A stretch of 64,000 nucleotides of DNA from Alloalcanivorax mobilis. GTDB taxonomy: Bacteria; Pseudomonadota; Gammaproteobacteria; Pseudomonadales; Alcanivoracaceae. The stretch covers positions 1 to 64,000 of the forward strand of contig NZ_NMQZ01000008.1 of the NCBI RefSeq assembly GCF_002864685.1, read 5' to 3'. The position numbers and the translations under genes are program-made. The notes under the pieces were generated by a model. That model did no database searches. It worked only from the letters and a program-made list of their open reading frames with translations, and had not been told where the DNA came from. Each line of letters begins with the position of its first letter. The first letter of the stretch is position 1. This document shows positions 1 to 64,000 of this stretch, piece by piece.

Positions 1-361
1 TGCGTGTCCTGGCCAGCCCGACCCGGTTGCCCGACCCCGGATGGAGAGATCAACCTCACCCTAAAAAACCGACCGCAAAGCCTCTGGTCAGAAACGAATT
101 CTCGCTAAGTCGCCGACCCGGCCATCAATTTCCCGCGGCTCCGTCCTTGGAGAATAGAGAGATGGAGAATGAAGGGTACCCGAGGGGCGACACAACGGGG
201 TGGCCTTGATGGGGGGTGGATCGGAATGAGTCAATTCCCGCTATTCCGCGATGAACCTAATGTTTTCGCGAGCGGCAAGCGGGCCGAGGGTTTGGCGTGC
301 CAGCGTGTTGCGTGAATGCGCCCCGCCAATGGTGGTCGGCGGCGCAAGCATTGACGCTTAA
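1..361. other. Intergenic stretch, no gene recognised
   Basis: No reading frame here has a recognisable protein or a convincing ribosome binding site. The stretch lies downstream of the rmuC stop codon. I saw no tRNA cloverleaf, no T-run terminator and no repeat family shared with the rest of the window. Any upstream neighbour is cut off by the window edge. Confidence 0.6.
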
Positions 362-1693
362 TTAATCACCACCGTGATCGTCGTCGTTACCGTCATCGTC
401 GCTGGCGGCCGGCAAAGCGCGGCGCGCCTTGGCACCCAGGTCACGCAACTTATGGGCCTGGCCGAGCAGATTGCCGCGCCCCTCGGTCAAGCGCTTGTAG
501 GAGAGATCCCAGGCCTGTTGGGCCTTGTCGAGTTTATCGCCCACGTCACCGAGGGATTCCGCCAACAACGAGATTTGATCGCAGATGCGCCCGGCGCGGC
601 TGGCAATGTCCAGGGCGTTGCGGTTTTGATATTCGTAGCGCCAGATATTCTGAATGGTGCGCAGGGTCACCAGCAGCGTGGTCGGGCTGACCAGCACGAT
701 GTTGCGCTCGTAGGCATCGGTATAAAGCGCCGGGTCCGCTTCCATGGCGCTCATGAAGGCGCCCTCCACGGGGATGAACAGCAACACGAAATCGAGGCTG
801 CGCACCCCTTCCAGGCCGCTGTAATCCTTGGCGTCGAGCCCTTTGATGTGGCTGCGCAGCGATTGCAAATGCTGCTCGCGAGCCAGCAGCCGGTCCTCTT
901 CGTTGTCGGCGTGCACCAGCCGCTCATACGCCACCAGCGAGACCTTGGCGTCGATCACCACGTCCTTGCCTTCGGGCAGGTGAACAATGGCGTCGGGCAG
1001 GCGGCGCTGGCCACTCTCGTCTTTCAAGGCCACCTGGGTTTCGTATTCGCGGCCTTTGCTGAGCCCGGAGCTTTCCAATACCCGTTCCAGAATCATCTCG
1101 CCCCAGTTGCCCTGCGCCTTGACCTGGCCGCGCAGCGCCTCGGTGAGATTGCGGGCGTCCTGGTGCATCTGCTGGTTGAGGCTTTTCAGATGCAGCAGTT
1201 GTTCGCTGAGCGCCGCCTGCGAGCGGGTGTCGTCACTGTGAATCTGATCCACCCGGCGGCGAAAATCGGTCAGTTGCTCGCGAAACGGCCGCAGTAGCTG
1301 ATCCAGCCCCTGGCGGTTTTTTTCCTCGAACTGTTTGCTGCGCGCGTCGAAAATCCTGGCCGACAGATTCTCGAATTCCTGACGCAGCTGTTCGCGGCTG
1401 TTTTCCAGGAACGCCAGTTTGTCCTGCTGGCCGGCGAGCCGCTCTTCCAAGCGTGCTTTGTCTGCCTGCAGCTCGCTGGCCCGCGCCTGACCGCTTTCCA
1501 GACGTTGCTCAAGATCAGCCCGTTGCCGCTGCTGCTGTTCGTGCTGCTGGCGCAGGCCGTCGAGCTGATGGCGGGCCTGATCGCGTTCGCCGGCCAGCCG
1601 GTTAAGAGCGTGACGGGCCCACAACAGCGCCACCAGAGCGGTCAGCGCGATGCCGGCGGCGGTGCTGAGCGAAGCGATCAACAGCGGAGTCAT
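362..1693 (-). CDS. rmuC: DNA recombination protein RmuC
   Basis: RmuC-family protein of 443 residues, thought to limit inversions at short repeats through a nuclease-like activity. The N-terminus has one membrane segment (about residues 4-25). A long Gln/Arg-rich coiled coil follows (about 30-120), then the RmuC domain. Within it the stretch LPDAI...VVIDAKVS (about 232-252) resembles a PD-(D/E)xK nuclease core. The C-terminus is a short Asp/Gly/His-rich acidic tail. The start codon overlaps the tatD stop in an ATGA arrangement, so the two genes are probably translationally coupled. The family assignment is firm; its biochemical role in this organism is inferred. Confidence 0.93.
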   Translation of the reverse strand: MTPLLIASLSTAAGIALTALVALLWARHALNRLAGERDQARHQLDGLRQQHEQQQRQRADLEQRLESGQARASELQADKARLEERLAGQQDKLAFLENSREQLRQEFENLSARIFDARSKQFEEKNRQGLDQLLRPFREQLTDFRRRVDQIHSDDTRSQAALSEQLLHLKSLNQQMHQDARNLTEALRGQVKAQGNWGEMILERVLESSGLSKGREYETQVALKDESGQRRLPDAIVHLPEGKDVVIDAKVSLVAYERLVHADNEEDRLLAREQHLQSLRSHIKGLDAKDYSGLEGVRSLDFVLLFIPVEGAFMSAMEADPALYTDAYERNIVLVSPTTLLVTLRTIQNIWRYEYQNRNALDIASRAGRICDQISLLAESLGDVGDKLDKAQQAWDLSYKRLTEGRGNLLGQAHKLRDLGAKARRALPAASDDDGNDDDHGGD

Positions 1694-2487
1694 ACAGCGG
1701 CCTTGCTGAACAGGGTGTAGAAATTATCCCGGGTGACACGCGCCAGCTGCGCCACCGGCACGCCTTTCAGATCGGCCACGCACTCGGCCACGTGGGCCAC
1801 GAAACGGGGCTCATTGGGCTTGCCCCGGTGGGGAATCGGCGCCAGCCAGGGCGCGTCGGTCTCGATCAACAGCCGCTCCATGGGCACCTGTTTCACGGTC
1901 TCGCGCAGGGCCTCGGCGTTGCGGAACGTCACGATACCGGAAATGGAAATATAAAAGCCCAGCGCCATGGCCTGCTCGGCCATGTCCAGGTCTTCGGTGA
2001 AACAATGCAGCACCCCGCGCACCCGGCCCTGGCCATGCTCACGCAACAGCGCCAGGGTATCGTCCTTGGCGCCGCGGGTATGCACCACCAACGGCAAACC
2101 GGTGTCGCGGGCGGCGTGGATGTGTTCGATAAAACGGCGGCGCTGCCAGTCCCGTTCCTGCTTGGCGTAAAAATAATCCAGGCCGGTCTCGCCAATCGCC
2201 ACCACCCGCGGGTGATCGGCGAGCGCCATCAGGGTGGCGGCGTCCGGTTCACGGGAGTCCTTATAAAGCGGGTGCACGCCGACACTGGCGTGCACATCGT
2301 CATGAGCCTCGGCCAGGGCCAGCACGTTGGGGAAGGTCTCCAGATCCACGCCGATGCACAGCATCCGCGAAACGCCCTCGGCACGGGTGGCGTCGAGCAT
2401 CGCCTGGAAATCGCCCTGGTAGGCGTCCAGATTGAGCCGGTCGAGATGACAGTGGGAATCGACCAGATCCAGGACGGCGTCGGACAT
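1690..2487 (-). CDS. tatD: TatD family metal-dependent hydrolase / DNase
   Basis: TatD-type TIM-barrel hydrolase of 265 residues. Metal ligands are visible: DSHCHLD at the N-terminus, GETGLDY, VVHTRG, LHCFTED and IETDAPWLAP near the C-terminus. Family members are metal-dependent 3'-5' exonucleases or phosphoesterases. I chose the ATG at 2487 because it is preceded by CAGGAGC and begins just before the HCH motif. An in-frame upstream extension to 2628 is Arg-rich and does not look conserved. It sits at the end of the holB-pilZ-tatD run typical of gammaproteobacteria and is followed with overlap by rmuC. Confidence 0.93.
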   Translation of the reverse strand: MSDAVLDLVDSHCHLDRLNLDAYQGDFQAMLDATRAEGVSRMLCIGVDLETFPNVLALAEAHDDVHASVGVHPLYKDSREPDAATLMALADHPRVVAIGETGLDYFYAKQERDWQRRRFIEHIHAARDTGLPLVVHTRGAKDDTLALLREHGQGRVRGVLHCFTEDLDMAEQAMALGFYISISGIVTFRNAEALRETVKQVPMERLLIETDAPWLAPIPHRGKPNEPRFVAHVAECVADLKGVPVAQLARVTRDNFYTLFSKAAV

Positions 2488-2652
2488 GGGAGAAAGCTCC
2501 TGCTCAGATCGGGGGAAGGCGCGCCCGTGGCAACCACGGCGACGCCAAGGGTAGCGACGCGGACCGCGCTTGGCCAGACCCGGGCGGCCTCGCCCGCGCT
2601 GATCCCTGTTCTGTTCCAGGCGTTTCAACCCGGCCGCGCCACGCGGCGGCGT

Positions 2653-3000
2653 TTACATGGTGTGGGTAGGCCGATCCGACTGCAGCGAGCCGGCCAGGTG
2701 GTTCTCGATGGTGCGGCGGGCGGTGTCGTCCTGATCCGAAAACTGCACGCCAATGCCGGCGCTGCGGTTGCCCTGGGCGCCGCGCGGGGTGATCCACACC
2801 ACTTTGCCGGCCACCGGAATCTTCTCGGCCTCGTCCATGATGTTCAGCAACAGAAAAATTTCCTCACCGAGCTGGTAGCTCTTATCGGTGGGAATAAACA
2901 GCCCGCCATGGGAAATAAACGGCATGTAGGCGGAATACAGCGCCGCCTTGTCCTTGATGCTCAGCGACAGAATACCGCTGCGTCCACCTGGCATTTTCAT
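2653..3000 (-). CDS. pilZ: Type IV pilus assembly PilZ-domain protein
   Basis: A single PilZ domain of 115 residues located between holB and tatD, the position of the founding PilZ of Pseudomonas-type type IV pilus assembly. The c-di-GMP-binding RxxxR and (D/N)xSxxG motifs are absent. The equivalent loop reads FISHGGLFIPT, as expected for the degenerate class that works by protein-protein contact (FimX/PilB) and not by ligand binding. The gap to holB is 136 bp and to tatD 165 bp, so it may have its own promoter. Confidence 0.88.
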   Translation of the reverse strand: MKMPGGRSGILSLSIKDKAALYSAYMPFISHGGLFIPTDKSYQLGEEIFLLLNIMDEAEKIPVAGKVVWITPRGAQGNRSAGIGVQFSDQDDTARRTIENHLAGSLQSDRPTHTM

Positions 3001-3136
3001 TGCTCGCGATCCCCCAGGAACGGTTGTTATCTGGACAGCGTGGGCGTTATTCAGAGGTGCCCTTGTTGATACGCAGATTAGAAGCCGGCGGCCACAGCGT
3101 CAACGGCGGTGCGCCGGCGTCCCCCGTGCTGGTTGC

Positions 3137-5837
<2,701 letters not shown>

Positions 5838-5911
5838 GAAGTGAGAACGGTTCCTTGACAAAGAAAGCTTGAGAATGAGCCTTTGAGGCCGGGTGTGCCG
5901 GGCGGTCGGGG

Positions 5912-6727
5912 TCAGGCCTGAAACAGCGCGTCCAGATCGCCTTGCAGCCCGATCACCGTCTCCGGCACCGGCCAAACCCATTGCGCCAGTTTACGCACCG
6001 GCAGCACGCCCACAACACTATTGGCGAGAAAAACGCCGTCGGCGACGCGCAGCTGTGACAGCGGCCGCAACCGCACCGAGGTGCGCAGACCGTGCCGGGC
6101 GGCCTGTTCCAGCAGCCACTGGCGGGCCACGCCGGCCACCCCGGCGCGCTCCAGCGCCGGCGTCCACAGGGTGTCGCCGTAGAGCGCGAACAGGTTCATG
6201 GCGGTGGCTTCCACCGGCTGGCGCCGGGCGTTGAGCACGATGCCCTCCCGCCATCCCTGGCTGGCCACCTCGGCGCGGGCCAGCACCTGAGGCAGGCGGT
6301 TGAGATGCTTGAGCCCGGCGAGCGGATCGTCGGGCAAGGTGAGCCGGCACAGGCCGGTCTCGATGCCCCGGCGGCGTTCCGCGTCGCTGTACACCGGCAA
6401 GGGCGCGAACCGGCCGATCAGCGTCGGTCGCGGCGCCGCCGGGGGCAAATAGCCGCGCCCGCCGCCGCCCCGGGTCACGATCAGTTTGGCGACGCCAGCG
6501 CCCGGCGCGCCGGCCAGGGTGTCGGCGAGACAACGCTCCAGAGCGGGGGCATCAATGGCAATCGCGAGCCGGCGGGCGCCGGCCAACAGCCGCGCCCGGT
6601 GGCGCGGCCAAAGAGGCACCCGGCCGGCGGCGTCCACGCGCAACGTCTCGAACAGCCCGTCGCCATAGGCCAGCCCCCGGTCGTCACCGGCCAGCAGGCC
6701 GCCGTGCACGTCCGCCGCCGGTCTCAC
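5912..6727 (-). CDS. pabC: Aminodeoxychorismate lyase
   Basis: Fold-type IV PLP enzyme that converts 4-amino-4-deoxychorismate to p-aminobenzoate for folate synthesis, 271 residues. Visible features are the N-terminal [12 protein letters not shown] motif and KHLNRL, which contains the Schiff-base lysine. The start is GTG at 6727, overlapping the fabF stop (GTGTGA), so it is probably translated by coupling with fabF. Related fold-type IV aminotransferases share the motifs, but the fabF-pabC-mltG context favours PabC. Confidence 0.92.
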
Positions 6728-7962
6728 ACCTTGCGGAACAGCAGCGAGCCGTTGGTGCCGCCGAAACCGAACGAATTGGACAACGCCACCTGGATCTCCA
6801 TGGACTGGGCCTGGTTGGCCACCAGATTGAGATCACAGCCCTCATCCGGGTTGTCCAGATTGATGGTCGGCGGCGCCACCGAATCGCGCATCGCCAACAG
6901 CGTGAAAATCGCTTCCACCGCGCCGGCGGCGCCGAGCAGGTGGCCGATCATGGATTTGGTGGAACTCACCGCCAGTTTGCCGGCGTGGTCACCGAACACC
7001 TGCTTGATCGCCTTGATCTCGACCAGATCGCCCATTTTGGTGGAGGTGCCGTGGGCGTTCAGGTAGCTCACTTCGGCGGGGTCGATACCGGCGTCGCGGA
7101 TCGCATTGCCCATCGAGCGGGCGGCACCGTCGCCGTCTTCGGAAGGCGCGGTCATGTGGTAGGCGTCGTCGCTCATGCCGTAGCCGATCAGTTCACCATA
7201 AATGGTGGCACCGCGGGCCTTGGCGCGTTCGTACTCTTCCAATACCACGGCACCGGCACCGTCGCCGAGCACGAAACCGTCGCGGTCGCGGTCCCAGGGC
7301 CGGCTGGCGGCTTGCGGATCGTCGTTACGGGTGGACAGCGCGCGGGCGGCGGCGAAGCCACCCATGCCCAGCGGCGTGGAGCCCTTCTCGGCGCCGCCGG
7401 CGATCATCACGTCGGCGGTGCCGAGCTGAATCTGTTGGGCGGCGAAACCGATGTTGTGAGTGCCCGTGGTGCAGGCGGTCACGGTGGCGAAATTGGGGCC
7501 TTTCAGGCCGTACAGAATGGCCAGATTGCCGGCGATCATATTGATGATGGTGCTTGGCACGAAGAACGGCGACAACTTACGCGGGCCGGATTCCAGCAAT
7601 TTGCGGTGGTTTTCCTCAATGTTGGTGAGGCCGCCAATGCCGGAGCCGATGGCCGCGCCAATCCGCTCGCCGTTTTCCTTGTCCATCTCCAGCCCGGCGT
7701 CCTGGATCGCCTGGATTGCCGCCACCATGCCGTACTGGACGAACAGATCCATCTTGCGGGCCTCTTTGGCCGGCATGAAGGCTTCCAGATCAAAGTCCGG
7801 CACCAGGCCGGCGAATTTGGTGGCGAAGTTGCTGGTATCGAAGTGCTCGATCATGCGGATACCGCTGCGGCCCGCCTTGATGCCATCCCAGGTCGAGGCC
7901 ACATCGGCCCCCAACGGGCTGAGCATGCCCATACCGGTTATCACTACACGACGTCGTGTCAC
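6724..7962 (-). CDS. fabF: 3-oxoacyl-ACP synthase II
   Basis: Condensing enzyme KASII, 412 residues. The catalytic Cys-His-His triad is visible in [22 protein letters not shown] and [15 protein letters not shown]. The start is a GTG at 7962, preceded by GGGAGGAAAGCAG, with the N-terminal [15 protein letters not shown] typical of the family. It is separated from acpP by about 290 bp that contain a strong terminator, so fabF-pabC may depend on read-through or on its own promoter. Confidence 0.96.
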
Positions 7963-8182
7963 CTGCTTTCCTCCCGAGTTGAGGCATCGCCGGGCAGGCG
8001 CCCGCGCCAGGCATGGCGACGGCGCGACAACATTCCGGCGGCCCTTTGAAACCAGGCTCCGCGCCGCGTCGGCGGCTGCGATCAGCGACCAGGGCCGCCA
8101 GCCACTCTACCACGATCCCCACCCGATAAGCGCCCGTCGGAAACGGCGGCGCACGCGGGGCGGCGGGCCTGGAATCCTACCC

Positions 8183-8222
8183 AAAAAAAACCGCAAGCTC
8201 GGTGAGCCTGCGGCTTTTTTTT
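8183..8222 (-). terminator. Rho-independent terminator after acpP (bidirectional in form)
   Basis: A stem of ten bases with one mismatch (8191-8200 against 8204-8213) and a three-base loop is flanked by an A-run at 8183-8190 and a T-run from 8215. On the minus strand this gives a stem followed by a U-run 28-60 bases after the acpP stop codon. Strong termination here would let acpP be made in excess over the other fab genes, as is usual for acyl carrier protein. Confidence 0.85.
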
Positions 8223-8249
8223 ACGAGTAGACGTTAGCTGCGACCGAAA

Positions 8250-8483
8250 TCAGCCGTGCGCCTTGATGTAATCCACGGCGGCCTGGACGGTGCTGATCTT
8301 CTCAGCTTCTTCGTCCGGGATTTCGGTCTCGAATTCTTCTTCGAGCGCCATTACCAGCTCAACGGTATCCAGGGAATCGGCACCCAGATCTTCCACGAAG
8401 GAAGAGGCCGGCTTCACGTCTTCAGGCTTAACACCCAGTTGTTCGACGATGATCTTCTGGACCCGTTCTTCGATGCTGCTCAT
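8250..8483 (-). CDS. acpP: Acyl carrier protein
   Basis: Acyl carrier protein of 77 residues, strongly acidic. The [10 protein letters not shown] motif carries the serine that receives 4'-phosphopantetheine. Length and sequence match the highly conserved bacterial AcpP. It has its own promoter upstream (8532-8561) and a terminator downstream (8183-8222), so a monocistronic transcript is likely in addition to read-through from fabG. Confidence 0.97.
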
Positions 8484-8531
8484 GATCTTATAACTCTCCT
8501 ATTGATGGTGTGCGAGCACCTATGAGCGGCT

Positions 8532-8561
8532 ATTCTAGGTGAACGCTGTTTGCGCTTGCAA
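8532..8561 (-). promoter_or_regulatory. Sigma-70-type promoter for acpP
   Basis: On the minus strand the -35 hexamer TTGCAA (8556-8561) and the -10 hexamer TAGAAT (8532-8537) are 18 bases apart and lie about 50 bases upstream of the acpP start. This is the best promoter-like sequence in the fabG-acpP gap (8484-8724). It is a prediction by consensus only. Confidence 0.6.
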
Positions 8562-8724
8562 GCCGCTGCCGGTGACATAAGTTTCCAAATGTTTAAGGAG
8601 CCTCCGAAGATCCTTTGCGGGCCCTCGGAGATTCCGCGGATTCTGACCGCCCGCGAGGGGGCGTCCTCGAAACACACTACTGATAACACAGAGCCGCAGC
8701 TTAGCGGTTTGTGCTCCGTTTGTC

Positions 8725-9459
8725 TCAACCCGTGAACATGCCGCCGTTCACGTGAACGGTGGTGCCGGTCACGTAACCGCCGCCATCGCTGGCCAGCCAG
8801 TTGACCGCGCTGGCCACTTCGTCGGCGCTGCCCAGCCGGCCCAGGGGGATTTCCCCGAGCAACGTGGCACGCTGGGCCTCGGGCAGAGCATCGGTCATGT
8901 CGGTCTGGATAAAGCCCGGCGCCACCGAATTAACGGTGATGTTGCGCGAACCCAGCTCCCGGGCCAACGCCCGGGTGAAGCCTTCCACGCCGCCTTTGGC
9001 GGCGGCGTAGTTGGCCTGGCCGGCGTTGCCCATGGTGCCCACCACCGAGCTGATGTTGATCACCCGCCCCCAGCGCGCCTTGGTCATGCCCTTCAGGCAC
9101 GCCTTGGTAACGCGATACAGGGAATTCAGGTTGGTATTGATGACATCGGACCACTCATCGGCCTTCATGCGCAACATCAGGTTATCGCGGGTGATGCCGG
9201 CGTTGTTGACCAGCACCAGGGGCGCACCGTGCTGCTCACCAATGCTTTTCAGGGTGGCCGCCACCGATTCGTCCTCGGCGACGTTCATCACCACGCCGGT
9301 GCCACTGGCACCCAGCGCCTCGCTGATCGCCTGCGCGCCCTTTTCGCTGGTGGCGGTGCCGACCACGAAAAAACCGGACTCGGCCAGCGCCGTGGCGATC
9401 GCCCGGCCAATGCCCCGGGTGGCCCCGGTGACCAGCGCCACCTTGCGTTCTTCGCTCAT
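8725..9459 (-). CDS. fabG: 3-oxoacyl-ACP reductase
   Basis: NADPH-dependent short-chain reductase of the fatty acid cycle, 244 residues. The cofactor motif TGATRGIGRA, the NNAGITRD motif, the catalytic Ser in NISSVVG and YAAAKGG (Tyr and Lys), and SVAPGFIQTDMTD are all present. The start has a good GGAGAGC upstream. It lies 34 bp after fabD. Confidence 0.96.
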   Translation of the reverse strand: MSEERKVALVTGATRGIGRAIATALAESGFFVVGTATSEKGAQAISEALGASGTGVVMNVAEDESVAATLKSIGEQHGAPLVLVNNAGITRDNLMLRMKADEWSDVINTNLNSLYRVTKACLKGMTKARWGRVINISSVVGTMGNAGQANYAAAKGGVEGFTRALARELGSRNITVNSVAPGFIQTDMTDALPEAQRATLLGEIPLGRLGSADEVASAVNWLASDGGGYVTGTTVHVNGGMFTG

Positions 9460-9493
9460 TGAGCTCTCCTTGGATGATGTCAGGCCTGAGCGC

Positions 9494-10423
9494 CTATTCG
9501 CCGCTCAGAGCGGCCTGGAAGGCGGCTTCGTTTTCCAATGGGCGGGCCTGCATGGCACGGTCGATGCGCTTGACCAGACCACACAGCACCTTGCCGGGGC
9601 CGCATTCGTACAGGGTGCTCACGCCGTCGGCGGCCAGCGCCTGCACGCTCTCGGACCAACGCACCGGGGAATAGAGCTGACGCACCAAAGCATCGCGAAT
9701 GCGCTGCGGGTCGCTCTCGCGGGCCACGTCCACGTTATTGATCACCGGCAGTTCCGGCGCATGGAATTTCGCCGCTTTCAGTTCCTCGGCCAGGGACTCC
9801 GCCGCCGGGCGCATCAACGCGCAATGGGAGGGCACGCTCACCGGCAGCGCCATCGCCCGTTTCGCGCCGGCGCTCTTGCACGCCTCGATGGCCCGTTCCA
9901 CGGCGGACGCCTGGCCGGCGATCACCACCTGGCCGGGAGCGTTGAAATTCACCGCCTCCACCACTTCGCCCTGGGCAGCTTCGGCGCAGGCCTGGCGCAC
10001 CTGGTCGTCTTGCAAGCCGAGGATCGCCGCCATCCGGCCGCCGCCCTCGGCCACCGCCGATTGCATCAATTGGCCACGGGTGCGCACCAGACGGGCGGCG
10101 GCGCCGAGGTTGATCACCCCGGCGCAGGTCAGCGCGGTGTATTCACCCAGGCTGTGGCCGGCCAGCAGGTCGGGGCGCGGGCCACCGCTCTGCTCCCACA
10201 GCTTCCACAGGGCGACGCCGGCGGTGAGCAACAGGGGCTGGGTGTTTTCGGTGCGGTTAAGGGCGCTTTCCGGGCCCTCCTGGGCCAGGGCCCACAGATC
10301 CATGTCCAGAGCCCCGGAGGCCTCCTGGAAGGCCTGACGCACCGCGGTGCGATCGGCGAACCCGGCCAGCATGCCCAGAGTCTGGGAGCCCTGACCGGGA
10401 AACACGAAGGCGGTTTTCGACAT
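9494..10423 (-). CDS. fabD: Malonyl-CoA:ACP transacylase
   Basis: Loads malonyl groups on ACP, 309 residues from the ATG at 10423. The GQGSQ motif near the N-terminus and GHSLGEYTAL with the active serine are visible. The catalytic His is in VPSHCALM. The upstream in-frame extension to 10516 is Arg-rich and was rejected in favour of the start giving MSKTAFVFPGQGSQ, which is the family N-terminus. It follows plsX with a gap of about 150 bp. Confidence 0.95.
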   Translation of the reverse strand: MSKTAFVFPGQGSQTLGMLAGFADRTAVRQAFQEASGALDMDLWALAQEGPESALNRTENTQPLLLTAGVALWKLWEQSGGPRPDLLAGHSLGEYTALTCAGVINLGAAARLVRTRGQLMQSAVAEGGGRMAAILGLQDDQVRQACAEAAQGEVVEAVNFNAPGQVVIAGQASAVERAIEACKSAGAKRAMALPVSVPSHCALMRPAAESLAEELKAAKFHAPELPVINNVDVARESDPQRIRDALVRQLYSPVRWSESVQALAADGVSTLYECGPGKVLCGLVKRIDRAMQARPLENEAAFQAALSGE

Positions 10424-10575
10424 GCGTTGTCCTCTCTCACTGTTCGCGTTCCTGGACCGTCCACCACGGTGGTGCCGGTCCGCGATGCGCGGGTCGAGGC
10501 GGCAGTATGCCGGCAACGCCGGCGCCTGTCCGCCCGGCCCTGCAACAAATTATGACCGGCGCCGCACGCCGGTGT

Positions 10576-11604
10576 TCAGCCCGCCACGGCCGGATCGATG
10601 GGCGCCAGCGCGTCCTTGATCAGGGCCGGCACATTGCGGCGCGCCTCCAGCTGGGCCACCTCCAGAGCGCAGACAAAGCCCTCCACGCCGGTGCCGCCGT
10701 GGCTTTTCACCACCACCCCGTTCAGGCCCACCAGGCTGGCGCCGTTGTAACGCTCCGGGTCCATGCGCCGTTTCAGGCCGCGCAACAGCGGCAGGGCGAA
10801 CAGGCCGCTGAGCTTGCGCAGCAGCGAGCGGTCCGCCTCTTCACGGATCATGCCGCCAATCATCTTGGCCACGCCTTCCATGGTTTTCAGCGATACATTG
10901 CCGACAAAGCCGTCGCACACCACCACGTCCACATCGCCGAGGAAAATGCCATTGCCTTCCACGAACCCGGCGTAGTTGAGATTCGGTGCCTGCTGCAGCA
11001 GAGCCGCCGCCTCTTTAATCTGTTCGTTGCCTTTGATGTCTTCCTCACCGATGTTCAACAACGCCACCCGGGGTGACTGGTTGCCGTCCACGGCACGCAC
11101 CACCGCCTGCCCCATCAGGGCGAACTGCAAAAGATGCTCGGGTTCGGAATCCACATTGGCGCCCAGATCGAGCATATGGCAATGGCCGTGGGCGGTGGGG
11201 ATGGCGGTGCAGATCGCCGGGCGGTCCACACCGGGCAGGGTTTTCAGCACGAACCGGCTGACCGCCATCAACGCCCCGGTATTGCCGGCGCTGACCGCCG
11301 CCTGGGCGAGCCCGTCCTTGACCTGGTTGATGGTCACCCGCATGGAGGAATCTTTCTTTTGGCGCAGAGCCACGGCAACCGGATCGTCCATCGCCACCAC
11401 TTCGGAGGCGGGCTGCACGATCAGCCGCGGGTGGCCTTCGAGCTTTTCTTTTTTCAGCGCCGGCGCCAGGGCGGTGGGTTCTCCCACCAGAATCACACGC
11501 AATTCAAGATGGCGGCTCAGCATCCGGGCCACGGCGGGCACGGTTACCGGCAGACCATGATCGCCGCCCATGGCGTCCACCGCCAGAGTCACAACCGCTG
11601 ACAT
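10576..11604 (-). CDS. plsX: Phosphate acyltransferase PlsX
   Basis: Makes acyl-phosphate from acyl-ACP, the donor for PlsY in phospholipid synthesis; 342 residues. It has the N-terminal [11 protein letters not shown] signature, DLGANVDS, and [13 protein letters not shown]. It lies between rpmF and fabD, the universal gammaproteobacterial order linking ribosome and lipid synthesis genes. Confidence 0.96.
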
Positions 11605-11670
11605 GGCAATTCATCCTGCTTGGCGAAGCCACGGCCATCATACGCAGAGGAGCACGGCCGCGGATAGAGA

Positions 11671-11695
11671 AACGGGAGCCACCAGGGCTCCCGCC
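11671..11695 (-). terminator. Weak terminator or attenuator between rpmF and plsX
   Basis: Inverted repeat CGGGAGCC (11673-11680) with GGGCTCCCG (11685-11693), loop of four. On the minus strand it is followed by GTTTCTC, a short and imperfect U-run. The position, 80 bases after the rpmF stop and 70 bases before the plsX start, would suit partial termination that separates high ribosomal-protein output from plsX. Confidence 0.5.
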
Positions 11696-11774
11696 TAACT
11701 CCGCCGTGGTCGCCGGCCTGCTCTAGCGAGCGGCGGCGGCCACGACATTCGGGCCCCGGCGAACCGGGTGTCCC

Positions 11775-11969
11775 TTATTCTTCTTCGTCGTCCAGATCCG
11801 CGGTGCGGATCACCTGACGGCCACGGTACATGCCATCCGGAGAGATGTGGTGACGACGATGCACTTCACCGGTGTTGGTGTCTTCGGTGAGGGTCGGCGC
11901 GGACAGCGCATCGTGGGAACGACGCATGCCGCGCTTGGAACGGGTCTTGCGATTCTGTTGAACAGCCAT
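11775..11969 (-). CDS. rpmF: 50S ribosomal protein L32
   Basis: L32, 64 residues, basic N-terminus [19 protein letters not shown] and the conserved RRHHIS segment. The C-terminus carries a short acidic end (LDDEEE), making the protein a few residues longer than the Escherichia coli form of 57. It lies 18 bp after yceD, the conserved pair. Confidence 0.95.
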
Positions 11970-11987
11970 TTCATGCTCCTCGGCGTG

Positions 11988-12506
11988 TTACTTGCGGCGA
12001 CCCTTGAGACGGGCCAGCACGGCAAACGGGTTATCCGGTTTGATCTGTTCTTCGTCCGCCTCGCCGGATTCCTCCAGCGGCGAATTCGGGCATTGGTCGT
12101 GCAGAGCGATCAGCGGCAAGGCCAGCAGCAGCTCTTCTTCCAGCACCTCGGCCAGTGTCATGCGCTCGCCGGTGACCAGCAGCGGATCGAGATCCGCCGG
12201 CAGCGCCTTGGCCTGCTCTTCGGTCCACACCAGCACCAGATCCACGTCCGCGACGATCCGACTTTCCACCGTCTCGAGACAGCGCTGGCAAACCAGTGCC
12301 AGGGTGGTTTCCACCCTGCCGCGCACATGGCGCCGGCCATCGTCATCCCGGCTAAAAGCCAGCCTGATCCGCACCGGCTGGTCCAGACTCTCGCGATATT
12401 CCCGCAGCCGGGGTAAATCCCCTACGCGGGCTTCGCCTTCGATGACGCGCTCCTGGTCCGCGTATTTGCGGGGGTCCAGGTACGTCGGCAGTTGCCCTGA
12501 AAACAT
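11988..12506 (-). CDS. yceD: YceD family protein (DUF177)
   Basis: DUF177 protein of 172 residues, always found upstream of rpmF and implicated in 23S rRNA accumulation in other bacteria. A CQRC pair (in ALVCQRCLETV) and the C-terminal segment LHDQCPNSPLEE are the family marks. It is the first gene of the long minus-strand lipid and ribosome operon. The divergent neighbour is maf, with 150 bp between the two starts. Confidence 0.92.
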   Translation of the reverse strand: MFSGQLPTYLDPRKYADQERVIEGEARVGDLPRLREYRESLDQPVRIRLAFSRDDDGRRHVRGRVETTLALVCQRCLETVESRIVADVDLVLVWTEEQAKALPADLDPLLVTGERMTLAEVLEEELLLALPLIALHDQCPNSPLEESGEADEEQIKPDNPFAVLARLKGRRK

Positions 12507-12656
12507 AAGCGCGCAATTCTAGGCGCGAGCCCGCCCCGTGTCAAAGCCAAATTGAGCCTCGCCCGGGCGGCTTAAGCCCCTGAGAAAACTGGATTTTTCG
12601 TGCACCGAAAAGGCTGCCTGAGTACCATTCCGGTCCCCGCTATTTCGGAGCCCGTT

Positions 12657-13247
12657 ATGAGCCCAGCGCAGCCCCCTCTGATCCTCGCCTCTTCGTCGCC
12701 GTTCCGCCGCGAATTGCTGCATAAGCTGGGGCAGCCTTTCGAGCACCGCAGCCCGGACATCGACGAATCCCCACGCCCCGGCGAAAGCCCCACCTCCCTG
12801 GTCATGAGACTGGCCCGGGAGAAAGCCCAGGCACTGGCCGGAGCGTTTCCCGATGCACTAATCATCGGCTCCGACCAGCTCAGCGTCCTGGATGGCGATA
12901 TCGCCGGCAAACCCGGCGACCGCGAACGCGCCCTGGAACAACTGCGCCGCGCCAGCGGCCGCTCGGTGCGTTTTGTCACTGGCCTGTGCCTGCTCAACAG
13001 CGCCAGCGGCCGCCATCAAACCGGCTGCGAGCGCTTCACGGTGCATTTCCGCACCCTCAGCGACGCGCAACTGGCGCGCTATGTGGACGCCGAGCAGCCC
13101 TACAACTGCGCCGGCGGCTTCAAATCCGAAGGCCTCGGCATCACCCTGTTCAAAGCCCTCGAAGGCCGCGACCCCAACGCCCTGATCGGCCTGCCGTTGA
13201 TCATGCTGACGGATTTTCTCAATGCGGAAGGGGTGGGGGTTCCATAG
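12657..13247 (+). CDS. Maf family nucleotide pyrophosphatase (YceF-like)
   Basis: Maf/YceF-type nucleoside triphosphate pyrophosphatase, 196 residues from the ATG at 12657 (GGAG nine bases upstream). [12 protein letters not shown] is the family N-terminus. Further motifs are [16 protein letters not shown] and [13 protein letters not shown]. The adjacency to yceD-rpmF favours the YceF branch, which hydrolyses m7GTP in E. coli; that specificity is inferred. Confidence 0.92.
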
Positions 13248-13271
13248 ACCACGCCGTGCCGTTGGGAAACG

Positions 13272-13360
13272 GCTGCAAGCTACAAGCTACAAGCTGCAAG
13301 GGCGGCTACGTAGCGCGCGTTTTCCTTGCAGCTTGCAGCTTGCAGCTTGAAGCTTGAAGC
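13272..13360. repeat. Heptamer inverted-repeat element A (GCTGCAA-type)
   Basis: Two arms made of tandem 7-bp units. The left arm (13272-13299) has four units of type GCTRCAA. The right arm (13326-13360) has five units of type TTGCAGC or TTGAAGC, the inverse complement. The loop of 26 bases contains the palindrome GCTACGTAGC. The element fills the space between the convergent ends of maf and sppA and would form a stem of about 28 bp. It could serve as a bidirectional terminator, but it has no U-run. Confidence 0.9.
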
Positions 13361-13366
13361 TCACCT

Positions 13367-14356
13367 CTAACGCAACGTCGGCGCGCCGCCTTCCAGCCCC
13401 AGGCTTTTACCAATACCGCTGCCCACCGAGGTGCCGAAGCGCTTGAGCAGGCGGTCCACCGCCGAGGCGCTGACGCTGTAATCCACGGTTTCTTCGGTGC
13501 CGACCACGTCGCGGGCCACCTGGCCGGGGCTCTTGAGGCCGTCCACCAGGCCCAGCTCCAGGGCGCGCTGACCGGTCCAGAACAACCCGGAAAACAGCTC
13601 CGGGTGGCCGTCCACCTTGAGCCGGTCGCCCCTGCCCTGCTTGACCGCGGCGATGAACTGCTGGTGAATGTCATCCAGCATGCCCTGCAGATGCTGCCGA
13701 TCCGAGGGTTTCACCGGCGCGAACGGGTCGAGGATGTCCTTATGTTCGCCGGCGGTGTACACGCGGCGCTCCACGCCCAGCTTCTCGGCTGCCTCCTGGA
13801 TGCCGAAACTGGCCATGATTACCCCGATGGAGCCGACGATACTGGCCGGATCGGCGTAGATTTCATCGGCGGCGGAGGCAATGTAATAGGCGCCCGAGGC
13901 CCCCATGTCGGTGATCACCGCGTACAGTTTCTTGTCCGGGTGCTCGCCGCGCAAACGGCGGATTTCGTTGTAGACGTAATTGGCCTGCACCGGCGACCCG
14001 CCCGGGCTGTTGATCTTGAGCATCACCGCCTGGGCGTTTTCCGCCTCGAAGGCATCGCGCAGGCCCTCCACCAGCAGGTCGGCGCTGGCCGGCGAATCGG
14101 CGGCGATCACGCCGTTCACCTTGACCACCGCCACATGCGGCTCGGCAATGGCCAGGGCATCGCCGCCGCGATTGGAAAACATCATGAACAGCAGCGCGAA
14201 CAGGTAAATAAAGGTCAGGCTTTTAAAGAAGATGCCCCAGCGCCGGCTCTTGCGCTGTTCCGCCTGCGCCTGGCCCAGCAACTTCTCGATCAACGTCCAC
14301 TCACGGCCGGAAGGGCCCTCCCCAGAGCGGGGCCGTTGATTATTGTCGTATTCCAT
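13367..14356 (-). CDS. sppA: S49 family signal peptide peptidase SppA
   Basis: Membrane-anchored serine protease of the short SppA type, 329 residues, which degrades remnant signal peptides. One membrane segment (about residues 45-61) follows a charged cytoplasmic N-terminus. NSPGGSPVQA and DMGASGAYYIASAADEIYA (nucleophile Ser in GASGAYY) are family marks, followed by SIVGSIGVI. The catalytic Lys should lie downstream and was not pinned to a residue. It starts immediately after the gph stop. Confidence 0.9.
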   Translation of the reverse strand: MEYDNNQRPRSGEGPSGREWTLIEKLLGQAQAEQRKSRRWGIFFKSLTFIYLFALLFMMFSNRGGDALAIAEPHVAVVKVNGVIAADSPASADLLVEGLRDAFEAENAQAVMLKINSPGGSPVQANYVYNEIRRLRGEHPDKKLYAVITDMGASGAYYIASAADEIYADPASIVGSIGVIMASFGIQEAAEKLGVERRVYTAGEHKDILDPFAPVKPSDRQHLQGMLDDIHQQFIAAVKQGRGDRLKVDGHPELFSGLFWTGQRALELGLVDGLKSPGQVARDVVGTEETVDYSVSASAVDRLLKRFGTSVGSGIGKSLGLEGGAPTLR

Positions 14357-15034
14357 TTATACCGTCTCCTCGGACTGATGGCTGGCCGGCACCCCGATCA
14401 GGGGCAACAACTGCGGTAATGCATCGATCACCGCCAGGGGCTGATAGTTCAATAAGGTTTCCACCGGATGCGCGCCGTAACTGACCGCCACCCGGTCCAC
14501 GCCAGCGGCACGGGCCATCTCCAGATCGAACGAGGTGTCGCCCACCACCAGGGCGCGGCCGGCCGGCACCGCCATTTCCTCGAGCAACTCCTCGACCATC
14601 GCCGGGTGCGGTTTGGAGTGGGTTTCGTCGGCGCAACGCGAGCCCTGGAAGCACTCCCCCAAGCCGCTGCTGTGCCAGACCCGCTGCAACCCCTTGCGGC
14701 TCTTGCCGGTGGCCACCGCCAGCCGACAGCCCGCGCCCGCCAGGGCATCCAGCACCAGGCGGGCACCAGGATAAAGCGCGCTGGGCACTTGCTCGGCGGC
14801 CACGAAGTGCACCGCGTAGCGCTCCCGCAGCCGCTCAAGATGGTCATCGACAATGCCGGGCCAGAGCGTGCGGATCGCCTCCGGCAGCCCCAGGCCGATG
14901 ATGCCGCGCACCTGGTCATCCTCAAGCCGGGGCAGCGCCACGTCCGCGCCGGCCAGGTGCATGCAGGCGACAATGCGCCCGGTGGAATCCATCAGGGTGC
15001 CGTCCCAGTCGAAAATCACCAGATCGTAGTTCAT
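14357..15034 (-). CDS. HAD family phosphatase (phosphoglycolate phosphatase-like)
   Basis: HAD-IA hydrolase of 225 residues. Motif I is DWDGTLMDS, motif II is in VATGKSRKGL, motif III/IV in KPHPAMVEEL and VVGDTSFDLEMA. It is the usual neighbour of rluC in Pseudomonas-type genomes, where it is annotated as phosphoglycolate phosphatase or indigoidine-type hydrolase. The substrate cannot be fixed from sequence. I used the ATG at 15034, which overlaps the rluC stop. Confidence 0.88.
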   Translation of the reverse strand: MNYDLVIFDWDGTLMDSTGRIVACMHLAGADVALPRLEDDQVRGIIGLGLPEAIRTLWPGIVDDHLERLRERYAVHFVAAEQVPSALYPGARLVLDALAGAGCRLAVATGKSRKGLQRVWHSSGLGECFQGSRCADETHSKPHPAMVEELLEEMAVPAGRALVVGDTSFDLEMARAAGVDRVAVSYGAHPVETLLNYQPLAVIDALPQLLPLIGVPASHQSEETV

Positions 15035-15978
15035 CGACGCAGAGCCGCCAGAATGGTCTCGAAATCCTGATCCAGCGGCGCGGTCACCTTGACCGTTTTG
15101 CCACTGTCCGGGTGTTTGAACGTCAGCGAGCGGGCATGCAGGCACAGACGCCGGGTGCCGCCCAGCGCCTGCAGGCGCTGATCGCCGCGGTCGCTGCCGT
15201 ATTTGTCATCGCCAAGCAGCGGAAAGCCGCCAAACTGGCTGTGCACACGGATTTGATGGGTGCGCCCGGTGCCCAGAGTGGCCTCCAGCAAGGCGACGTC
15301 ACCGAGCCGCTCCAGCAGCCGGAAATCGGTCACCGAGGCCTTGCCCTCGCGGGACACCCGCACCACCCGCTCATTGCCCTGCATCATCTTCAACAGCGGC
15401 GCCTCGATGCGCCGCTCGCTGCCCTTGAAGCCCTGACACAGCAACCAGTAGCGCTTCTCCACCCCACCCTGCACCATCACTTTTTGCAAACGGCGCAAAA
15501 AAGCCCGGTGGCGGGTCACCATGATGCAACCGCTGGTGTCCCGGTCGAGCCGATGCACCAGCTCCAGGCTGGCTTCGTGCGGATACAGCACCCGCAGCGC
15601 CTCGATCAGCCCCAGGCTGACGCCGCTGCCGCCGTGCACCGCCAGGCCGGCCGGCTTGTTGAAGATGAACATGCGTTCATCTTCGTAGATCAGCGCGCGC
15701 GCGAGTCGCTCGGCCAGGCCGTCGCTGACCACCGGAGGCGCCTCCGACTCGCTGGTGCGAACCGGCGGCACCCGCACCACGTCGTCGGTGCACAACCGGG
15801 TGGTCTGCTTAGCGCGTTTCTTGTTCACCCTTACCTCGCCGGAACGGATGATCCGGTAGATACGGGAACGGGGCACCCCTTTGAGATGGGTGATCAGGAA
15901 ATTATCCAGGCGTTGGCCGTCGCGCCCCTCATCGATGGTAACGAAGGTGACACGATCGGCGGCGGGAGTGTCGGACAT
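15031..15978 (-). CDS. rluC: 23S rRNA pseudouridine synthase RluC
   Basis: Pseudouridine synthase of 315 residues. The N-terminal S4 RNA-binding domain spans LDNFLITHLKGVPRSRIYRI. The catalytic domain has HRLDRDTSG with the nucleophilic Asp. The divergent position next to rne is diagnostic for RluC (U955, U2504, U2580 in E. coli) over RluD. I used the ATG at 15978; a TTG 18 bases upstream is possible. Confidence 0.92.
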   Translation of the reverse strand: MSDTPAADRVTFVTIDEGRDGQRLDNFLITHLKGVPRSRIYRIIRSGEVRVNKKRAKQTTRLCTDDVVRVPPVRTSESEAPPVVSDGLAERLARALIYEDERMFIFNKPAGLAVHGGSGVSLGLIEALRVLYPHEASLELVHRLDRDTSGCIMVTRHRAFLRRLQKVMVQGGVEKRYWLLCQGFKGSERRIEAPLLKMMQGNERVVRVSREGKASVTDFRLLERLGDVALLEATLGTGRTHQIRVHSQFGGFPLLGDDKYGSDRGDQRLQALGGTRRLCLHARSLTFKHPDSGKTVKVTAPLDQDFETILAALRR

Positions 15979-16060
15979 GCGGCGAATTCTAGCCAAGCCG
16001 GCGCGCCGGCGCTAGCGCTGACCGGGTCCGCGTGCAAGTAAACACGGCGGCGCTATCTGA

Positions 16061-16090
16061 TTGATCGCACAGTCATTTTACTGCTATAGT
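16061..16090 (+). promoter_or_regulatory. Extended -10 promoter for rne
   Basis: TTGATC (16061-16066) and TATAGT (16085-16090) are separated by 18 bases, and the -10 is preceded by TGC, an extended -10. It points toward rne, about 590 bases upstream of its ATG. It also lies near the divergent rluC start. No other comparable promoter was seen in the gap. Confidence 0.6.
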
Positions 16091-16676
16091 CCGGTGTCGG
16101 CCGCGGCTGGCCAACGGCGACGCGCAGCGACCATTCGCCGTCGGTTCTAAGATACCCGCCAGCCCCGCCCGATACTATGTCGAACAGGCCCGAAACCGGG
16201 CCCCGACGCTGCAAACGACCCCCCGATGGCACAATCGACCTCGGCGGGTCGGACAACCAACGACAGGTGGTTTGCAGCCGGTCGAAGACAAGCCAGGCCG
16301 GTGACAGGCCTCGGGACCACGCCGCTCTATTGTTATCAGGGCGTGGAACACGGGACGATCCGTCACTGATCTGAGCCGGTACAGACAGACAAAAGTTTAC
16401 CCGGTCCGGTGCCGCGATTTGCACCGGACACAGCGTGACGCAGGATTCACGGGCCAAGGCCCCCGAGCAATAACGCCAACGGCACAACTTCGTATGAGCC
16501 CGGAGACATCAGGAAGAGCGACAACAGGAACACCATGATCGTGTGGAGCGCTGCGCGCCGCCACCCGTGACGATGCCCCCTGTCCGGCTTTTCCATGCTC
16601 CACCAGGGCGACTGATCTGATACCGGGCGCATACCGGCCCGCTGCACGCCGCCACGAACCTTGTGGTAGCACAAAA
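16091..16676 (+). other. Long untranslated leader of rne
   Basis: About 586 bases lie between the predicted promoter and the rne start and contain no supportable gene. RNase E messages in E. coli carry a 361-base leader through which the enzyme controls its own mRNA, and conserved leader motifs (rne5, rne-II) are known in gammaproteobacteria. By analogy this is a candidate autoregulatory leader. I did not derive a fold. Confidence 0.5.
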
Positions 16677-19600
16677 ATGAAACGTATGTTGATCAACGCC
16701 ACTCACCCCGAAGAGGTTCGGGTGGCACTGGTGGACGGCCAGCGTCTTTATGATCTGGATATCGAACACCGTACCCGCATTCAAAAAAAGGCCAATATCT
16801 ATAAGGGTAAAATCACCCGTATTGAGCCCTCCCTGGAAGCCGCCTTCGTGGACTTTGGCGCCGAGCGCCACGGCTTTCTGCCCCTGAAGGAAATCTCCCG
16901 CCAATACTTCCAGAAAGACCCCAAGGACATTCAGGGCCGCATCAACATCAAGGATGTGATGCGCGAAGGCCAGGAAGTGATCATTCAGGTCGACAAAGAA
17001 GAGCGTGGCAACAAGGGCGCCGCCCTGACCACCTTTATCAGCCTGGCTGGCCGCTACCTGGTGCTGATGCCCAATAACCCCCGCGCCGGCGGCATCTCCC
17101 GCCGCATCGAGGGCGAGGAACGTCAGCAGCTCAAGGAAGCGCTGAGCAGCCTGGATATCCCCGACGAAATGGGCGTGATCGTGCGCACCGCCGGGCTCGG
17201 CCGCTCCGCCGAAGAGCTGCAGTGGGATCTCAACTACCTGCTCAAGCTGTGGAGCTCCATCGCCGAGGCCTCGGAAACCCGCAAGGCGCCGTTCCTGATT
17301 TATCAGGAATCCAACGTCATCATTCGCGCCATCCGCGATTACCTGCGCAAGGACATCGGTGAAGTTCTGATCGATTCCGAGAAAGTCTACAACGAAGCCC
17401 AGGCGTTCGTTCAGCAGGTGATGACCGACTTCCAGCACAAGATCAAACTCTACAACGACGACACGCCGCTGTTTTCCCGCTATCAGATCGAATCGCAGAT
17501 CGAAACCGCGTTCGAACGGGAAGTGAAACTGCCCTCCGGCGGGTCCATCGTGATCGATCCCACCGAAGCGCTGGTGTCCATCGACATCAACTCCTCACGC
17601 GCCACCAAAGGCGCCGACATCGAGGAGACCGCCCTGCAGACCAACCTGGAAGCGGCGGAAGAGATCGCCCGCCAGTTGCGTCTGCGTGACATCGGCGGCC
17701 TGATCGTGGTCGACTTCATCGACATGGGGCCGGCGCGCAATCAGCGCGACGTGGAAAACCGTATCCGCGAAGCCCTGGAGGCGGACCGCGCGCGCATCCA
17801 ACTGGGCCGCATTTCCCGCTTCGGCCTGCTCGAATTGTCGCGCCAGCGGCTGCGCCCCAGCCTCGGTGAGACCTCCAGCATCGTCTGCCCCCGTTGCGAC
17901 GGCCTCGGCCACATCCGCGACGTGAAATCCCTGGCGCTGAGCATCCTGCGCTTGATCGAAGAAGAAGTGATGAAGGAACGCACCGGGGAAATCCAGGCCC
18001 AGGTGCCGGTGGCGGTGGCCACCTTCCTTCTCAACGAGAAGCGCCAGGTGCTGCGTGAAATCGAAACCAGCCACAATGTCCGCCTGCTGGTGATTCCCAA
18101 CCCGCACCTGGAGACCCCGCACTTCCAGGTGGAGCGCATCCGCGACGACCAGACCAAGGATCAGATCAGCCACGAGCTGGATCTTCTGGAAGCGCAACCG
18201 GAGCCAAGCGCGCCCAACGCCCAGGAAAACGCGCCCAAGCCCCAGGAACCGGCGGTCAAACTGATCGCCCCGGACACCGCGCCCCCGGCGCCGCGCCCCG
18301 CCGCCGAAGCGCCCGCCAAACCGGCCGCCGCGCCGCCGACCGCCGCCGCCCCCGTGTCGAGCGGCGTTCTGGCGCGCTTTTTCCTGTGGCTGGCCAGCCT
18401 GTTCTCCGGCTCGGACAACAGCAAAGACAGCGCCAAGACCGCGAAAAAAGGCAAAGCCGGCGACGCCCAGCGTCGTAACCGGGACGAACGCGGCGCCAAA
18501 GGCGACACTCGCAACCGCCGCGACACCGGCAACCGCCGTGGCGGCAACCGCTCCGACGACCGCGATGACCGGCGTGGCGGTGACAACCGCCGCCGCAACG
18601 ACAACCGCGCCGGTGGCGCCAACGACAAAGGCGAGAAAGGCGGCGACAACCGCAAAAGCGCCGACGCCAACGATGACAACGGCGGCGATAACCGCAATGA
18701 AGGCGGCAATCGTCGCGGCGGCCGCAACCGTCGTGGTGGCCGTGGCGGACGCAACAACGACGCCCGGCAAGCCGACAACAAGCAGGCCGACAATCGCCAA
18801 AACGACAGCAAGCCCGACAGCGGCAAAGGCGCGGAAAAAGCCCCTGAAAAGGCCCCCGAGAAAGCCGCCGCCGATAAGGGCGACAAGCCAGCCCGCAAAG
18901 ACGACGGCCCGAAAGCCCAGCGCCGCAACGATGCCAAGGACGACCGCCCGCTGCGCGAACGTCAGCGCCCTAACAGCAACAACAATGGTGGCAACGACAA
19001 CGGTGGCAACAACAAAGCCGCCGATGCCGTTGCCCAGCCCCCCGTCGCGGAGGGTAACCAGGCCGCCGGTGACGACGCCGCTGCCGCCACGCCGCCGCGC
19101 ATGACCTCCGAGGACAATACCCCCGGACGGGACCAGGAGCGCGGTGACAACCGTCACCCGAAAGCCAAGCTGGTGCCGCCGGAACCGGGCCAGCCGGCCC
19201 GGGAAGTGCAGTCTCGCGCCAGCAACGGCAACGACAACCAGGCCAAGCCCGCCAACGCTGACACCACCGCTCAGGATGGCCAGCCCAAAGCCGCCAACCA
19301 AACGGCACCGGAACAGGCCCCGGCGGTGAAACCCGCCGAGGCCGCTCCCCAGGCCCAGCCGCAGCCACCGGCGGCGGCCAAGGAACCGGTGAAAGAACCG
19401 ATAAAAGAACCGGTAAAAGAGCCGGCCGAAGAGGTCAAGGAACCGGCCAAGGAGCCGGTTAAAGAGCCCGTTAAGGAGACCGTTAAGGAGACCGTTAAGG
19501 AGACCGACAAGGAAGACGCGCCGCAACCGCCCCACGCGCCGACCTCCGAGCAAGCCAAACCGGCACCGGCGGTCGCCGCTCAGAACGCCGAACCCCGGCC

Positions 19601-20144
19601 AACCGCCCCGGCGGCCCCCCAGCCGGATAAAATCGCCGAGCGTAAAGAACCGGCGGTGCCAAGCGACAAGCCGCCGGCGGACACCGGCGCGGAACCCGCC
19701 GATGCCCACCCGGTCACCGAGCCACGGCCCGCCGACAAGGCAGCGGTCCAGCCGGAAGACGACAAGGCAGCGTCGGAAGACGACGCCAGCCGGGCCGGCA
19801 ACGACCCGCGCGCCCGTGGCGCGGCACCCGCGCCCGTCGCCGAGCCGGCCAAGCCGGAAAGCCCGGCGCCGGTGACCGAGCCGGTACGTCAGCCCGAAGC
19901 GCAGGCGCCGTCCGCTGCCAAACCGGTCAGCGAACCGCAGCCCGAGCACCAGCAACCGGAACCCGAAGCCACAACCCCGGCACCGAAACCGGAAGCGCCG
20001 AAAGCGGTGACGCCGGAACCGCCGGCGGCCGCACCGCAACGCCCCCAGGGCCGGGCCAGCAATGACCCGCGCCTGCGTCGCCGGCAGCAACAAGCCGAGC
20101 AACAGGCAAAAGCGGACAATCAGGACGCCGATCCCAGCGCCTGA
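16677..20144 (+). CDS. rne: Ribonuclease E
   Basis: Endoribonuclease and degradosome scaffold, 1155 residues. The catalytic half (about 1-510) has the S1 domain ([18 protein letters not shown]), DNase-like site [10 protein letters not shown] and VVDFIDM with the two metal-binding Asp residues, and the zinc-link CPRCDGLGH. The C-terminal half is low-complexity. It holds a hydrophobic helix [14 protein letters not shown] (about 563-576) that should attach it to the membrane. An Arg/Asn/Gly/Asp-rich RNA-binding stretch follows, then a Lys-Glu-Pro repeat region (about 902-945) and two NDPR motifs (AGNDPRAR and [10 protein letters not shown] near the end). The tail diverges fast among relatives, so partners such as enolase or PNPase sites cannot be read off. 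Confidence 0.95.
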
Positions 20145-20156
20145 TTGACCCGCTGA

Positions 20157-20198
20157 TTAAAAAAGCCGCCCCGGGGTCACCGGGGCGGCTTTTTTTTG
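20157..20198 (+). terminator. Rho-independent terminator after rne
   Basis: An 11-bp GC-rich stem (20164-20174 against 20180-20190) with a loop of five is flanked by an A-run and followed by eight T residues. It begins about 20 bases after the rne stop codon. Confidence 0.93.
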
Positions 20199-20264
20199 TT
20201 CATCGCGCTTTAGCTGGAAATCGATTCGGGAGGTCTCTATCCGGGACGCGAATCTGTGTGGGTG

Positions 20265-20337
20265 CCTTCCGGGATCGCTCGAGCCATCCATGGGCGCTCC
20301 CGTTTTTGGCATCCCTGCCAAAAAAGGTCCCGGAAGG
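20265..20337. repeat. Nested inverted repeats
   Basis: Outer arms CCTTCCGGGA (20265-20274) and TCCCGGAAGG (20328-20337) are perfect complements. Inside them TTTTTGGCA (20303-20311) and TGCCAAAAA (20316-20324) form a second perfect hairpin with a four-base loop. A small CCATCCATGG dyad lies between. The structure is extragenic between two convergent genes. It may act as a bidirectional terminator or be a mobile palindromic repeat. Confidence 0.7.
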
Positions 20338-20463
20338 GCGTCGCGCCCTGAGCCGCGCCCCGGCTGGAGCGAGACTTCCCGCTAATCCGCGAACCAGGTT
20401 CGGGCAACGCAACCACGCCCGTGTTACTCGGCTAAAAGACGTGGCTGCTGGGCCTGTCCCACG

Positions 20464-20484
20464 CTGATCCCTGAATCCTGATCC
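20464..20484. repeat. Short heptamer array G (CTGAATC-type)
   Basis: Three consecutive 7-bp units, CTGATCC, CTGAATC, CTGATCC. The middle unit is the exact inverse complement of the GATTCAG units at 34601-34614. It lies just outside the murB stop codon. It looks like one remaining arm of the heptamer class. Confidence 0.55.
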
Positions 20485-20496
20485 CCGCACCGAACC

Positions 20497-21507
20497 CTAC
20501 GGTAACACCACCGGTTCCTGCTCCAACTCCACCTGGAACAACCGCTGCACGTCGTCTTTGACCGCGCCGGCCAGGGTCAGCACCTGGCTGACGCTGGCGC
20601 CGCCGTGATTGACCAGCACCAGCGCCTGCTCGCGGTGCATGCCCACCGGACCCAGGTTGCGGCCTTTCCAACCGGCCCGTTCGATCAGCCAGCCGGCGGC
20701 CAGCTTAACGCCCTGCTGGTGGGGAAAGGCGACCAGGTCCGGATACTGCGCCAGCAGTCGCTGGTGGTGGGCATGATCGACCACCGGGTTCTTGAAAAAA
20801 CTGCCGGCGTTGGCCAGGGCGCGAGGGTCCGGCAGTTTGCTTTGCCGCAAGGCAATCACCGCGCGGCGCACCGCCGCCGGAGTGATTTGCCGCGCCGGCA
20901 GGTCGTCGAATTGTTGCGCCAGGCCGCCATAGTCAGTGCGGCAATGGCCTTGCCGATTCAGACGCACCGTCACATGGGTGATCAGGAATTCGCCGCGCCG
21001 CCGGCTCTTGAACAGACTGTCCCGGTAACCGAAGTCACATTGCTCGGCGTTGAAACGCACGGTGCGGCCATCCTCCACCGCCACCGCTTCAACCTCTTCC
21101 AGTACGTCCGCCAGTTCCGCGCCGTAGGCGCCGATGTTCTGAAAGGGGGCCGCGCCGACCGTGCCGGGGATCAACGACAGGTTTTCCAATCCCAGCCAGC
21201 CGCGCGCCACCGTTTCCGCCACCAGCTGATCCCAGACCGCGCCAGCGCCGGCGCGCACCCAGACATGCTGTTCGTCTTCACGCAGGCGCTCAATATGGCG
21301 CAGGGCCGGAATCACGGTCAGCCCGGGCAGGTCGCCGGCGAGCACCACATTGCTGCCTTCGCCGAGCACGAACAGGGGCTCATGGCGGGCGCGCCCGGCC
21401 AGCACCTCGGCCAGTCGCGGCACGCTGTCCGGGCGTGCCAGACATTCGGCCCGGGCCGGCAACGCGAGCGTATTGGCGCGGGACAAATCCGCGTTCCGTT
21501 CAATCAC
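20497..21507 (-). CDS. murB: UDP-N-acetylenolpyruvoylglucosamine reductase
   Basis: FAD enzyme that completes UDP-MurNAc, 336 residues, type I length. FAD-contact motifs LGEGSNVVLAGDLPGLTV and SLIPGTVGAAPFQNIGAYG are present. NAGSFFKNPVV carries the proton-donor serine. The stop of the tyrosine phosphatase gene overlaps its start. The ptp-murB neighbourhood downstream of kdsB is conserved in Pseudomonas-like genomes. Confidence 0.95.
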   Translation of the reverse strand: MIERNADLSRANTLALPARAECLARPDSVPRLAEVLAGRARHEPLFVLGEGSNVVLAGDLPGLTVIPALRHIERLREDEQHVWVRAGAGAVWDQLVAETVARGWLGLENLSLIPGTVGAAPFQNIGAYGAELADVLEEVEAVAVEDGRTVRFNAEQCDFGYRDSLFKSRRRGEFLITHVTVRLNRQGHCRTDYGGLAQQFDDLPARQITPAAVRRAVIALRQSKLPDPRALANAGSFFKNPVVDHAHHQRLLAQYPDLVAFPHQQGVKLAAGWLIERAGWKGRNLGPVGMHREQALVLVNHGGASVSQVLTLAGAVKDDVQRLFQVELEQEPVVLP

Positions 21508-22004
21508 AGTTCGCTCCGCAGCCGTTCCAGCCAGCGCTGGCTGGCGCGCTCGACCAGGTCCAGCACCGCGCCAAATCCGTCTTCGCCGCCGTAGTAGGGG
21601 TCCGGCACCTCGCCCGGGCCGCCCTCTTCGAGCACGTCCAGAAACCGCATCAGGCGGGCACGGCCGTGGCCCGGGTCAAGGGCGCGCAGGTCCTCGAGGT
21701 TGGCGTTGTCCATGGCGAGAATGTAGTCGAAGTGCAGAAAATCCTCGGCGCTCACCTGGCGGGCACGCAGATGATCCAGGGCGTAACCGCGGGTCGCGGC
21801 GGCGGCGCGGGCACGCTGATCCGGCGCGTGGCCGAGGTGCCAGTCGCCGGTGCCGGCGCTGTCGGTGAGAAGGCGGTCGGCGAGGCCGGCGTCCTGGACC
21901 TGTTTACTGAACACCGCCTCGGCGGTGGGCGAGCGGCAGATGTTGCCGAGACAGACGAACAACACCTTAATGGGACCCGCCGTGCCGGTTGTCGAATCGC
22001 TCAT
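21504..22004 (-). CDS. Low molecular weight protein-tyrosine phosphatase
   Basis: LMW-PTP of 166 residues. The P-loop is VCLGNICRSPTAE (Cys-x5-Arg) near the N-terminus, and the general-acid DP lies in EVPDPYYGGEDGF. Members of this kind act on tyrosine kinases of polysaccharide export or on small-molecule phosphoesters. The position between kdsB and murB is a conserved housekeeping one and gives no clue to its target. Confidence 0.92.
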   Translation of the reverse strand: MSDSTTGTAGPIKVLFVCLGNICRSPTAEAVFSKQVQDAGLADRLLTDSAGTGDWHLGHAPDQRARAAAATRGYALDHLRARQVSAEDFLHFDYILAMDNANLEDLRALDPGHGRARLMRFLDVLEEGGPGEVPDPYYGGEDGFGAVLDLVERASQRWLERLRSEL

Positions 22005-22056
22005 TGTTTATTCTCCGATGGCGGCTGTCGGAACGTCCGCGCCACAGCCCCGCCGA

Positions 22057-22815
22057 TCACGGTTGCGCCGCCAGCCAATCGCGCATGCGTCGCAGATCAT
22101 CCTCGGTGTCGACCCCGCCGGGAACCGGCTCCCGGGCTTCCGCCACATGAATCGCCACACCGTTGGCCAGCGCGCGCAGTTGCTCCAGGGATTCCAGCCG
22201 TTCCAGTTCCGCCGGCGCCCAGGCCACGAAGTCATGCAAGAAGCCGACCCGGTAGGCGTAGATGCCGATGTGCCGCCACCAACGGCCGCCGGCAAGGTCA
22301 TCCCGGTCACGGGCGAAACCGTCCCGGTGCCAGGGAATCGGCGCGCGGGAAAAATACAGCGCCCGGCCCGAGGCGTCGAACACCACCTTGCAGATATTGG
22401 GGTTGAACAGATCCTCGGCCTGCTCAATGGGCTCGCACAGGGTGGCCATGCGGCACCGCGGGTTGGCGGCCAGATTCTCCGCCACCTGATCGATCACCGC
22501 TGGCGGGATCAGGGGTTCGTCGCCCTGAACGTTGACGATGATGTCGTCGTCATTCAGCTTCAAGGTGGCGGCCACTTCCTGCAGGCGGTCGGTGCCCGAA
22601 GGATGATCGCCCCGCGTCATCACCACCGGCACCACGCCGTCCAGGGCGTCGCGCACGCGTGTGTCGTCGGTGGCCACCAACACCTTCAGGGCGCGGCTTT
22701 GCTGGCAGCGGCGCGCCACCCGCGCCACCATCGGCTGGCCGGCGATGTCCGCCAGAGGCTTGCCCGGCAAACGGGACGAGGCGAAGCGCGCCGGCACCAC
22801 CACGTAGTAACTCAT
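22057..22815 (-). CDS. kdsB: 3-deoxy-manno-octulosonate cytidylyltransferase
   Basis: CMP-Kdo synthetase, 252 residues, activates Kdo for lipid A core assembly. [19 protein letters not shown] is the nucleotide-binding N-terminus, and [11 protein letters not shown] is the family signature. The start overlaps the lpxK stop. The small Trm112-like gene often found between lpxK and kdsB is absent here. Confidence 0.96.
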
Positions 22816-23810
22816 GCGGTTTCCTTTTTACTGGTTTGGCCGAGGGCACGGTCGAGGATCGCGTCCAGAACACCATCGGGCAGCACCGCCCGCACCGGCA
22901 GCATCCATAAATGGGGATTGTCGAAGCCCTGGCATTTTACCGCGTCTTTCTCGGTCATGATCACCGGCCGCTGATCACCGAAATCCAGTTCCTTCGGCGA
23001 GAATCGGTGGTGATCGGGGAAGGCGTGGTGGGTCACCGCCAGCCCCAGACGCTCCAGGCTCAGAAAGAAGCGCTGTGGGTGGCCGATGCCGGCCACCCCG
23101 TGAACCGCGCCGAAACGGGTGTGGAAGCGCTCGGCGGCCACCCGCTCGCCGTCGTGCAGGCGGATCAGGCTGTCGGCCACCAGGTGCATGGCGCTGGCGC
23201 CGGGCCAGTCGCCGCCATTGGCGATCACGAAATCCACCAGGCCCAGGCGCTCGGCGGGTTCACGCAATGGCCCCGCCGGCAGGCAGCGACGGTTGCCAAG
23301 CCCGCGCCCGGCGTCGATCACCGCCACTTCGGCGGAGCGCGCCAGCGCGTAATGCTGCAGGCCGTCGTCGCTGATCACCAGATCCGGCCGCAGGCTCAGG
23401 GCTTCGTGCAAAGCCCGGTCGCGGCGCGGATCGAGAATCACCGGCACGGCCGCTCGGCGTGCGATCAGCACCGGTTCGTCGCCCACCCGGGAGGCGTCGT
23501 CGTCGCCGGTTACCCGGTAGGGGTATTGATCGACCTTGCCACCGTAGCCCCGGGAGATCACCACCACCTTCAAACCCCGCTCGGTGGCGCGTTGCGCCAG
23601 GGCGATGACCAGCGGCGTTTTGCCGGTGCCACCCACCGTGACATTGCCGATCACCAACACCGGCACTGGCGGCGCCGGCGGCCGCTGGCGGAACCGCCGC
23701 AAGCGCCGGCTCGCCACCCGGCCCACCAGCCAGCCCAGCGGCCGCAGCGGCGCCAGCCAGGGGCTGTCGTGGTACCAGCCCTTTTCGAGACGGCGCGCCA
23801 GATCAACCAT
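22812..23810 (-). CDS. lpxK: Tetraacyldisaccharide 4'-kinase
   Basis: Lipid A 4'-kinase at the inner membrane, 332 residues. The P-loop is [12 protein letters not shown], followed by [10 protein letters not shown] and [11 protein letters not shown]. The ATG at 23810 overlaps the msbA stop by eight bases and starts at the amphipathic helix typical of the family. A further upstream in-frame stretch reads inside msbA and was rejected. kdsB follows with overlap. Confidence 0.95.
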
Positions 23811-25551
23811 TGCCGACGTCGGCGAAGTCCATTTTATAGAGCTGGGTGTAGAGGCCATTGTTCTCCAGCAGTTGCGCATGGCTGCCCTGCTCGATCAACT
23901 GCCCCTGGTCCAGTACCAGGATACGGTCGGCTTTCTCGATGGTGGAGAGCCGGTGGGCGATCACCAGGGTGGTGCGCCCTTTCATCAACCGCTCCAGCGC
24001 GCGCTGGATATGATGCTCGGATTCCGTGTCCAGCGAACTGGTCGCCTCATCGAGGATCAGGATCGGAGCGTCCTTGAGCAGCGCGCGCGCGATCGCCACC
24101 CGTTGCCGCTGGCCGCCGGAAAGCTGGGCGCCGTCCTGGCCCACGGTGGTGTCCAAGCCCTTGTCCAGATTGCAAATAAAATCCCAGGCGAAAGCGTTGC
24201 GGGCCGCCGCCTCGATGGCCGCGTCGTCGGCGCCGCGCATTTCGCCGTAGGCGATGTTGTTGCGCACCGTGTCGTTGAACAGCACCACTTTCTGGCTGAC
24301 CATGGCGATCTGATGGCGCAGATGCGCCAGCTTATAGTCAGCCAGGGGCACGCCATCAAGCAGCACCTGGCCCTGGTCCGGGTCAAAAAAGCGCGGCAGC
24401 ATCGCCGAAATCGTACTTTTGCCGGCACCGGAGCGGCCCACCAGCGCCACCGTTTCTCCACTTTTCATGGAGAAACTGAGGTTATTCAGCACCGGCTGGG
24501 CCGGGTCATAGCCAAAGCTGACATTGCGGAATTCGATATTGCCCTGGGTGCGCGCCAACTCGCGGCTGCCGTCGTCGGGCTCGGCGGGGCGGTCCATCAA
24601 CTCAAACAGCGAGGCGGCCCCGGTCAGGCCACGTTGGATCTTCACGTTCACGTCGGTAAGCTGCTTAAGCGGCTTCTGCACCATGCCCGCCGCGGCGATG
24701 TACGACAGAAAACCGCCAACGGTGAGGTTTTCGCCCATCAGCGTGATGTACAGGTAGGTGATCACGCCAATGCCCACCGCCACGAACAGTTGCACGATCA
24801 CCGTGGAGGCGATCTTACTGGCGTTGAGTTTGGTGTTCTGACGCGCAAAGCGGCGGCTGACGGTATGAAAACGGTCGCCCTCGAGTTTCTGGCCACCGAA
24901 AATCTTAACCGCCTGATTGCCTTCGATGGCTTCACCCAGGTACTGGGTGATGTTGCCCATGGACGCCTGAATGCGCCGGCTGATCTTGCGAAAACGCTTG
25001 CTGGTCAGATTCACCACCAGCCCGATCACCGGGGCCACCACCAGCAGAATCAGCGTCAGTTTCCAGTTCTGCCAGAACAGAAAACCGAGCAACCCGATCA
25101 CCGACAACCCCTCGCGCACCATCACCATGATGGCATCGGTGCCGGCGCTGGTAACCTGCTGGGCGTCGAAGATGATTTTCGACATGATGCGCCCGGAGGC
25201 ATTGTTGTTGTACTCCGCCTGGGGCAGACGAAGCACATGGCCAAACACCTCGTTGCGCAGCCGGTAGACGATTTCCTGGGCCACCCAGGCCAGCGAATAG
25301 CTGCCCATGAATTGCCCCACGCCCTGGGCCAGCGCCAGGGCCAGCGGCGCGATCGACACCACCAGCACCCGCGCCGGCGTGGGATTGACCACCGTCTCAC
25401 CCAGGTAGCCGGCCAATTGCGCCGCCGCCGCCTGGGTGGCGGCATAGATGGCGTACCCGAACACACTGGCCAATAGAATCAGCCAGTGCGGCTTAACGTA
25501 AGCAAGCAAACGTTTGTAGGTCTGCCAGGAATCATCCGGTAGTTGGCTCAT
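23803..25551 (-). CDS. msbA: Lipid A export ATP-binding/permease MsbA
   Basis: Lipid A flippase, 582 residues, homodimeric half-transporter. The N-terminal six-helix membrane domain spans about 1-320. The ATPase has Walker A GRSGAGKST, signature LSGGQRQR, Walker B ILILDEATS and the H-loop AHRLST. It sits directly upstream of lpxK, the usual pairing. Confidence 0.96.
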   Translation of the reverse strand: MSQLPDDSWQTYKRLLAYVKPHWLILLASVFGYAIYAATQAAAAQLAGYLGETVVNPTPARVLVVSIAPLALALAQGVGQFMGSYSLAWVAQEIVYRLRNEVFGHVLRLPQAEYNNNASGRIMSKIIFDAQQVTSAGTDAIMVMVREGLSVIGLLGFLFWQNWKLTLILLVVAPVIGLVVNLTSKRFRKISRRIQASMGNITQYLGEAIEGNQAVKIFGGQKLEGDRFHTVSRRFARQNTKLNASKIASTVIVQLFVAVGIGVITYLYITLMGENLTVGGFLSYIAAAGMVQKPLKQLTDVNVKIQRGLTGAASLFELMDRPAEPDDGSRELARTQGNIEFRNVSFGYDPAQPVLNNLSFSMKSGETVALVGRSGAGKSTISAMLPRFFDPDQGQVLLDGVPLADYKLAHLRHQIAMVSQKVVLFNDTVRNNIAYGEMRGADDAAIEAAARNAFAWDFICNLDKGLDTTVGQDGAQLSGGQRQRVAIARALLKDAPILILDEATSSLDTESEHHIQRALERLMKGRTTLVIAHRLSTIEKADRILVLDQGQLIEQGSHAQLLENNGLYTQLYKMDFADVGNG

Positions 25552-25973
25552 TCGCCCTCTTCAACCGCTTCACGGGTGGTGAGCGACAGCTTATCAAAGC
25601 CCAGTTGTCCCGCCACATCCATCACCCGTACCACCGCCTGATAACTGGCGTTGGCGTCGGCGGTGATGATCATCGGCAAGGTGGTTTTCTCCTGGCCCAG
25701 TCGTAACAGGGCCGAACGCAGGGCGCTGTCGCTGCTTTCCGCCAGCTTCTCGCCATTGATCACGTATTCGCCCAGCGGCGATACCAGAATCTGCACCGCA
25801 CCGGCCTCGTTTTCCGCCGCTATGCCCTTGGCTTCCGGCAGCGTCAGCGAAAGCTGAGTCTCACGGGTGAAGCTGGTGGACACCATAAAGAAAATCAACA
25901 GCAGAAACACCACATCAATCAGTGGCGTCAGATCCATGCCGGCCGGTTCCTGACGGGGCCGGGGAAACCTCAC
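25548..25973 (-). CDS. exbD: ExbD/TolR family biopolymer transport protein
   Basis: Inner membrane protein of 141 residues with one N-terminal membrane helix carrying the conserved Asp (LTPLIDVVFLLLIFFMV) and a periplasmic domain. It works with ExbB to couple proton flow to an energy transducer. In this lipid A context such pairs are usually annotated ExbBD-like; the partner TonB is not in the window. It overlaps both exbB and msbA. Confidence 0.92.
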   Translation of the reverse strand: MRFPRPRQEPAGMDLTPLIDVVFLLLIFFMVSTSFTRETQLSLTLPEAKGIAAENEAGAVQILVSPLGEYVINGEKLAESSDSALRSALLRLGQEKTTLPMIITADANASYQAVVRVMDVAGQLGFDKLSLTTREAVEEGE

Positions 25974-26617
25974 GGGGCGCTCCCGGGGGCCGGCTCGCGA
26001 TCGCCGTGCACCAGATCGACCAGCCGCACCGCGTTCTGTTCCATGCCGACGGTGATCTCCTCCACGCGACGCAGGAAGAAGCGGTGAAAGAACACCGCCG
26101 GAATCGCCACCATCAAACCCGCCGCGGTGGTCAGCAAGGCCTGGGAAATGCCGCCGGCGAGTTGGGCCGCGTCGCCGGTGCCGTGGATCATAATCGCGGC
26201 GAACACCGTGATCATGCCCATCACCGTGCCCAGCAGCCCCAGCAACGGCGCGATGGTGGCGATGGTACCCAGAGTGGAGAGATACTTCTCCAGCTCATGG
26301 ACCACCGCCGCGGCTTCCTCCTGAATGCTCTCTTTCATGATCTCCCGACCGTGCCGGGCGTTGATCAGGCCGGTGGCGAGAATGCGCCCCAGCGGCGACT
26401 CATCGCGCAGCTGCTTGAGGCGCTGGCCGTTAAGCTGGCTCTTCTTCAGCCAGTCGCGCACCTGAGGCAAGGTCCGCGGCGGTGCCAGCCGGGAAGGCCG
26501 CAGTGTCCAGAAGCGCTCCGCCACGATCGCCAGGGCGACCACTGAACAAATCAGGATCGGGAGCATCATCCAGCCCCCGGACTGCACAAGATCCTGCACG
26601 AATCGATCCCCTTTCAC
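25970..26617 (-). CDS. exbB: MotA/TolQ/ExbB proton channel family protein
   Basis: Proton channel subunit, 215 residues, GTG start at 26617. Three membrane segments are visible: about 16-30, then TLGTIATIAPLLGLLGTVMGM and AGGISQALLTTAAGLMVAIPA, the signature helices of the family. It overlaps exbD and comEC by four bases each, giving a tight comEC-exbB-exbD-msbA-lpxK-kdsB chain. Confidence 0.93.
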   Translation of the reverse strand: MKGDRFVQDLVQSGGWMMLPILICSVVALAIVAERFWTLRPSRLAPPRTLPQVRDWLKKSQLNGQRLKQLRDESPLGRILATGLINARHGREIMKESIQEEAAAVVHELEKYLSTLGTIATIAPLLGLLGTVMGMITVFAAIMIHGTGDAAQLAGGISQALLTTAAGLMVAIPAVFFHRFFLRRVEEITVGMEQNAVRLVDLVHGDREPAPGSAP

Positions 26618-28845
26618 AAAAGATCAAAGACATCCGAACCGGGCCGATGCCAGGGCCGGCCATGGTCGAAACGCCACTTTGTTATAAGCGCGGCATTATC
26701 AAGGCCACCCAGGCGAAACACAATCATGCCATCCCGGTCGGTGCGCAGAAGCGTGACCCCTGCCTCCCGAAGGCGGTGTATCACCGCCCCGTTGGGATGG
26801 CCAAAGCGATTCGCGTAGCCCGCCGACGCCACCGCCCAACGCGGCTCAAGCGCGGCGATCCAAGCGGCGGTATTGGCGCTGGCACTGCCGTGGTGGGCCA
26901 GTTGCAGCACCGTCACCGGCGCCACCGATCCAAGCAGACGGTATTCCACCTGATCGGTGATGTCGCCGGTCAGCAACGCGCTGGCGCCGGCCGCCTGCAC
27001 GCGCAGCACGCAACTGGCCGCGTTGCCCCGCCAGGCGCCCGACCGCGGCGGCCACACCACCGTGAACAGCACGCCGTCAAATTGCCAGCGTTGGCCCGCC
27101 AGGCACTGGCCCGCGCCGGGCACGCGATCCGGTTCCCCGCTCAACAGCCGGCCGACCTCCGTCAGGTCCGCCAGGCCCCCCGCGTGGTCGCTGTCGCCAT
27201 GGCTGACCAGGGTCAGGGTTGGGGTGCGCCGCTGCTCACGCAGCCACGGCACCAGCACCCGCCGCGCGGCGGAACCGCCCGGCCAACCCGGGCCCACATC
27301 GTAGAGCAGTACATGGTGGCGGGTGCGCAGGGCAATGGCCTGCCCCTGCCCGACCTCGAACACCACCATGTCCACCTGGCCCGGGCCGGGCAAATCCATC
27401 GCTGGCAACCACCAGGGCAGCAACCACAGCGGCAACAACCGGCGCGGCCAGGGCCAGGCCGGCAACAGCATCAACAGGCCGGCGCCGAGCAGCGCCAAGG
27501 CCGCCACCGCCGATAACGGCGGCAGTGACGGTGCCGGCCAGCTCTGCATGGCCTCCATGATCGCGGTCGCCAATTCCACCCCGCTGGCGGCAGCCAGCAG
27601 CAAGCCGCTGTGATCGAACAATGCGCCGAGCAGAGCCAGCGGCACCACCAGCAGGCTGAACAACGGCACCAGCACCAGGTTGGCCAGCGGGCTCCACCAG
27701 CCCCAGGCGTCGAACAACCAGCCGCTAAGCGCCGCCATCAGCGTCGGCAGGGCCACCATCACCGGCCAGCGGCCGCCCGCGCCGGTCAGCAGGGTGATCG
27801 CCGCCACCGCCGAGAACGACAACCACAGCCCCTCCGAGAGGGCCGCCAGCGGATCGATCAACAGCACCACCACCAGGGCCATCGCCAGCACCTTGCCAGC
27901 GGGCAAGGCCCGCCGGCGCCAGCGGCACACCGCCAGCACCACCACCATGATCAGCGCGCGCCGGGTAGGCACCGCGAACCCGGCCAGCGCGGCGTAGCCG
28001 GCGGCACCGGCGAGCGCCGGCCACCACGCCAATTGTTGCAACGCCACCGCCCGCGCCGGCCGGATCAAGCACTGCGCCAGCGGCGCCAGCACGGCGCGCC
28101 CCAGCCCCCAGAGAAGGGCCACCACCAGGCTCAGGTGCAACCCCGAGATGGCCAGCAAGTGCGCGGTGCCCAGCTCACGGAACAGAGACCAGAGCGGCTC
28201 GTCAATGCCGCGCCGATCGCCGGCCACCAGCGCCGGGATCACCGCCGCGCCCAACGGGCTGCGCGACAACCGATCAAACAACCGCGCCGAGAGCCGTTCA
28301 CGCAGAACGGCCAGGCCGCCCTGCCCCGGCCGGCGCTGCGCCACCGTCAGCAAGGCGCCGCGTCCATCAATGCCCTGACTCAAGTCAATGCGAGTCCGAT
28401 CCACGCCGCTCTGGTTGTACCAGCCATGGGGAAAATAAAGACGCACCTCGCCCTGAAAGCGATCACCGGCCCCGAGAACCGGCAGCGGCGCCCAGGACGA
28501 CACCCGCACCCGATGCCAGCCCGGCCAGCGGCCCGCGTTATCGGTAAGGCGAACCCGCAGTTGCAAACGCTGATGCCGCATCGGTTCACCGTAGCGGAAA
28601 GCCGTTTCGGTCACCGGCAGCCCTTCCACCCGAGCCTGCACCGCCAGAGTGACGCCGTTGAGCGCTTCCGGCAGCCGCGCTGCAAGCCCGTGGTGCAAGG
28701 CCACCAGCCCATGCAGCCAGCACAACAAAAGCACCAGCCCAAACCGCCAACGCCGCCTGATCAGCACCGGCGCCGCCAGCAACGGCCACGGGCTACCCGA
28801 CCAGACCGCCGCCACCAGGGCCGCGGCACCGCACCACCATCGCAT
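26614..28845 (-). CDS. DNA internalization-related competence protein ComEC/Rec2
   Basis: Polytopic channel protein for single-strand DNA entry, about 743 residues. An N-terminal DUF4131 region, the competence membrane domain (HLLAISGLHLSLVVALLWGLG) and a C-terminal metallo-beta-lactamase-like domain (LVSHGDSDHAGGL, LQLAHHGSA) appear in the family order. The ATG at 28845 has GGAGC close upstream and leads into the first hydrophobic segment. An ATG at 28872 is an alternative. The exbBD-msbA block follows by overlap. Confidence 0.93.
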   Translation of the reverse strand: MRWWCGAAALVAAVWSGSPWPLLAAPVLIRRRWRFGLVLLLCWLHGLVALHHGLAARLPEALNGVTLAVQARVEGLPVTETAFRYGEPMRHQRLQLRVRLTDNAGRWPGWHRVRVSSWAPLPVLGAGDRFQGEVRLYFPHGWYNQSGVDRTRIDLSQGIDGRGALLTVAQRRPGQGGLAVLRERLSARLFDRLSRSPLGAAVIPALVAGDRRGIDEPLWSLFRELGTAHLLAISGLHLSLVVALLWGLGRAVLAPLAQCLIRPARAVALQQLAWWPALAGAAGYAALAGFAVPTRRALIMVVVLAVCRWRRRALPAGKVLAMALVVVLLIDPLAALSEGLWLSFSAVAAITLLTGAGGRWPVMVALPTLMAALSGWLFDAWGWWSPLANLVLVPLFSLLVVPLALLGALFDHSGLLLAAASGVELATAIMEAMQSWPAPSLPPLSAVAALALLGAGLLMLLPAWPWPRRLLPLWLLPWWLPAMDLPGPGQVDMVVFEVGQGQAIALRTRHHVLLYDVGPGWPGGSAARRVLVPWLREQRRTPTLTLVSHGDSDHAGGLADLTEVGRLLSGEPDRVPGAGQCLAGQRWQFDGVLFTVVWPPRSGAWRGNAASCVLRVQAAGASALLTGDITDQVEYRLLGSVAPVTVLQLAHHGSASANTAAWIAALEPRWAVASAGYANRFGHPNGAVIHRLREAGVTLLRTDRDGMIVFRLGGLDNAALITKWRFDHGRPWHRPGSDVFDLL

Positions 28846-29032
28846 CCTTGCTCCGGGTCTTGTTATCATCAACGCCCCGCCGGCGTCGACAGAGTGGAAT
28901 CAGCGGCCCGCCGGTGGCTCTGGGGCGAACTTCATGCCTTGGCGGCCGCTCCGAACCCAATCAGTTTGTAGGCGTTTGCCGCCGCCGGCGGCATAATGGC
29001 GCCGGCCTACCGCACCCGGGACCGCGATCTCC

Positions 29033-29563
29033 ATGCCGAAACGGTTATTCCGCAAATATCTGCCTTCGCCGGAACGCCTCAAGGGCCATAAAGCCCTGGG
29101 CTTTCTTGGCGGCATTCTGTCGGACCCCAATCTCTGGCATATCAATCGGCGTTCGCTCTCCGGGGCGGCCTTTATCGGCGTGTTCACCGGCTTGCTGCCG
29201 ATCCCCATGCAAATGGGCCTGGCCGCCCTGCTGGCGCTGCGCTTTCACTGCAACCTGCCCCTTTCGGTGGTGCTGGTGTGGCTCTCCAATCCGCTCACCT
29301 ATGTGCCGATTTTCTACTTCACCTACCGGGTCGGCACCTGGATGCTCGGCATGACACCGAGCCCACCCCACGGCATCGACGTCGCCTGGTTCGTGCAGCA
29401 GTTGGTGCCGCTGTGGGCCGGTTCCCTGGTCTGCGCGGTGACCGGCGGCCTGCTGGCGTTTCTCACCGTGCGCCTGTTCTGGCGCCTGGCGGTGATTCGC
29501 AGCTGGAACCTGCGCGCCCGCTACCGGCGCAGAAAACGCACCCGCCCCAAAGATGGGGAGTAA
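29033..29563 (+). CDS. DUF2062 domain membrane protein
   Basis: A 176-residue inner membrane protein of the DUF2062 family, found next to comEC in many gammaproteobacteria. A basic N-terminus (PKRLFRKYLPSPERL) precedes SDPNLWHINRRSL and hydrophobic segments SGAAFIGVFTGLLPIPMQMG, VVLVWLSNPLTYVPIFYFTY and PLWAGSLVCAVTGGLLAFL. No enzymatic residues are evident and the function is unknown. Confidence 0.88.
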   Translation: MPKRLFRKYLPSPERLKGHKALGFLGGILSDPNLWHINRRSLSGAAFIGVFTGLLPIPMQMGLAALLALRFHCNLPLSVVLVWLSNPLTYVPIFYFTYRVGTWMLGMTPSPPHGIDVAWFVQQLVPLWAGSLVCAVTGGLLAFLTVRLFWRLAVIRSWNLRARYRRRKRTRPKDGE

Positions 29564-29569
29564 AAAAGA

Positions 29570-29647
29570 GTTTTCAGTTTTCAGTTTTCAGTAAAAGACG
29601 CCGCCCGGAGAGGCGTGTTGTCTTACTGAAAACTGAAAACTGAAAAC
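29570..29647. repeat. Heptamer inverted-repeat element B (AGTTTTC-type)
   Basis: A perfect 23-bp inverted repeat: 29570-29592 against 29625-29647. Each arm is built of three tandem units of type AGTTTTC (inverse CTGAAAA) plus two bases. The 32-base loop continues the fold with AAGAC/GTCTT and CGCC/GGCG pairings, so almost the whole element can form a cruciform. It lies between the convergent ends of the DUF2062 gene (7 bp away) and lolD. Confidence 0.93.
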
Positions 29648-29748
29648 CGATCCTACCCCCAAAAGGGCGTTGGCGGTGTCCGCAGGGATAGGAAAATAAC
29701 CGAAGAGAAACGCTCGTAACGATGTCAGCCAGGCGCCATGACGGCGTG

Positions 29749-30435
29749 TCAGTCCGCGCGCCTTAACAAACCGTCATGGAGTTCGTGCCGGGTGTGGCAG
29801 CGGCTGGCGAAATGATGGTTGTGGGTGACCAGCAGAAAGGCGGTGCCGAGGCGCTGGTTCAGTTCCAGCATCAAGTCCTGAACCTGATCGGCGGTGCGTT
29901 CATCCAGATTGCCAGTGGGTTCGTCGGCGAGCACCAGCGCCGGGTCGGTGACCAGCGCCCGGGCAATCGCCACGCGCTGACGCTCGCCGCCACTGAGCGT
30001 GGCCGGCTTATGGGTGGTGCGTTGTCCCAGGCCGACCTGCTCCAGCAGCGGGGCGGCGCGTTCCGCGGCCTGCTTGGGGTGGGTGCCCCGGATCAGCAAG
30101 GGCATGGCCACGTTTTCCAGGGCGGTGAACTCGGGCAGCAGGTGGTGGAACTGATACACGAACCCCAGATAACGGTTGCGAATGCGCCCCAGCGCGCGGT
30201 CGCCAAGCCCGGCCAGCGCCTGGCCGCCGATCGCCACGCTGCCATCGCTGGGGGTATCCAGCCCGCCCAGCAGGTTGAGCAAGGTGGATTTGCCGGAGCC
30301 GGAGGCACCGATAATGGCCGCCATGTCGCCGCGCGCCACGGTCAGCTCCACGCCGCTGAGCACCTCCAACATGCCAGCGCCTTCCTGATAGCGTTTTTTC
30401 AGCCCGCGCGCGGCCAGCACCGCTTCATCATTCAT
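29749..30435 (-). CDS. lolD: Lipoprotein-releasing system ATPase LolD
   Basis: ABC ATPase of 228 residues that powers lipoprotein release from the inner membrane. Walker [19 protein letters not shown], the LolD-type [18 protein letters not shown] segment, signature LSGGERQR and Walker [13 protein letters not shown] are present. It overlaps the upstream permease gene by eight bases. Confidence 0.94.
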
Positions 30436-31672
30436 AACGCAACGCCTCCGCCGGCTGTACCCGGCTGGCCCGCCACGAAGGGTAAAGCGTTGCCGAGAAA
30501 CTGATCAGCATGGCGATCGCCACGATCACGCTGACGTCGCTCCACTGCAGTTCCGAAGGCAGATAATTGACGAAATAAGCATCGAAAAGCCGGGTGTTGA
30601 AGGTGGCCTCCACCCAGGCCGCCACTTCGCTGACATTGCTGGCCAGCAGCACCCCCAGGGCGGTGCCGGCGATGGTTCCGGCCAGGCCGATCACGGTGCC
30701 CTGAACCATGAAAATACGCATGATGGTGCCCGGTGAGGCGCCCAGGGTACGCAACACGGCAATGTTGCCGCGCTTTTCGGTGACCAGCATCACCTGGCTG
30801 GAAATGATATTGAACGCGGCCACCGCGACAATGAAGCTGAGCAACAGCGTCATCATGGTCTTTTCCATCTTGATGGCCTGGAACAGATTGCCATGGGTGC
30901 GGGTCCAGTCGGTGGTGTAATAGGCCTCACCCAGCCCCTGTTGCAATTGCCAGCCCACCTCCGGAGCGGCGAACAGATCGCTGAGACGCAGGTGCACCCC
31001 TTCCACGGTACCGGGCTGGTGCTGCAGGCGCGCGGCATCGTCAACGTTGATGTACGCGTACAGGCCGTCCACTTCCGCCCGGGCGCGGAAAATGCCGACC
31101 ACATCGAATCGTTTAAAGCGCGGCATCACCCCCGCCGGCGACACCGTCGCCTCGGGCAACACCAGAGTGATTTTGTCGCCCACGTCGGCGTCCAGCTTGC
31201 GCGCCACGCCATAGCCGAGCACCACACCGAAAGCGCCGGGTTTCAAGGCTTCCAGATTGCCCTGCCACATCATATCGCCGACGATCGAGACCTTGCGCTC
31301 CGACGCCGGCTCCACGCCGTTGATCAACGCCCCGGCCACGTTGCCCTTGTGGGTCAGCATGCCTTCCAGCTGCAGAAACGGCGCCGCCGCTTCCACGCCC
31401 GGATAACCCTGCACCCGGTCGGCCAGCGCCTGCCAGTCGCGCACCGGTTCACGGCCATGCACGGAGAGGTGAGTGACCATCCCCAGGATGCGGGTCTGCA
31501 GCTCCCGGTCGAAGCCGTTCATCACCGACAATACGGTGATCAAGACGGCGACACCGAGCATCAGCCCGAGCGCGGAGATCAGGGTAATCACTGAGATAAA
31601 GCTGTTACGGGCACGGGCGCCGGTGTAGCGCAGCCCTACAAACAGTGCAAAAGGTCGGAACATGGCGCGCAT
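30428..31672 (-). CDS. Lipoprotein-releasing ABC transporter permease (LolC/E or LolF type)
   Basis: FtsX-like permease of 414 residues. The N-terminal membrane helix follows [22 protein letters not shown], a LolC/LolE mark. A periplasmic domain (about 50-265) follows, then three C-terminal helices. Only one permease gene precedes lolD, so this may be the LolDF form in which one permease homodimer replaces LolC plus LolE; a second gene elsewhere cannot be excluded. Two ATG codons lie nine bases apart (31672, 31663) and neither has a clear ribosome binding site. Confidence 0.9.
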
Positions 31673-31901
31673 TTAAGCATTAAAATCGACAGACACGCCA
31701 GCCGCTTTGTGACTGGCATCCAAGACCACGGCGCCCGCTGCTGCTGTAATCATGCACGGCATCGCGGTGGCCCGCAGCATTGACCACCGCCGATGACCAG
31801 AGGTTCAACCATCGCGACCCGGGGATAACAAATCGGGCGGTGGCATTGCTATCATGGAGGCTCGGCGTCCGAGCGCCGGTTTATTCAATTGGGGAACGAC
31901 C

Positions 31902-32561
31902 ATGACGATCAAATTCACCGCCCTGGCGCTGGCCATCAGCTTGCTCGTGCCCTTCACCGCCCGCGCCGCCGACGTGCCGGAGCGCGGCATGAGCCAGCAA
32001 CAGGTGCGCGAGCGCTTCGGCACGCCGGGGCGGGTACAGCCCGCGGTCGGCCAGCCGCCGATCACCCGCTGGCATTACCCGGGCTTTACCGTCTACTTCG
32101 AAAACGACCGTGCCTTGCATACGGTGATGGAACAGGCCGACGCCGGCGCCAGCGCCGCCGACCCGCGGGCCGGTGCGGTGCGGGTCGATCCGCGCTTATC
32201 CCAGGAGGCGCCGCAGCCGGGCGCCGGGCAAGAACAGCGGCCGCCGCCGGTGACTGAACCCCGCGAGTCGGCGCCGCGCGAGCCCCAGGATGAGCGCTCG
32301 TCGCCAGCGGATTCAACCGCCGATGAGCGGGCCCGGGAGTCGATGAGTTCGCCGGCCGGCCGCACGCCCCGCGCCGAACTCGACGATCCGCGACAGGACC
32401 AGACCGGGGGCGCTCGCTACGACGCCGCCAGCGGTCGCATCATCACCACTGAGGAAAGCACGCCTGACACGGTGCGCCCCGATGGCGACGGCACGCCGCC
32501 GGTGGCGACCCCGAACGGGGGCAGCCTGGTGCCGGTCACCAACCCGGGGGACGCGCCCTGA
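31902..32561 (+). CDS. Periplasmic protein with BamE/OmlA-like N-terminal domain
   Basis: A 219-residue secreted protein of unknown function. The signal peptide (FTALALAISLLVPFTARAA) is followed by GMSQQQVRERFGTP and WHYPGFTVYFEND, a pattern like the small BamE/OmlA fold. From about residue 80 the protein is a Pro/Ala/Asp/Arg-rich disordered tail with no motif. The start ATG has GGGGAA upstream. It is divergent from lolC across 229 bp. The domain resemblance is by eye only. Confidence 0.7.
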   Translation: MTIKFTALALAISLLVPFTARAADVPERGMSQQQVRERFGTPGRVQPAVGQPPITRWHYPGFTVYFENDRALHTVMEQADAGASAADPRAGAVRVDPRLSQEAPQPGAGQEQRPPPVTEPRESAPREPQDERSSPADSTADERARESMSSPAGRTPRAELDDPRQDQTGGARYDAASGRIITTEESTPDTVRPDGDGTPPVATPNGGSLVPVTNPGDAP

Positions 32562-32658
32562 CCCGCCGGCCGGTCTTGCCGCTGGCCGGATATTGACGGC
32601 ACCGGGCCTGGGTAACACAATCGCGGCGCCACCCGCTATCCATTGACCGAGCCCCGAC

Positions 32659-33687
32659 ATGCGCCGATTGCTCCCCGAATGGCACCCCCAATGGGGGGTG
32701 CTGCTGGCCTGGCCCGATGCCCGAACCGATTGGGCCGACGCCCTGGAAGACACGCAAAGCTGCTACCAGGATCTTCTCAGCGCCATTCTCGGCCATGAGC
32801 GCGTGCTGCTGGTGTGCCGCGATGCGCAAAGCGCCGACGCGGTGCGTGAACGCCTGCGCGCCGCCGACATCGGTGTTGACCGTCTGCACACCGTGATCGC
32901 CGACTACGACGACACCTGGACACGGGATTTCGGGCCGATCACCGTGCAGCAGGATGGCCAGCCCCTGCTGTTGGATTTCCGCTTCACCGGCTGGGGCGGC
33001 AAATTTGGCAGCGCCAACGACGACGCCCTCAACGCCGCCCTGCCCTGGTCGGCGGAGCGCGAAGCGGTGGACCTGGTGCTCGAAGGCGGCGCCATCGACA
33101 CCGACGGCCAGGGCACCCTGCTGACCACCCGCGCCTGCCTGCTCAATCCCAATCGCAACCCGTCGTTGAATCTGGCGGAACTGGAAGCCGGCCTGAAAAA
33201 GCAGCTCGGCGTGGAGCGCATCTGGTGGTTGGAAAACGGCTACCTGGAAGGCGATGACACCGACGCCCACGTGGACACGCTGGCCCGGTTCGTCAACCCG
33301 CGCACCATCGCCTATGTGCAATGCCAGGACCGCGACGACGATCACTATCCGGCCCTGGCCGCCATGGAGCGTGAACTGCAAGCGCTGGCCGACGCCCACG
33401 GCCTGACATTGGTGGCCTTGCCGATGGCGGTGCCGCAATACAACGCCGAAGGCGAGCGGCTGCCCGCCACCTACGCCAACTTCCTGATCACCAACCGGGC
33501 GATCCTGGTGCCCACCTACCGGTGCGCCACCGACGCCGCCGCCCTGGACGCCCTCGGCGCCGTGGCCGGCGAGCGGCTGGTGGTGGGCGTGCCGTGCCGG
33601 GCGTTGATCGAGCAGCATGGCAGTTTGCACTGTGTCACCATGCAACTGCCCGAAGGCGTTCTCGACCCGACGTTCACCGAGGAGTGA
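32659..33687 (+). CDS. aguA: Agmatine deiminase
   Basis: Converts agmatine to N-carbamoylputrescine; 342 residues. PEWHPQWGVLLAWP, DYDDTWTRDFGPI, EGGAIDTDGQGTLL and the C-terminal GSLHCVTMQLP with the nucleophilic Cys are the guanidino-group hydrolase marks. The gene is followed after five bases by aguB, the next enzyme, so together they make putrescine, CO2 and ammonia from agmatine. Confidence 0.94.
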   Translation: MRRLLPEWHPQWGVLLAWPDARTDWADALEDTQSCYQDLLSAILGHERVLLVCRDAQSADAVRERLRAADIGVDRLHTVIADYDDTWTRDFGPITVQQDGQPLLLDFRFTGWGGKFGSANDDALNAALPWSAEREAVDLVLEGGAIDTDGQGTLLTTRACLLNPNRNPSLNLAELEAGLKKQLGVERIWWLENGYLEGDDTDAHVDTLARFVNPRTIAYVQCQDRDDDHYPALAAMERELQALADAHGLTLVALPMAVPQYNAEGERLPATYANFLITNRAILVPTYRCATDAAALDALGAVAGERLVVGVPCRALIEQHGSLHCVTMQLPEGVLDPTFTEE

Positions 33688-33692
33688 GCTTT

Positions 33693-34595
33693 ATGCGCGT
33701 CGCCGTGATCCAGCAGCACAACAGCGCCGACCTGGACGACAATCTGTCGCGCTCGATGGCGAAGATTCGCGAAGCCGCCACCGGCGGAGCCGAGCTGGTG
33801 ATGCTGCAGGAACTGCATCGCAGTCTGTATTTCTGCCAGACCGAGGACACCGACGTGTTCGATCTGGCCGAGACCATCCCTGGCCCCACTACCGATGCGC
33901 TGGGCGCGCTGGCCGATGAACTGAACATCGTGATCGTCGGCAGCCTGTTCGAAAAGCGCGCCACCGGTCTGTATCACAACACCGCCGTGGTGCTTGAGCG
34001 CGATGGAACCCTGGCCGGCATTTATCGCAAGATGCACATCCCCGACGATCCCGGCTTCTATGAGAAGTTCTACTTCACTCCCGGCGACGCCACCTTCAAC
34101 GACCAGCGCTCCGGCTTCACACCGATCAACACCAGCGCCGGCAAACTGGGGCTGCTGGTGTGCTGGGATCAGTGGTACCCGGAAGCGGCGCGGCTGATGG
34201 CGCTGGCCGGCGCTGAACTGTTGCTCTACCCCACCGCCATCGGCTGGGACCGCAGCGACGACAACGATGAACAGCAACGTCAGTTGGACGCCTGGATCAC
34301 CGTGCAGCGCGCCCACGCCGTGGCCAACGGTGTGCCGGTGCTGGTCGCCAACCGCACCGGCTTCGAACCGGCCCCCCACACCACCCGCGACAGCGACGGC
34401 ATTCAGTTCTGGGGCAACAGTTTTATTTGCGGCCCGCAGGGCGAGTATCTGGCCCACGCCGGCCAGGACGGTGAAGAGATCCTGATCGCCGACATCGACA
34501 AACGCCGCTCCGAAGACGTCCGCCGCATCTGGCCCTATCTGCGCGACCGCCGCATCGACGCCTACGGCGATCTGACCAAGCGTTACCGGGATTAA
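33693..34595 (+). CDS. aguB: N-carbamoylputrescine amidase
   Basis: Nitrilase-superfamily amidase of 300 residues that completes the AguAB route. The catalytic Glu-Lys-Cys triad is visible in LQELHRSLYFCQ, YRKMHIPDDPGFYEKFYF and LLVCWDQWYPEAARL. The ATG at 33693 has GGAG eight bases upstream, within the aguA stop region. An in-frame extension inside aguA was rejected as Arg-rich. Confidence 0.95.
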   Translation: MRVAVIQQHNSADLDDNLSRSMAKIREAATGGAELVMLQELHRSLYFCQTEDTDVFDLAETIPGPTTDALGALADELNIVIVGSLFEKRATGLYHNTAVVLERDGTLAGIYRKMHIPDDPGFYEKFYFTPGDATFNDQRSGFTPINTSAGKLGLLVCWDQWYPEAARLMALAGAELLLYPTAIGWDRSDDNDEQQRQLDAWITVQRAHAVANGVPVLVANRTGFEPAPHTTRDSDGIQFWGNSFICGPQGEYLAHAGQDGEEILIADIDKRRSEDVRRIWPYLRDRRIDAYGDLTKRYRD

Positions 34596-34600
34596 CAGCG

Positions 34601-34614
34601 GATTCAGGATTCAG
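34601..34614. repeat. Short heptamer array F (GATTCAG-type)
   Basis: Two identical units GATTCAG followed by a decayed one (GATAGAG), directly after the aguB stop codon and before the convergent tusA stop. The unit is the inverse of that at 20464-20484. Only one arm is present. Confidence 0.55.
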
Positions 34615-34628
34615 GATAGAGCCGGGCG

Positions 34629-34874
34629 TCAGCTCTTTTTCTTCTCAATCCAATACCGATACACCTCGCCATCGTGGCGCTGATCCAGCAATCGGTGGCC
34701 GAGAAACTGACAGAACCTGGGAATGTCGCGCTCGGTGGAGGGGTCGGTGGCGCGGACTTCAAGCACCTCGCCGGGGGCCATGTCGCGCACTTTGCCGTGC
34801 AGCAGCATGACCGGCTCGGGACAAACCAGGCCGGTGGCGTCCAGCAGGTGTTGCGCTTCGGTGGCGTCGCTCAT
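34629..34874 (-). CDS. tusA: TusA family sulfurtransferase
   Basis: Small sulfur-carrier protein, 81 residues. LDATGLVCPEPVMLL carries the active cysteine in the CPxP motif, and ERDIPRFCQFLGH is the second family motif. TusA relays persulfide sulfur for tRNA thiouridine or cofactor synthesis. Its start overlaps the stop of the upstream MFS gene, but no other tus gene is near. Confidence 0.9.
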   Translation of the reverse strand: MSDATEAQHLLDATGLVCPEPVMLLHGKVRDMAPGEVLEVRATDPSTERDIPRFCQFLGHRLLDQRHDGEVYRYWIEKKKS

Positions 34875-36103
34875 CGCGTCTCTGCCCGTGTGTCGCTGAG
34901 TGGGGTCCAGAAAAGGGCGGCTATTATAACCAGCCCGCCGAGGGCGGCGGCAAGCAGGAAGTGGCCGCCGTAACCCAGCGCCGAGGCGCTGAATCCGCTG
35001 ACCAGAGTGAACAACCCGGCGGCCAGCGGGAACAGCGAGGCCTGCAGGGTGTAATCCGTGCCCTCACTGTCACGGCGGCAATAGTCCATCATCACCACGA
35101 ACAGGGCCACCGTGGACAGACCGTCGGCGAACTGCTCGAACAAGGCGGCCGGCCAGATCCAATCGCCGCTGCCTCGCGCCGCCGCCGCCCACGCCACGAA
35201 CGCCAGCGCCTGCAACAGGCCGAAGCCGATCAAACCGGCGCGGCGGCTCAACCACAGCAGGCTCACTCCGCCCAGCAAAGCGCCGCCCAACCCCGCCATG
35301 GAACTGACCAGATCGAGCTGGCCGATGGCGGTCTGGCTCCAGCCCTGGTCCACCAGAAACGGCTTGATCATGCGCGAGCCAAAGCCGTCGCCGATTTTGT
35401 AGCCGATCAGCAGCACCGCCCACAGCCCCAGGCCCGGCCGGCGCCAGAAACCGGTGAACATGCGCCAGCCACCCTGACGCCGGGCCGGCATCGGCACCTG
35501 TTCCAGCGGCTCGGGAAATCGCAATACCGGAATCAGCAAGGCCAGCGTGAGCGCCGCCATCAGCAATAAGGTGGTGCGCCAGCCGAGCCAGTCGGTGGCG
35601 ATCAGCAGCATCCCGCCACTGAGCATCAGGCCCACTTTATAGCCGATCACCTGAACGCTGTTGCCCGGGCCACGCAAAGACGGCCTCAGCAAACGCACCG
35701 CCAGGCCGTCGGTGGCGATGTCCTGGGTGGCGCTGGCGGCGTTGAGCAACAACAGCACCGCCAGCAACAGAGGGAAACCGGCACCGAACCAGAAGGCGCG
35801 CTCGCCCACCGCCAGCGCCAGCAACACCAGGATCACCAACGCCTGACAGGCCAGTATCCAGCGCTTGCGGTGATCCGCGCCGCCCCGGCCCAGGCGGTCG
35901 ACCCAGGGCGCCCACAGGAACTTCAATACCCAGGGCACCGCCGCCAGGCCGGCCAGGCCGATCCACTCCCGCGACAGGCCGCTCTCGCGGCCCAGGGAAG
36001 GCACCGCCTCGGCGAGCAGACCGGCGGGCAGCCCCTGAAGAAAATACAGCGCCGACAAAGTGCCCAGCAGCAGCGGCGCCAGCGCGGCGCGCTCAGTGGT
36101 CAC
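34871..36103 (-). CDS. MFS transporter, AmpG-like
   Basis: Major facilitator permease with about 12 membrane segments, 410 residues. The N-terminus [30 protein letters not shown] and the segment [15 protein letters not shown] resemble AmpG, the anhydromuropeptide importer. The substrate is not proven by sequence. It overlaps rlmM by 11 bases upstream and tusA downstream. Confidence 0.82.
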
Positions 36104-37130
36104 GGCGGGCGTCCACCCAGACGGTGATCTCCTCGCGGTCGTAATAGAGATGGGCGGCTTGAATCAAGGCTTGCACACCGCCCTTCTCCAACCCCTGATC
36201 CAACCGCGTCAGCAGATCGCGGCTCTCCCGGTAACGGCGCGCCATCGGCAACTTCAGGTTGAACAACGCTGTTTTCGCCCAGCCTTGCAGTAACCAGCGC
36301 TGCATCAGCGCCAGGGTGCGGGCGGGTTTGTCCACCACATCGCACACCACCAGATCCACCGGTCGCTCCGGGCGCCAGGTAAAGGCATCGGCGGAGACAT
36401 GGCGTACCGGGTACTCATCCAGCAGCGCCGGCGCCAGCTTACCGTGATCGACACCGGTGACCTTGATGCCCAGGCGCGCCAGATGCCAGCTCCAGCCGCC
36501 CGGCGCGGCGCCCAGGTCGACCGCCGTGTGCACGCCATCCGGGCGACCGCGGCCAACGAACCGCAACATCGCTTCTTCCAGCTTCAGCGCCGAGCGGCTC
36601 GGCGCCTCCGGCGAGATTCGCAACCGCATCACGCCGTTCTCGGGCAGCGGCAGGGAGACAGGGCTGACACCCAGCCAGCCGTTGCGGGAGTCCTGAAAAA
36701 ATAGATGCAGGCGGCGCTCGGCACGCTCACGCAACAGCCCGCCCTTGCGCAGGCGGGGCTCCAACGCCTTACGGAAACCGCGCAGAAAACGGGCCAGCTC
36801 GCGGCCATCGTTGGTGTCCGCGTGCTCCAGATACAGCTCATTGAACGGCCCCTGCTGTTGCAGCGCCGGCCACAATGCGCCAATGCGGTCCGCCTCGGGC
36901 AGCTCGGTAAAAGCGTGCGCGCAGGGGTAAAGACTGCGCGCGAAAATCAGCCCGGTGTCCAGCAGCGGCATCAACGAGCCCTGCTGGCTGTGCCACAGCA
37001 CATAACCGTTGTCCCGGTCGGTACGCGGGTAACCGGCCACACCCAGATCAACGGCGCGGTCACTCAGCTCCGCGGCAAGATCGGATTCAAAACCCGGCCG
37101 GCATAGGGCCAGGAAGACTTCCTCGGACAT
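36093..37130 (-). CDS. rlmM: 23S rRNA 2'-O-ribose methyltransferase RlmM
   Basis: RlmM (YgdE) modifies C2498 of 23S rRNA; 345 residues. An N-terminal THUMP-like region is followed by a Rossmann methyltransferase with [13 protein letters not shown] (SAM motif), [11 protein letters not shown] and the catalytic Lys in ALFNLKLPM. The ATG at 37130 is preceded by GGAGGTAAC, a near-perfect ribosome binding site. Confidence 0.94.
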
Positions 37131-37143
37131 GTTACCTCCTTTG

Positions 37144-37166
37144 GTAGGAGCGGCTTCAGCCGCGAT
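37144..37166 (+). repeat. REP-like palindromic repeat, left copy
   Basis: A 23-base sequence starting GTAGGAGCGGCTTCAGCCGC, matching in form the REP sequences common in Pseudomonas and relatives (GTAGGAGC followed by a GC-rich dyad, here CGGCTTCAGCCG). It is mirrored at 37301-37323 with two mismatches. It lies just upstream of the rlmM ribosome binding site. Confidence 0.8.
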
Positions 37167-37179
37167 CCATGCCAAGGCC

Positions 37180-37292
37180 AGTTAAAAGTTCAAAGTTAAA
37201 AGTTGAAAGGTCCGCACTGAAACGATCTTGCACGGCCCCACCGTTGGCATGCGTCAACCCGCGTTTCAACTTTTAACTTTCAACTTTCAACT
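37180..37292. repeat. Heptamer inverted-repeat element C (AGTTGAA-type) nested in REP pair
   Basis: Left arm 37180-37207: four units (AGTTAAA, AGTTCAA, AGTTAAA, AGTTGAA). Right arm 37265-37292: four units of type TTCAACT or TTTAACT, the inverse. Pairing is good in 26 of 28 positions. The 57-base loop separates them. The whole is bracketed by inverted REP-like sequences, giving a nested element of about 180 bp between purU and rlmM, both on the minus strand, so it lies on any purU-rlmM transcript. Confidence 0.92.
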
Positions 37293-37300
37293 GCGCCTCA

Positions 37301-37323
37301 ATCGCCGCTGAAGCCGCCCCTAC
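37301..37323 (-). repeat. REP-like palindromic repeat, right copy
   Basis: Inverted copy of 37144-37166, reading ATCGCCGCTGAAGCCGCCCC and on to CTAC on the plus strand. It ends 18 bases before the purU stop codon. Together with the left copy it forms a REP doublet in head-to-head layout around element C. Confidence 0.8.
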
Positions 37324-37340
37324 GAAAACGTGGCTTGCGG

Positions 37341-38213
37341 CTACTTAACAAAAACCACCGTCTTGTTGCCGTCGACGATCACCCGGTCTTCCAGGTGCCA
37401 GCGCACCGCGCGCAGCATTACCTGGCGTTCCACGTCCTGGCCCAGGCCACGCAGCTCCGCCGCCGAGTGCCGGTGCGACACACGCTGCACGTTCTGTTCG
37501 ATGATCGGGCCCTGGTCCAGGTCCTCGGTGACGTAATGGCTGGTCGCGCCAATCAGTTTGACGCCGCGGTCGTGGGCCTGCTGGTAGGGGTTGGCGCCCA
37601 CGAACGCGGGCAGGAACGAGTGGTGGATATTGATGATGCGGTGCGGGTGGCGGCTAACGAACTCAGGGCTGAGAATCTGCATGTAGCGCGCCAGCACGAT
37701 CAGATCCACCTGCCCTTCCAGCAGCTCCAGCGTGCGGGCCTCGGCCTCGGCCTTGGTGTCCGCGGTGACCGGGATGTGGTGATAAGGGATGCCGAAACGC
37801 TCGACCTCGCCACGCAGATCGTCGTGATTGCTGATCACCATGGGAATCACCGCCGGCATGTCGCCCCGGGACACCCGCCACAGCAGATCCATCAAAACGT
37901 GATCGTGACGCGACACCAGGATCGCCATGCGCTTTCTGTCGTCCGCGTAGCTGATGTGCCACTGCATGCCATACCGCTGCGCCACCCGGTTGCGGAAATT
38001 GCTCTCCAGCGCGTCGCGGCTGCAATCCAGATCCGGGGTCTGGAATTCCAGACGCAGGAAAAAGCGTCCGTCTTGCTGATCGCTGGAATGCTGGTCGAAA
38101 TCGGTAATGTTGGCGCCGTGGTTGTACAAAAACGTGGACACGGCACTGATGATGCCCGGCTGGTCCGGACAGGTGACCAACAGGCGCGCGGTGGCGGCGT
38201 CAGCGGGGCTCAT
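37341..38213 (-). CDS. purU: Formyltetrahydrofolate deformylase
   Basis: Hydrolyses 10-formyl-THF to formate and THF, 290 residues. An N-terminal ACT domain (LLVTCPDQPGIISAVSTFL) precedes the formyltransferase domain with VISNHDDLRGEV, INIHHSFLPAFVGANPY and SHYVTEDLDQGPII (catalytic Asn, His and Asp). The start lies inside the 3' end of the AraC-type regulator gene (14 bases overlap). Confidence 0.95.
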   Translation of the reverse strand: MSPADAATARLLVTCPDQPGIISAVSTFLYNHGANITDFDQHSSDQQDGRFFLRLEFQTPDLDCSRDALESNFRNRVAQRYGMQWHISYADDRKRMAILVSRHDHVLMDLLWRVSRGDMPAVIPMVISNHDDLRGEVERFGIPYHHIPVTADTKAEAEARTLELLEGQVDLIVLARYMQILSPEFVSRHPHRIINIHHSFLPAFVGANPYQQAHDRGVKLIGATSHYVTEDLDQGPIIEQNVQRVSHRHSAAELRGLGQDVERQVMLRAVRWHLEDRVIVDGNKTVVFVK

Positions 38214-39261
38214 TGATATCTCCAGGGTTCTGGCCGGAATGGCCGGGGGGTTGTCCAAACTGGTCGCGTCGGTAGGTGGCCGGGGTCATGCCGGTCCATT
38301 TCTTGAACGCCCGATGAAACGAACTGGCCTCGCTGAACCCCATCAACAGCGCGATCTCATCGATACTCAGCTCCGCCTTGGACAAATAATACACCGAGGC
38401 GTCCTTGCGGATTGAGTCCTTGATTTCCTGATAACTGGTGTTGCCGTCTTTAAGCCGGCGCCGCAGGGTCTGCGGCGTCATCTCCAGCTTTTCGCAGATC
38501 TCGGTGAAATCCGGGAAGTGATTGCCGTAATCGTTGGAGATGATCGCCCGGATCCGTGCCGGCAGGCCGACATTGTGCACGTTGCCGTCGAACAGCTGCG
38601 CCAGGGAATCGCGCAGAAACTTGGACAACGACAGTTCGTTCTGCACCAGGGGCAGATCAAGATAATGGGCCGGAAACACCACCTCGTTGCGCTCACTGTT
38701 GTAATGGGTGGGGCAGTTGAACATCAACCGGTGCTCGTCGTCCTCCCGCACCGGTTCGTAATCCAGATACACCGCTTCCGGCACCACCGCCTTGCCCACC
38801 AGCCAGCCCATGAAACGCACCGACAGGAACAGCATGGTCTCGATGATCACATCGCGAAAATCCAGACGCGGGTCAACCCGGGTGATCAGCCGGGCGTGGC
38901 CGTCCTCACGGACCAGATCGCTGTCCATGCTCAGGTTGAACAGGCTGTAAAAGCGGATGCCCCGCTCCACCGCCGCTTCCAGATTGGGGCAATTGATCAC
39001 CGCGTGGGCCATCATCGAAAACGTGCCCGGTTTCGATTTGCGCCCCTGGCCGAAGCCCAGAAACTCGTCCTGGGTCTGCTCCATCACCAGCAGCATCAGC
39101 TTGATAAAGGTATCGCGTTCGATGCGCGCGTCCGGTTGTTCAAGAAGACGCCGCTCAATACCACACTGGTCGAGCAGCGCCGGGATGCTCACGCCACCCC
39201 GCGCGGCCCCCTGCAGAACCTTCACCACCCGGTGCACATTGATTGTTCTTCGCTGAATCAT
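38200..39261 (-). CDS. AraC family transcriptional regulator
   Basis: A 353-residue regulator. The N-terminal ligand domain is of the arabinose-binding-like type found in OruR/ArgR-like regulators. The C-terminal double helix-turn-helix contains TPQTLRRRLKDGNTSYQEIKDS and the AraC signature ALLMGFSEASSFHRAFKKWTG. The end overlaps purU, so it might govern or be co-transcribed with purU. The ligand is unknown. I used the ATG at 39261; the upstream in-frame stretch shows no homology. Confidence 0.9.
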   Translation of the reverse strand: MIQRRTINVHRVVKVLQGAARGGVSIPALLDQCGIERRLLEQPDARIERDTFIKLMLLVMEQTQDEFLGFGQGRKSKPGTFSMMAHAVINCPNLEAAVERGIRFYSLFNLSMDSDLVREDGHARLITRVDPRLDFRDVIIETMLFLSVRFMGWLVGKAVVPEAVYLDYEPVREDDEHRLMFNCPTHYNSERNEVVFPAHYLDLPLVQNELSLSKFLRDSLAQLFDGNVHNVGLPARIRAIISNDYGNHFPDFTEICEKLEMTPQTLRRRLKDGNTSYQEIKDSIRKDASVYYLSKAELSIDEIALLMGFSEASSFHRAFKKWTGMTPATYRRDQFGQPPGHSGQNPGDINEPR

Positions 39262-39365
39262 CGGCCATCCTGAAGCGTCACGGTACCCCGCCCTGCCCGG
39301 GCAAGCGCCCCATGATAAATAAACTGACGGCAATTGGCACAGACGTTGAGGGTTATCGGGGTGGT

Positions 39366-39962
39366 TTACCGGGATACTGCCCAGGCACGTTCCAGCGCGG
39401 CGGCCATGCGCTCGTTGCCCCAGTACAGCTCCCCCGCCACCACGAACGAGGGCGCGCCGAAGATTCCCCGGTCGCGGGCGGCGCCCACATCGTCGCGACA
39501 ACGGTCACCGCCGCCGTCGGCCAGCGCCCGCTCAAGCGGGGCGTGATCGAGCCCGGCCTGGCGCAGGCAGGTTTCGATCACCGCGCGGGTGGCCGGGTCA
39601 CGCCGTTCAGCGAATCCGGCGCGGAACACCGCTTGGCAGAACCGGCTCAACGCCGGCCCGGGCTCAACCCAGCTGGCGGTTTTGGTGGCCAGCGCACTGT
39701 TGAAGGGAAAACGCGCCGGTCGCTGCCAGGGAATCCCGTGGCGAGTAGTCTCACGTTTCAGATCCAGCCACAGATACCGGCCCCGCGCCGGGTACAGATT
39801 GAACGGGGAATCGGACCAGCCCTGCTCGGAGAAGATCGGACCCAACAGAAACGGTCGCCAGATCACCGCCACGCCGGTATCCGCGGCGGCGGCTTCCACC
39901 GTTTCGGCGGCCAGATAAGAATACGGGCTGGCGAAATCAAACCAGAACTCCAGTTCGGCCAT
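39366..39962 (-). CDS. 2-hydroxychromene-2-carboxylate isomerase / DsbA-like (kappa GST fold) protein
   Basis: A 198-residue thioredoxin-fold protein. FWFDFASPYSYLAAETVE is the family N-terminus with the catalytic serine replacing Cys of DsbA, and GIFGAPSFVVAGELYWGNERM is the cis-Pro region. Characterised members are glutathione-dependent isomerases. It starts two bases after the thioesterase stop, which follows the sigma-54 activator by 40 bases, so it may belong to the accessory cluster rather than to housekeeping. Confidence 0.88.
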   Translation of the reverse strand: MAELEFWFDFASPYSYLAAETVEAAAADTGVAVIWRPFLLGPIFSEQGWSDSPFNLYPARGRYLWLDLKRETTRHGIPWQRPARFPFNSALATKTASWVEPGPALSRFCQAVFRAGFAERRDPATRAVIETCLRQAGLDHAPLERALADGGGDRCRDDVGAARDRGIFGAPSFVVAGELYWGNERMAAALERAWAVSR

Positions 39963-39964
39963 GG

Positions 39965-40408
39965 CTACCTCCGCGCCACCAGCGCCAGGGTCACCGTGGC
40001 TTTGGCCACCAGCTTGCGCTCCCCGGCGGCGTCTTCGGCGAACACCTCGGACTCGGCAACGGTGATCGCCCGGCCCGCTTTGAGCACCCGCGCCACGCAC
40101 ACCAATGCCGCGCCCAGCGCCGGGCGCAACAGATTCACTTTGAATTCCACGGTCAGCGGCATCATGCCGTCGGCCATCATCGTGGCCGCGGCGGCGCCGG
40201 CGGTGTGATCCGCGATGGTGCCCACCACGCCGGCATGCACGTAGCCGTTTTGCTGTTGCAACTGCCGGCGAAGCGCCAGCCGCGACGTCACCTCTCCTGG
40301 TGACACGGCAACCGCTTCCACCCCCAACAATTCAAGAAAGGGCGCCTGCATCACCCACGCCAATGGCTCCGATCTGTCCACCTGAGTGCTCCCCTGATTG
40401 CGAAGCAC
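39965..40408 (-). CDS. PaaI family hotdog-fold thioesterase
   Basis: Hotdog-fold acyl-thioesterase, 147 residues. NGYVHAGVVGTIADHTAGAA is the substrate-binding helix of the PaaI/YigI type. FKVNLLRPA is a second family mark. No substrate can be given. It lies between the sigma-54 activator and the isomerase-like gene, all on the minus strand with gaps of 40 and 2 bases. Confidence 0.87.
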   Translation of the reverse strand: MLRNQGSTQVDRSEPLAWVMQAPFLELLGVEAVAVSPGEVTSRLALRRQLQQQNGYVHAGVVGTIADHTAGAAAATMMADGMMPLTVEFKVNLLRPALGAALVCVARVLKAGRAITVAESEVFAEDAAGERKLVAKATVTLALVARR

Positions 40409-40448
40409 TCAGCATTGACGATTACGGCGTCGATAGCCAGCCACCCGG

Positions 40449-42065
40449 TCAGGGCGGGTTCAGGCCCAGCTTATCCAGATGGTAGCGATATTGACGGGGT
40501 GTCATGCCAAGGCTGCGCGCGGCGCGGGATTTGTTGCCGCCCGCCTGTTGCAGGGCCTGGATCAGCATGGCGCTGTCCTGTGCACGAACCCGGCGATAGG
40601 GACGCAAGCCCTCCGCCTCGCCGGCAAACGCCGGGGGCGCAGGGCTGGTCGTGGCGGGCCAGGCCGGCGGCGCGCTCTGCGCCTGCGTCTGGCTCGACTC
40701 GCTGGCCAGAATCGCCTCCAGTTCGGCGCCCTCCAGGGTGTGTCCCCGGGCCATCAGAACGGCGCGGCGAATGATGTTTTCCAACTGGCGGATGTTGCCC
40801 GGCCAGGGGTAACTCTCCAGCCGCTCCAGCACGCCCGGCCCGAGTACCACGTTACGCTGGTATTCGCGGTTGGTGCGGTAGAGAAAGTGGCGGGTCAGCA
40901 AGCGCACATCGCCGCGACGTTCGCGCAACGGCGGCAGATGAATCGGAAACACATTGAGCCGATAGTACAAGTCGAGCCGGAAGCGCCCTTCGCCGACCGC
41001 CTGCTGCAGGTTCTTGTGGGTGGCGGCGATGATGCGCACCACCACCGGAATGTCCCGGTGGCCGCCGACCCGCTGAATCATGCGTTTTTCCAATACCCGC
41101 AGCAGCTTGCTCTGCAGATCCGGGTTCATGTCGCCGATTTCATCGAGAAACAGGGTGCCGCCGTCGGCCATTTCGATCTTGCCTTTCTTGACGGCGGTGG
41201 CGCCGGTAAAGGCGCCTTTTTCATGGCCGAACAATTCCGATTCCAGCAGTTGTTCCGGAATCGCGGCGCAGTTGATCGCCAGCAACGGGCCATCGCGGCG
41301 CTGACTCTGATCGTGCAGCAATTCGGAGAAGCGCTCTTTGCCGGTGCCGGACTCGCCGGTGAGCAGCACCGTGACCTCCGTGTTGGCCACCTTGAGCGCG
41401 TTGCGCAGGGCCTCGCGCAAGCTCTCGCTCTCGCCCAGAATGCCGTGCGCCGGCTGGGCGCTGTTGAGCGCGTCCTTGAGTTGGCGGTTCTCGTCACGCA
41501 ACGTCGCGGTGCGTTCTTCCAACAGGGCGTTGAATTTAAGGATCTGGACAATGAACACGGCCACCGTCTGCAAGGTGGCAAGATCGCGGTCGAATTTGCG
41601 CGGCCGTTGTCGAAGCCGGTGGGCGGCCAACACGCCCATTGGCACGCCGGCGTCCATCAGCGGCACCGCCACATAAGCGACGATTTCATCGGGCAAGGTG
41701 CGCCGGTCGACGGCGCGAAACAAAAACATCGGGTCTTCGTCGATGTCCTGAACCACCGCGATCTGCCCGCTTTGCATTACCCGGCCAGCGATGCCCTCGC
41801 CCGCTTCGTAAACACCGCGGGCGCGTTCCTCGTCGGTGAGGCCGTAGGCGTAGCGAATGCTCAACCCCTGATCCTGAATGCGCGGCAACATTACCCGCGC
41901 CCGGTTCAGACCCAGCATTTGCGAGAGCAACCGCAGGATACCGCTGATCGCCAGCTCCGGCGCCTCGGCGCGACCGATCAGCCGGGCCGCTTCACGCAGT
42001 ACCGTGAGGTCGCCGTCACCGGTTTGGGTGTCACCGGTCAGCGCGTGCGGATCGGCGCCGGCCAT
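40449..42065 (-). CDS. Sigma-54-dependent transcriptional activator (GAF-AAA-Fis)
   Basis: Enhancer-binding protein of 538 residues. A GAF sensor spans about 25-180. The AAA+ domain has Walker A GESGTGKE (about 237-244), the sigma-54-contacting GAFTGA (284-289) and Walker B LFLDEI. A Fis-type helix-turn-helix closes the protein ([20 protein letters not shown]). The layout is that of NifA/NorR-like activators, with no response-regulator receiver. The ATG at 42065 overlaps the permease stop as ATGA. As the last transport-linked gene it probably controls the two divergent sigma-54 promoters at 45088 and 45624. The effector is unknown. Confidence 0.93.
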
Positions 42066-42892
42066 CAGCCCTCCAGCTGCCAGTTGAAACGCCGCATCAG
42101 CATGCCGCACAGGCCGTCCAGGGCGTAGCCGATCACGCCGATCACCAGCACCACCGCCGCCAACGCCGAATAATCCAGGGTGTCGCGGGCGTCGTTAATG
42201 GCGTAGCCCAAACCGCTGGTGACACCCAGATACTCCGCCGGTACCAGCACCACCCAGGCCACCCCCACCGCCAGGCGAATGCCCGCCATCATGTCCATCA
42301 TCACCGCCGGCAGAATAATCCGGCGCAGCATCTGCGGGCCGCTGGCGCCGAGATTGCGCGCCACCTTGAACCAACCCGGGTCGATGCGCTTGACGCCGTG
42401 GGCGGTGGAAAACAGGATCGGCCACAACGACGCCATCAGAATCAGGAACACGATGGCGCCATTCCAACTGTCGAAGATCATCACCGCCAGCGGCATCCAC
42501 GCCAGCGGACTGACCATGCGCAGGAACTGGAACGGCACATTGGCCATTTGTCGCGCGGTGGTGAAGTAGCCCACCAGAATGCCCAGTGGCACGCCCAACA
42601 GGCACCCCCAGAACAAACCGGCGCCAATGCGGTAGAGGCTGGCGCCAATCGCGTCCCACAGCGATGCCTGGCCGAGCATATTCCACAACGCGACGAAGGT
42701 CGGCCCGGGGGCGAAGCTGGCGAAGATCATGGTGTCCGGGTTGCTGGCGATGTACTCGCCACCCAGCCACCAGACAAACAACATCACGGCGATGCCGGCC
42801 AGCGGATAAGTAACCGGTTGCAAGCGGTTCAGCAGGCCCGGGCCAGATTGGCGCGGCGCCGCGATGGCGGCCGGGGAGGTGGCGGCTTTCAT
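42065..42892 (-). CDS. ABC transporter permease, nitrate/sulfonate/cyanate type
   Basis: Inner membrane permease of 275 residues with six predicted helices and the EAA loop ([40 protein letters not shown] region). It belongs to the SsuC/NrtB/TauC branch. It overlaps the binding-protein gene by four bases at its start and the activator gene at its end. Confidence 0.9.
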
Positions 42893-44139
42893 ACGCTGAT
42901 CACCTCCTTGCGAACATAGGGCGCATCCGGGTCCACGCCGGCGTCTTTTTTCCAGGCCGGGAACACCTCCAGGGATTTACGGATAAAGCGGTCGTCGACC
43001 AGATCCTTGGCGACAAACGCCGGGTCCAGGTCGGCGAGAAAAGCGGTGTCGCCGCTGACCAGCGTCTGTTTCATCTGTTCAACGATAAAGTGGGTGGCGG
43101 AAGGGTATGGCCAGGCCTGGAAATCGACCCGTCCATTGCCCCACTGCGGGTGGCGGATGGCGTCGGGCGAGGCGTAGTCCTGGTCGCTATAGAACGTCAT
43201 CGCACGCTCCACCACGCCGGCTTTCATGGGCAGATAGCCTTTGCCGTCCCTGGACAAAAGATGAGCCACTTCCTTTTTGTTGGCCTGGGCGTAGTTCTGT
43301 GCCCGTACCAGGGCGTTCATCACTTTTTGTGTCCACACCGGGTTGGCGTTGACCTGATTCTCGTTCATGCACACCACGCAACAGGGATGGTTTTTCCACA
43401 TGTCGCCGGTAAAACGCAGCACCTTGCCGCCGGCCAGCATCTCGCCGGCGGCGTTGAACGGTTCGGCGACGATAAAAGCATCGATCTTGCGCGCCGCCAG
43501 CGCTGGCGGCATGTCCGGCGGCGGCATGATCTGCAGGTTCACTTCCTTCTCGCCCAAGGGCTCGCCCTGCCCTTTGATCACCGGCGTGAGCCCCGCCTGA
43601 CGCAGGCCCATCTGCAACACCACGTTGTGCATCGAGTACCAGTACGGCACCGCGATCTGGCTGCCGCCCAGGTCGGCGAACTCCTGCGCGCCGGTGTGCC
43701 GGCCCACCACGATGGCCGAGCCGTTGACGTGCGCCCAGGACATAATCTTGACCGGGAAATGACTGCTGTAACGCATCCAGATCGGGATCGGCTTAAGGAA
43801 GTGGACCATGTTGAACTTACCACTGGCGAACCCTTCCACCAGCGGTGACCAGCCGCGAATCAGCGTCGGCTTTTCCGCCTTAACGCCCTCTTCCTCAAAA
43901 AAGCCCTTGGCGTGGGCGACCAACAGCACGGCGGCATCGACGATGGGCAAATAGCCGATGCGCAGTACTTCGTCGTCCGGGGCGGCGAACGCCTGGCCGG
44001 GAAGGCCCAGTGAGCCGGCGGCGAACATACCGGCACCGGTGGCGGCGATAATATCGCGCATGAAATCCCGACGGCTTAAGCCGGTGTCGCAGCTTTCACA
44101 GGTATGCAGCTGATCGTCATCGTGGCGGTGGTCGCTCAT
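42889..44139 (-). CDS. ABC transporter substrate-binding protein with Tat signal (NrtA/CmpA-like)
   Basis: Binding protein of 416 residues in the nitrate/bicarbonate/cyanate (NrtA/CmpA) family. The twin-arginine motif LSRRDFMRD lies at about 22-30, followed by the hydrophobic stretch, so it is exported folded. The region before it contains a CESC pair. IGYLPIVDAAVLLVAHAKGFFEEEG is the ligand-domain start. Further conserved segments are HFLKPIPIWM and IDAFIVAEPFNAAGE. The specificity cannot be told from sequence. The neighbouring cyanase makes cyanate or a precursor of it a candidate. Confidence 0.9.
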   Translation of the reverse strand: MSDHRHDDDQLHTCESCDTGLSRRDFMRDIIAATGAGMFAAGSLGLPGQAFAAPDDEVLRIGYLPIVDAAVLLVAHAKGFFEEEGVKAEKPTLIRGWSPLVEGFASGKFNMVHFLKPIPIWMRYSSHFPVKIMSWAHVNGSAIVVGRHTGAQEFADLGGSQIAVPYWYSMHNVVLQMGLRQAGLTPVIKGQGEPLGEKEVNLQIMPPPDMPPALAARKIDAFIVAEPFNAAGEMLAGGKVLRFTGDMWKNHPCCVVCMNENQVNANPVWTQKVMNALVRAQNYAQANKKEVAHLLSRDGKGYLPMKAGVVERAMTFYSDQDYASPDAIRHPQWGNGRVDFQAWPYPSATHFIVEQMKQTLVSGDTAFLADLDPAFVAKDLVDDRFIRKSLEVFPAWKKDAGVDPDAPYVRKEVISV

Positions 44140-44226
44140 GGGTTGCTCTCCTGACGGGGCAAAGGCGCGGCGTTGCTGGCGCGCGAAATCGGTAGCCGAA
44201 TGGCGGCGTTCAGTGTGTTCAAGGGA

Positions 44227-45036
44227 TTAACCGTTGCTGACCCGGCGAAAACGCACCCGGTCGCTTTCCGGTTCGGGCAGCGGCGTCACGCCGTCGGACT
44301 GTTCGAACTGATCCATCAACGCGCGGCGGTGCCCCTGAAACGAGGACGACGCCGTGTCCCTTGGCCACGGCAACGGCACCGCCATTTCATTTTCGATACG
44401 GCCCGGGTTACGGGTCATGATCAGCACCCGGTCGGCCATCAGAATCGCTTCGTCGATGTCGTGGGTCACGGTCACCAGGGTGATGCCACGGGCGCGGCAA
44501 ATAGCGGTGACTTCCTGCTGAAGGCTGGCCCGGGTAAAGGCGTCCAGCGCCGAGAACGGCTCGTCCAACAACAGCACATCCGGATGGGTGGCCAACGAAC
44601 GCGCCAGCGCCACCCGTTGCTGCTGCCCGCCGGACAGGCTCTGCACGTTGACCGTGCTGCTGTCGGCCAGCCCCACCAGATCGAGAAGCTGGTCCACTTT
44701 GTCGCGCACTTCGGCCTTGCCGGTGCCGGCGAACTCCAGCCCCAGCCCGACGTTCTGGCGCACGTTCATCCAGGGGTACAAAGAGGGCTTCTGGAACATC
44801 ATGTTCCACTTCGCCGAGGGGCGGACCACTTGGCGGCCATTGATGCGCACGCAGCCCTCGCTGGGCAGCAACAGGCCGGCCATCATGTGCAGAAGGGTGG
44901 ATTTACCGCAGCCACTGCGTCCGATCAGCACCGCGCATTCGCCGCTGCCAATCTGGTTCTCGATGCCCTCGAGCACGGTGCTGGCACCGGGCTTATAGCG
45001 ATGGGAAATGCCGTCGAGGCTGATGGATGCGCCCAT
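44227..45036 (-). CDS. ABC transporter ATP-binding protein, nitrate/sulfonate/cyanate type
   Basis: ATPase of 269 residues and first gene of the importer operon. Walker A is GRSGCGKSTLLHMMAG, signature LSGGQQQR, Walker B VLLLDEPFSALD, H-loop VTHDIDEA. I chose the ATG at 45036 because GGAG lies nine bases upstream. An ATG at 45066 is possible but leaves only about 11 bases after the predicted sigma-54 start site. The binding-protein gene follows after 87 bp. Confidence 0.9.
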   Translation of the reverse strand: MGASISLDGISHRYKPGASTVLEGIENQIGSGECAVLIGRSGCGKSTLLHMMAGLLLPSEGCVRINGRQVVRPSAKWNMMFQKPSLYPWMNVRQNVGLGLEFAGTGKAEVRDKVDQLLDLVGLADSSTVNVQSLSGGQQQRVALARSLATHPDVLLLDEPFSALDAFTRASLQQEVTAICRARGITLVTVTHDIDEAILMADRVLIMTRNPGRIENEMAVPLPWPRDTASSSFQGHRRALMDQFEQSDGVTPLPEPESDRVRFRRVSNG

Positions 45037-45087
45037 GTGTGGATACTCCGCTGACAACTGGCCCAATCGGGTCGATGTGTACTCAAC

Positions 45088-45104
45088 AGCAGAAACCGTG
45101 CCAG
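45088..45104 (-). promoter_or_regulatory. Sigma-54 promoter for the ABC importer operon
   Basis: On the minus strand the sequence reads CTGGCACGGTTTCTGCT, close to the sigma-54 consensus TGGCAC-N5-TTGC. The -24 GG lies at 45101-45102 and the -12 GC at 45089-45090, with correct spacing. Transcription would begin about 45078, some 40 bases before the ATPase start codon. The only deviation is CTGC for TTGC. Confidence 0.8.
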
Positions 45105-45280
45105 ATCACAAAAAAGCAGCGAAAGTGCTCTTGCGACGTCATCATCCAGCCGCGTTCAAAAAGCGGAAAAAAAAAATAAAACCTTTCCCATCAAACACCT
45201 GCAAGCAACATTCAAACGATCGTATCGGCCTGGAAAAAATCGGCGGGATACAGCGAATCTACCCGCCCCTTACCGATCAC

Positions 45281-45307
45281 GACAATGCGACAAAATGAAT
45301 CATTGTC
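45281..45307. repeat. Dyad GACAATG-N13-CATTGTC
   Basis: Perfect 7-bp inverted repeat with arms at 45281-45287 and 45301-45307. The right arm runs into the direct element starting at 45302. It is probably part of the binding region of the sigma-54 activator for the importer promoter, which it precedes by about 180 bases. A matching dyad GACAAAG-N15-CTTTGTC lies at 45461-45489. Confidence 0.6.
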
Positions 45308-45329
45308 CGCTTTGTTGGACTTTGTCCGA
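45302..45329 (+). promoter_or_regulatory. Candidate upstream activator site 1
   Basis: A 28-base element with internal GTC-N10-GAC symmetry, beginning ATTGTCCGCTTTG and ending GACTTTGTCCGA. It is nearly identical to 45484-45511 (about 24 of 27 aligned bases, one base shifted on each side). It lies about 200 bases from the -24 box of the importer promoter, a normal distance for an enhancer-binding protein. Confidence 0.7.
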
Positions 45330-45483
45330 CCGGGCTGACCACGCCCATGCGAAGCCCGCCGGCGCCGGGCCCAACACCATCGATGCTTTATATAAAGCAG
45401 AGGGAGCTGTCGCTTGAGCGGCGGCGAAACTCACCGCCCGCCCGCCATGAACAATCAATCGACAAAGATGGACATTGTCATTC

Positions 45484-45511
45484 TTTGTCCGGCTTTGCTG
45501 ACTTTGGCCGA
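45484..45511 (+). promoter_or_regulatory. Candidate upstream activator site 2
   Basis: Second copy of the element, beginning TTTGTCCGGCTTTG and ending GACTTTGGCCGA, with the same GTC-N10-GAC core. It lies about 115 bases upstream of the -24 box of the osmC-like promoter. The dyad GACAAAG/CTTTGTC at 45461-45489 overlaps it, and GGACATTGTC lies between the arms. Confidence 0.7.
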
Positions 45512-45623
45512 GTCTCCTTACGCGCGCCAGAATCGCCGGAATCAACCCTTCATGGCGATTTTTTTATTTCTAACATTTTGTTTTATAAGGACTATTTTTT
45601 AAAAATTGTTTTCCCGCGTGATA

Positions 45624-45640
45624 TTGGCACAAGGCTTGCC
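45624..45640 (+). promoter_or_regulatory. Sigma-54 promoter for the osmC-cyanase operon
   Basis: The sequence TTGGCACAAGGCTTGCC matches the sigma-54 consensus (TGGCAC-N5-TTGC) exactly in both boxes. The -24 GG is at 45626-45627 and the -12 GC at 45638-45639. Transcription should start near 45650, giving a leader of about 75 bases before the TTG start codon of the first gene. Confidence 0.9.
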
Positions 45641-45724
45641 CTGTCTCTGGCAGAAGCCTGAACGGCGGGATAAATGACCAGCTCCCTGCCCCGCCGCTTT
45701 TCTCTCAAAAAAAGGAGTAGTCCC

Positions 45725-46276
45725 TTGAGCAACCCAAGCACCGCCAAAACCGTCAGCACCTACCTACGCCCGATTGATCGCGACGGCCTGCTCGGCTTCG
45801 CGGAGAAAGGCCGTAACAACCCCAACAGCCGGGGCACCAACAAGGTCCACACGGTTTGCGAAGGCCAATACCGCACCCTTAGCTATGTCGGCGAACACCA
45901 GCCGGTGGTGGTGGATGAGCCGCCGCACCTGTTCGGCCAGGACACCGCGCCAGCACCCGGGGAGATCGTGTTGTCCGCGTTGGGCGGCTGCCTGGCGGTG
46001 GGGATCACCGCGGTGGCCACCTGGAAAGAAGTGAAGTTGTCCCGCCTGGAGCTGTTTCTGGAGGGCGACATCGGCAACCCGGCCGCCTGGGGCGCCGGCG
46101 GCGCGCAGCGCATTCCCTCGCAAATGGGCTTCCAGGAAATCCGTGTGCGGGTGCTGCTGGAAGGCGACGCCAGCCGTGAGCAGCTCGACGACATCGTGCA
46201 GCAGGCCAACTACTTTTCGCCGGTGGCCAACACCATGCGCAACCCGATCAACTTCGAGATCGCGCTGGCCGATTGA
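45725..46276 (+). CDS. OsmC family protein
   Basis: OsmC/Ohr-fold protein of 183 residues. ALGGCLAVGITAVAT holds the conserved Cys89; Cys45 (HTVC) could be its partner. Classic members reduce organic hydroperoxides, and others bind thiols or small anions. I chose the TTG start at 45725 because AAAGGAG lies seven bases upstream. An ATG at 45674 has only a poor site. It is the first gene behind the sigma-54 promoter, 50 bases before the flavoprotein gene. Confidence 0.87.
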   Translation: MSNPSTAKTVSTYLRPIDRDGLLGFAEKGRNNPNSRGTNKVHTVCEGQYRTLSYVGEHQPVVVDEPPHLFGQDTAPAPGEIVLSALGGCLAVGITAVATWKEVKLSRLELFLEGDIGNPAAWGAGGAQRIPSQMGFQEIRVRVLLEGDASREQLDDIVQQANYFSPVANTMRNPINFEIALAD

Positions 46277-46326
46277 CACACGCACGCCGTGGCCGGCCGC
46301 GCCGGCCACGGCAAAGGGAGACGCCT

Positions 46327-47481
46327 ATGAACAGCGCGCAACCAATCGCCCCGGCCAGCGCCGATGCCGACGAGCAGTTCCTGGACACCGTCACCGGAAT
46401 CGCCGATGGGCCGCTGGCGGGCCTTGCCAATCGCATCGACCAGGAAGGCTATTATCCACTGGATATCATGGCCCAACTTGGCCAGGCCGGTGCTCTCGGT
46501 GCCCATCTGGACGGCAACGGCCAGCGCTTTGATCTGGCCATCGCCGCCATGCAAAGAGTCAGCCGCCGCTGCGGCACCACCGGTTTCCTGGTCTGGGCCC
46601 ATCAGGTGTGTGGTCTTTACCTTGAACAGTCCGGAAACCCCGCGCTCAGTGGCGAGCGCCTTGCCGCGCACAGTCAGGGCCTGCGCTTCGGCGGCACCGC
46701 TTTGTCCAACCCGATGAAAGCGCTCTCCGGCATCGAGCGCATGGCATTGGTGGCCAACCCGGACGGCGATGGCTACCGGGTGAATGGTGTGCTGCCGTGG
46801 GTCAGCCATATTGGCGCCGGCCAGTATTGCGGCGCGCTGGCCGCGGTGCGCGATGCCCAGGGCAACGATCTCGGCGAGATCATGTTCCTGCTCGACTGCG
46901 ACGACCAGGTGGAGCTGCGCCAATGCCCCGCCTTCGCCGGCATGGAGGGCAGCTCCACCTGGGGCATCCGCCTCAACGATTATCCGGTGACGCCGGAGCG
47001 GATCATCGCCAGCCCGGCGCGGCCCTTTATCGCGCGGATTCGCGGCGGTTTTATTCTGCTGCAGGTGGGCATGGCCCTGGGAGTCGCCGAAGGCGCCCTG
47101 GAATCGATGATCGACGTGGAAGGCCAGCTTGGCCACGTCAATCAGTTCCTCGACGACCGCCCGGCGCAGTTGCAAGCAGAGCTGGCCGACATGATGCAAC
47201 GTCTGGCCACCCTGGCGCGCACCCCCTACGACACCTCCCGGGATTATCTGCTCGATGTGCTTGATCTGCGCGCCCAGGGCGCGGAGTTCGCCCTGCGCGC
47301 CGCGCAATCGGCGATGCTGCATCAGGGCGCGCGCGGCTATGTGCTTTCCGCCGCCGCCCAGCGACGCCTGCGCGAAGCCCAATTCGTCGGCATCGTCACC
47401 CCCGCCATCAAGCACCTGCGTTGGGAAATGGATCAGTTGTCCCGCGAACAGTGGCCGCAACCTCGGGAGGGGGCGCAATGA
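46327..47481 (+). CDS. Acyl-CoA dehydrogenase-fold flavoprotein, possible flavin monooxygenase
   Basis: A 384-residue member of the acyl-CoA dehydrogenase superfamily. [16 protein letters not shown] is the middle-domain mark, and [24 protein letters not shown] is the C-terminal helix region. The N-terminal half is divergent and no acyl-CoA-binding or catalytic Glu signature could be recognised. It may therefore belong to the oxygenase branch (DszC/SfnB-like), which uses reduced flavin. The following rubredoxin-reductase gene overlaps it by four bases, suggesting an electron-transfer partner. The start has GGGAG upstream. Confidence 0.82.
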
Positions 47482-48845
47482 GCGAACAGCAGCGCGCCTG
47501 GCGCCAGTACATTTGCCTGGCTTGCGGCCTGATCTACGACGAGGAGCAAGGCGACCCGGACGGCGGCCTGCCGCCGGGCACCCGCTTTGAAGACATCCCC
47601 GACGATTGGGAATGCCCGCTGTGCGGTGTCGGCAAAAGTGACTTCGAACTCTACGAGCCGCCGGCGGCGGCCGCCGCACCGCCGCCGGCCCCGGCCAGCG
47701 CGCCCAGCCGCGACGGCATCGTTATCGTGGGCGCCGGCATCGCCGGCTGGAGTGTCGCCCAGGCAGTGCGAGCCCTGGATCGCGAGATTCCGATTACCCT
47801 GGTGACCGCCTGCCAGGGCGACGTCTACCACAAGCCGGAGCTGTCGGTGGCGATCAGCCGCGATCTGGCCAGCGAACAGCTGGCCCGGGAAAGTGGTGCC
47901 GACGCCGCCCGGCGCCTGGGTGTGCGGCTGCTGAGCGACACCTTCGCCGTGGGCCTGTCGCCGGCTCTGCGGCAACTGCGCACCACCCGCGGCACCCTGA
48001 ATTACCGCGCCCTGGTGCTGGCCCACGGGGCCCGCCCGGCTCTGCCGGCGGTGCTGCCCGCCAGCCTCTGCTGGCGCATCAATCATCTGCACGGTTTCGC
48101 CGGGCTGCGCGCCGCGCTGCACGGCGCCACGCGTCGAGTGGCGGTGATCGGCGCCGGCATGATCGGCTGCGAACTGGCCGAGGATCTGGCCCAGGCCGGG
48201 CACAGCGTGACCCTGGTGGATCGCCAGCAGGCACCGCTGGAAAGCCTGCTACCCGCGCCGGCCACCAAACGGCTGGCCCGCCACCTTGCCGATCTTGGTG
48301 TCACCTTCATGGGCGGCGTGGAGATCACCGCCCTGTCCGCTGACGCCAACGGCAAACGCATCGACACCCGCTGCGGCCAGCACCTGGAAGTGGACGAAGT
48401 AGTCGCCGCCACCGGGCTGATCACCGAATCCCGGCTCGCCCGCCAGGCCGGCCTGGCGTTCGAGCGCGGCATCATCGTCAACGCCCGTACCCTGGCCACC
48501 AGCGCCGAACACGTTTATGCCCTGGGCGATTGCATCAGCCTGGAAGGCGCCCCGTGCCGTTTTATCGAACCGATTGCCCGCCAGGCGGAAGCCATCGCCC
48601 ACGCCATGCTCGGCATCGAGCACCCCGGCTACGGCCACCGGACACCGGTGGTGCGCCTGAAGACCCGGCGCCTGCCGATCGTGCTGCGCGGCGAACACAG
48701 CCCCGACCAACCCTGGAGCGTGGTCACCGACGACCCCGATTATCTGTTGATGGAGCAGCGCCGTGACGGCCGCGCCATCTCAACCCTGAGCGTGGGTCAG
48801 CCGCGCACCGCACCGCCTTCAACCACCCTGGAGATGCAACCATGA
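47478..48845 (+). CDS. Rubredoxin fused to FAD/NAD(P)H-dependent rubredoxin reductase
   Basis: A 455-residue fusion. Rubredoxin occupies about 1-60 with iron ligands Cys13, Cys16 ([13 protein letters not shown]) and Cys46, Cys49 ([16 protein letters not shown]). An Ala/Pro-rich linker (about 61-78) joins it to a pyridine nucleotide-disulfide-type reductase with FAD motif VIVGAGIAG (about 83-90), second motif [15 protein letters not shown] and [12 protein letters not shown]. Electrons would pass from NAD(P)H over FAD to the rubredoxin iron inside one chain. Alkane-degrading bacteria usually encode the two parts separately. The start overlaps the flavoprotein stop as ATGA. Confidence 0.93.
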
Positions 48846-49291
48846 TTGCCAACCGTACCGATGTCACCGAGATGATCCTTGCCGCCAAGGTGTCCAAGGG
48901 CCTGACCTGGTCTTCCGTGGCCGACGCCGTCGGCCAGAGCAAGGAGTGGACCACCGCCGCCTGCCTGGGGCAGATGGCGCTCAGCAAACAGCAGTCACAA
49001 ACCGTCGGCGAGTTGTTCGGACTCTCCGACGAAGCGGTCGCCTGGCTGCAGATCGTGCCGCACAAAGCCGGCGATTCCGACACCCAGCACAAGGACCCGC
49101 TGATCTACCGGCTCTACGAAGTGGTGCACGTTTACGGCGGCGCCATCAAGGAACTGATCCATGAGGAATTTGGCGATGGCATCATGAGCGCCATCGACTT
49201 CGACCTGGACATTCAGCGCCAGCCGGACCCGAAAGGCGATCGGGTGAAGGTTCTGATGACCGGGAAATTCCTGCCCTACAAACAGTATTGA
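48842..49291 (+). CDS. cynS: Cyanate hydratase (cyanase)
   Basis: Cyanase, 149 residues, splits cyanate plus bicarbonate to ammonia and two CO2. The catalytic Arg90 and Glu93 lie in [16 protein letters not shown] and Ser116 in GIMSAIDF. The N-terminal helical domain starts with the normal [12 protein letters not shown] motif. The C-terminus ends [10 protein letters not shown]. The start overlaps the reductase stop by four bases. No carbonic anhydrase gene accompanies it. Confidence 0.96.
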
Positions 49292-49298
49292 GGGAAGG

Positions 49299-49443
49299 CT
49301 GGACGCTAGACGCTGGACGCCAGACGCTTAACCCGCTGCTGGAAGGTTTGGTGTGTTTTCTGCCAGGGCGTTACAGAAAACACTCCGCAGCCTTCGGAGC
49401 CAAGGTTGAGCGTCCAACGTCTAGCGTCCAGCATCCAGCGTCC
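49299..49443. repeat. Heptamer inverted-repeat element D (CTGGACG-type)
   Basis: Left arm 49299-49326: four units (CTGGACG, CTAGACG, CTGGACG, CCAGACG). Right arm 49411-49438: four inverse units (CGTCCAA, CGTCTAG, CGTCCAG, CATCCAG) plus CGTCC. The 84-base loop holds a perfect 10-bp hairpin GTGTTTTCTG/CAGAAAACAC (49353-49362 and 49374-49383). It begins eight bases after the cynS stop and ends before the porin ribosome binding site, so it may cut the porin off from the operon. Confidence 0.93.
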
Positions 49444-49498
49444 GCCGACCACCGCGATGGCCGGCCCTCTCCGGTCATCGCCCCTTGGGGATTTTGCT

Positions 49499-50737
49499 AT
49501 GCGCTTTGTTACGCCCATTATGCTGGGCGCGGCCCTTGCCGTGCCGTTCGCGGCCCAGGCCGCGCCTTCGAACACGCTTGCTTCGGCATTCAGCGACGGC
49601 ACGCCGATTCTTGATCTGCGCTATCGCTACGAATTCGTCGACCAGGACAACCGTCTCGACAACGCCCACGCCCAAACCCTGCGCACCCGTGTCGGTTTCG
49701 CCACCGCGCCGCTGTACGGGTTTTCCGCCATTGTTGAAGCGGACAACGTGACCCGCCTCGGCGCCGAGCGCTACAACGACAGCCGCAACGGCAAAAGTGA
49801 TTACGCCCTGGTGCCGGACCCGGACGGCACCGCCATCAACCAGGCCCTGCTGCGTTATCAGGGTGAATACGCCAACGTGACCGTGGGCCGGCAACGGTTC
49901 GGCCTGGACAACCAGCGCTACATTGGTGGCGCCGCCTGGCGGCAGAACGAGCAGACCTTCGACGCCGCCAGCCTGGTGCTCAACCCCAGCGACCGACTGA
50001 CTCTTACCTACGCCTACATTGATCAGGTCAGCACCGTCTTCGGCCCGGACGGCCATAACGGACACCCCAACAACGCCGCCACCATCGACAGCGACAGCCA
50101 CCTGATCAACCTGGCCTATGCGTTCTCCGCCGCCCTCAAGGCGACCTTGTACTACTACCATTTCGATTTGCAGGATCTGGCGCTCAGCCCCACCGCGCCT
50201 TATCAGACCCAGTCCACCAACAACGCTGGGATACGTCTGACCGGCACTTACCATGATCTGATCTACAGCCTGGAATACGCCAACCAGAAAGACGCCGCTG
50301 GCAACCCCTGGCGTCTGGACAGCGATTACTATCTGGCCGAGCTGGGATATCAACACACCACCTGGATGGTGAAAGCCGGCTATGAAGTGCTCGGTGGCGG
50401 CAACGGCCCCAACGGCGCTTTCCAGACGCCGTTGGGCACCAAGCATCTTTACCAGGGCTGGGCGGATCAGTTTCTGGTGACCCCGGCGGACGGCATCAAG
50501 GACGCCTACCTGGGCGGCACACTGGCGTTGCTGGGCGGCAAACTACAAGGCTGGTACCACGACTTCCGCGCCGAACAGGGCGGCGATCGCTACGGGCGCG
50601 AAATCAACCTCGCCTACGGCCATCCGATCCCCGGCGTCAAAGGCCTGATGGCAACGGTGAAGGCAGCCCGCTACCGCGAAGAGGGTTTCTCGGTGGACAC
50701 CGACAAAGCCTGGGTACAGCTTCAATACAGCTATTGA
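49499..50737 (+). CDS. Outer membrane porin (alginate-export-like beta barrel)
   Basis: A 412-residue beta-barrel protein. The signal peptide ends about AAQAA at residue 17-19. The mature part alternates polar and aromatic residues, with repeated turns such as LDLRYRYEFVDQDNRLDNAHAQ, RTRVGF and a C-terminal VQLQYSY whose aromatic end suits Bam recognition. The family resembles the alginate-export (AlgE-like) or OprD-like porins seen by eye. The ligand is unknown. It may bring the substrate of the cyanase cluster into the periplasm. Confidence 0.82.
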   Translation: MRFVTPIMLGAALAVPFAAQAAPSNTLASAFSDGTPILDLRYRYEFVDQDNRLDNAHAQTLRTRVGFATAPLYGFSAIVEADNVTRLGAERYNDSRNGKSDYALVPDPDGTAINQALLRYQGEYANVTVGRQRFGLDNQRYIGGAAWRQNEQTFDAASLVLNPSDRLTLTYAYIDQVSTVFGPDGHNGHPNNAATIDSDSHLINLAYAFSAALKATLYYYHFDLQDLALSPTAPYQTQSTNNAGIRLTGTYHDLIYSLEYANQKDAAGNPWRLDSDYYLAELGYQHTTWMVKAGYEVLGGGNGPNGAFQTPLGTKHLYQGWADQFLVTPADGIKDAYLGGTLALLGGKLQGWYHDFRAEQGGDRYGREINLAYGHPIPGVKGLMATVKAARYREEGFSVDTDKAWVQLQYSY

Positions 50738-50912
50738 GTGGATCGTCTCGTACCTTGATCTCGTGGCCCGTCGCCACGGCGATGGCCGACAACCGAGGGC
50801 CACGATAGCGGATGCCTGAAGCCGGTCTATTCAGGCAGCCTGAGGTCACGAAAACGGCAATTGCGAGGCCGCAAAGCCGGCCGCGTGGGGTTTTGATTCC
50901 AGCGTCCGGCGT
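50738..50912. other. Short intergenic stretch between convergent genes
   Basis: About 175 bases between the porin stop and the DUF454 gene stop. A dyad GCCTGA...TCAGGC with inner TCAGG/CCTGA lies at about 50814-50844. It has no T-run. No gene is visible. Confidence 0.5.
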
Positions 50913-50937
50913 CTAGCGCCTAACGTCCAGCGTCCGC
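50903..50937. repeat. Heptamer array E, single arm (CGTCCAG-type)
   Basis: Five consecutive units: CGTCCGG, CGTCTAG, CGCCTAA, CGTCCAG, CGTCCGC. These are of the same kind as the right arm of element D 1.5 kb away. No inverse arm is present nearby. The array overlaps the last codons of the DUF454 gene, which end at 50913. Confidence 0.85.
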
Positions 50938-51311
50938 CGAACGCCCGGCCCCGGCGGCTCCGGGCGCCGCCATAACCATACCAACACCGCCACCATGATC
51001 GCTGGGATCAACAGCTTCGCCCAAAGCAGCAGGGAAGACAGCGCCATCAATAGTGCGCTGACCGCCATGGTCACGGTGGCCAGCCACTTGGCGTGGCGCG
51101 GCACCGCGCCGTGTTCGCGCCACTGGCGGATCGGTGGGCCGAAGCGCGGGTGCGCCAACAGCCAGCGCTCCAGCGCCGGCCAGCCCTTGCCGGCCGCCCA
51201 GGCCGCCAGCAACAGGAATTCCACCGTCGGCAGGCCGGGCAACACCACGCCCACCATGCCGGTGGCCAGTGCCAGCACCGCCAGCAGGCGCCACAACAAC
51301 AGCCGCATCAT
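50913..51311 (-). CDS. DUF454 (YbaN-like) inner membrane protein
   Basis: Small membrane protein of 132 residues. RLLAVLALATGMVGVVLPGLPTVEFLLLAAWAAGK is the DUF454 signature, with LPGLPT in the loop. Two further hydrophobic segments follow the middle. The function is unknown. The gene is coupled by ATGA overlap to the heme oxygenase gene. Its last eight codons are built from the heptamer array. Confidence 0.87.
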   Translation of the reverse strand: MMRLLLWRLLAVLALATGMVGVVLPGLPTVEFLLLAAWAAGKGWPALERWLLAHPRFGPPIRQWREHGAVPRHAKWLATVTMAVSALLMALSSLLLWAKLLIPAIMVAVLVWLWRRPEPPGPGVRRTLDVRR

Positions 51312-51931
51312 GTCTCGGCGACATCTCCCATCAGTTGCTCCACGGCGGCGCGCACCAACGCGAACGCCGCCACCGCCCCGGCCACCGCCTGATCGATCTC
51401 GGCGGCGTTCAGGTCCAGCTCGTCCAATTGCGCCTTGAAACGCTTCCAGTGCAGGCCGCGCCCGTCCGGATGGCCGGCCAGATGGCGGGCACCGAATTCG
51501 GCACTGAGTTGCAGTTCCTGCTGCGCGCGTTTAAACAGAAACGCCGCTCCCAGGTTAGAGCCTTCGTTGGTGTACAGCCAGCCCACCGCGGCCACGCCCT
51601 CGCCGATCACCGCCGCTTCGCCGGCGGCCCGGTCGGCGGCGATGTCCGCCTCGCTGACGCCCAGATCGCGGCAGTCCTGTTCGATCAGGTCGAGCCGGCT
51701 GCGCTCCAGCAGCCCCTGAAAGCGCGCTTGCAAGGTGGCGTCTTCATAGAGCAGCGCGGTGGCGGTCTGAAAGCGCAACTGCACGCGCAAAAAGCGCACG
51801 TAGTGCTGGCGATCAAGAAACGGCGCCAGGCCGCTGATGCGGCTGTCCAGGCTGTCGTGAATGGCATGGGTTTGCTGCTTGAGGCGGGCGGACAGCGGGG
51901 CGTCCACGGCGGAATCGGCAATCACGTTCAT
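51308..51931 (-). CDS. hemO: Heme oxygenase (PigA/HemO-like)
   Basis: Heme oxygenase of 207 residues, opens heme to biliverdin, CO and iron. The N-terminal LKQQTHAIHDSLDSRI carries the proximal His. GWLYTNEGSNLGAAFLFKRAQ is the distal-helix motif of the Pseudomonas PigA type. The start at 51931 has GGAA upstream. It lies 102 bases after the outer membrane factor gene of the heme operon, which gives it a role in recovering iron from imported heme. Confidence 0.9.
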   Translation of the reverse strand: MNVIADSAVDAPLSARLKQQTHAIHDSLDSRISGLAPFLDRQHYVRFLRVQLRFQTATALLYEDATLQARFQGLLERSRLDLIEQDCRDLGVSEADIAADRAAGEAAVIGEGVAAVGWLYTNEGSNLGAAFLFKRAQQELQLSAEFGARHLAGHPDGRGLHWKRFKAQLDELDLNAAEIDQAVAGAVAAFALVRAAVEQLMGDVAET

Positions 51932-52033
51932 CGGTGTTCCTTGCACATTGGTTGACCGGCGCTGGGCCGGACGATCTGTTCACAAAGGTCCGCTCACAAA
52001 GACCGGTTCATAAAAGACCAGCGAGGAAGAGGG

Positions 52034-53455
52034 TTACCTCACCCTTTTTTTGCTGCTGTTTTCCGTTATGACGGTTGAAGAGCGCGCTGGGACAGCGCCG
52101 GGCGATGCCTGCAGGGCGGCGCTGATCTCGCGCAGCCGCGCCATCGTTAGCACACCGGCCTCGCGGTGCAGGCCCAGCCAGGCGTTGAGATAGTGATAGC
52201 GCACCTCGGCCAGATCACGGCGCGCCTGGTGCGCCTGGCGTTGCGCTTCGAGCAGATCCTGGTTGTTGCGCTCACCGCCTTCCAGGCTGCGGCGGGTGGC
52301 GGTGACCAGTTGATCGGCGCTGTCCACCGCCCGGGCCAGCGCTTGCAATCGTTGACGGTCGCCCTGGCACTCGCGCCAGCGCTGCTCCACCGCCGCCAGA
52401 ATCGCTTCGCGCTGCTCGCGCAGTCGGTATTCGCTGGCGGCACGACGGGCCACCGCCTGGCGGCGCGCGGCGCTGACGCCGCCGCCGTCATAGAGCGGTA
52501 CGCGCACCTGCACGCCGATGCTGTCGGTGTCGTAGTGCTGGCCGTAGGTGTTCTCGCTGTCCGAATCGGTTTGCCGGCTGCTGGCGTACAGGCTGATGCG
52601 CGGGAAATGCCCGGCGCGCTGGCGTTCCACCTCACCTTCGGCGAGGCGCAGTTCGCCCCGTTGCACGCCCAGCGCCGGGCTGTGCGCCAACGCCTGCTCG
52701 AACCAGTCGGCCAGCGTCATCGGCGGCAGCGGCGGCGGCCGGGCGGGGCCGCGCTCGGGCAACGCCGCCAACGCCGGCGACAGCCCGGTGAGGGTATTCA
52801 GGCGCCGCCGCGCCAGCGCCAGCTCCTGCTCGGCACGAATCCGTTCGGCCTCGGCCAGCGCCAGCCGCGAGCCGGTTTCCAGGCGCTCGGTGACGGTCCC
52901 CTCCCCGGCCCCGACCAGGGCCTGGTTGCGTTGCCGCAAGGCAACCAGCACCGCCACCTGTTGCTCGGCCAGGCGCCACTGATCGCGGGCCAGCAACAGC
53001 CCGGTGTAAGCCTCCAGGGTGTCGGTGGCAAGCGTCTGCAACCGCAGCTCGAATTCCAGCTCGGCGCGCGCCGCGCGGTCATTGCCGATGCGGCGCGCCA
53101 CCCAGGCGCCGTAGTCGAACAGCGGCTGCTCCAGGCGCAGCGCGGCACTGTAGCTGCGGTAGTCGCGCTGTTCGGTGACCGGCCCGAACAACGAATCCTG
53201 TTCCACCTCCGACCAGTTGTTCGCCCAGCCATAGGTGTAGGCCAGGCTGGGCAGCAGGTTGGCCCGCCCCAGCGCCTTGAACTCCTGGCCGGCGACCCGC
53301 TCCTGGATCGCCGCCTGGAAACCGGCGTCGTGGCGCAGGGCGGCGTCGAACGCCTGCTCCAGGGTCAGGGCAGCGGCCCATGGGCTCAGCGCCACCAGCA
53401 GCGCCAATAACAGCAGTGCCGGCGCCCGCCGGCGCTCAACCAGGGCCACGCTCAT
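52034..53455 (-). CDS. hasF: TolC-family outer membrane factor of type I secretion (HasF/AprF-like)
   Basis: Outer membrane channel subunit, 473 residues. The signal peptide is followed by LEQAFDAALRHDAGFQAA, and two long TolC repeat units contain coiled-coil helices. The third component of the exporter encoded by the two genes upstream, with ATGA overlap to the adaptor gene. AprF-type pairing with an AprD/AprE-like exporter is the closest family. Confidence 0.9.
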   Translation of the reverse strand: MSVALVERRRAPALLLLALLVALSPWAAALTLEQAFDAALRHDAGFQAAIQERVAGQEFKALGRANLLPSLAYTYGWANNWSEVEQDSLFGPVTEQRDYRSYSAALRLEQPLFDYGAWVARRIGNDRAARAELEFELRLQTLATDTLEAYTGLLLARDQWRLAEQQVAVLVALRQRNQALVGAGEGTVTERLETGSRLALAEAERIRAEQELALARRRLNTLTGLSPALAALPERGPARPPPLPPMTLADWFEQALAHSPALGVQRGELRLAEGEVERQRAGHFPRISLYASSRQTDSDSENTYGQHYDTDSIGVQVRVPLYDGGGVSAARRQAVARRAASEYRLREQREAILAAVEQRWRECQGDRQRLQALARAVDSADQLVTATRRSLEGGERNNQDLLEAQRQAHQARRDLAEVRYHYLNAWLGLHREAGVLTMARLREISAALQASPGAVPARSSTVITENSSKKRVR

Positions 53456-54792
53456 TCGCCCTCCCAGGCACGGGGCAGACGATCCAGCAACGGCTTGAAC
53501 AGATAGCTGAGCAGCGAGCGTTCGCCGGTGCGCACGAACGCCTGCACCGGCATGCCCGCCTGCAGGCGGGCATCGCCCAGTTGGCGCAAGGCGCTGGCCG
53601 GCACGGCGATGCGGGCGCTGTAATAAGGCCGGTGATTGACCGGGTCTTCCAGGCGGTCGGCGGACACCTGCTCGACGCGGCCCTGCACCCGCGGTGTGCG
53701 GCTGCGGTTGAAGGCGGTGAACATCAGTTCCACCGGCAGGCCCGCCGCCACCGTGTCGATGCGGTCCACCGGCACCCGCGCTTCCACGCGCAGCGGCGCG
53801 TCGTCCGGCACGATTTCCATCAGCGTGTCGCCGGCGCCGACCACCGCCCCGGGGGTGTACAGCTTCAAACCCACCACCCGGCCGTCCGCCGGCGACAGCA
53901 ACCGGGTGTGCGCTTCCTGGTAGCGCGCCGCCGCCAAGCGCTGCTCCTGGCGTGCCAGTTCCAGGCGTTGCTCGGCCAGCGCCTGCTCCACGTCGCGCTG
54001 CCGTTCGCGGCCCAGGCCATCCAGTTCCGCGCGCAGTTCGCCGAGCCGGCTTTGCGCGGTGCGCGCCGCCGATTCGCTGGCGGCCCGCTCGCCAATCAGC
54101 GCGGCGCGGCTTTCGCCCAGCTCCAGCAGACGGTTGCGCGGCACGTAGTTGTGCTCCGCCAGCGGCCGCAGCGCCGCCAGCCGCTCATCCAGCAACGCCA
54201 GCCGCCGGTTCTGCGCGACCACCCGGGCACGGTGCCCGGCCAACGTCGCCTGCACCCCGGCCAGGCTCTCGCGCAGCGCCTCCTTCCGGGCGTTCAGGGC
54301 CAGTGCCCGGCTCTCCAGAAGCTGGCTTTGCAAGGCCAGCGCCGCCGCCAGTGCCGGATCGTCGCGGGCCGCCGCTTGCAGCGCGGGCTCGGCATTCAGC
54401 GTACCGGCGCCACTCCGTTCCGCCTGCAAACGCGCCACCGTGGCGGCGGCCATGGCACGGTGGGCCTGGGCGGCTTGCCGCTCGGCGCTGGCCATGTCGG
54501 TATCCAGCTCCACCAGCACCTGACCGCGCCGCACCTGATCGCCTTCGTCCACCCGCACTTGTGCCACCACTCCGGCGGCGGGCGGCTGCACCGTCTGCCG
54601 GTGGCCGGTGACCATCACCGTGCCTTCCAGGGCCACGCCGGCGTCCAGCGGCGCCAGCGCCGCCCACAGCAGAAAGCCGCCCAGGCCGGCGGCCAACAGC
54701 CACCAGCCAACCCGTGCCGCCGGCACCCGGCTGCGCCGGGTGCGTGGCCTGCTGGCGGGCACCGGCAGGTCGATGGGTAACCGTGCGTTCAT
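53452..54792 (-). CDS. hasE: HlyD-family membrane fusion protein of type I secretion (HasE/AprE-like)
   Basis: Adaptor of 446 residues. A single membrane segment (about 30-48) is followed by a biotinyl-lipoyl half (VEGTVMVTGHRQTVQPPAAG), long coiled coils and C-terminal AKLYTPGAVVG region with VPVDRIDTVAAGLPVELMFTA, the AprE signature. It connects HasD and HasF. The ATG at 54792 overlaps the hasD stop by four bases. Confidence 0.92.
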   Translation of the reverse strand: MNARLPIDLPVPASRPRTRRSRVPAARVGWWLLAAGLGGFLLWAALAPLDAGVALEGTVMVTGHRQTVQPPAAGVVAQVRVDEGDQVRRGQVLVELDTDMASAERQAAQAHRAMAAATVARLQAERSGAGTLNAEPALQAAARDDPALAAALALQSQLLESRALALNARKEALRESLAGVQATLAGHRARVVAQNRRLALLDERLAALRPLAEHNYVPRNRLLELGESRAALIGERAASESAARTAQSRLGELRAELDGLGRERQRDVEQALAEQRLELARQEQRLAAARYQEAHTRLLSPADGRVVGLKLYTPGAVVGAGDTLMEIVPDDAPLRVEARVPVDRIDTVAAGLPVELMFTAFNRSRTPRVQGRVEQVSADRLEDPVNHRPYYSARIAVPASALRQLGDARLQAGMPVQAFVRTGERSLLSYLFKPLLDRLPRAWEGE

Positions 54793-56531
54793 TGCCCGGC
54801 CCCCCAATGACCGACCCGGTAAGCGCCGGGCGCCGACGCCGGAGCGGCCGGGCCACGCGCGGCGCGCAGGCTTTCCAGCACTTTCTGGGTGGGTCCGAAC
54901 GCCTGCGCCACGCCGCCCTTGAGCGCCAGCAGTTTGTCGGTGCAGGCCAGCACCCCGGCGCGGTGGGTGATCAGCACCACACTGCGGCCGCGCGCCTTGA
55001 GCCCGCGCAATGTCGCCGCCAGCGCCGCTTCGCCGCGCTCGTCAAGATTGGCGTTGGGTTCATCCAGCACCAGCAGCACCGGCTCGCCATAGAGCGCCCG
55101 GGCCAGCCCGATGCGCTGCTTCTGGCCTCCGGACAGCCCGGCGCCGCCGTCGCCCAGCACGGTGTCGTAACCCCGCGGCAAACGCAGGATCAGATCGTGC
55201 ACACCGGCCTCGGTGGCGGCCGCCACCACCCGCTCGGATTCCACCGGGCCGAAGCGGGCGATGTTCTCGGCCACGGTACCGGAGAACAGCGCCACCTCTT
55301 GAGGCAAATAGCCCAGCCACGGGCCCAAGCGCTGGCGATCCCAGCCGTGCAGATCGGCGCCGTCCAGGCGCACCTTGCCGGCGCGGGCCGGCCACACGCC
55401 GACCAGCGCCCGCGCCAGGGACGATTTGCCCGAGCCGGATTCACCGACCACGCCGAGGATCTCCCCGGCCGCCAGGTTGAACGACAGGTTCACCAGGGTG
55501 ACGCGCTGACCGCCGGGCGGCGCCAGCGACAGCCCCTCGACGCTGAGCGCGCCGCTCGGCGCCGGCAGCGCCAGCCCGGCCGCGCGTGGCGGGTAAGCGC
55601 CAAGCAGCAGACACAGGCGCTGATGGGCCAGGCGGGTGCCGGTCCATTGCCGCCAGACGCCCACCACCTGCTCCACCGGCGCCAGCATGCGGCCAATCAG
55701 GATCGAACCGGCGATCATCATGCCCGGGGTCAAATCGCCCTGAATCGCCAGCCAGGCACCGCCACCCAGCATCAGCGATTGCAGGGCGATGCGCAGGGTG
55801 CGCGTGAGCGCGGTAATCAGCGCGGCGCGTTCGCTGGCCAGGTGTTGTTGGTCCACGGCCTCGCCGTGGGGCTCGGCCCAGCGGCCGCGCACCCGGGTCA
55901 GCATCCCCATCGCCTGGATCGTTTCCGCCTGGCGGATCTGATCGCCGGCCAGCTTGCCGGCCTGGGCGTTGAGCAGGCCGGATTGGCGCAACGGCTGCCG
56001 CGACCAGCGCTCGTTGACCAGCGCCAGCGCCAGCAGCAGCAAGGCGCCGACCAGCGCCAGCGCACCCAGCAACGGGTGAAACAGGAACAGCACCAGCAGG
56101 TACAGCGGCGCCCAGGGCGCGTCGAAAAAGGCAAAGATGGCGTTGCCGGTAAGAAACTGGCGCACCTGGTTCAGATCGCTGACCGCCTGGGAGGCGGGGT
56201 TGGCGCCGCCGCCCAGTTGCCGGTCGAAACCGGCGTCATAGACGCGCGCCGCCAGGCGCCGATCCAGAGCGTCGCCGAGGCGGATCACCAGCAGCCCGCG
56301 CAACCACTCCAACGCGCCCATCAGCGCATACAGGCCGAGCACCAGCACCGTCAGCATCAACAGGGTGTCACCGTTGCCCGAGGCCAGCACCCGGTCGTAG
56401 ACCTGCAGCATGTACAGCGCCGGCAGCAGCATCAGAATATTGATGGCGGCGCTGAACGCGGCCACCGACGCCAGCAGGCCGCGCTGTTCGGTGAGCGCGG
56501 CGCGCACCTCGTCCACCGGGGCGGCGCTCAT
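54789..56531 (-). CDS. hasD: Type I secretion ABC transporter (HasD/PrtD-like)
   Basis: Export ATPase of 580 residues, PrtD/HasD branch, without an N-terminal peptidase domain. Six membrane helices lie in about 1-310. The ATPase has Walker A VVGESGSGKSSLARALVG, signature LSGGQKQR, Walker B LLVLDEPNANLD. It should export the HasA hemophore, whose gene lies two genes upstream. The start overlaps the stop of the intervening GlyGly-CTERM gene. Confidence 0.93.
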   Translation of the reverse strand: MSAAPVDEVRAALTEQRGLLASVAAFSAAINILMLLPALYMLQVYDRVLASGNGDTLLMLTVLVLGLYALMGALEWLRGLLVIRLGDALDRRLAARVYDAGFDRQLGGGANPASQAVSDLNQVRQFLTGNAIFAFFDAPWAPLYLLVLFLFHPLLGALALVGALLLLALALVNERWSRQPLRQSGLLNAQAGKLAGDQIRQAETIQAMGMLTRVRGRWAEPHGEAVDQQHLASERAALITALTRTLRIALQSLMLGGGAWLAIQGDLTPGMMIAGSILIGRMLAPVEQVVGVWRQWTGTRLAHQRLCLLLGAYPPRAAGLALPAPSGALSVEGLSLAPPGGQRVTLVNLSFNLAAGEILGVVGESGSGKSSLARALVGVWPARAGKVRLDGADLHGWDRQRLGPWLGYLPQEVALFSGTVAENIARFGPVESERVVAAATEAGVHDLILRLPRGYDTVLGDGGAGLSGGQKQRIGLARALYGEPVLLVLDEPNANLDERGEAALAATLRGLKARGRSVVLITHRAGVLACTDKLLALKGGVAQAFGPTQKVLESLRAARGPAAPASAPGAYRVGHWGAGQ

Positions 56532-58414
56532 GAGCGGCCCCGCCGACGCCCCAGTAACAACGCCAGCCCGGCCAACAGCAGCGGGCCCAGGCCTCCACCA
56601 CTGCCATTGCCGTACTCAACGCTATTGCCGTCCTTGTCGCGATCCAGGCCGCCCACGCCCAGGGTGACCGAGCCCGCCACCTGGCCGCCGGTAAGCGCGT
56701 TCTCACAGGTCAGGGTGTAGTGGTAGATGTCCGCCTCCGGCGGGCTCACCGTCAGCTCACCGGCGGCGGCACGGGCGCCGCTCCAGCCATCACCCTGATA
56801 GCCGCCACTGCCCACGCAGTTCAAGGCATTCTGGGTGGTCCAGATCACCGTGGCGCTCTCGCCCTTCTCGATCTCCACCGGGGTGGTGGTCACCGTGACC
56901 CGGGCGCGCGGCGCGCTCGGGTCCAGGTTGACCTGGAACACCGCGCCCTGACCTTTCTGCTCCTTGCCCGCCTGGTTGATATAGCGCTCACCACCGTTGG
57001 AGTTGGCGCCATAGAGCTGGCCGTCGTTCCCCGCCGTCACGCCCACCGGGAAAGCACCGTCCACTTCGCTGACAAAGCTGTGCAGGAACTCGAAGCCGTT
57101 TTCCACCACGGTGCCGTCTTGCACCTCAATCGCTTGCGGGTCGATGCGATAAAGGGTGCCCCCGTAAGCACGCGCCGGGGTGCCCGGCGCCGCCGGATCA
57201 TAGTCCGCCGATTGCGGCACGCCGCTTTGCCCACCGCTGTAGGTGGTGCCGTAGATCAACCCATCGGCGCCCACCGCCAGCGGCCCGCGCGGCAATACGC
57301 CGTCGTCGCCGGAGAAGCGGTGCACCAGGGTAAAGTCGCTGCCATCCGGGCGTACCCGATAGACCGCGCCGTAGAGAATCCCGCCGTCGTAGTACGGCGG
57401 CGGCCCGAGATAGCGTTCGGGATGGGAGGTCGCTTCCAGCCGGCCCCCGCATAACGGCAGGACCATTCTGTACTGGGAATGATTGGGATCGTCCGATATT
57501 CCCTTGGCGTTGCAGTTGGCCACCGAGGTGGTGCCGTACAGATACCCATCCGGGCCCAGCACCAGCCAGGCCAGCAATTCGTCGGCATTCGTAAAGTAAC
57601 AACGAATGGCGGTGCAATAGGTCCAGGGCAGCTCACCTTGGGCCAGCGTGAAGGTGTGCACGATCTCGAAGCTGTCCGGTTGTCGCGGGTCGAGCCGGTA
57701 CAGGGCCCCGGTGGGGGTATCCGGCGCCGACGGCGTGCCGGCCATATAGGGGATGCCACGCTGGTAGGCGATCAGGCCGTAAAGCAGACCATCGTCGCCG
57801 GCGATCAGGCCATTCAGGTGCTGCGGGAACGCGGACAGATCCGCGGAAAACGTGTGCACGATGCGTGGAGACGCCTGGGCATCGTCCAGATCCAGAGCGA
57901 ACAGTTGGCCTTGGCCCTGCGGGGTCCGGTCCAGGCCATACAGGGTGCGGCCCTGAATCAGCAGCACGCCATTGGGTTGATTCAGATCGGCGATCTTTTC
58001 CGCGAAGGCGCCATCGGATTCGGCGCGGTAGAGCAAACCGGGTCCACGGCTCAATGCGCTTGTCACCAGGCCGACACCATAGAAACGCCCGCTCTCGGGA
58101 TCGTGCACCAGCGGGCCGCTGCTAGCCAGACCACTGCCAAATTCCGGAAAAGCGTCTCTGAAATCCGTTGGAGCCTGGTATTGTGCCGGGTAGGTCGGCA
58201 ACAGGAACAGCCCGACGCGGGTGGCGCCATGGATCTGCTCCCCCACCACGATGGGCGGCGCCATCGGGGTGGTGGCCGGCGGCCAGGTGGTGTCGCCGCT
58301 GCTGCCACGAAAGGTGGTCAGGTTGAGCACCTCCATCGCTTCGCTGGCGGCAAGCGTGGGCGGCAGGGCAAACAGCAACACGGCGGCAAGCGCGCGGGCA
58401 ACGACCAAGGGCAT
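56528..58414 (-). CDS. GloVer-repeat protein with GlyGly-CTERM sorting tail (second)
   Basis: Surface protein of 628 residues. The signal peptide MPLVVARALAAVLLFALPP precedes repeats with the LYG(T/L) core, for example YLYGTTSVANCNAKG, LIYGTTYSGGQSGV and QLYGANSNGG, of the kind called GloVer or choice-of-anchor tandem repeats. An Ig-like domain with one Cys pair follows (NCVGSGGY, LTCEN). The end GSGGGLGPLLLAGLALLLGRR fits a GlyGly-CTERM signal, normally cut by rhombosortase. I used the ATG at 58414 with GGAG seven bases upstream. It is coupled to hasD by overlap. Its role beside the hemophore is unknown. Confidence 0.85.
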   Translation of the reverse strand: MPLVVARALAAVLLFALPPTLAASEAMEVLNLTTFRGSSGDTTWPPATTPMAPPIVVGEQIHGATRVGLFLLPTYPAQYQAPTDFRDAFPEFGSGLASSGPLVHDPESGRFYGVGLVTSALSRGPGLLYRAESDGAFAEKIADLNQPNGVLLIQGRTLYGLDRTPQGQGQLFALDLDDAQASPRIVHTFSADLSAFPQHLNGLIAGDDGLLYGLIAYQRGIPYMAGTPSAPDTPTGALYRLDPRQPDSFEIVHTFTLAQGELPWTYCTAIRCYFTNADELLAWLVLGPDGYLYGTTSVANCNAKGISDDPNHSQYRMVLPLCGGRLEATSHPERYLGPPPYYDGGILYGAVYRVRPDGSDFTLVHRFSGDDGVLPRGPLAVGADGLIYGTTYSGGQSGVPQSADYDPAAPGTPARAYGGTLYRIDPQAIEVQDGTVVENGFEFLHSFVSEVDGAFPVGVTAGNDGQLYGANSNGGERYINQAGKEQKGQGAVFQVNLDPSAPRARVTVTTTPVEIEKGESATVIWTTQNALNCVGSGGYQGDGWSGARAAAGELTVSPPEADIYHYTLTCENALTGGQVAGSVTLGVGGLDRDKDGNSVEYGNGSGGGLGPLLLAGLALLLGRRRGRS

Positions 58415-58446
58415 GACGTTCTCCATAATCCAAAAGCCATAACGCA

Positions 58447-58474
58447 AAAATCGCCCGCCGCGCATACGCGGCGG
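58447..58474 (-). terminator. Terminator between hasA and the downstream exporter genes
   Basis: Perfect 8-bp stem CCGCCGCG/CGCGGCGG (58455-58462 and 58467-58474) with a CATA loop. On the minus strand it is followed by GCGATTTTTG, a five-T run. It lies 23 bases after the hasA stop. It would reduce transcription of the exporter genes relative to hasA, as expected for a hemophore made in large amounts. Confidence 0.8.
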
Positions 58475-58496
58475 ACGAAAGACGGGCCAGGGGCGA

Positions 58497-59174
58497 TCAG
58501 GCCGCCAGTTCCAGTTCCGCCTGGCTCGATTCCACCACGCCAGCCAGGCTGGTCAGGGTGACTTCGCTGTAGCCGGCGTCGTCCAGCACCGCCCACAACG
58601 CGGAGGCATCGCCGTCCTTGAGACCGTTGATGATGTTGTGGGTGTCGTTGTCGCCGTCGTTGCGGTCGATCACATCGCCGTTGGCGTCCAGGCCACCGTT
58701 CAGGCCGATGGTGTCCAGACCATCGATGGTCACCAGCTCTTCGGTGAAGTAGAACTCGCCGTTGGCGTCCTGGCTCAGGCCGCTGCCGAAGGTGATGGAA
58801 CCGATCTCGCCGTACAGCGTATGGGTGGGGCCGGCGAAGAAGGTGTAGTTCAGGTACTCACCGCTGGCCGCCTGCACGATAAAGCCCAGGTCCAGGCTAG
58901 AGGCCTCGCCCTCGGAGGCGTACTGGGTGCCGGAGAAAGTGCCAAAGGCGCCCCACATGCCGAGGTCCACTTCCGGGTTGGGGTCCTCGGCGCCGGCGAA
59001 GGCGCCCGGGTTGGCGCTGTGATCGGCGATCTCGAAGTGGTTGTTGTAGAAGGGGAGAAAACCGTCTTCGTTCACGAAACCGGTTTCCAGTTCGTTGTCA
59101 GTGTAAAGGCCATCAGATGCATTCCAGTCACTGTAGTTATCGAAAGTGGCTGAATAGGTCACGGTAATGCTCAT
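58497..59174 (-). CDS. hasA: HasA-family hemophore
   Basis: Extracellular heme-binding protein, 225 residues. The heme-ligand Tyr is Tyr110 in YLNYTFF, equivalent to Tyr75 of Serratia HasA. His118 in GPTHTLYGEI matches His83. A His in the loop at 46-52 (NNHFEIADH) could be the second ligand His32. The family stretch THTLYGEIGSITFGSGLS is clear. No cleaved signal peptide exists, and the C-terminal AELELAA resembles the type I secretion signal of HasA. The protein is some 35 residues longer than the 188-residue Serratia form, mostly before residue 75. The start has AAGGAG upstream. Confidence 0.92.
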   Translation of the reverse strand: MSITVTYSATFDNYSDWNASDGLYTDNELETGFVNEDGFLPFYNNHFEIADHSANPGAFAGAEDPNPEVDLGMWGAFGTFSGTQYASEGEASSLDLGFIVQAASGEYLNYTFFAGPTHTLYGEIGSITFGSGLSQDANGEFYFTEELVTIDGLDTIGLNGGLDANGDVIDRNDGDNDTHNIINGLKDGDASALWAVLDDAGYSEVTLTSLAGVVESSQAELELAA

Positions 59175-59320
59175 GGTGAATCTCCTTACTGAGTCATTGG
59201 AAGGCGGCGTGCCGTCCTGGCGACGCCGCCGATGGAGCCGGCACCGGTGACCCGGTGCCGTGACTGACCGGCGTTCCCTGCCGGCCCTCTCCGAGGCTGG
59301 CCCTGGCTGGCGTTCGGACG

Positions 59321-59374
59321 ATCGTTACTGTCGTTGCTCTCGTTGCCGTCGTTGCGCTCGTTGCCGTCGTCGCC
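59321..59374. repeat. 18-bp tandem repeat upstream of hasA
   Basis: Three consecutive 18-base copies (59321-59338, 59339-59356, 59357-59374). On the minus strand each reads like AACGACGGCAACGAGCGC, itself a doubled 9-mer. They start just after the stop codon of the upstream GlyGly-CTERM gene, and hasA follows about 150 bases later. If read in frame they would encode Asn/Asp/Gly/Glu repeats, so this may be a decayed coding tail. Confidence 0.85.
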
Positions 59375-59377
59375 CGT

Positions 59378-61060
59378 TCAGGCGGTACGGCGGCCGAGCA
59401 GCGCCGCCAGCGCCAGCAGCATCAGGTAGTGGACGCTGCCGCCACCGCCACCGCCGCCACTTTCTTCCCCGCCTTCACTGCCACTGGCGTTCACTGTGAC
59501 GGTGGCGCTGGCGGACACGGTTTCGCTGTCGCCGTCCACGCAGGTCAGGGTGTAGGTGAACTCGCCGGCCACGTCCGGGGTCAGGGTTTCGCTGCCTTGC
59601 AATGCCTTGTTGCCGCCCCATTCGCCCTCGCCCACGCACTGGTCGGCGCCGCTGACGCTCCAGGTCAGGATGGTGCTTTCGCCTTCGGTCAGCGTGGTCG
59701 GTTGCGCCTGGATATCGATGTTGGCCGCCACCGGCGGTGCCACATCCAGGGCATAGACGGTGCCGCTACCAGTGGCGCTGCTTGAAGACACCGTGTCCCC
59801 GGGGGCGCCGCCGGCGTTGGTGGCGCCATAGAGCGTCTGGATGCCGTCGTTCACCGGCCCGGCGCTCAGGCCATTGGGGAAGGCGCCGTCGCTTTCCACA
59901 TCGAACAGATGCAGCAGCTCATAGCCGTCGTCGGCGCGGTCATCGGCGGCGCCGATGCGAATGCGATAAAGCGCGCCAGCCCCGCCGGCGCTGGTGCGCC
60001 GGGTGGTGCCGTACACATGGCCGTCCTCGGCCAGTACCAGCGGCCCCCAGGGGGTCTGGCCGTCTTCGCCGTCGCCGAAGCGGTGCAGCACGGTGAAGCT
60101 GTCTTCATCGTCCAGGTGGTAGCGCCACACGCCCAGGGTGGTGGTGCCGTACAGCCAGTCACCGTCGTGCACCAGCGCCTGCTGGCCGGAGTCGTTGCCC
60201 TTGATTTCGCCCTCGGCGTTTTTCGCGAAGGTGTGCAGCACCGTCACCGGCGTGGCGCCCTCGCCCACCGCCTGGGAGAGGTCGACGCTGAACAGGGTGC
60301 CGGCGGTTTCGTCGCCTTCCGGTACCGCGGACTCGTCCCCCGCCCCGGCGGATTGGTCGCGCACGTTGATGCCGTAAAGCATATCGGCGTCGTCATCCAC
60401 CGCCAGCGCCACCGGGTACTGGCCTTTCAGATAAACGGTCTGTGGGTTGCCACTGCCCTGCACATAGTCCGGTAACTGGAAATCCACCAGCCAGGTCAGC
60501 GCGCCAGCGGCGTCGAGCCGGAACAGGCCGTTGCCGGCACGGCCGGAACCGCCACCGAAATAGACATTGTCGTCGGCGTCCACGGCGAACAGGCCGCGCG
60601 GCTTGAACGCGTCTTCCGAGCCATCCGGCGGCGTGCCGGCCAGTGCGTTTGACGGCACGCCCCCGGCTGCCCAGCGAAACATTCCCGGCGCCCCCAGAAA
60701 GGGGGTTGAGCCCACATAAGCCTGCCCCTGGCTGTCCACCACCAGACCGGTTCTCAGCCCCAGACCACCCGCCTCGGCGAACGCGGCGGCCTGATATTCA
60801 CTGCCTTGCGCATCACGCAACTGATAATAGGCCCCGGACGTGGCGGCACCGCCCAACGGGGTCACACCCAGCAGAGCGCCCTCCCCGGGGCGGTACACCG
60901 GTGGCAGATGCGGATTGGCGCCGGCGCCGGCACTGGCGGCGTCAAAACGATGCAGCACCCGGGGCGTGAGGTCGGCCAGCGCCGGGGCGCCGGCCATCAA
61001 CAGTGCCAGGCCCAGGCCAAACAGCCGCGCCGGGGCACCAGGGAAGAGAGAACGGTTCAT
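59378..61060 (-). CDS. GloVer-repeat protein with GlyGly-CTERM sorting tail (first)
   Basis: Surface protein of 560 residues, paralogous in plan to the second one at 56528-58414. Signal peptide LFGLGLALLMAGAPALA. Repeats include WLYGTTTLGVW, HVYGTTRRTSAGGAGALYRI and TLYGATNAGGAPGD. An Ig-like domain with QCVGEGEWGG and LTCVDGD follows. The end is a textbook GlyGly-CTERM: seven Gly, SVHYLMLLALAALLGRR. The ATG at 61060 has AGGAG upstream. It lies 23 bases after hasR. The processing enzyme is not in the window. Confidence 0.86.
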   Translation of the reverse strand: MNRSLFPGAPARLFGLGLALLMAGAPALADLTPRVLHRFDAASAGAGANPHLPPVYRPGEGALLGVTPLGGAATSGAYYQLRDAQGSEYQAAAFAEAGGLGLRTGLVVDSQGQAYVGSTPFLGAPGMFRWAAGGVPSNALAGTPPDGSEDAFKPRGLFAVDADDNVYFGGGSGRAGNGLFRLDAAGALTWLVDFQLPDYVQGSGNPQTVYLKGQYPVALAVDDDADMLYGINVRDQSAGAGDESAVPEGDETAGTLFSVDLSQAVGEGATPVTVLHTFAKNAEGEIKGNDSGQQALVHDGDWLYGTTTLGVWRYHLDDEDSFTVLHRFGDGEDGQTPWGPLVLAEDGHVYGTTRRTSAGGAGALYRIRIGAADDRADDGYELLHLFDVESDGAFPNGLSAGPVNDGIQTLYGATNAGGAPGDTVSSSSATGSGTVYALDVAPPVAANIDIQAQPTTLTEGESTILTWSVSGADQCVGEGEWGGNKALQGSETLTPDVAGEFTYTLTCVDGDSETVSASATVTVNASGSEGGEESGGGGGGGSVHYLMLLALAALLGRRTA

Positions 61061-61083
61061 GCCATGCTCCTGAAAAAGAAAAA

Positions 61084-63651
61084 TTAAAATCGCAACGAAA
61101 GCGTCCCGGTGACCGTGCGGCCCGGGGCGATCCAGTAAGAAGTGCCGTTGAGTTCCGCGTAGTTGCGGTCGCGCAGGTTGTCCACCGCCAGCCGCAAGGT
61201 GAGCGCGTCGCTGGGCTGGTAGCTGGCCCACAGGTCGTAGACGGTCCAGTCGACCACGTCCGCGTACATGGTGCCGCCGCGGCCGTCGTTGTCTTCGTAG
61301 CGCACCCGCGCGCCCAGGGTCAGGCGGCGGTCGAACAGACGCACGCCGCTGCTCAGCGTGCCCTTTTTGCGCGGCGGCAGCAGATAGATGATGCCGCCGC
61401 CATTGGGCTCGCCGACGCCGTCCTGTGGCTGCGAGCCGGTGATGTTGCCAAGCGGATAAGGGTTGTAACCGCCCCGGCCCAGGTCATGTAGGGTGCGGGT
61501 CCAGCTCAGTTCGGCGAAGGCCACGCCGAGATCGTATTCGGCCTGCAATTCCAGCCCCCGAAAGCGCACTTCGTCGTCGAGATTGACGAAACCGAACGCC
61601 TCGATATCGCCCGCGTCGCCAATCGACGTCGGGTTGATCACCGGCGCCTGGGTGATGTAGTGGTCCACCTGGGTGTTGAACCAGGCCGCTTTCAAGCGCA
61701 GTCGGTCACCGTCGCGCAGCAGATCAGGCAGCCGCAGGTTGGCGCCAACCTCCCAGTTGCTGGAACGCTCCGGCTCCAGCCCAGGATTGGGAAAAAACGG
61801 AAACGAATTGCCGATGTGCGAGCCCCACATCAACGATTCGGTGATCGCCGGCGGCCGCACACCACGGCCGTAGCTGGCGAACAGTTGCAGTGGGTTGGTG
61901 ATTTGCCAGGCGGCGGTCAAGGTCGGCGACACAAAGCCATCGTGGCGGGCGACGGCGAAGTCGCTGTAATAGGAGGTGAACGGTGGGCGCGTACCCGGTG
62001 GGTTCTGGTCCGAGCCGACGAACATTTCGCCCTCGCCCTTGAGGCGAAAATAGTCGTAACGCAGGCCGGCGATCAGCTCCAGGCCGCTGGCGTGGGCAAA
62101 ACGCGCCTGACTGAACAGGCTGGCGACGCTGCGCTCGCCCTCCGGGGTGGGCCCGGAAAACCAGCTTGGCTCGCCGTCGCCTTCGCCGCTCTGGGCGGCG
62201 TTGGGGCGGGTCCAGTCGTGATAGAACTCCAACCCGTAGCTGAGCTCCAACGCCGCTGGCCAGTCGCCCAGGTCCAGGGGCGTACGGTTGCTGAGGGTGC
62301 CGCCCACGGTGTTGGTTTCGTAACGCACCGCGAAGGCGCCATAGCCATCGCCGGTGTCGGGGCGGTCCTGGTCGTTGGCGGTGCGGGTGTAATAAAGACT
62401 GCTGTCCAGATCCAGCCAGCTGCTGGCGGGGAACAGGCTGTAATTGAACAAAAAGGTATCGGTGCGCACCCGGTTGTAGTCGGTGGCGCCGGCCAACACG
62501 CTGGTGTTGCTGCCCTGATCGAACTCGGCGTCCAGGCCGATGTAACTGAACTTAAGGCGCTGATCGTCGCCCAGGCGCAGCGTGCTCTTGAACAGACCCG
62601 ACCACTGATCCTGACCGGTGAACTGGCTGGTGCCGTGCCAGTAGCCGCCGTCCTTGCTGCCGCGCTCGCCTTTGTCGAAGGCCCCCACGTTCTTACGGCT
62701 GAACGCCGCCAGCAGGTCCAGGTTGTCGGTGACCCGGGTGGCAGCGGCGACACTGCCGGCGAAGTAGTAGGCGTTGTCGCCGGTGGTCAGGTTAATGCGC
62801 GCGCCGTGGTCGGCGCCGTCATGGGCCAGATCCTCGAATTCCAGGGTGCGAAAGTTGACCACCCCGCCAATCACGCCGGCGCCGCCGACGGTGGAGGTGG
62901 GGCCCTTGGCCACGTCCACGCCGGCCAGCAGCTCCGGGTCCAGGTACACCTGGCCGTTGCTGCCGTGGCCGCTTTGCTGATAATTCTGGCGGGCGCCGTC
63001 GATCATCACGTTGACGCGGCCGAAATCCTGCAAGCCACGGATGTTCACCGACACCCCCGGGTCCTGGCGGCTCTGCGAGGTGTGCACGCCGGGCACCGCG
63101 GCCAGCACATCGGAGGTGTTGCGCGGCGCGATGCGGTCGATGTCCTGGCGGGTGACGATGCTCACCGACCCGGGCTGCAAGTACAGGTCCCGCCGTGGGT
63201 CCTCTTCACCCTCCACCGTGACCCGTTCCAGGCGCGCTCCCACCCCGGCACCGGCGCCCGCGTCGGTGAGGGTGTAGACGCCGCCGTCTTCACGGTCGGC
63301 GCTCAGGCCGGTATCGCGCAACAGCGCCCGGAAGCCCTGTTCCACCGTGTAACGCCCCTGCAGACCGGCGGTGCGGCGCCCCTCGGTCAATTCCGGCGGG
63401 TAATACATCACCACCCCCGCCTCCAGGGCGAAGCGGTTCAACGCCGGCGCCAGCGGCCCGGCGGCGATGCGATAGTGACGTGCCTGGGACGGCGGCGTGG
63501 CCGTCTCATCCGCCTCGGCCACCATCGGCATCGCCGCCAGGCACACCCCGGCCACCGCCATCACCGCCAACCCTGGCGCGACCACACCCAGCACCGCCAA
63601 GGACCCTGCCGTCACCGCGCCCCAACAACGCCGCGCGAACCTGAACACCAT
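61084..63651 (-). CDS. hasR: TonB-dependent heme/hemophore receptor HasR-like
   Basis: Outer membrane receptor, 855 residues. A long signal peptide (about 45 residues) is followed by a secretin/TonB N-terminal (STN) domain (HYRIAAGPLAPALNRFALEAG), a TonB box region near LERVTVEGEED, the plug domain (NIRGLQDFGRVNVMIDGARQ, YLDPELLAGVDVAKGP) and a 22-strand barrel ending VTGTLSLRF. The heme-binding region VRPPAITESLMWGSHIGN with NPGLEPE corresponds to the FRAP and NPNL boxes and encloses a His. The STN domain suggests signalling to an anti-sigma factor, not seen here. The ATG at 63651 has only a weak GGGA upstream. Confidence 0.92.
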   Translation of the reverse strand: MVFRFARRCWGAVTAGSLAVLGVVAPGLAVMAVAGVCLAAMPMVAEADETATPPSQARHYRIAAGPLAPALNRFALEAGVVMYYPPELTEGRRTAGLQGRYTVEQGFRALLRDTGLSADREDGGVYTLTDAGAGAGVGARLERVTVEGEEDPRRDLYLQPGSVSIVTRQDIDRIAPRNTSDVLAAVPGVHTSQSRQDPGVSVNIRGLQDFGRVNVMIDGARQNYQQSGHGSNGQVYLDPELLAGVDVAKGPTSTVGGAGVIGGVVNFRTLEFEDLAHDGADHGARINLTTGDNAYYFAGSVAAATRVTDNLDLLAAFSRKNVGAFDKGERGSKDGGYWHGTSQFTGQDQWSGLFKSTLRLGDDQRLKFSYIGLDAEFDQGSNTSVLAGATDYNRVRTDTFLFNYSLFPASSWLDLDSSLYYTRTANDQDRPDTGDGYGAFAVRYETNTVGGTLSNRTPLDLGDWPAALELSYGLEFYHDWTRPNAAQSGEGDGEPSWFSGPTPEGERSVASLFSQARFAHASGLELIAGLRYDYFRLKGEGEMFVGSDQNPPGTRPPFTSYYSDFAVARHDGFVSPTLTAAWQITNPLQLFASYGRGVRPPAITESLMWGSHIGNSFPFFPNPGLEPERSSNWEVGANLRLPDLLRDGDRLRLKAAWFNTQVDHYITQAPVINPTSIGDAGDIEAFGFVNLDDEVRFRGLELQAEYDLGVAFAELSWTRTLHDLGRGGYNPYPLGNITGSQPQDGVGEPNGGGIIYLLPPRKKGTLSSGVRLFDRRLTLGARVRYEDNDGRGGTMYADVVDWTVYDLWASYQPSDALTLRLAVDNLRDRNYAELNGTSYWIAPGRTVTGTLSLRF

Positions 63652-63669
63652 AAACTGATTCCCATTCTC
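63651..63669 (-). promoter_or_regulatory. Candidate Fur box at the hasR start
   Basis: On the minus strand the 19 bases GAGAATGGGAATCAGTTTA match the Fur consensus GATAATGATAATCATTATC at 13 positions. They overlap the ribosome binding site and the A of the start codon. Iron control of hasR is expected from the biology of the family, but the match is moderate. Confidence 0.4.
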
Positions 63670-64000
63670 GTTTGCTGGTTTTACTAGTGATGACGCATCA
63701 ACGACGCAACGGGACAGTGGCGGGTGATTTTTTTGCTTGTTCGCGAACGAGCGGCAACCGGTGTTGCTCGCAGGCCGGACAGTGAAGCGGGTCATTCCCG
63801 TGACAGGGACTTAAACCTGATGGAAAAGGGAACGCCGCCCGGCTGCGCCGGATTTTGATTCTGAGGTGGCCGCGATCCTTGATCGCGAACCGAGCCAACG
63901 GCGAGGCGGATCTGGCAAAGCCGATTCGCTGGCATGGCCTGTCCGCAAAAAGCACCTTTCTACGAAGCCGCCGTAGGAGCAGGCCTGGCCAGCGAACCGA
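63652..64000. other. Upstream region of hasR with REP-like palindromes
   Basis: About 350 bases with no supportable gene. A GCGATC/GATCGC hairpin lies at about 63869-63885, and a GTAGGAGC REP-like sequence with AGGCCTGGCC starts at 63973, reaching the window edge. A sigma/anti-sigma pair that might serve the STN domain of HasR is not in the visible part. Confidence 0.55.
63973..64000 (+). repeat. REP-like sequence at the window edge
   Basis: Begins GTAGGAGCAGGCCTGGCCAG, the same GTAGGAGC head as the copy at 37144 followed by a GC-rich dyad. It is cut off by the end of the window. Confidence 0.6.

Follow-up and report, generated by a model that had tools for sequence, protein, structure and literature searches.

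An excess of heptamer repeats in bacterial genomes has been noted since 2007, with slippage the sole explanation offered in the available text of that literature. In Xanthomonas, GGGAATC heptamers form intergenic arrays that lie on average 28 nt from the upstream gene, much nearer to it than to the downstream gene; few are found between divergent genes, the arrays are variable between species, and 70 and 75 convergent inverted pairs were counted in two genomes (PMC4692102). The TAACTGA heptamers of the Beggiatoaceae are likewise intergenic; most of them are direct and precede start codons, with one inverted case (PMC4679880). REPINs, or REP-BIMEs, are dispersed extragenic inverted doublets capable of forming hairpins (PMC3116915), the BrickBuilt MITE of Porphyromonas gingivalis is an intergenic element with a tandem repeat and small inverted ends (PMC4596501), and the DNA uptake sequences (DUS) of the Neisseriaceae have species dialects and occur as inverted pairs at terminators (PMC3630211). 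Here we describe heptamer elements in a stretch of 64,000 nucleotides (the window) from the genus Alloalcanivorax, in the rest of a sample of its genome and in relatives. The bacterium is a marine oil degrader.

Results

We called an array wherever a period-7 run scored at least 10, in a 1.0-Mb sample of the window's genome. These 1,002,352 bases hold 84 such runs in intergenic sequence and 10 in genes, whereas each of the other periods from 4 to 20 (14 excepted) gives between 0 and 5 intergenic runs and no period-7 run arises when the intergenic sequence is shuffled three times by a first-order Markov model. Chance is ruled out for the class as a whole, and the constant period of seven put forward in the preliminary description stands against shuffled intergenic sequence. 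The same description had the unit differing from site to site; several unit sequences do occur, but the variation is not free, since a few families recur. The four main ones, F1 (AGCYNCA), F2 (CGCYNGA), F3 (AGTTRAA) and F4 (AGTKTTC), each recur with fixed polarity. The view that the class is more than one family by descent is supported.

Arrays no more than 200 bp apart form inverted pairs in 36 of 38 cases and direct pairs in none, polarity is alike in 34 of the 37 multi-array sites, and the inner border of the arm is family-specific. Some elements have one arm only. The elements are computed to fold as one long hairpin, with a median fold z of -3.6 over 37 sites. By eye, nested elements are present, and some of the heptamer elements have REP-like sequences within or next to them.

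Heptamers are present at all seven window sites named in the preliminary description, whose coordinates were right to a few bases, and four of the sites are two-armed with inverse arms (Table 1). That the sites lie outside genes or at their edges can be put more sharply: all seven are at a gene's 3' end. Gene positions are those of a codon-usage caller in which one error was seen, a missed hydrolase gene ending at 34595. The F1 element separates maf from sppA, two convergent genes, and is 24 bp from the maf stop and 5 bp from the sppA stop. The F4 element begins 5 bp past the stop of a DUF2062 gene, has a loop with a hairpin of its own and folds at -45.4 kcal/mol. The F3 element is 48 bp downstream of the purU stop and is flanked by two inverted REP-like sequences, and the F2 element, 6 bp past the cynS stop, has an inner hairpin in its loop and folds at -86.1 kcal/mol. 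For the single F2 arm, no further F2 units were found between 50738 and 50900, and the DUF454 match of the gene that it overlaps falls under the NCBIfam curated cut-off. The arrays at 20464 and 34600 are weak taken singly.

Table 1. Heptamer sites of the window
Feature	Position	Strand	Description
F1 element	13272-13361	.	arm 13272-13300 (AGCYNCA), loop 13301-13324, inverse arm 13325-13361; folds as one stem
Weak single array	20464-20484	-	3 imperfect units; murB-strand reading AGGATTC/AGGGATC; 12 bp past murB stop
F4 element	29569-29647	.	arm 29569-29592 (AGTTTTC), loop 29593-29624, inverse arm 29625-29647
Single array	34600-34617	+	2.6 units AGGATTC; 4 bp past carbon-nitrogen hydrolase gene stop
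F3 element	37180-37292	.	arm 37180-37209 (AGTTRAA), loop 37210-37263, inverse arm 37264-37292; fold computed
F2 element	49298-49443	.	arm 49298-49327 (CGCYNGA), loop 49328-49410, inverse arm 49411-49443
Single F2 arm	50899-50935	-	overlaps 3' end of DUF454-like gene

Beyond the window the arrays also keep to the ends of genes. In gaps between tandem genes they lie a median of 6 bp past the stop as against 46 bp ahead of the next start, and are nearer the stop in 25 of 33 cases (p=0.0025). In one clade, paired elements span convergent gaps nearly stop to stop, with a median of 6 bp left outside them (23 cases, orthologues included), for comparison with a median of 65 bp in 53 convergent gaps that have no element. 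The stop-to-stop fit is weaker in the window's genome (median 22 versus 39 bp, p=0.18), where the excess at convergent gaps is gone once gaps are weighted by length (19 versus 14.7, p=0.23).

Among 48 control loci of other taxa (320 kb) there is no period-7 excess, with 2 runs as against 12 at period 12 and 9 at period 9; in the wider Alcanivorax group, 5 period-7 runs were counted in 23 loci (150 kb). Of 274 genomes searched across the class, 4 have the F1 unit and 5 the F3 unit, counts that include the window's genome and that cover these two units and not the architecture. In G206, a distant genome, the 9 sites detected all fall within five stretches picked at matches and none in the other 14, so we claim no enrichment there; two of its sites are convergent and paired, with arms no more than 6 bp from both stops and the same polarity.

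Aligning orthologous gaps between relatives, as the preliminary description had proposed, revealed inversion and exchange of whole elements. In the purU gap an element is kept with another unit in 8 of 13 genomes of the genus, and in five further gaps, chosen because genome G002 carries a newer arm there, heptamer elements are likewise kept while their units differ between species. Loops are inverted between species at two of these six gaps and probably at a third. The purU loops of G002 and G012 are 98.5% identical when one is inverted and 86.6% as they stand, and the a2 loops of G001 and G011 are 98.1% identical inverted and 77.9% as they stand; the b2 loop (G002 and G001) is the weaker case, at 80.5% versus 74.7%. 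At three of the six gaps (purU, a1 and a3) the history of the whole element differs from that of the adjoining genes. There the elements of G002 and G012 are 96.6-98.5% identical though their flanks are only 89-95% alike, and the closer relatives G001 and G011 have flanks at 93-98% yet elements at 73-77%. The left border at a1 is uninformative, the G011 and G012 flanks themselves being 98.4% alike. Elements of the same type are conserved as much as their flanks or more (for example 97.5-100% between G001 and G011), so that strong selection instead of exchange may also be considered. The unit dialects (AGTTRAA, AGTKAAY, AGTTGAY and others) are species-specific and nearly mutually exclusive.

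Loops in which one strand or both carry a GC stem and then a T-run number 6 of 10 in G001, G011 and G010, 6 of 11 in G002 and 0 of 3 in G012. In the window's genome the count is 5 of 36 loops versus 40 of 600 random windows, which is no clear enrichment. We considered heptamer elements as substitutes for T-run terminators, but there is no mutual exclusion: among convergent gaps of 60-400 bp in the window's genome, a T-run stem occurs in 5 of 17 with an element and 10 of 30 without. The common units of the four main families lack GGG, and a G-quadruplex is rejected for them. Most AGTTRAA and AGTKRAY units contain TAA or TGA, and with a period of 7 every triplet comes round in each of the three frames; in the common F1 and F2 units, however, these triplets are mostly missing, so arrays of stop codons are not the general reason. 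No Rfam match above the gathering threshold was found in the 64-kb window.

Discussion

We think it somewhat probable that the elements are palindromic cassettes at the 3' ends of genes, with heptamer arms that pair into a long stem and are the handles by which inversion and exchange take place. Such a cassette consists of a head-to-tail heptamer arm of one family in fixed polarity, the inner border typical of that family, the loop and the inverse arm, or keeps one arm only. Tandem heptamers are able to pair in any seven-base shift and could thereby act as recombination handles, and recombination through the arms may drive inversion, exchange and the spread of one version of the unit. Judging from the sequence, the hairpin would end or insulate transcripts arriving from either side.

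It is possible, though we regard it as rather unlikely, that these are non-autonomous mobile elements of the MITE or REPIN type, with a putative transposase or site-specific recombinase that reads the arms, copies the elements to the ends of further genes and flips the loops. The fixed polarity, the inverted loops, the sharp element borders and the nesting seen by eye would all fit such elements, as would the recurrence in G002 of one 28-bp arm order, together with an inverse partner, at many places among the matches listed. Against this reading, we found neither a target duplication nor a clean filled and empty pair at high identity; gap a1 is empty in G010, at a divergence too high to set borders. 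Moreover, the elements remain at the same gaps and do not hop.

Simple-sequence slippage is a more doubtful account. According to a published idea that invokes polymerase contacts, slippage favours seven bases, and arrays would survive where they are harmless, behind genes. Heptamers are known to be in excess in several bacteria (PMC4692102, PMC4679880), and unit numbers vary widely here, with a run of about 80 units in L016. The preliminary description had already disfavoured slippage alone, and its judgement is reinforced by what slippage leaves unexplained: that the pairs are inverted and of fixed polarity, that each family has its own inner border, that a few units recur throughout the genome, and that loops are inverted and elements replaced. 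We find it harder still to believe that the heptamers are words preferred by a DNA-uptake receptor, spread by transformation and settled as inverted pairs at terminators. The nearly exclusive species dialects and the inverted pairs at gene ends recall the DUS, for which dialects and inverted pairs are known (PMC3630211), but one genome here holds several unit families, the arrays are tandem, just 6 of 64 sites are within genes, and transformation tracts would be expected to bring flanking DNA with them. Least credible of all, and very improbable, is the local building of arms by template switching, which the preliminary description had suggested; here the replication fork would switch at hairpins and copy one arm into the other. 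Although G002 and G012 have matching purU arms in which the units follow the same order, and unit composition is slightly more shared between the arms of a site than chance in F2 (p=0.03), it is not in F1, F3 or F4 (p=0.86, 0.92 and 0.49), in the window's genome the 27 testable sites show no mirrored order of variant units (mean excess -0.003, p=0.88), and the same families occur at many unlinked sites.

If the heptamer arms of gene-end cassettes do direct exchange, then these cassettes would be modular and could be swapped between alleles and species while the adjoining genes stay unmoved. More speculatively, and with low confidence, a dedicated recombination system might use the heptamer words as addresses, flipping loops and swapping cassettes between alleles or loci; drift in its specificity would change the word genome-wide and so give rise to species dialects, and the elements would correspond, in bacteria, to foldback elements, with the role of an exchangeable terminator or insulator. 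We note that the heptamers here are part of a larger object, with its polarity, its borders, its place behind stops and its record of inversion and exchange, and the old question of heptamer excess therefore becomes testable.

Eukaryotic foldback elements have inverted arms of short tandem repeats flanking a variable loop, and the heptamer elements resemble them in both respects, although foldback elements are far longer and are not known for placement at gene ends. As in MITEs, terminal inverted repeats are found here at many dispersed copies. BrickBuilt shares the intergenic location, the tandem repeat and the inverted ends, but its unit is 23 nt long and is located in the body of the element, and the element lies 49-591 nt from genes (PMC4596501), whereas the repeats described here make up the inverted arms. 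REPINs, too, are dispersed extragenic inverted pairs able to form hairpins; REPs, however, are short palindromes tied to RAYT transposases (PMC3116915), and the arms here are tandem heptamers and not palindromes of 20-40 bp. The DUS are similar in their species dialects and inverted pairs and differ in being single-copy 10-mers that number in the thousands, often within genes, with no tandem arrays in the available text (PMC3630211). The TAACTGA repeats are also intergenic heptamers, but they are mostly direct and ahead of starts (PMC4679880). We found no literature account of unit diversity, inversion and exchange in such elements, although a relative with one unit has been published, that of Xanthomonas. 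It has in common with the elements described here the intergenic period-7 arrays and the convergent inverted pairs that follow closely on the upstream gene. The Xanthomonas repeat has a single G-rich unit, which was examined as a G-quadruplex, while Alloalcanivorax has several units, and these lack G-tracts; inverted loops, exchanged elements and the stop-to-stop fit are seen here and are absent from the Xanthomonas account in its available text (PMC4692102). The heptamer elements hint at a kind of exchangeable gene-end element that has yet to be described.

Abundance and anatomy of the heptamer arrays

Heptamer arrays are present at all seven intergenic window sites for which the preliminary description reported them. 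The window covers the first 64,000 positions of contig 77 in a genome of 4.1 Mb (GC 63% in the sample studied). In 1.0 Mb of this genome we found 84 intergenic runs of period 7, compared with 0-5 for any of the other periods between 4 and 20 (period 14, the double of 7, excepted); period-7 runs were absent from all three shuffles. These arrays group into 64 sites, 37 of which hold at least two.

Neighbouring array pairs less than 200 bp apart are inverted in 36 of 38 cases, tied in two and direct in none, and the same arm comes first in 34 of the 37 multi-array sites (12 F3, 12 F2, 5 F1, 4 F4 and 1 F5; F1-F4 are the main heptamer families of this genome). Of the remaining three sites, two combine units of different families and one has the opposite order, its unit being almost identical to its reverse complement. 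Single arms no more than 120 bp from a gene end (n=20) run in the first-arm sense in 14 cases and in the opposite sense in six. In a register that we chose, the units AGCYNCA (F1), CGCYNGA (F2) and AGTTRAA (F3) vary mainly at positions 4-5 and AGTKTTC (F4) mainly at positions 3-4, and the second base is G in 373 of 373 counted units. Predicted folds of the 37 paired sites are more stable than those of shuffled sequence (median z -3.6), and each of the four paired window elements is predicted to fold as one long stem. By eye, inner borders are family-specific, for example with CGCGG often next to F3 arms and TAAA or TTAACC next to F2 arms, and no common sequence was seen in the outer flanks; some loops at different loci of one family have short sequences in common. 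We note that palindromes seem to nest within palindromes (Table), and that the AGTTRAA element of the window is flanked by two inverted REP-like sequences.

Table. Individual features in the window's genome (G000), genus relatives (G001, G002, G011, G012) and a distant gammaproteobacterium (G206)
Genome	Locus or contig	Position	Feature
G000	contig 27 (L016)	~8048-8620	Longest array seen by far: nearly perfect, ~80 AGCTTGC units, ~570 bp, in a gene-end gap
G000	contig 12	203176-203405	AGTTRAA element apparently nested between F1-type arms
G002	L279	1133-1966	pdxJ inverted between heptamer elements relative to G001 (L274) and G011 (L275)
G002	L251	near 8300-9715	Insertion sequence inside or beside heptamer element
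G011	L110	after purU	Same-looking insertion sequence (identity by eye), also inside or beside heptamer element
G001	joined stretch	25165	Gap with only three GACGCCG units, no second arm
G002			Same gap: ~two units, no second arm
G012			Same gap: ~16 units, long REP-rich loop and inverse arm, 960 bp
G206	L244	5365-5468	AGTTRAA units between convergent genes
G206	L244	11083-11179	AGTTRAA units between convergent genes

Position relative to genes

In same-strand gaps (n=33 sites), the median distance is 6 bp from the upstream stop to the site and 46 bp from the site to the next start, and 25 of the sites lie nearer the stop (p=0.0025). Counted per gap, sites between convergent genes are more numerous than expected (19 observed, 8.9 expected), an excess that length weighting removes (14.7 expected, p=0.23), and sites between divergent genes are fewer than expected on either basis (5 observed, 14.6 or 12.2 expected). 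In the relatives with AGTKRAY units, where loci were mostly picked at such units, the part of a convergent gap not taken up by its paired element has a median of 6 bp (n=23 elements, including orthologues of one another), compared with a median of 65 bp for convergent gaps without an element (n=53; p=0.004). The stop-to-stop fit is weaker in the window's genome (22 vs 39 bp, p=0.18). Chiefly because most convergent elements of the AGTKRAY clade leave little space outside for another terminator, we infer that the elements may act at transcript ends, as terminators or insulators. The elements of G206 (48% GC in the sample), which belongs to a different family, have the same polarity and stop-to-stop placement.

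Turnover of units among relatives

In the purU-rlmM gap, 8 of 13 genus genomes carry a two-armed element, with AGTTRAA units in the window's genome and G003, AGTKAAY in G001, G007, G008 and G010, and AGTTGAY together with AGTGGAY in G002 and G012. The contig of G011 (L110) stops after the first arm, and the gap lacks an element in G004, G005, G006 and G009. Beyond the genus, other heptamers were seen by eye in this gap at at least 3 of 23 loci (L102, L104, L113). In counts of triple-unit matches, which are not element counts, F3 has 51-127 matches each in G000, G003, G004 and G009, and AGTKRAY 78-161 each in G001, G002, G007, G008, G010, G011 and G012. G006 has 57 AGTKRAY and 8 F3 matches, G005 3 and 2, and G000 5 AGTKRAY matches. 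F2 is abundant in G000 (614), G012 (464) and G005 (112), with at most 12 in the other genus genomes, and F1 in G000 (235), G003 (141) and G010 (49), with at most 18 in the others.

Loop inversion and discordant histories

We compared six gaps (purU, a1, a2, a3, b1, b2) in G001, G002, G011, G012 and, for some, G010. Unit position 5 is G in 46/47 units of G002, 34/44 of G012, 1/33 of G001, 0/30 of G011 and 0/16 of G010, five of the six gaps having been picked for the newer AGTTGAY arm in G002. At b1, G012 has a left arm of the old version and a right arm of the new one; G010 lacks an element at a1. Loops are inverted at purU (between G002 and G012) and a2 (between G001 and G011), and probably at b2 (between G002 and G001).

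At purU, a1 and a3, element history contradicts gene history. Elements of G002 and G012 are 96.6-98.5% identical (with 46 gap columns at a1) within flanks of 89-95%, whereas those of G002 and its closer relatives G001 and G011 are 73-77% identical, in the same orientation, within flanks of 93-98%. At purU and a3 the identity border is sharp, to within ~100-200 bp, at either end of the element; a1 is informative on the right side alone. Ordinary recombination tracts would usually bring more flanking DNA, and we therefore read the discordance as an exchange limited to the element itself. One-type elements are, moreover, conserved at least as much as their flanks (G001/G011, 97.5-100% vs 94-98%), so selective conservation in some lineages may explain the pattern instead. 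That one arm was copied locally from its partner, by template switching as raised in the preliminary description, is not supported.

Our preferred reading is that the elements are gene-end palindromic cassettes whose tandem arms can pair at any seven-base shift and may serve as recombination handles. Pairing of inverted arms would flip the loop, pairing between two cassettes would lead to exchange, and a given version of the arm would be able to spread across a genome. We also note that the inverted pdxJ stretch of G002 is 84-85% identical to G001 and G011, compared with 95-97% for the flanking genes; this rearrangement is possibly a gene-size inversion via heptamer arms.

Comparison with known systems

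In the titles and abstract openings of the open-licence literature searched, we found no description of such elements in Alcanivorax, nor of loop inversion or exchange of heptamer-armed elements, which does not prove that none exists. REPINs (PMC3116915), a MITE with a 23-nt repeat (PMC4596501) and uptake-sequence dialects (PMC3630211) have some features in common with the elements described here, and the TAACTGA heptamers of Beggiatoaceae are direct repeats, mostly upstream of start codons (PMC4679880). The nearest published case is the GGGAATC heptamer of Xanthomonas, which occurs as 70 inverted pairs in one genome and 75 in another, with arrays close behind genes, and which, as a single G-rich unit, has been investigated as a G-quadruplex (PMC4692102). 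The elements described here have the same layout but are built from several units without G-tracts, so a quadruplex is not the common denominator.
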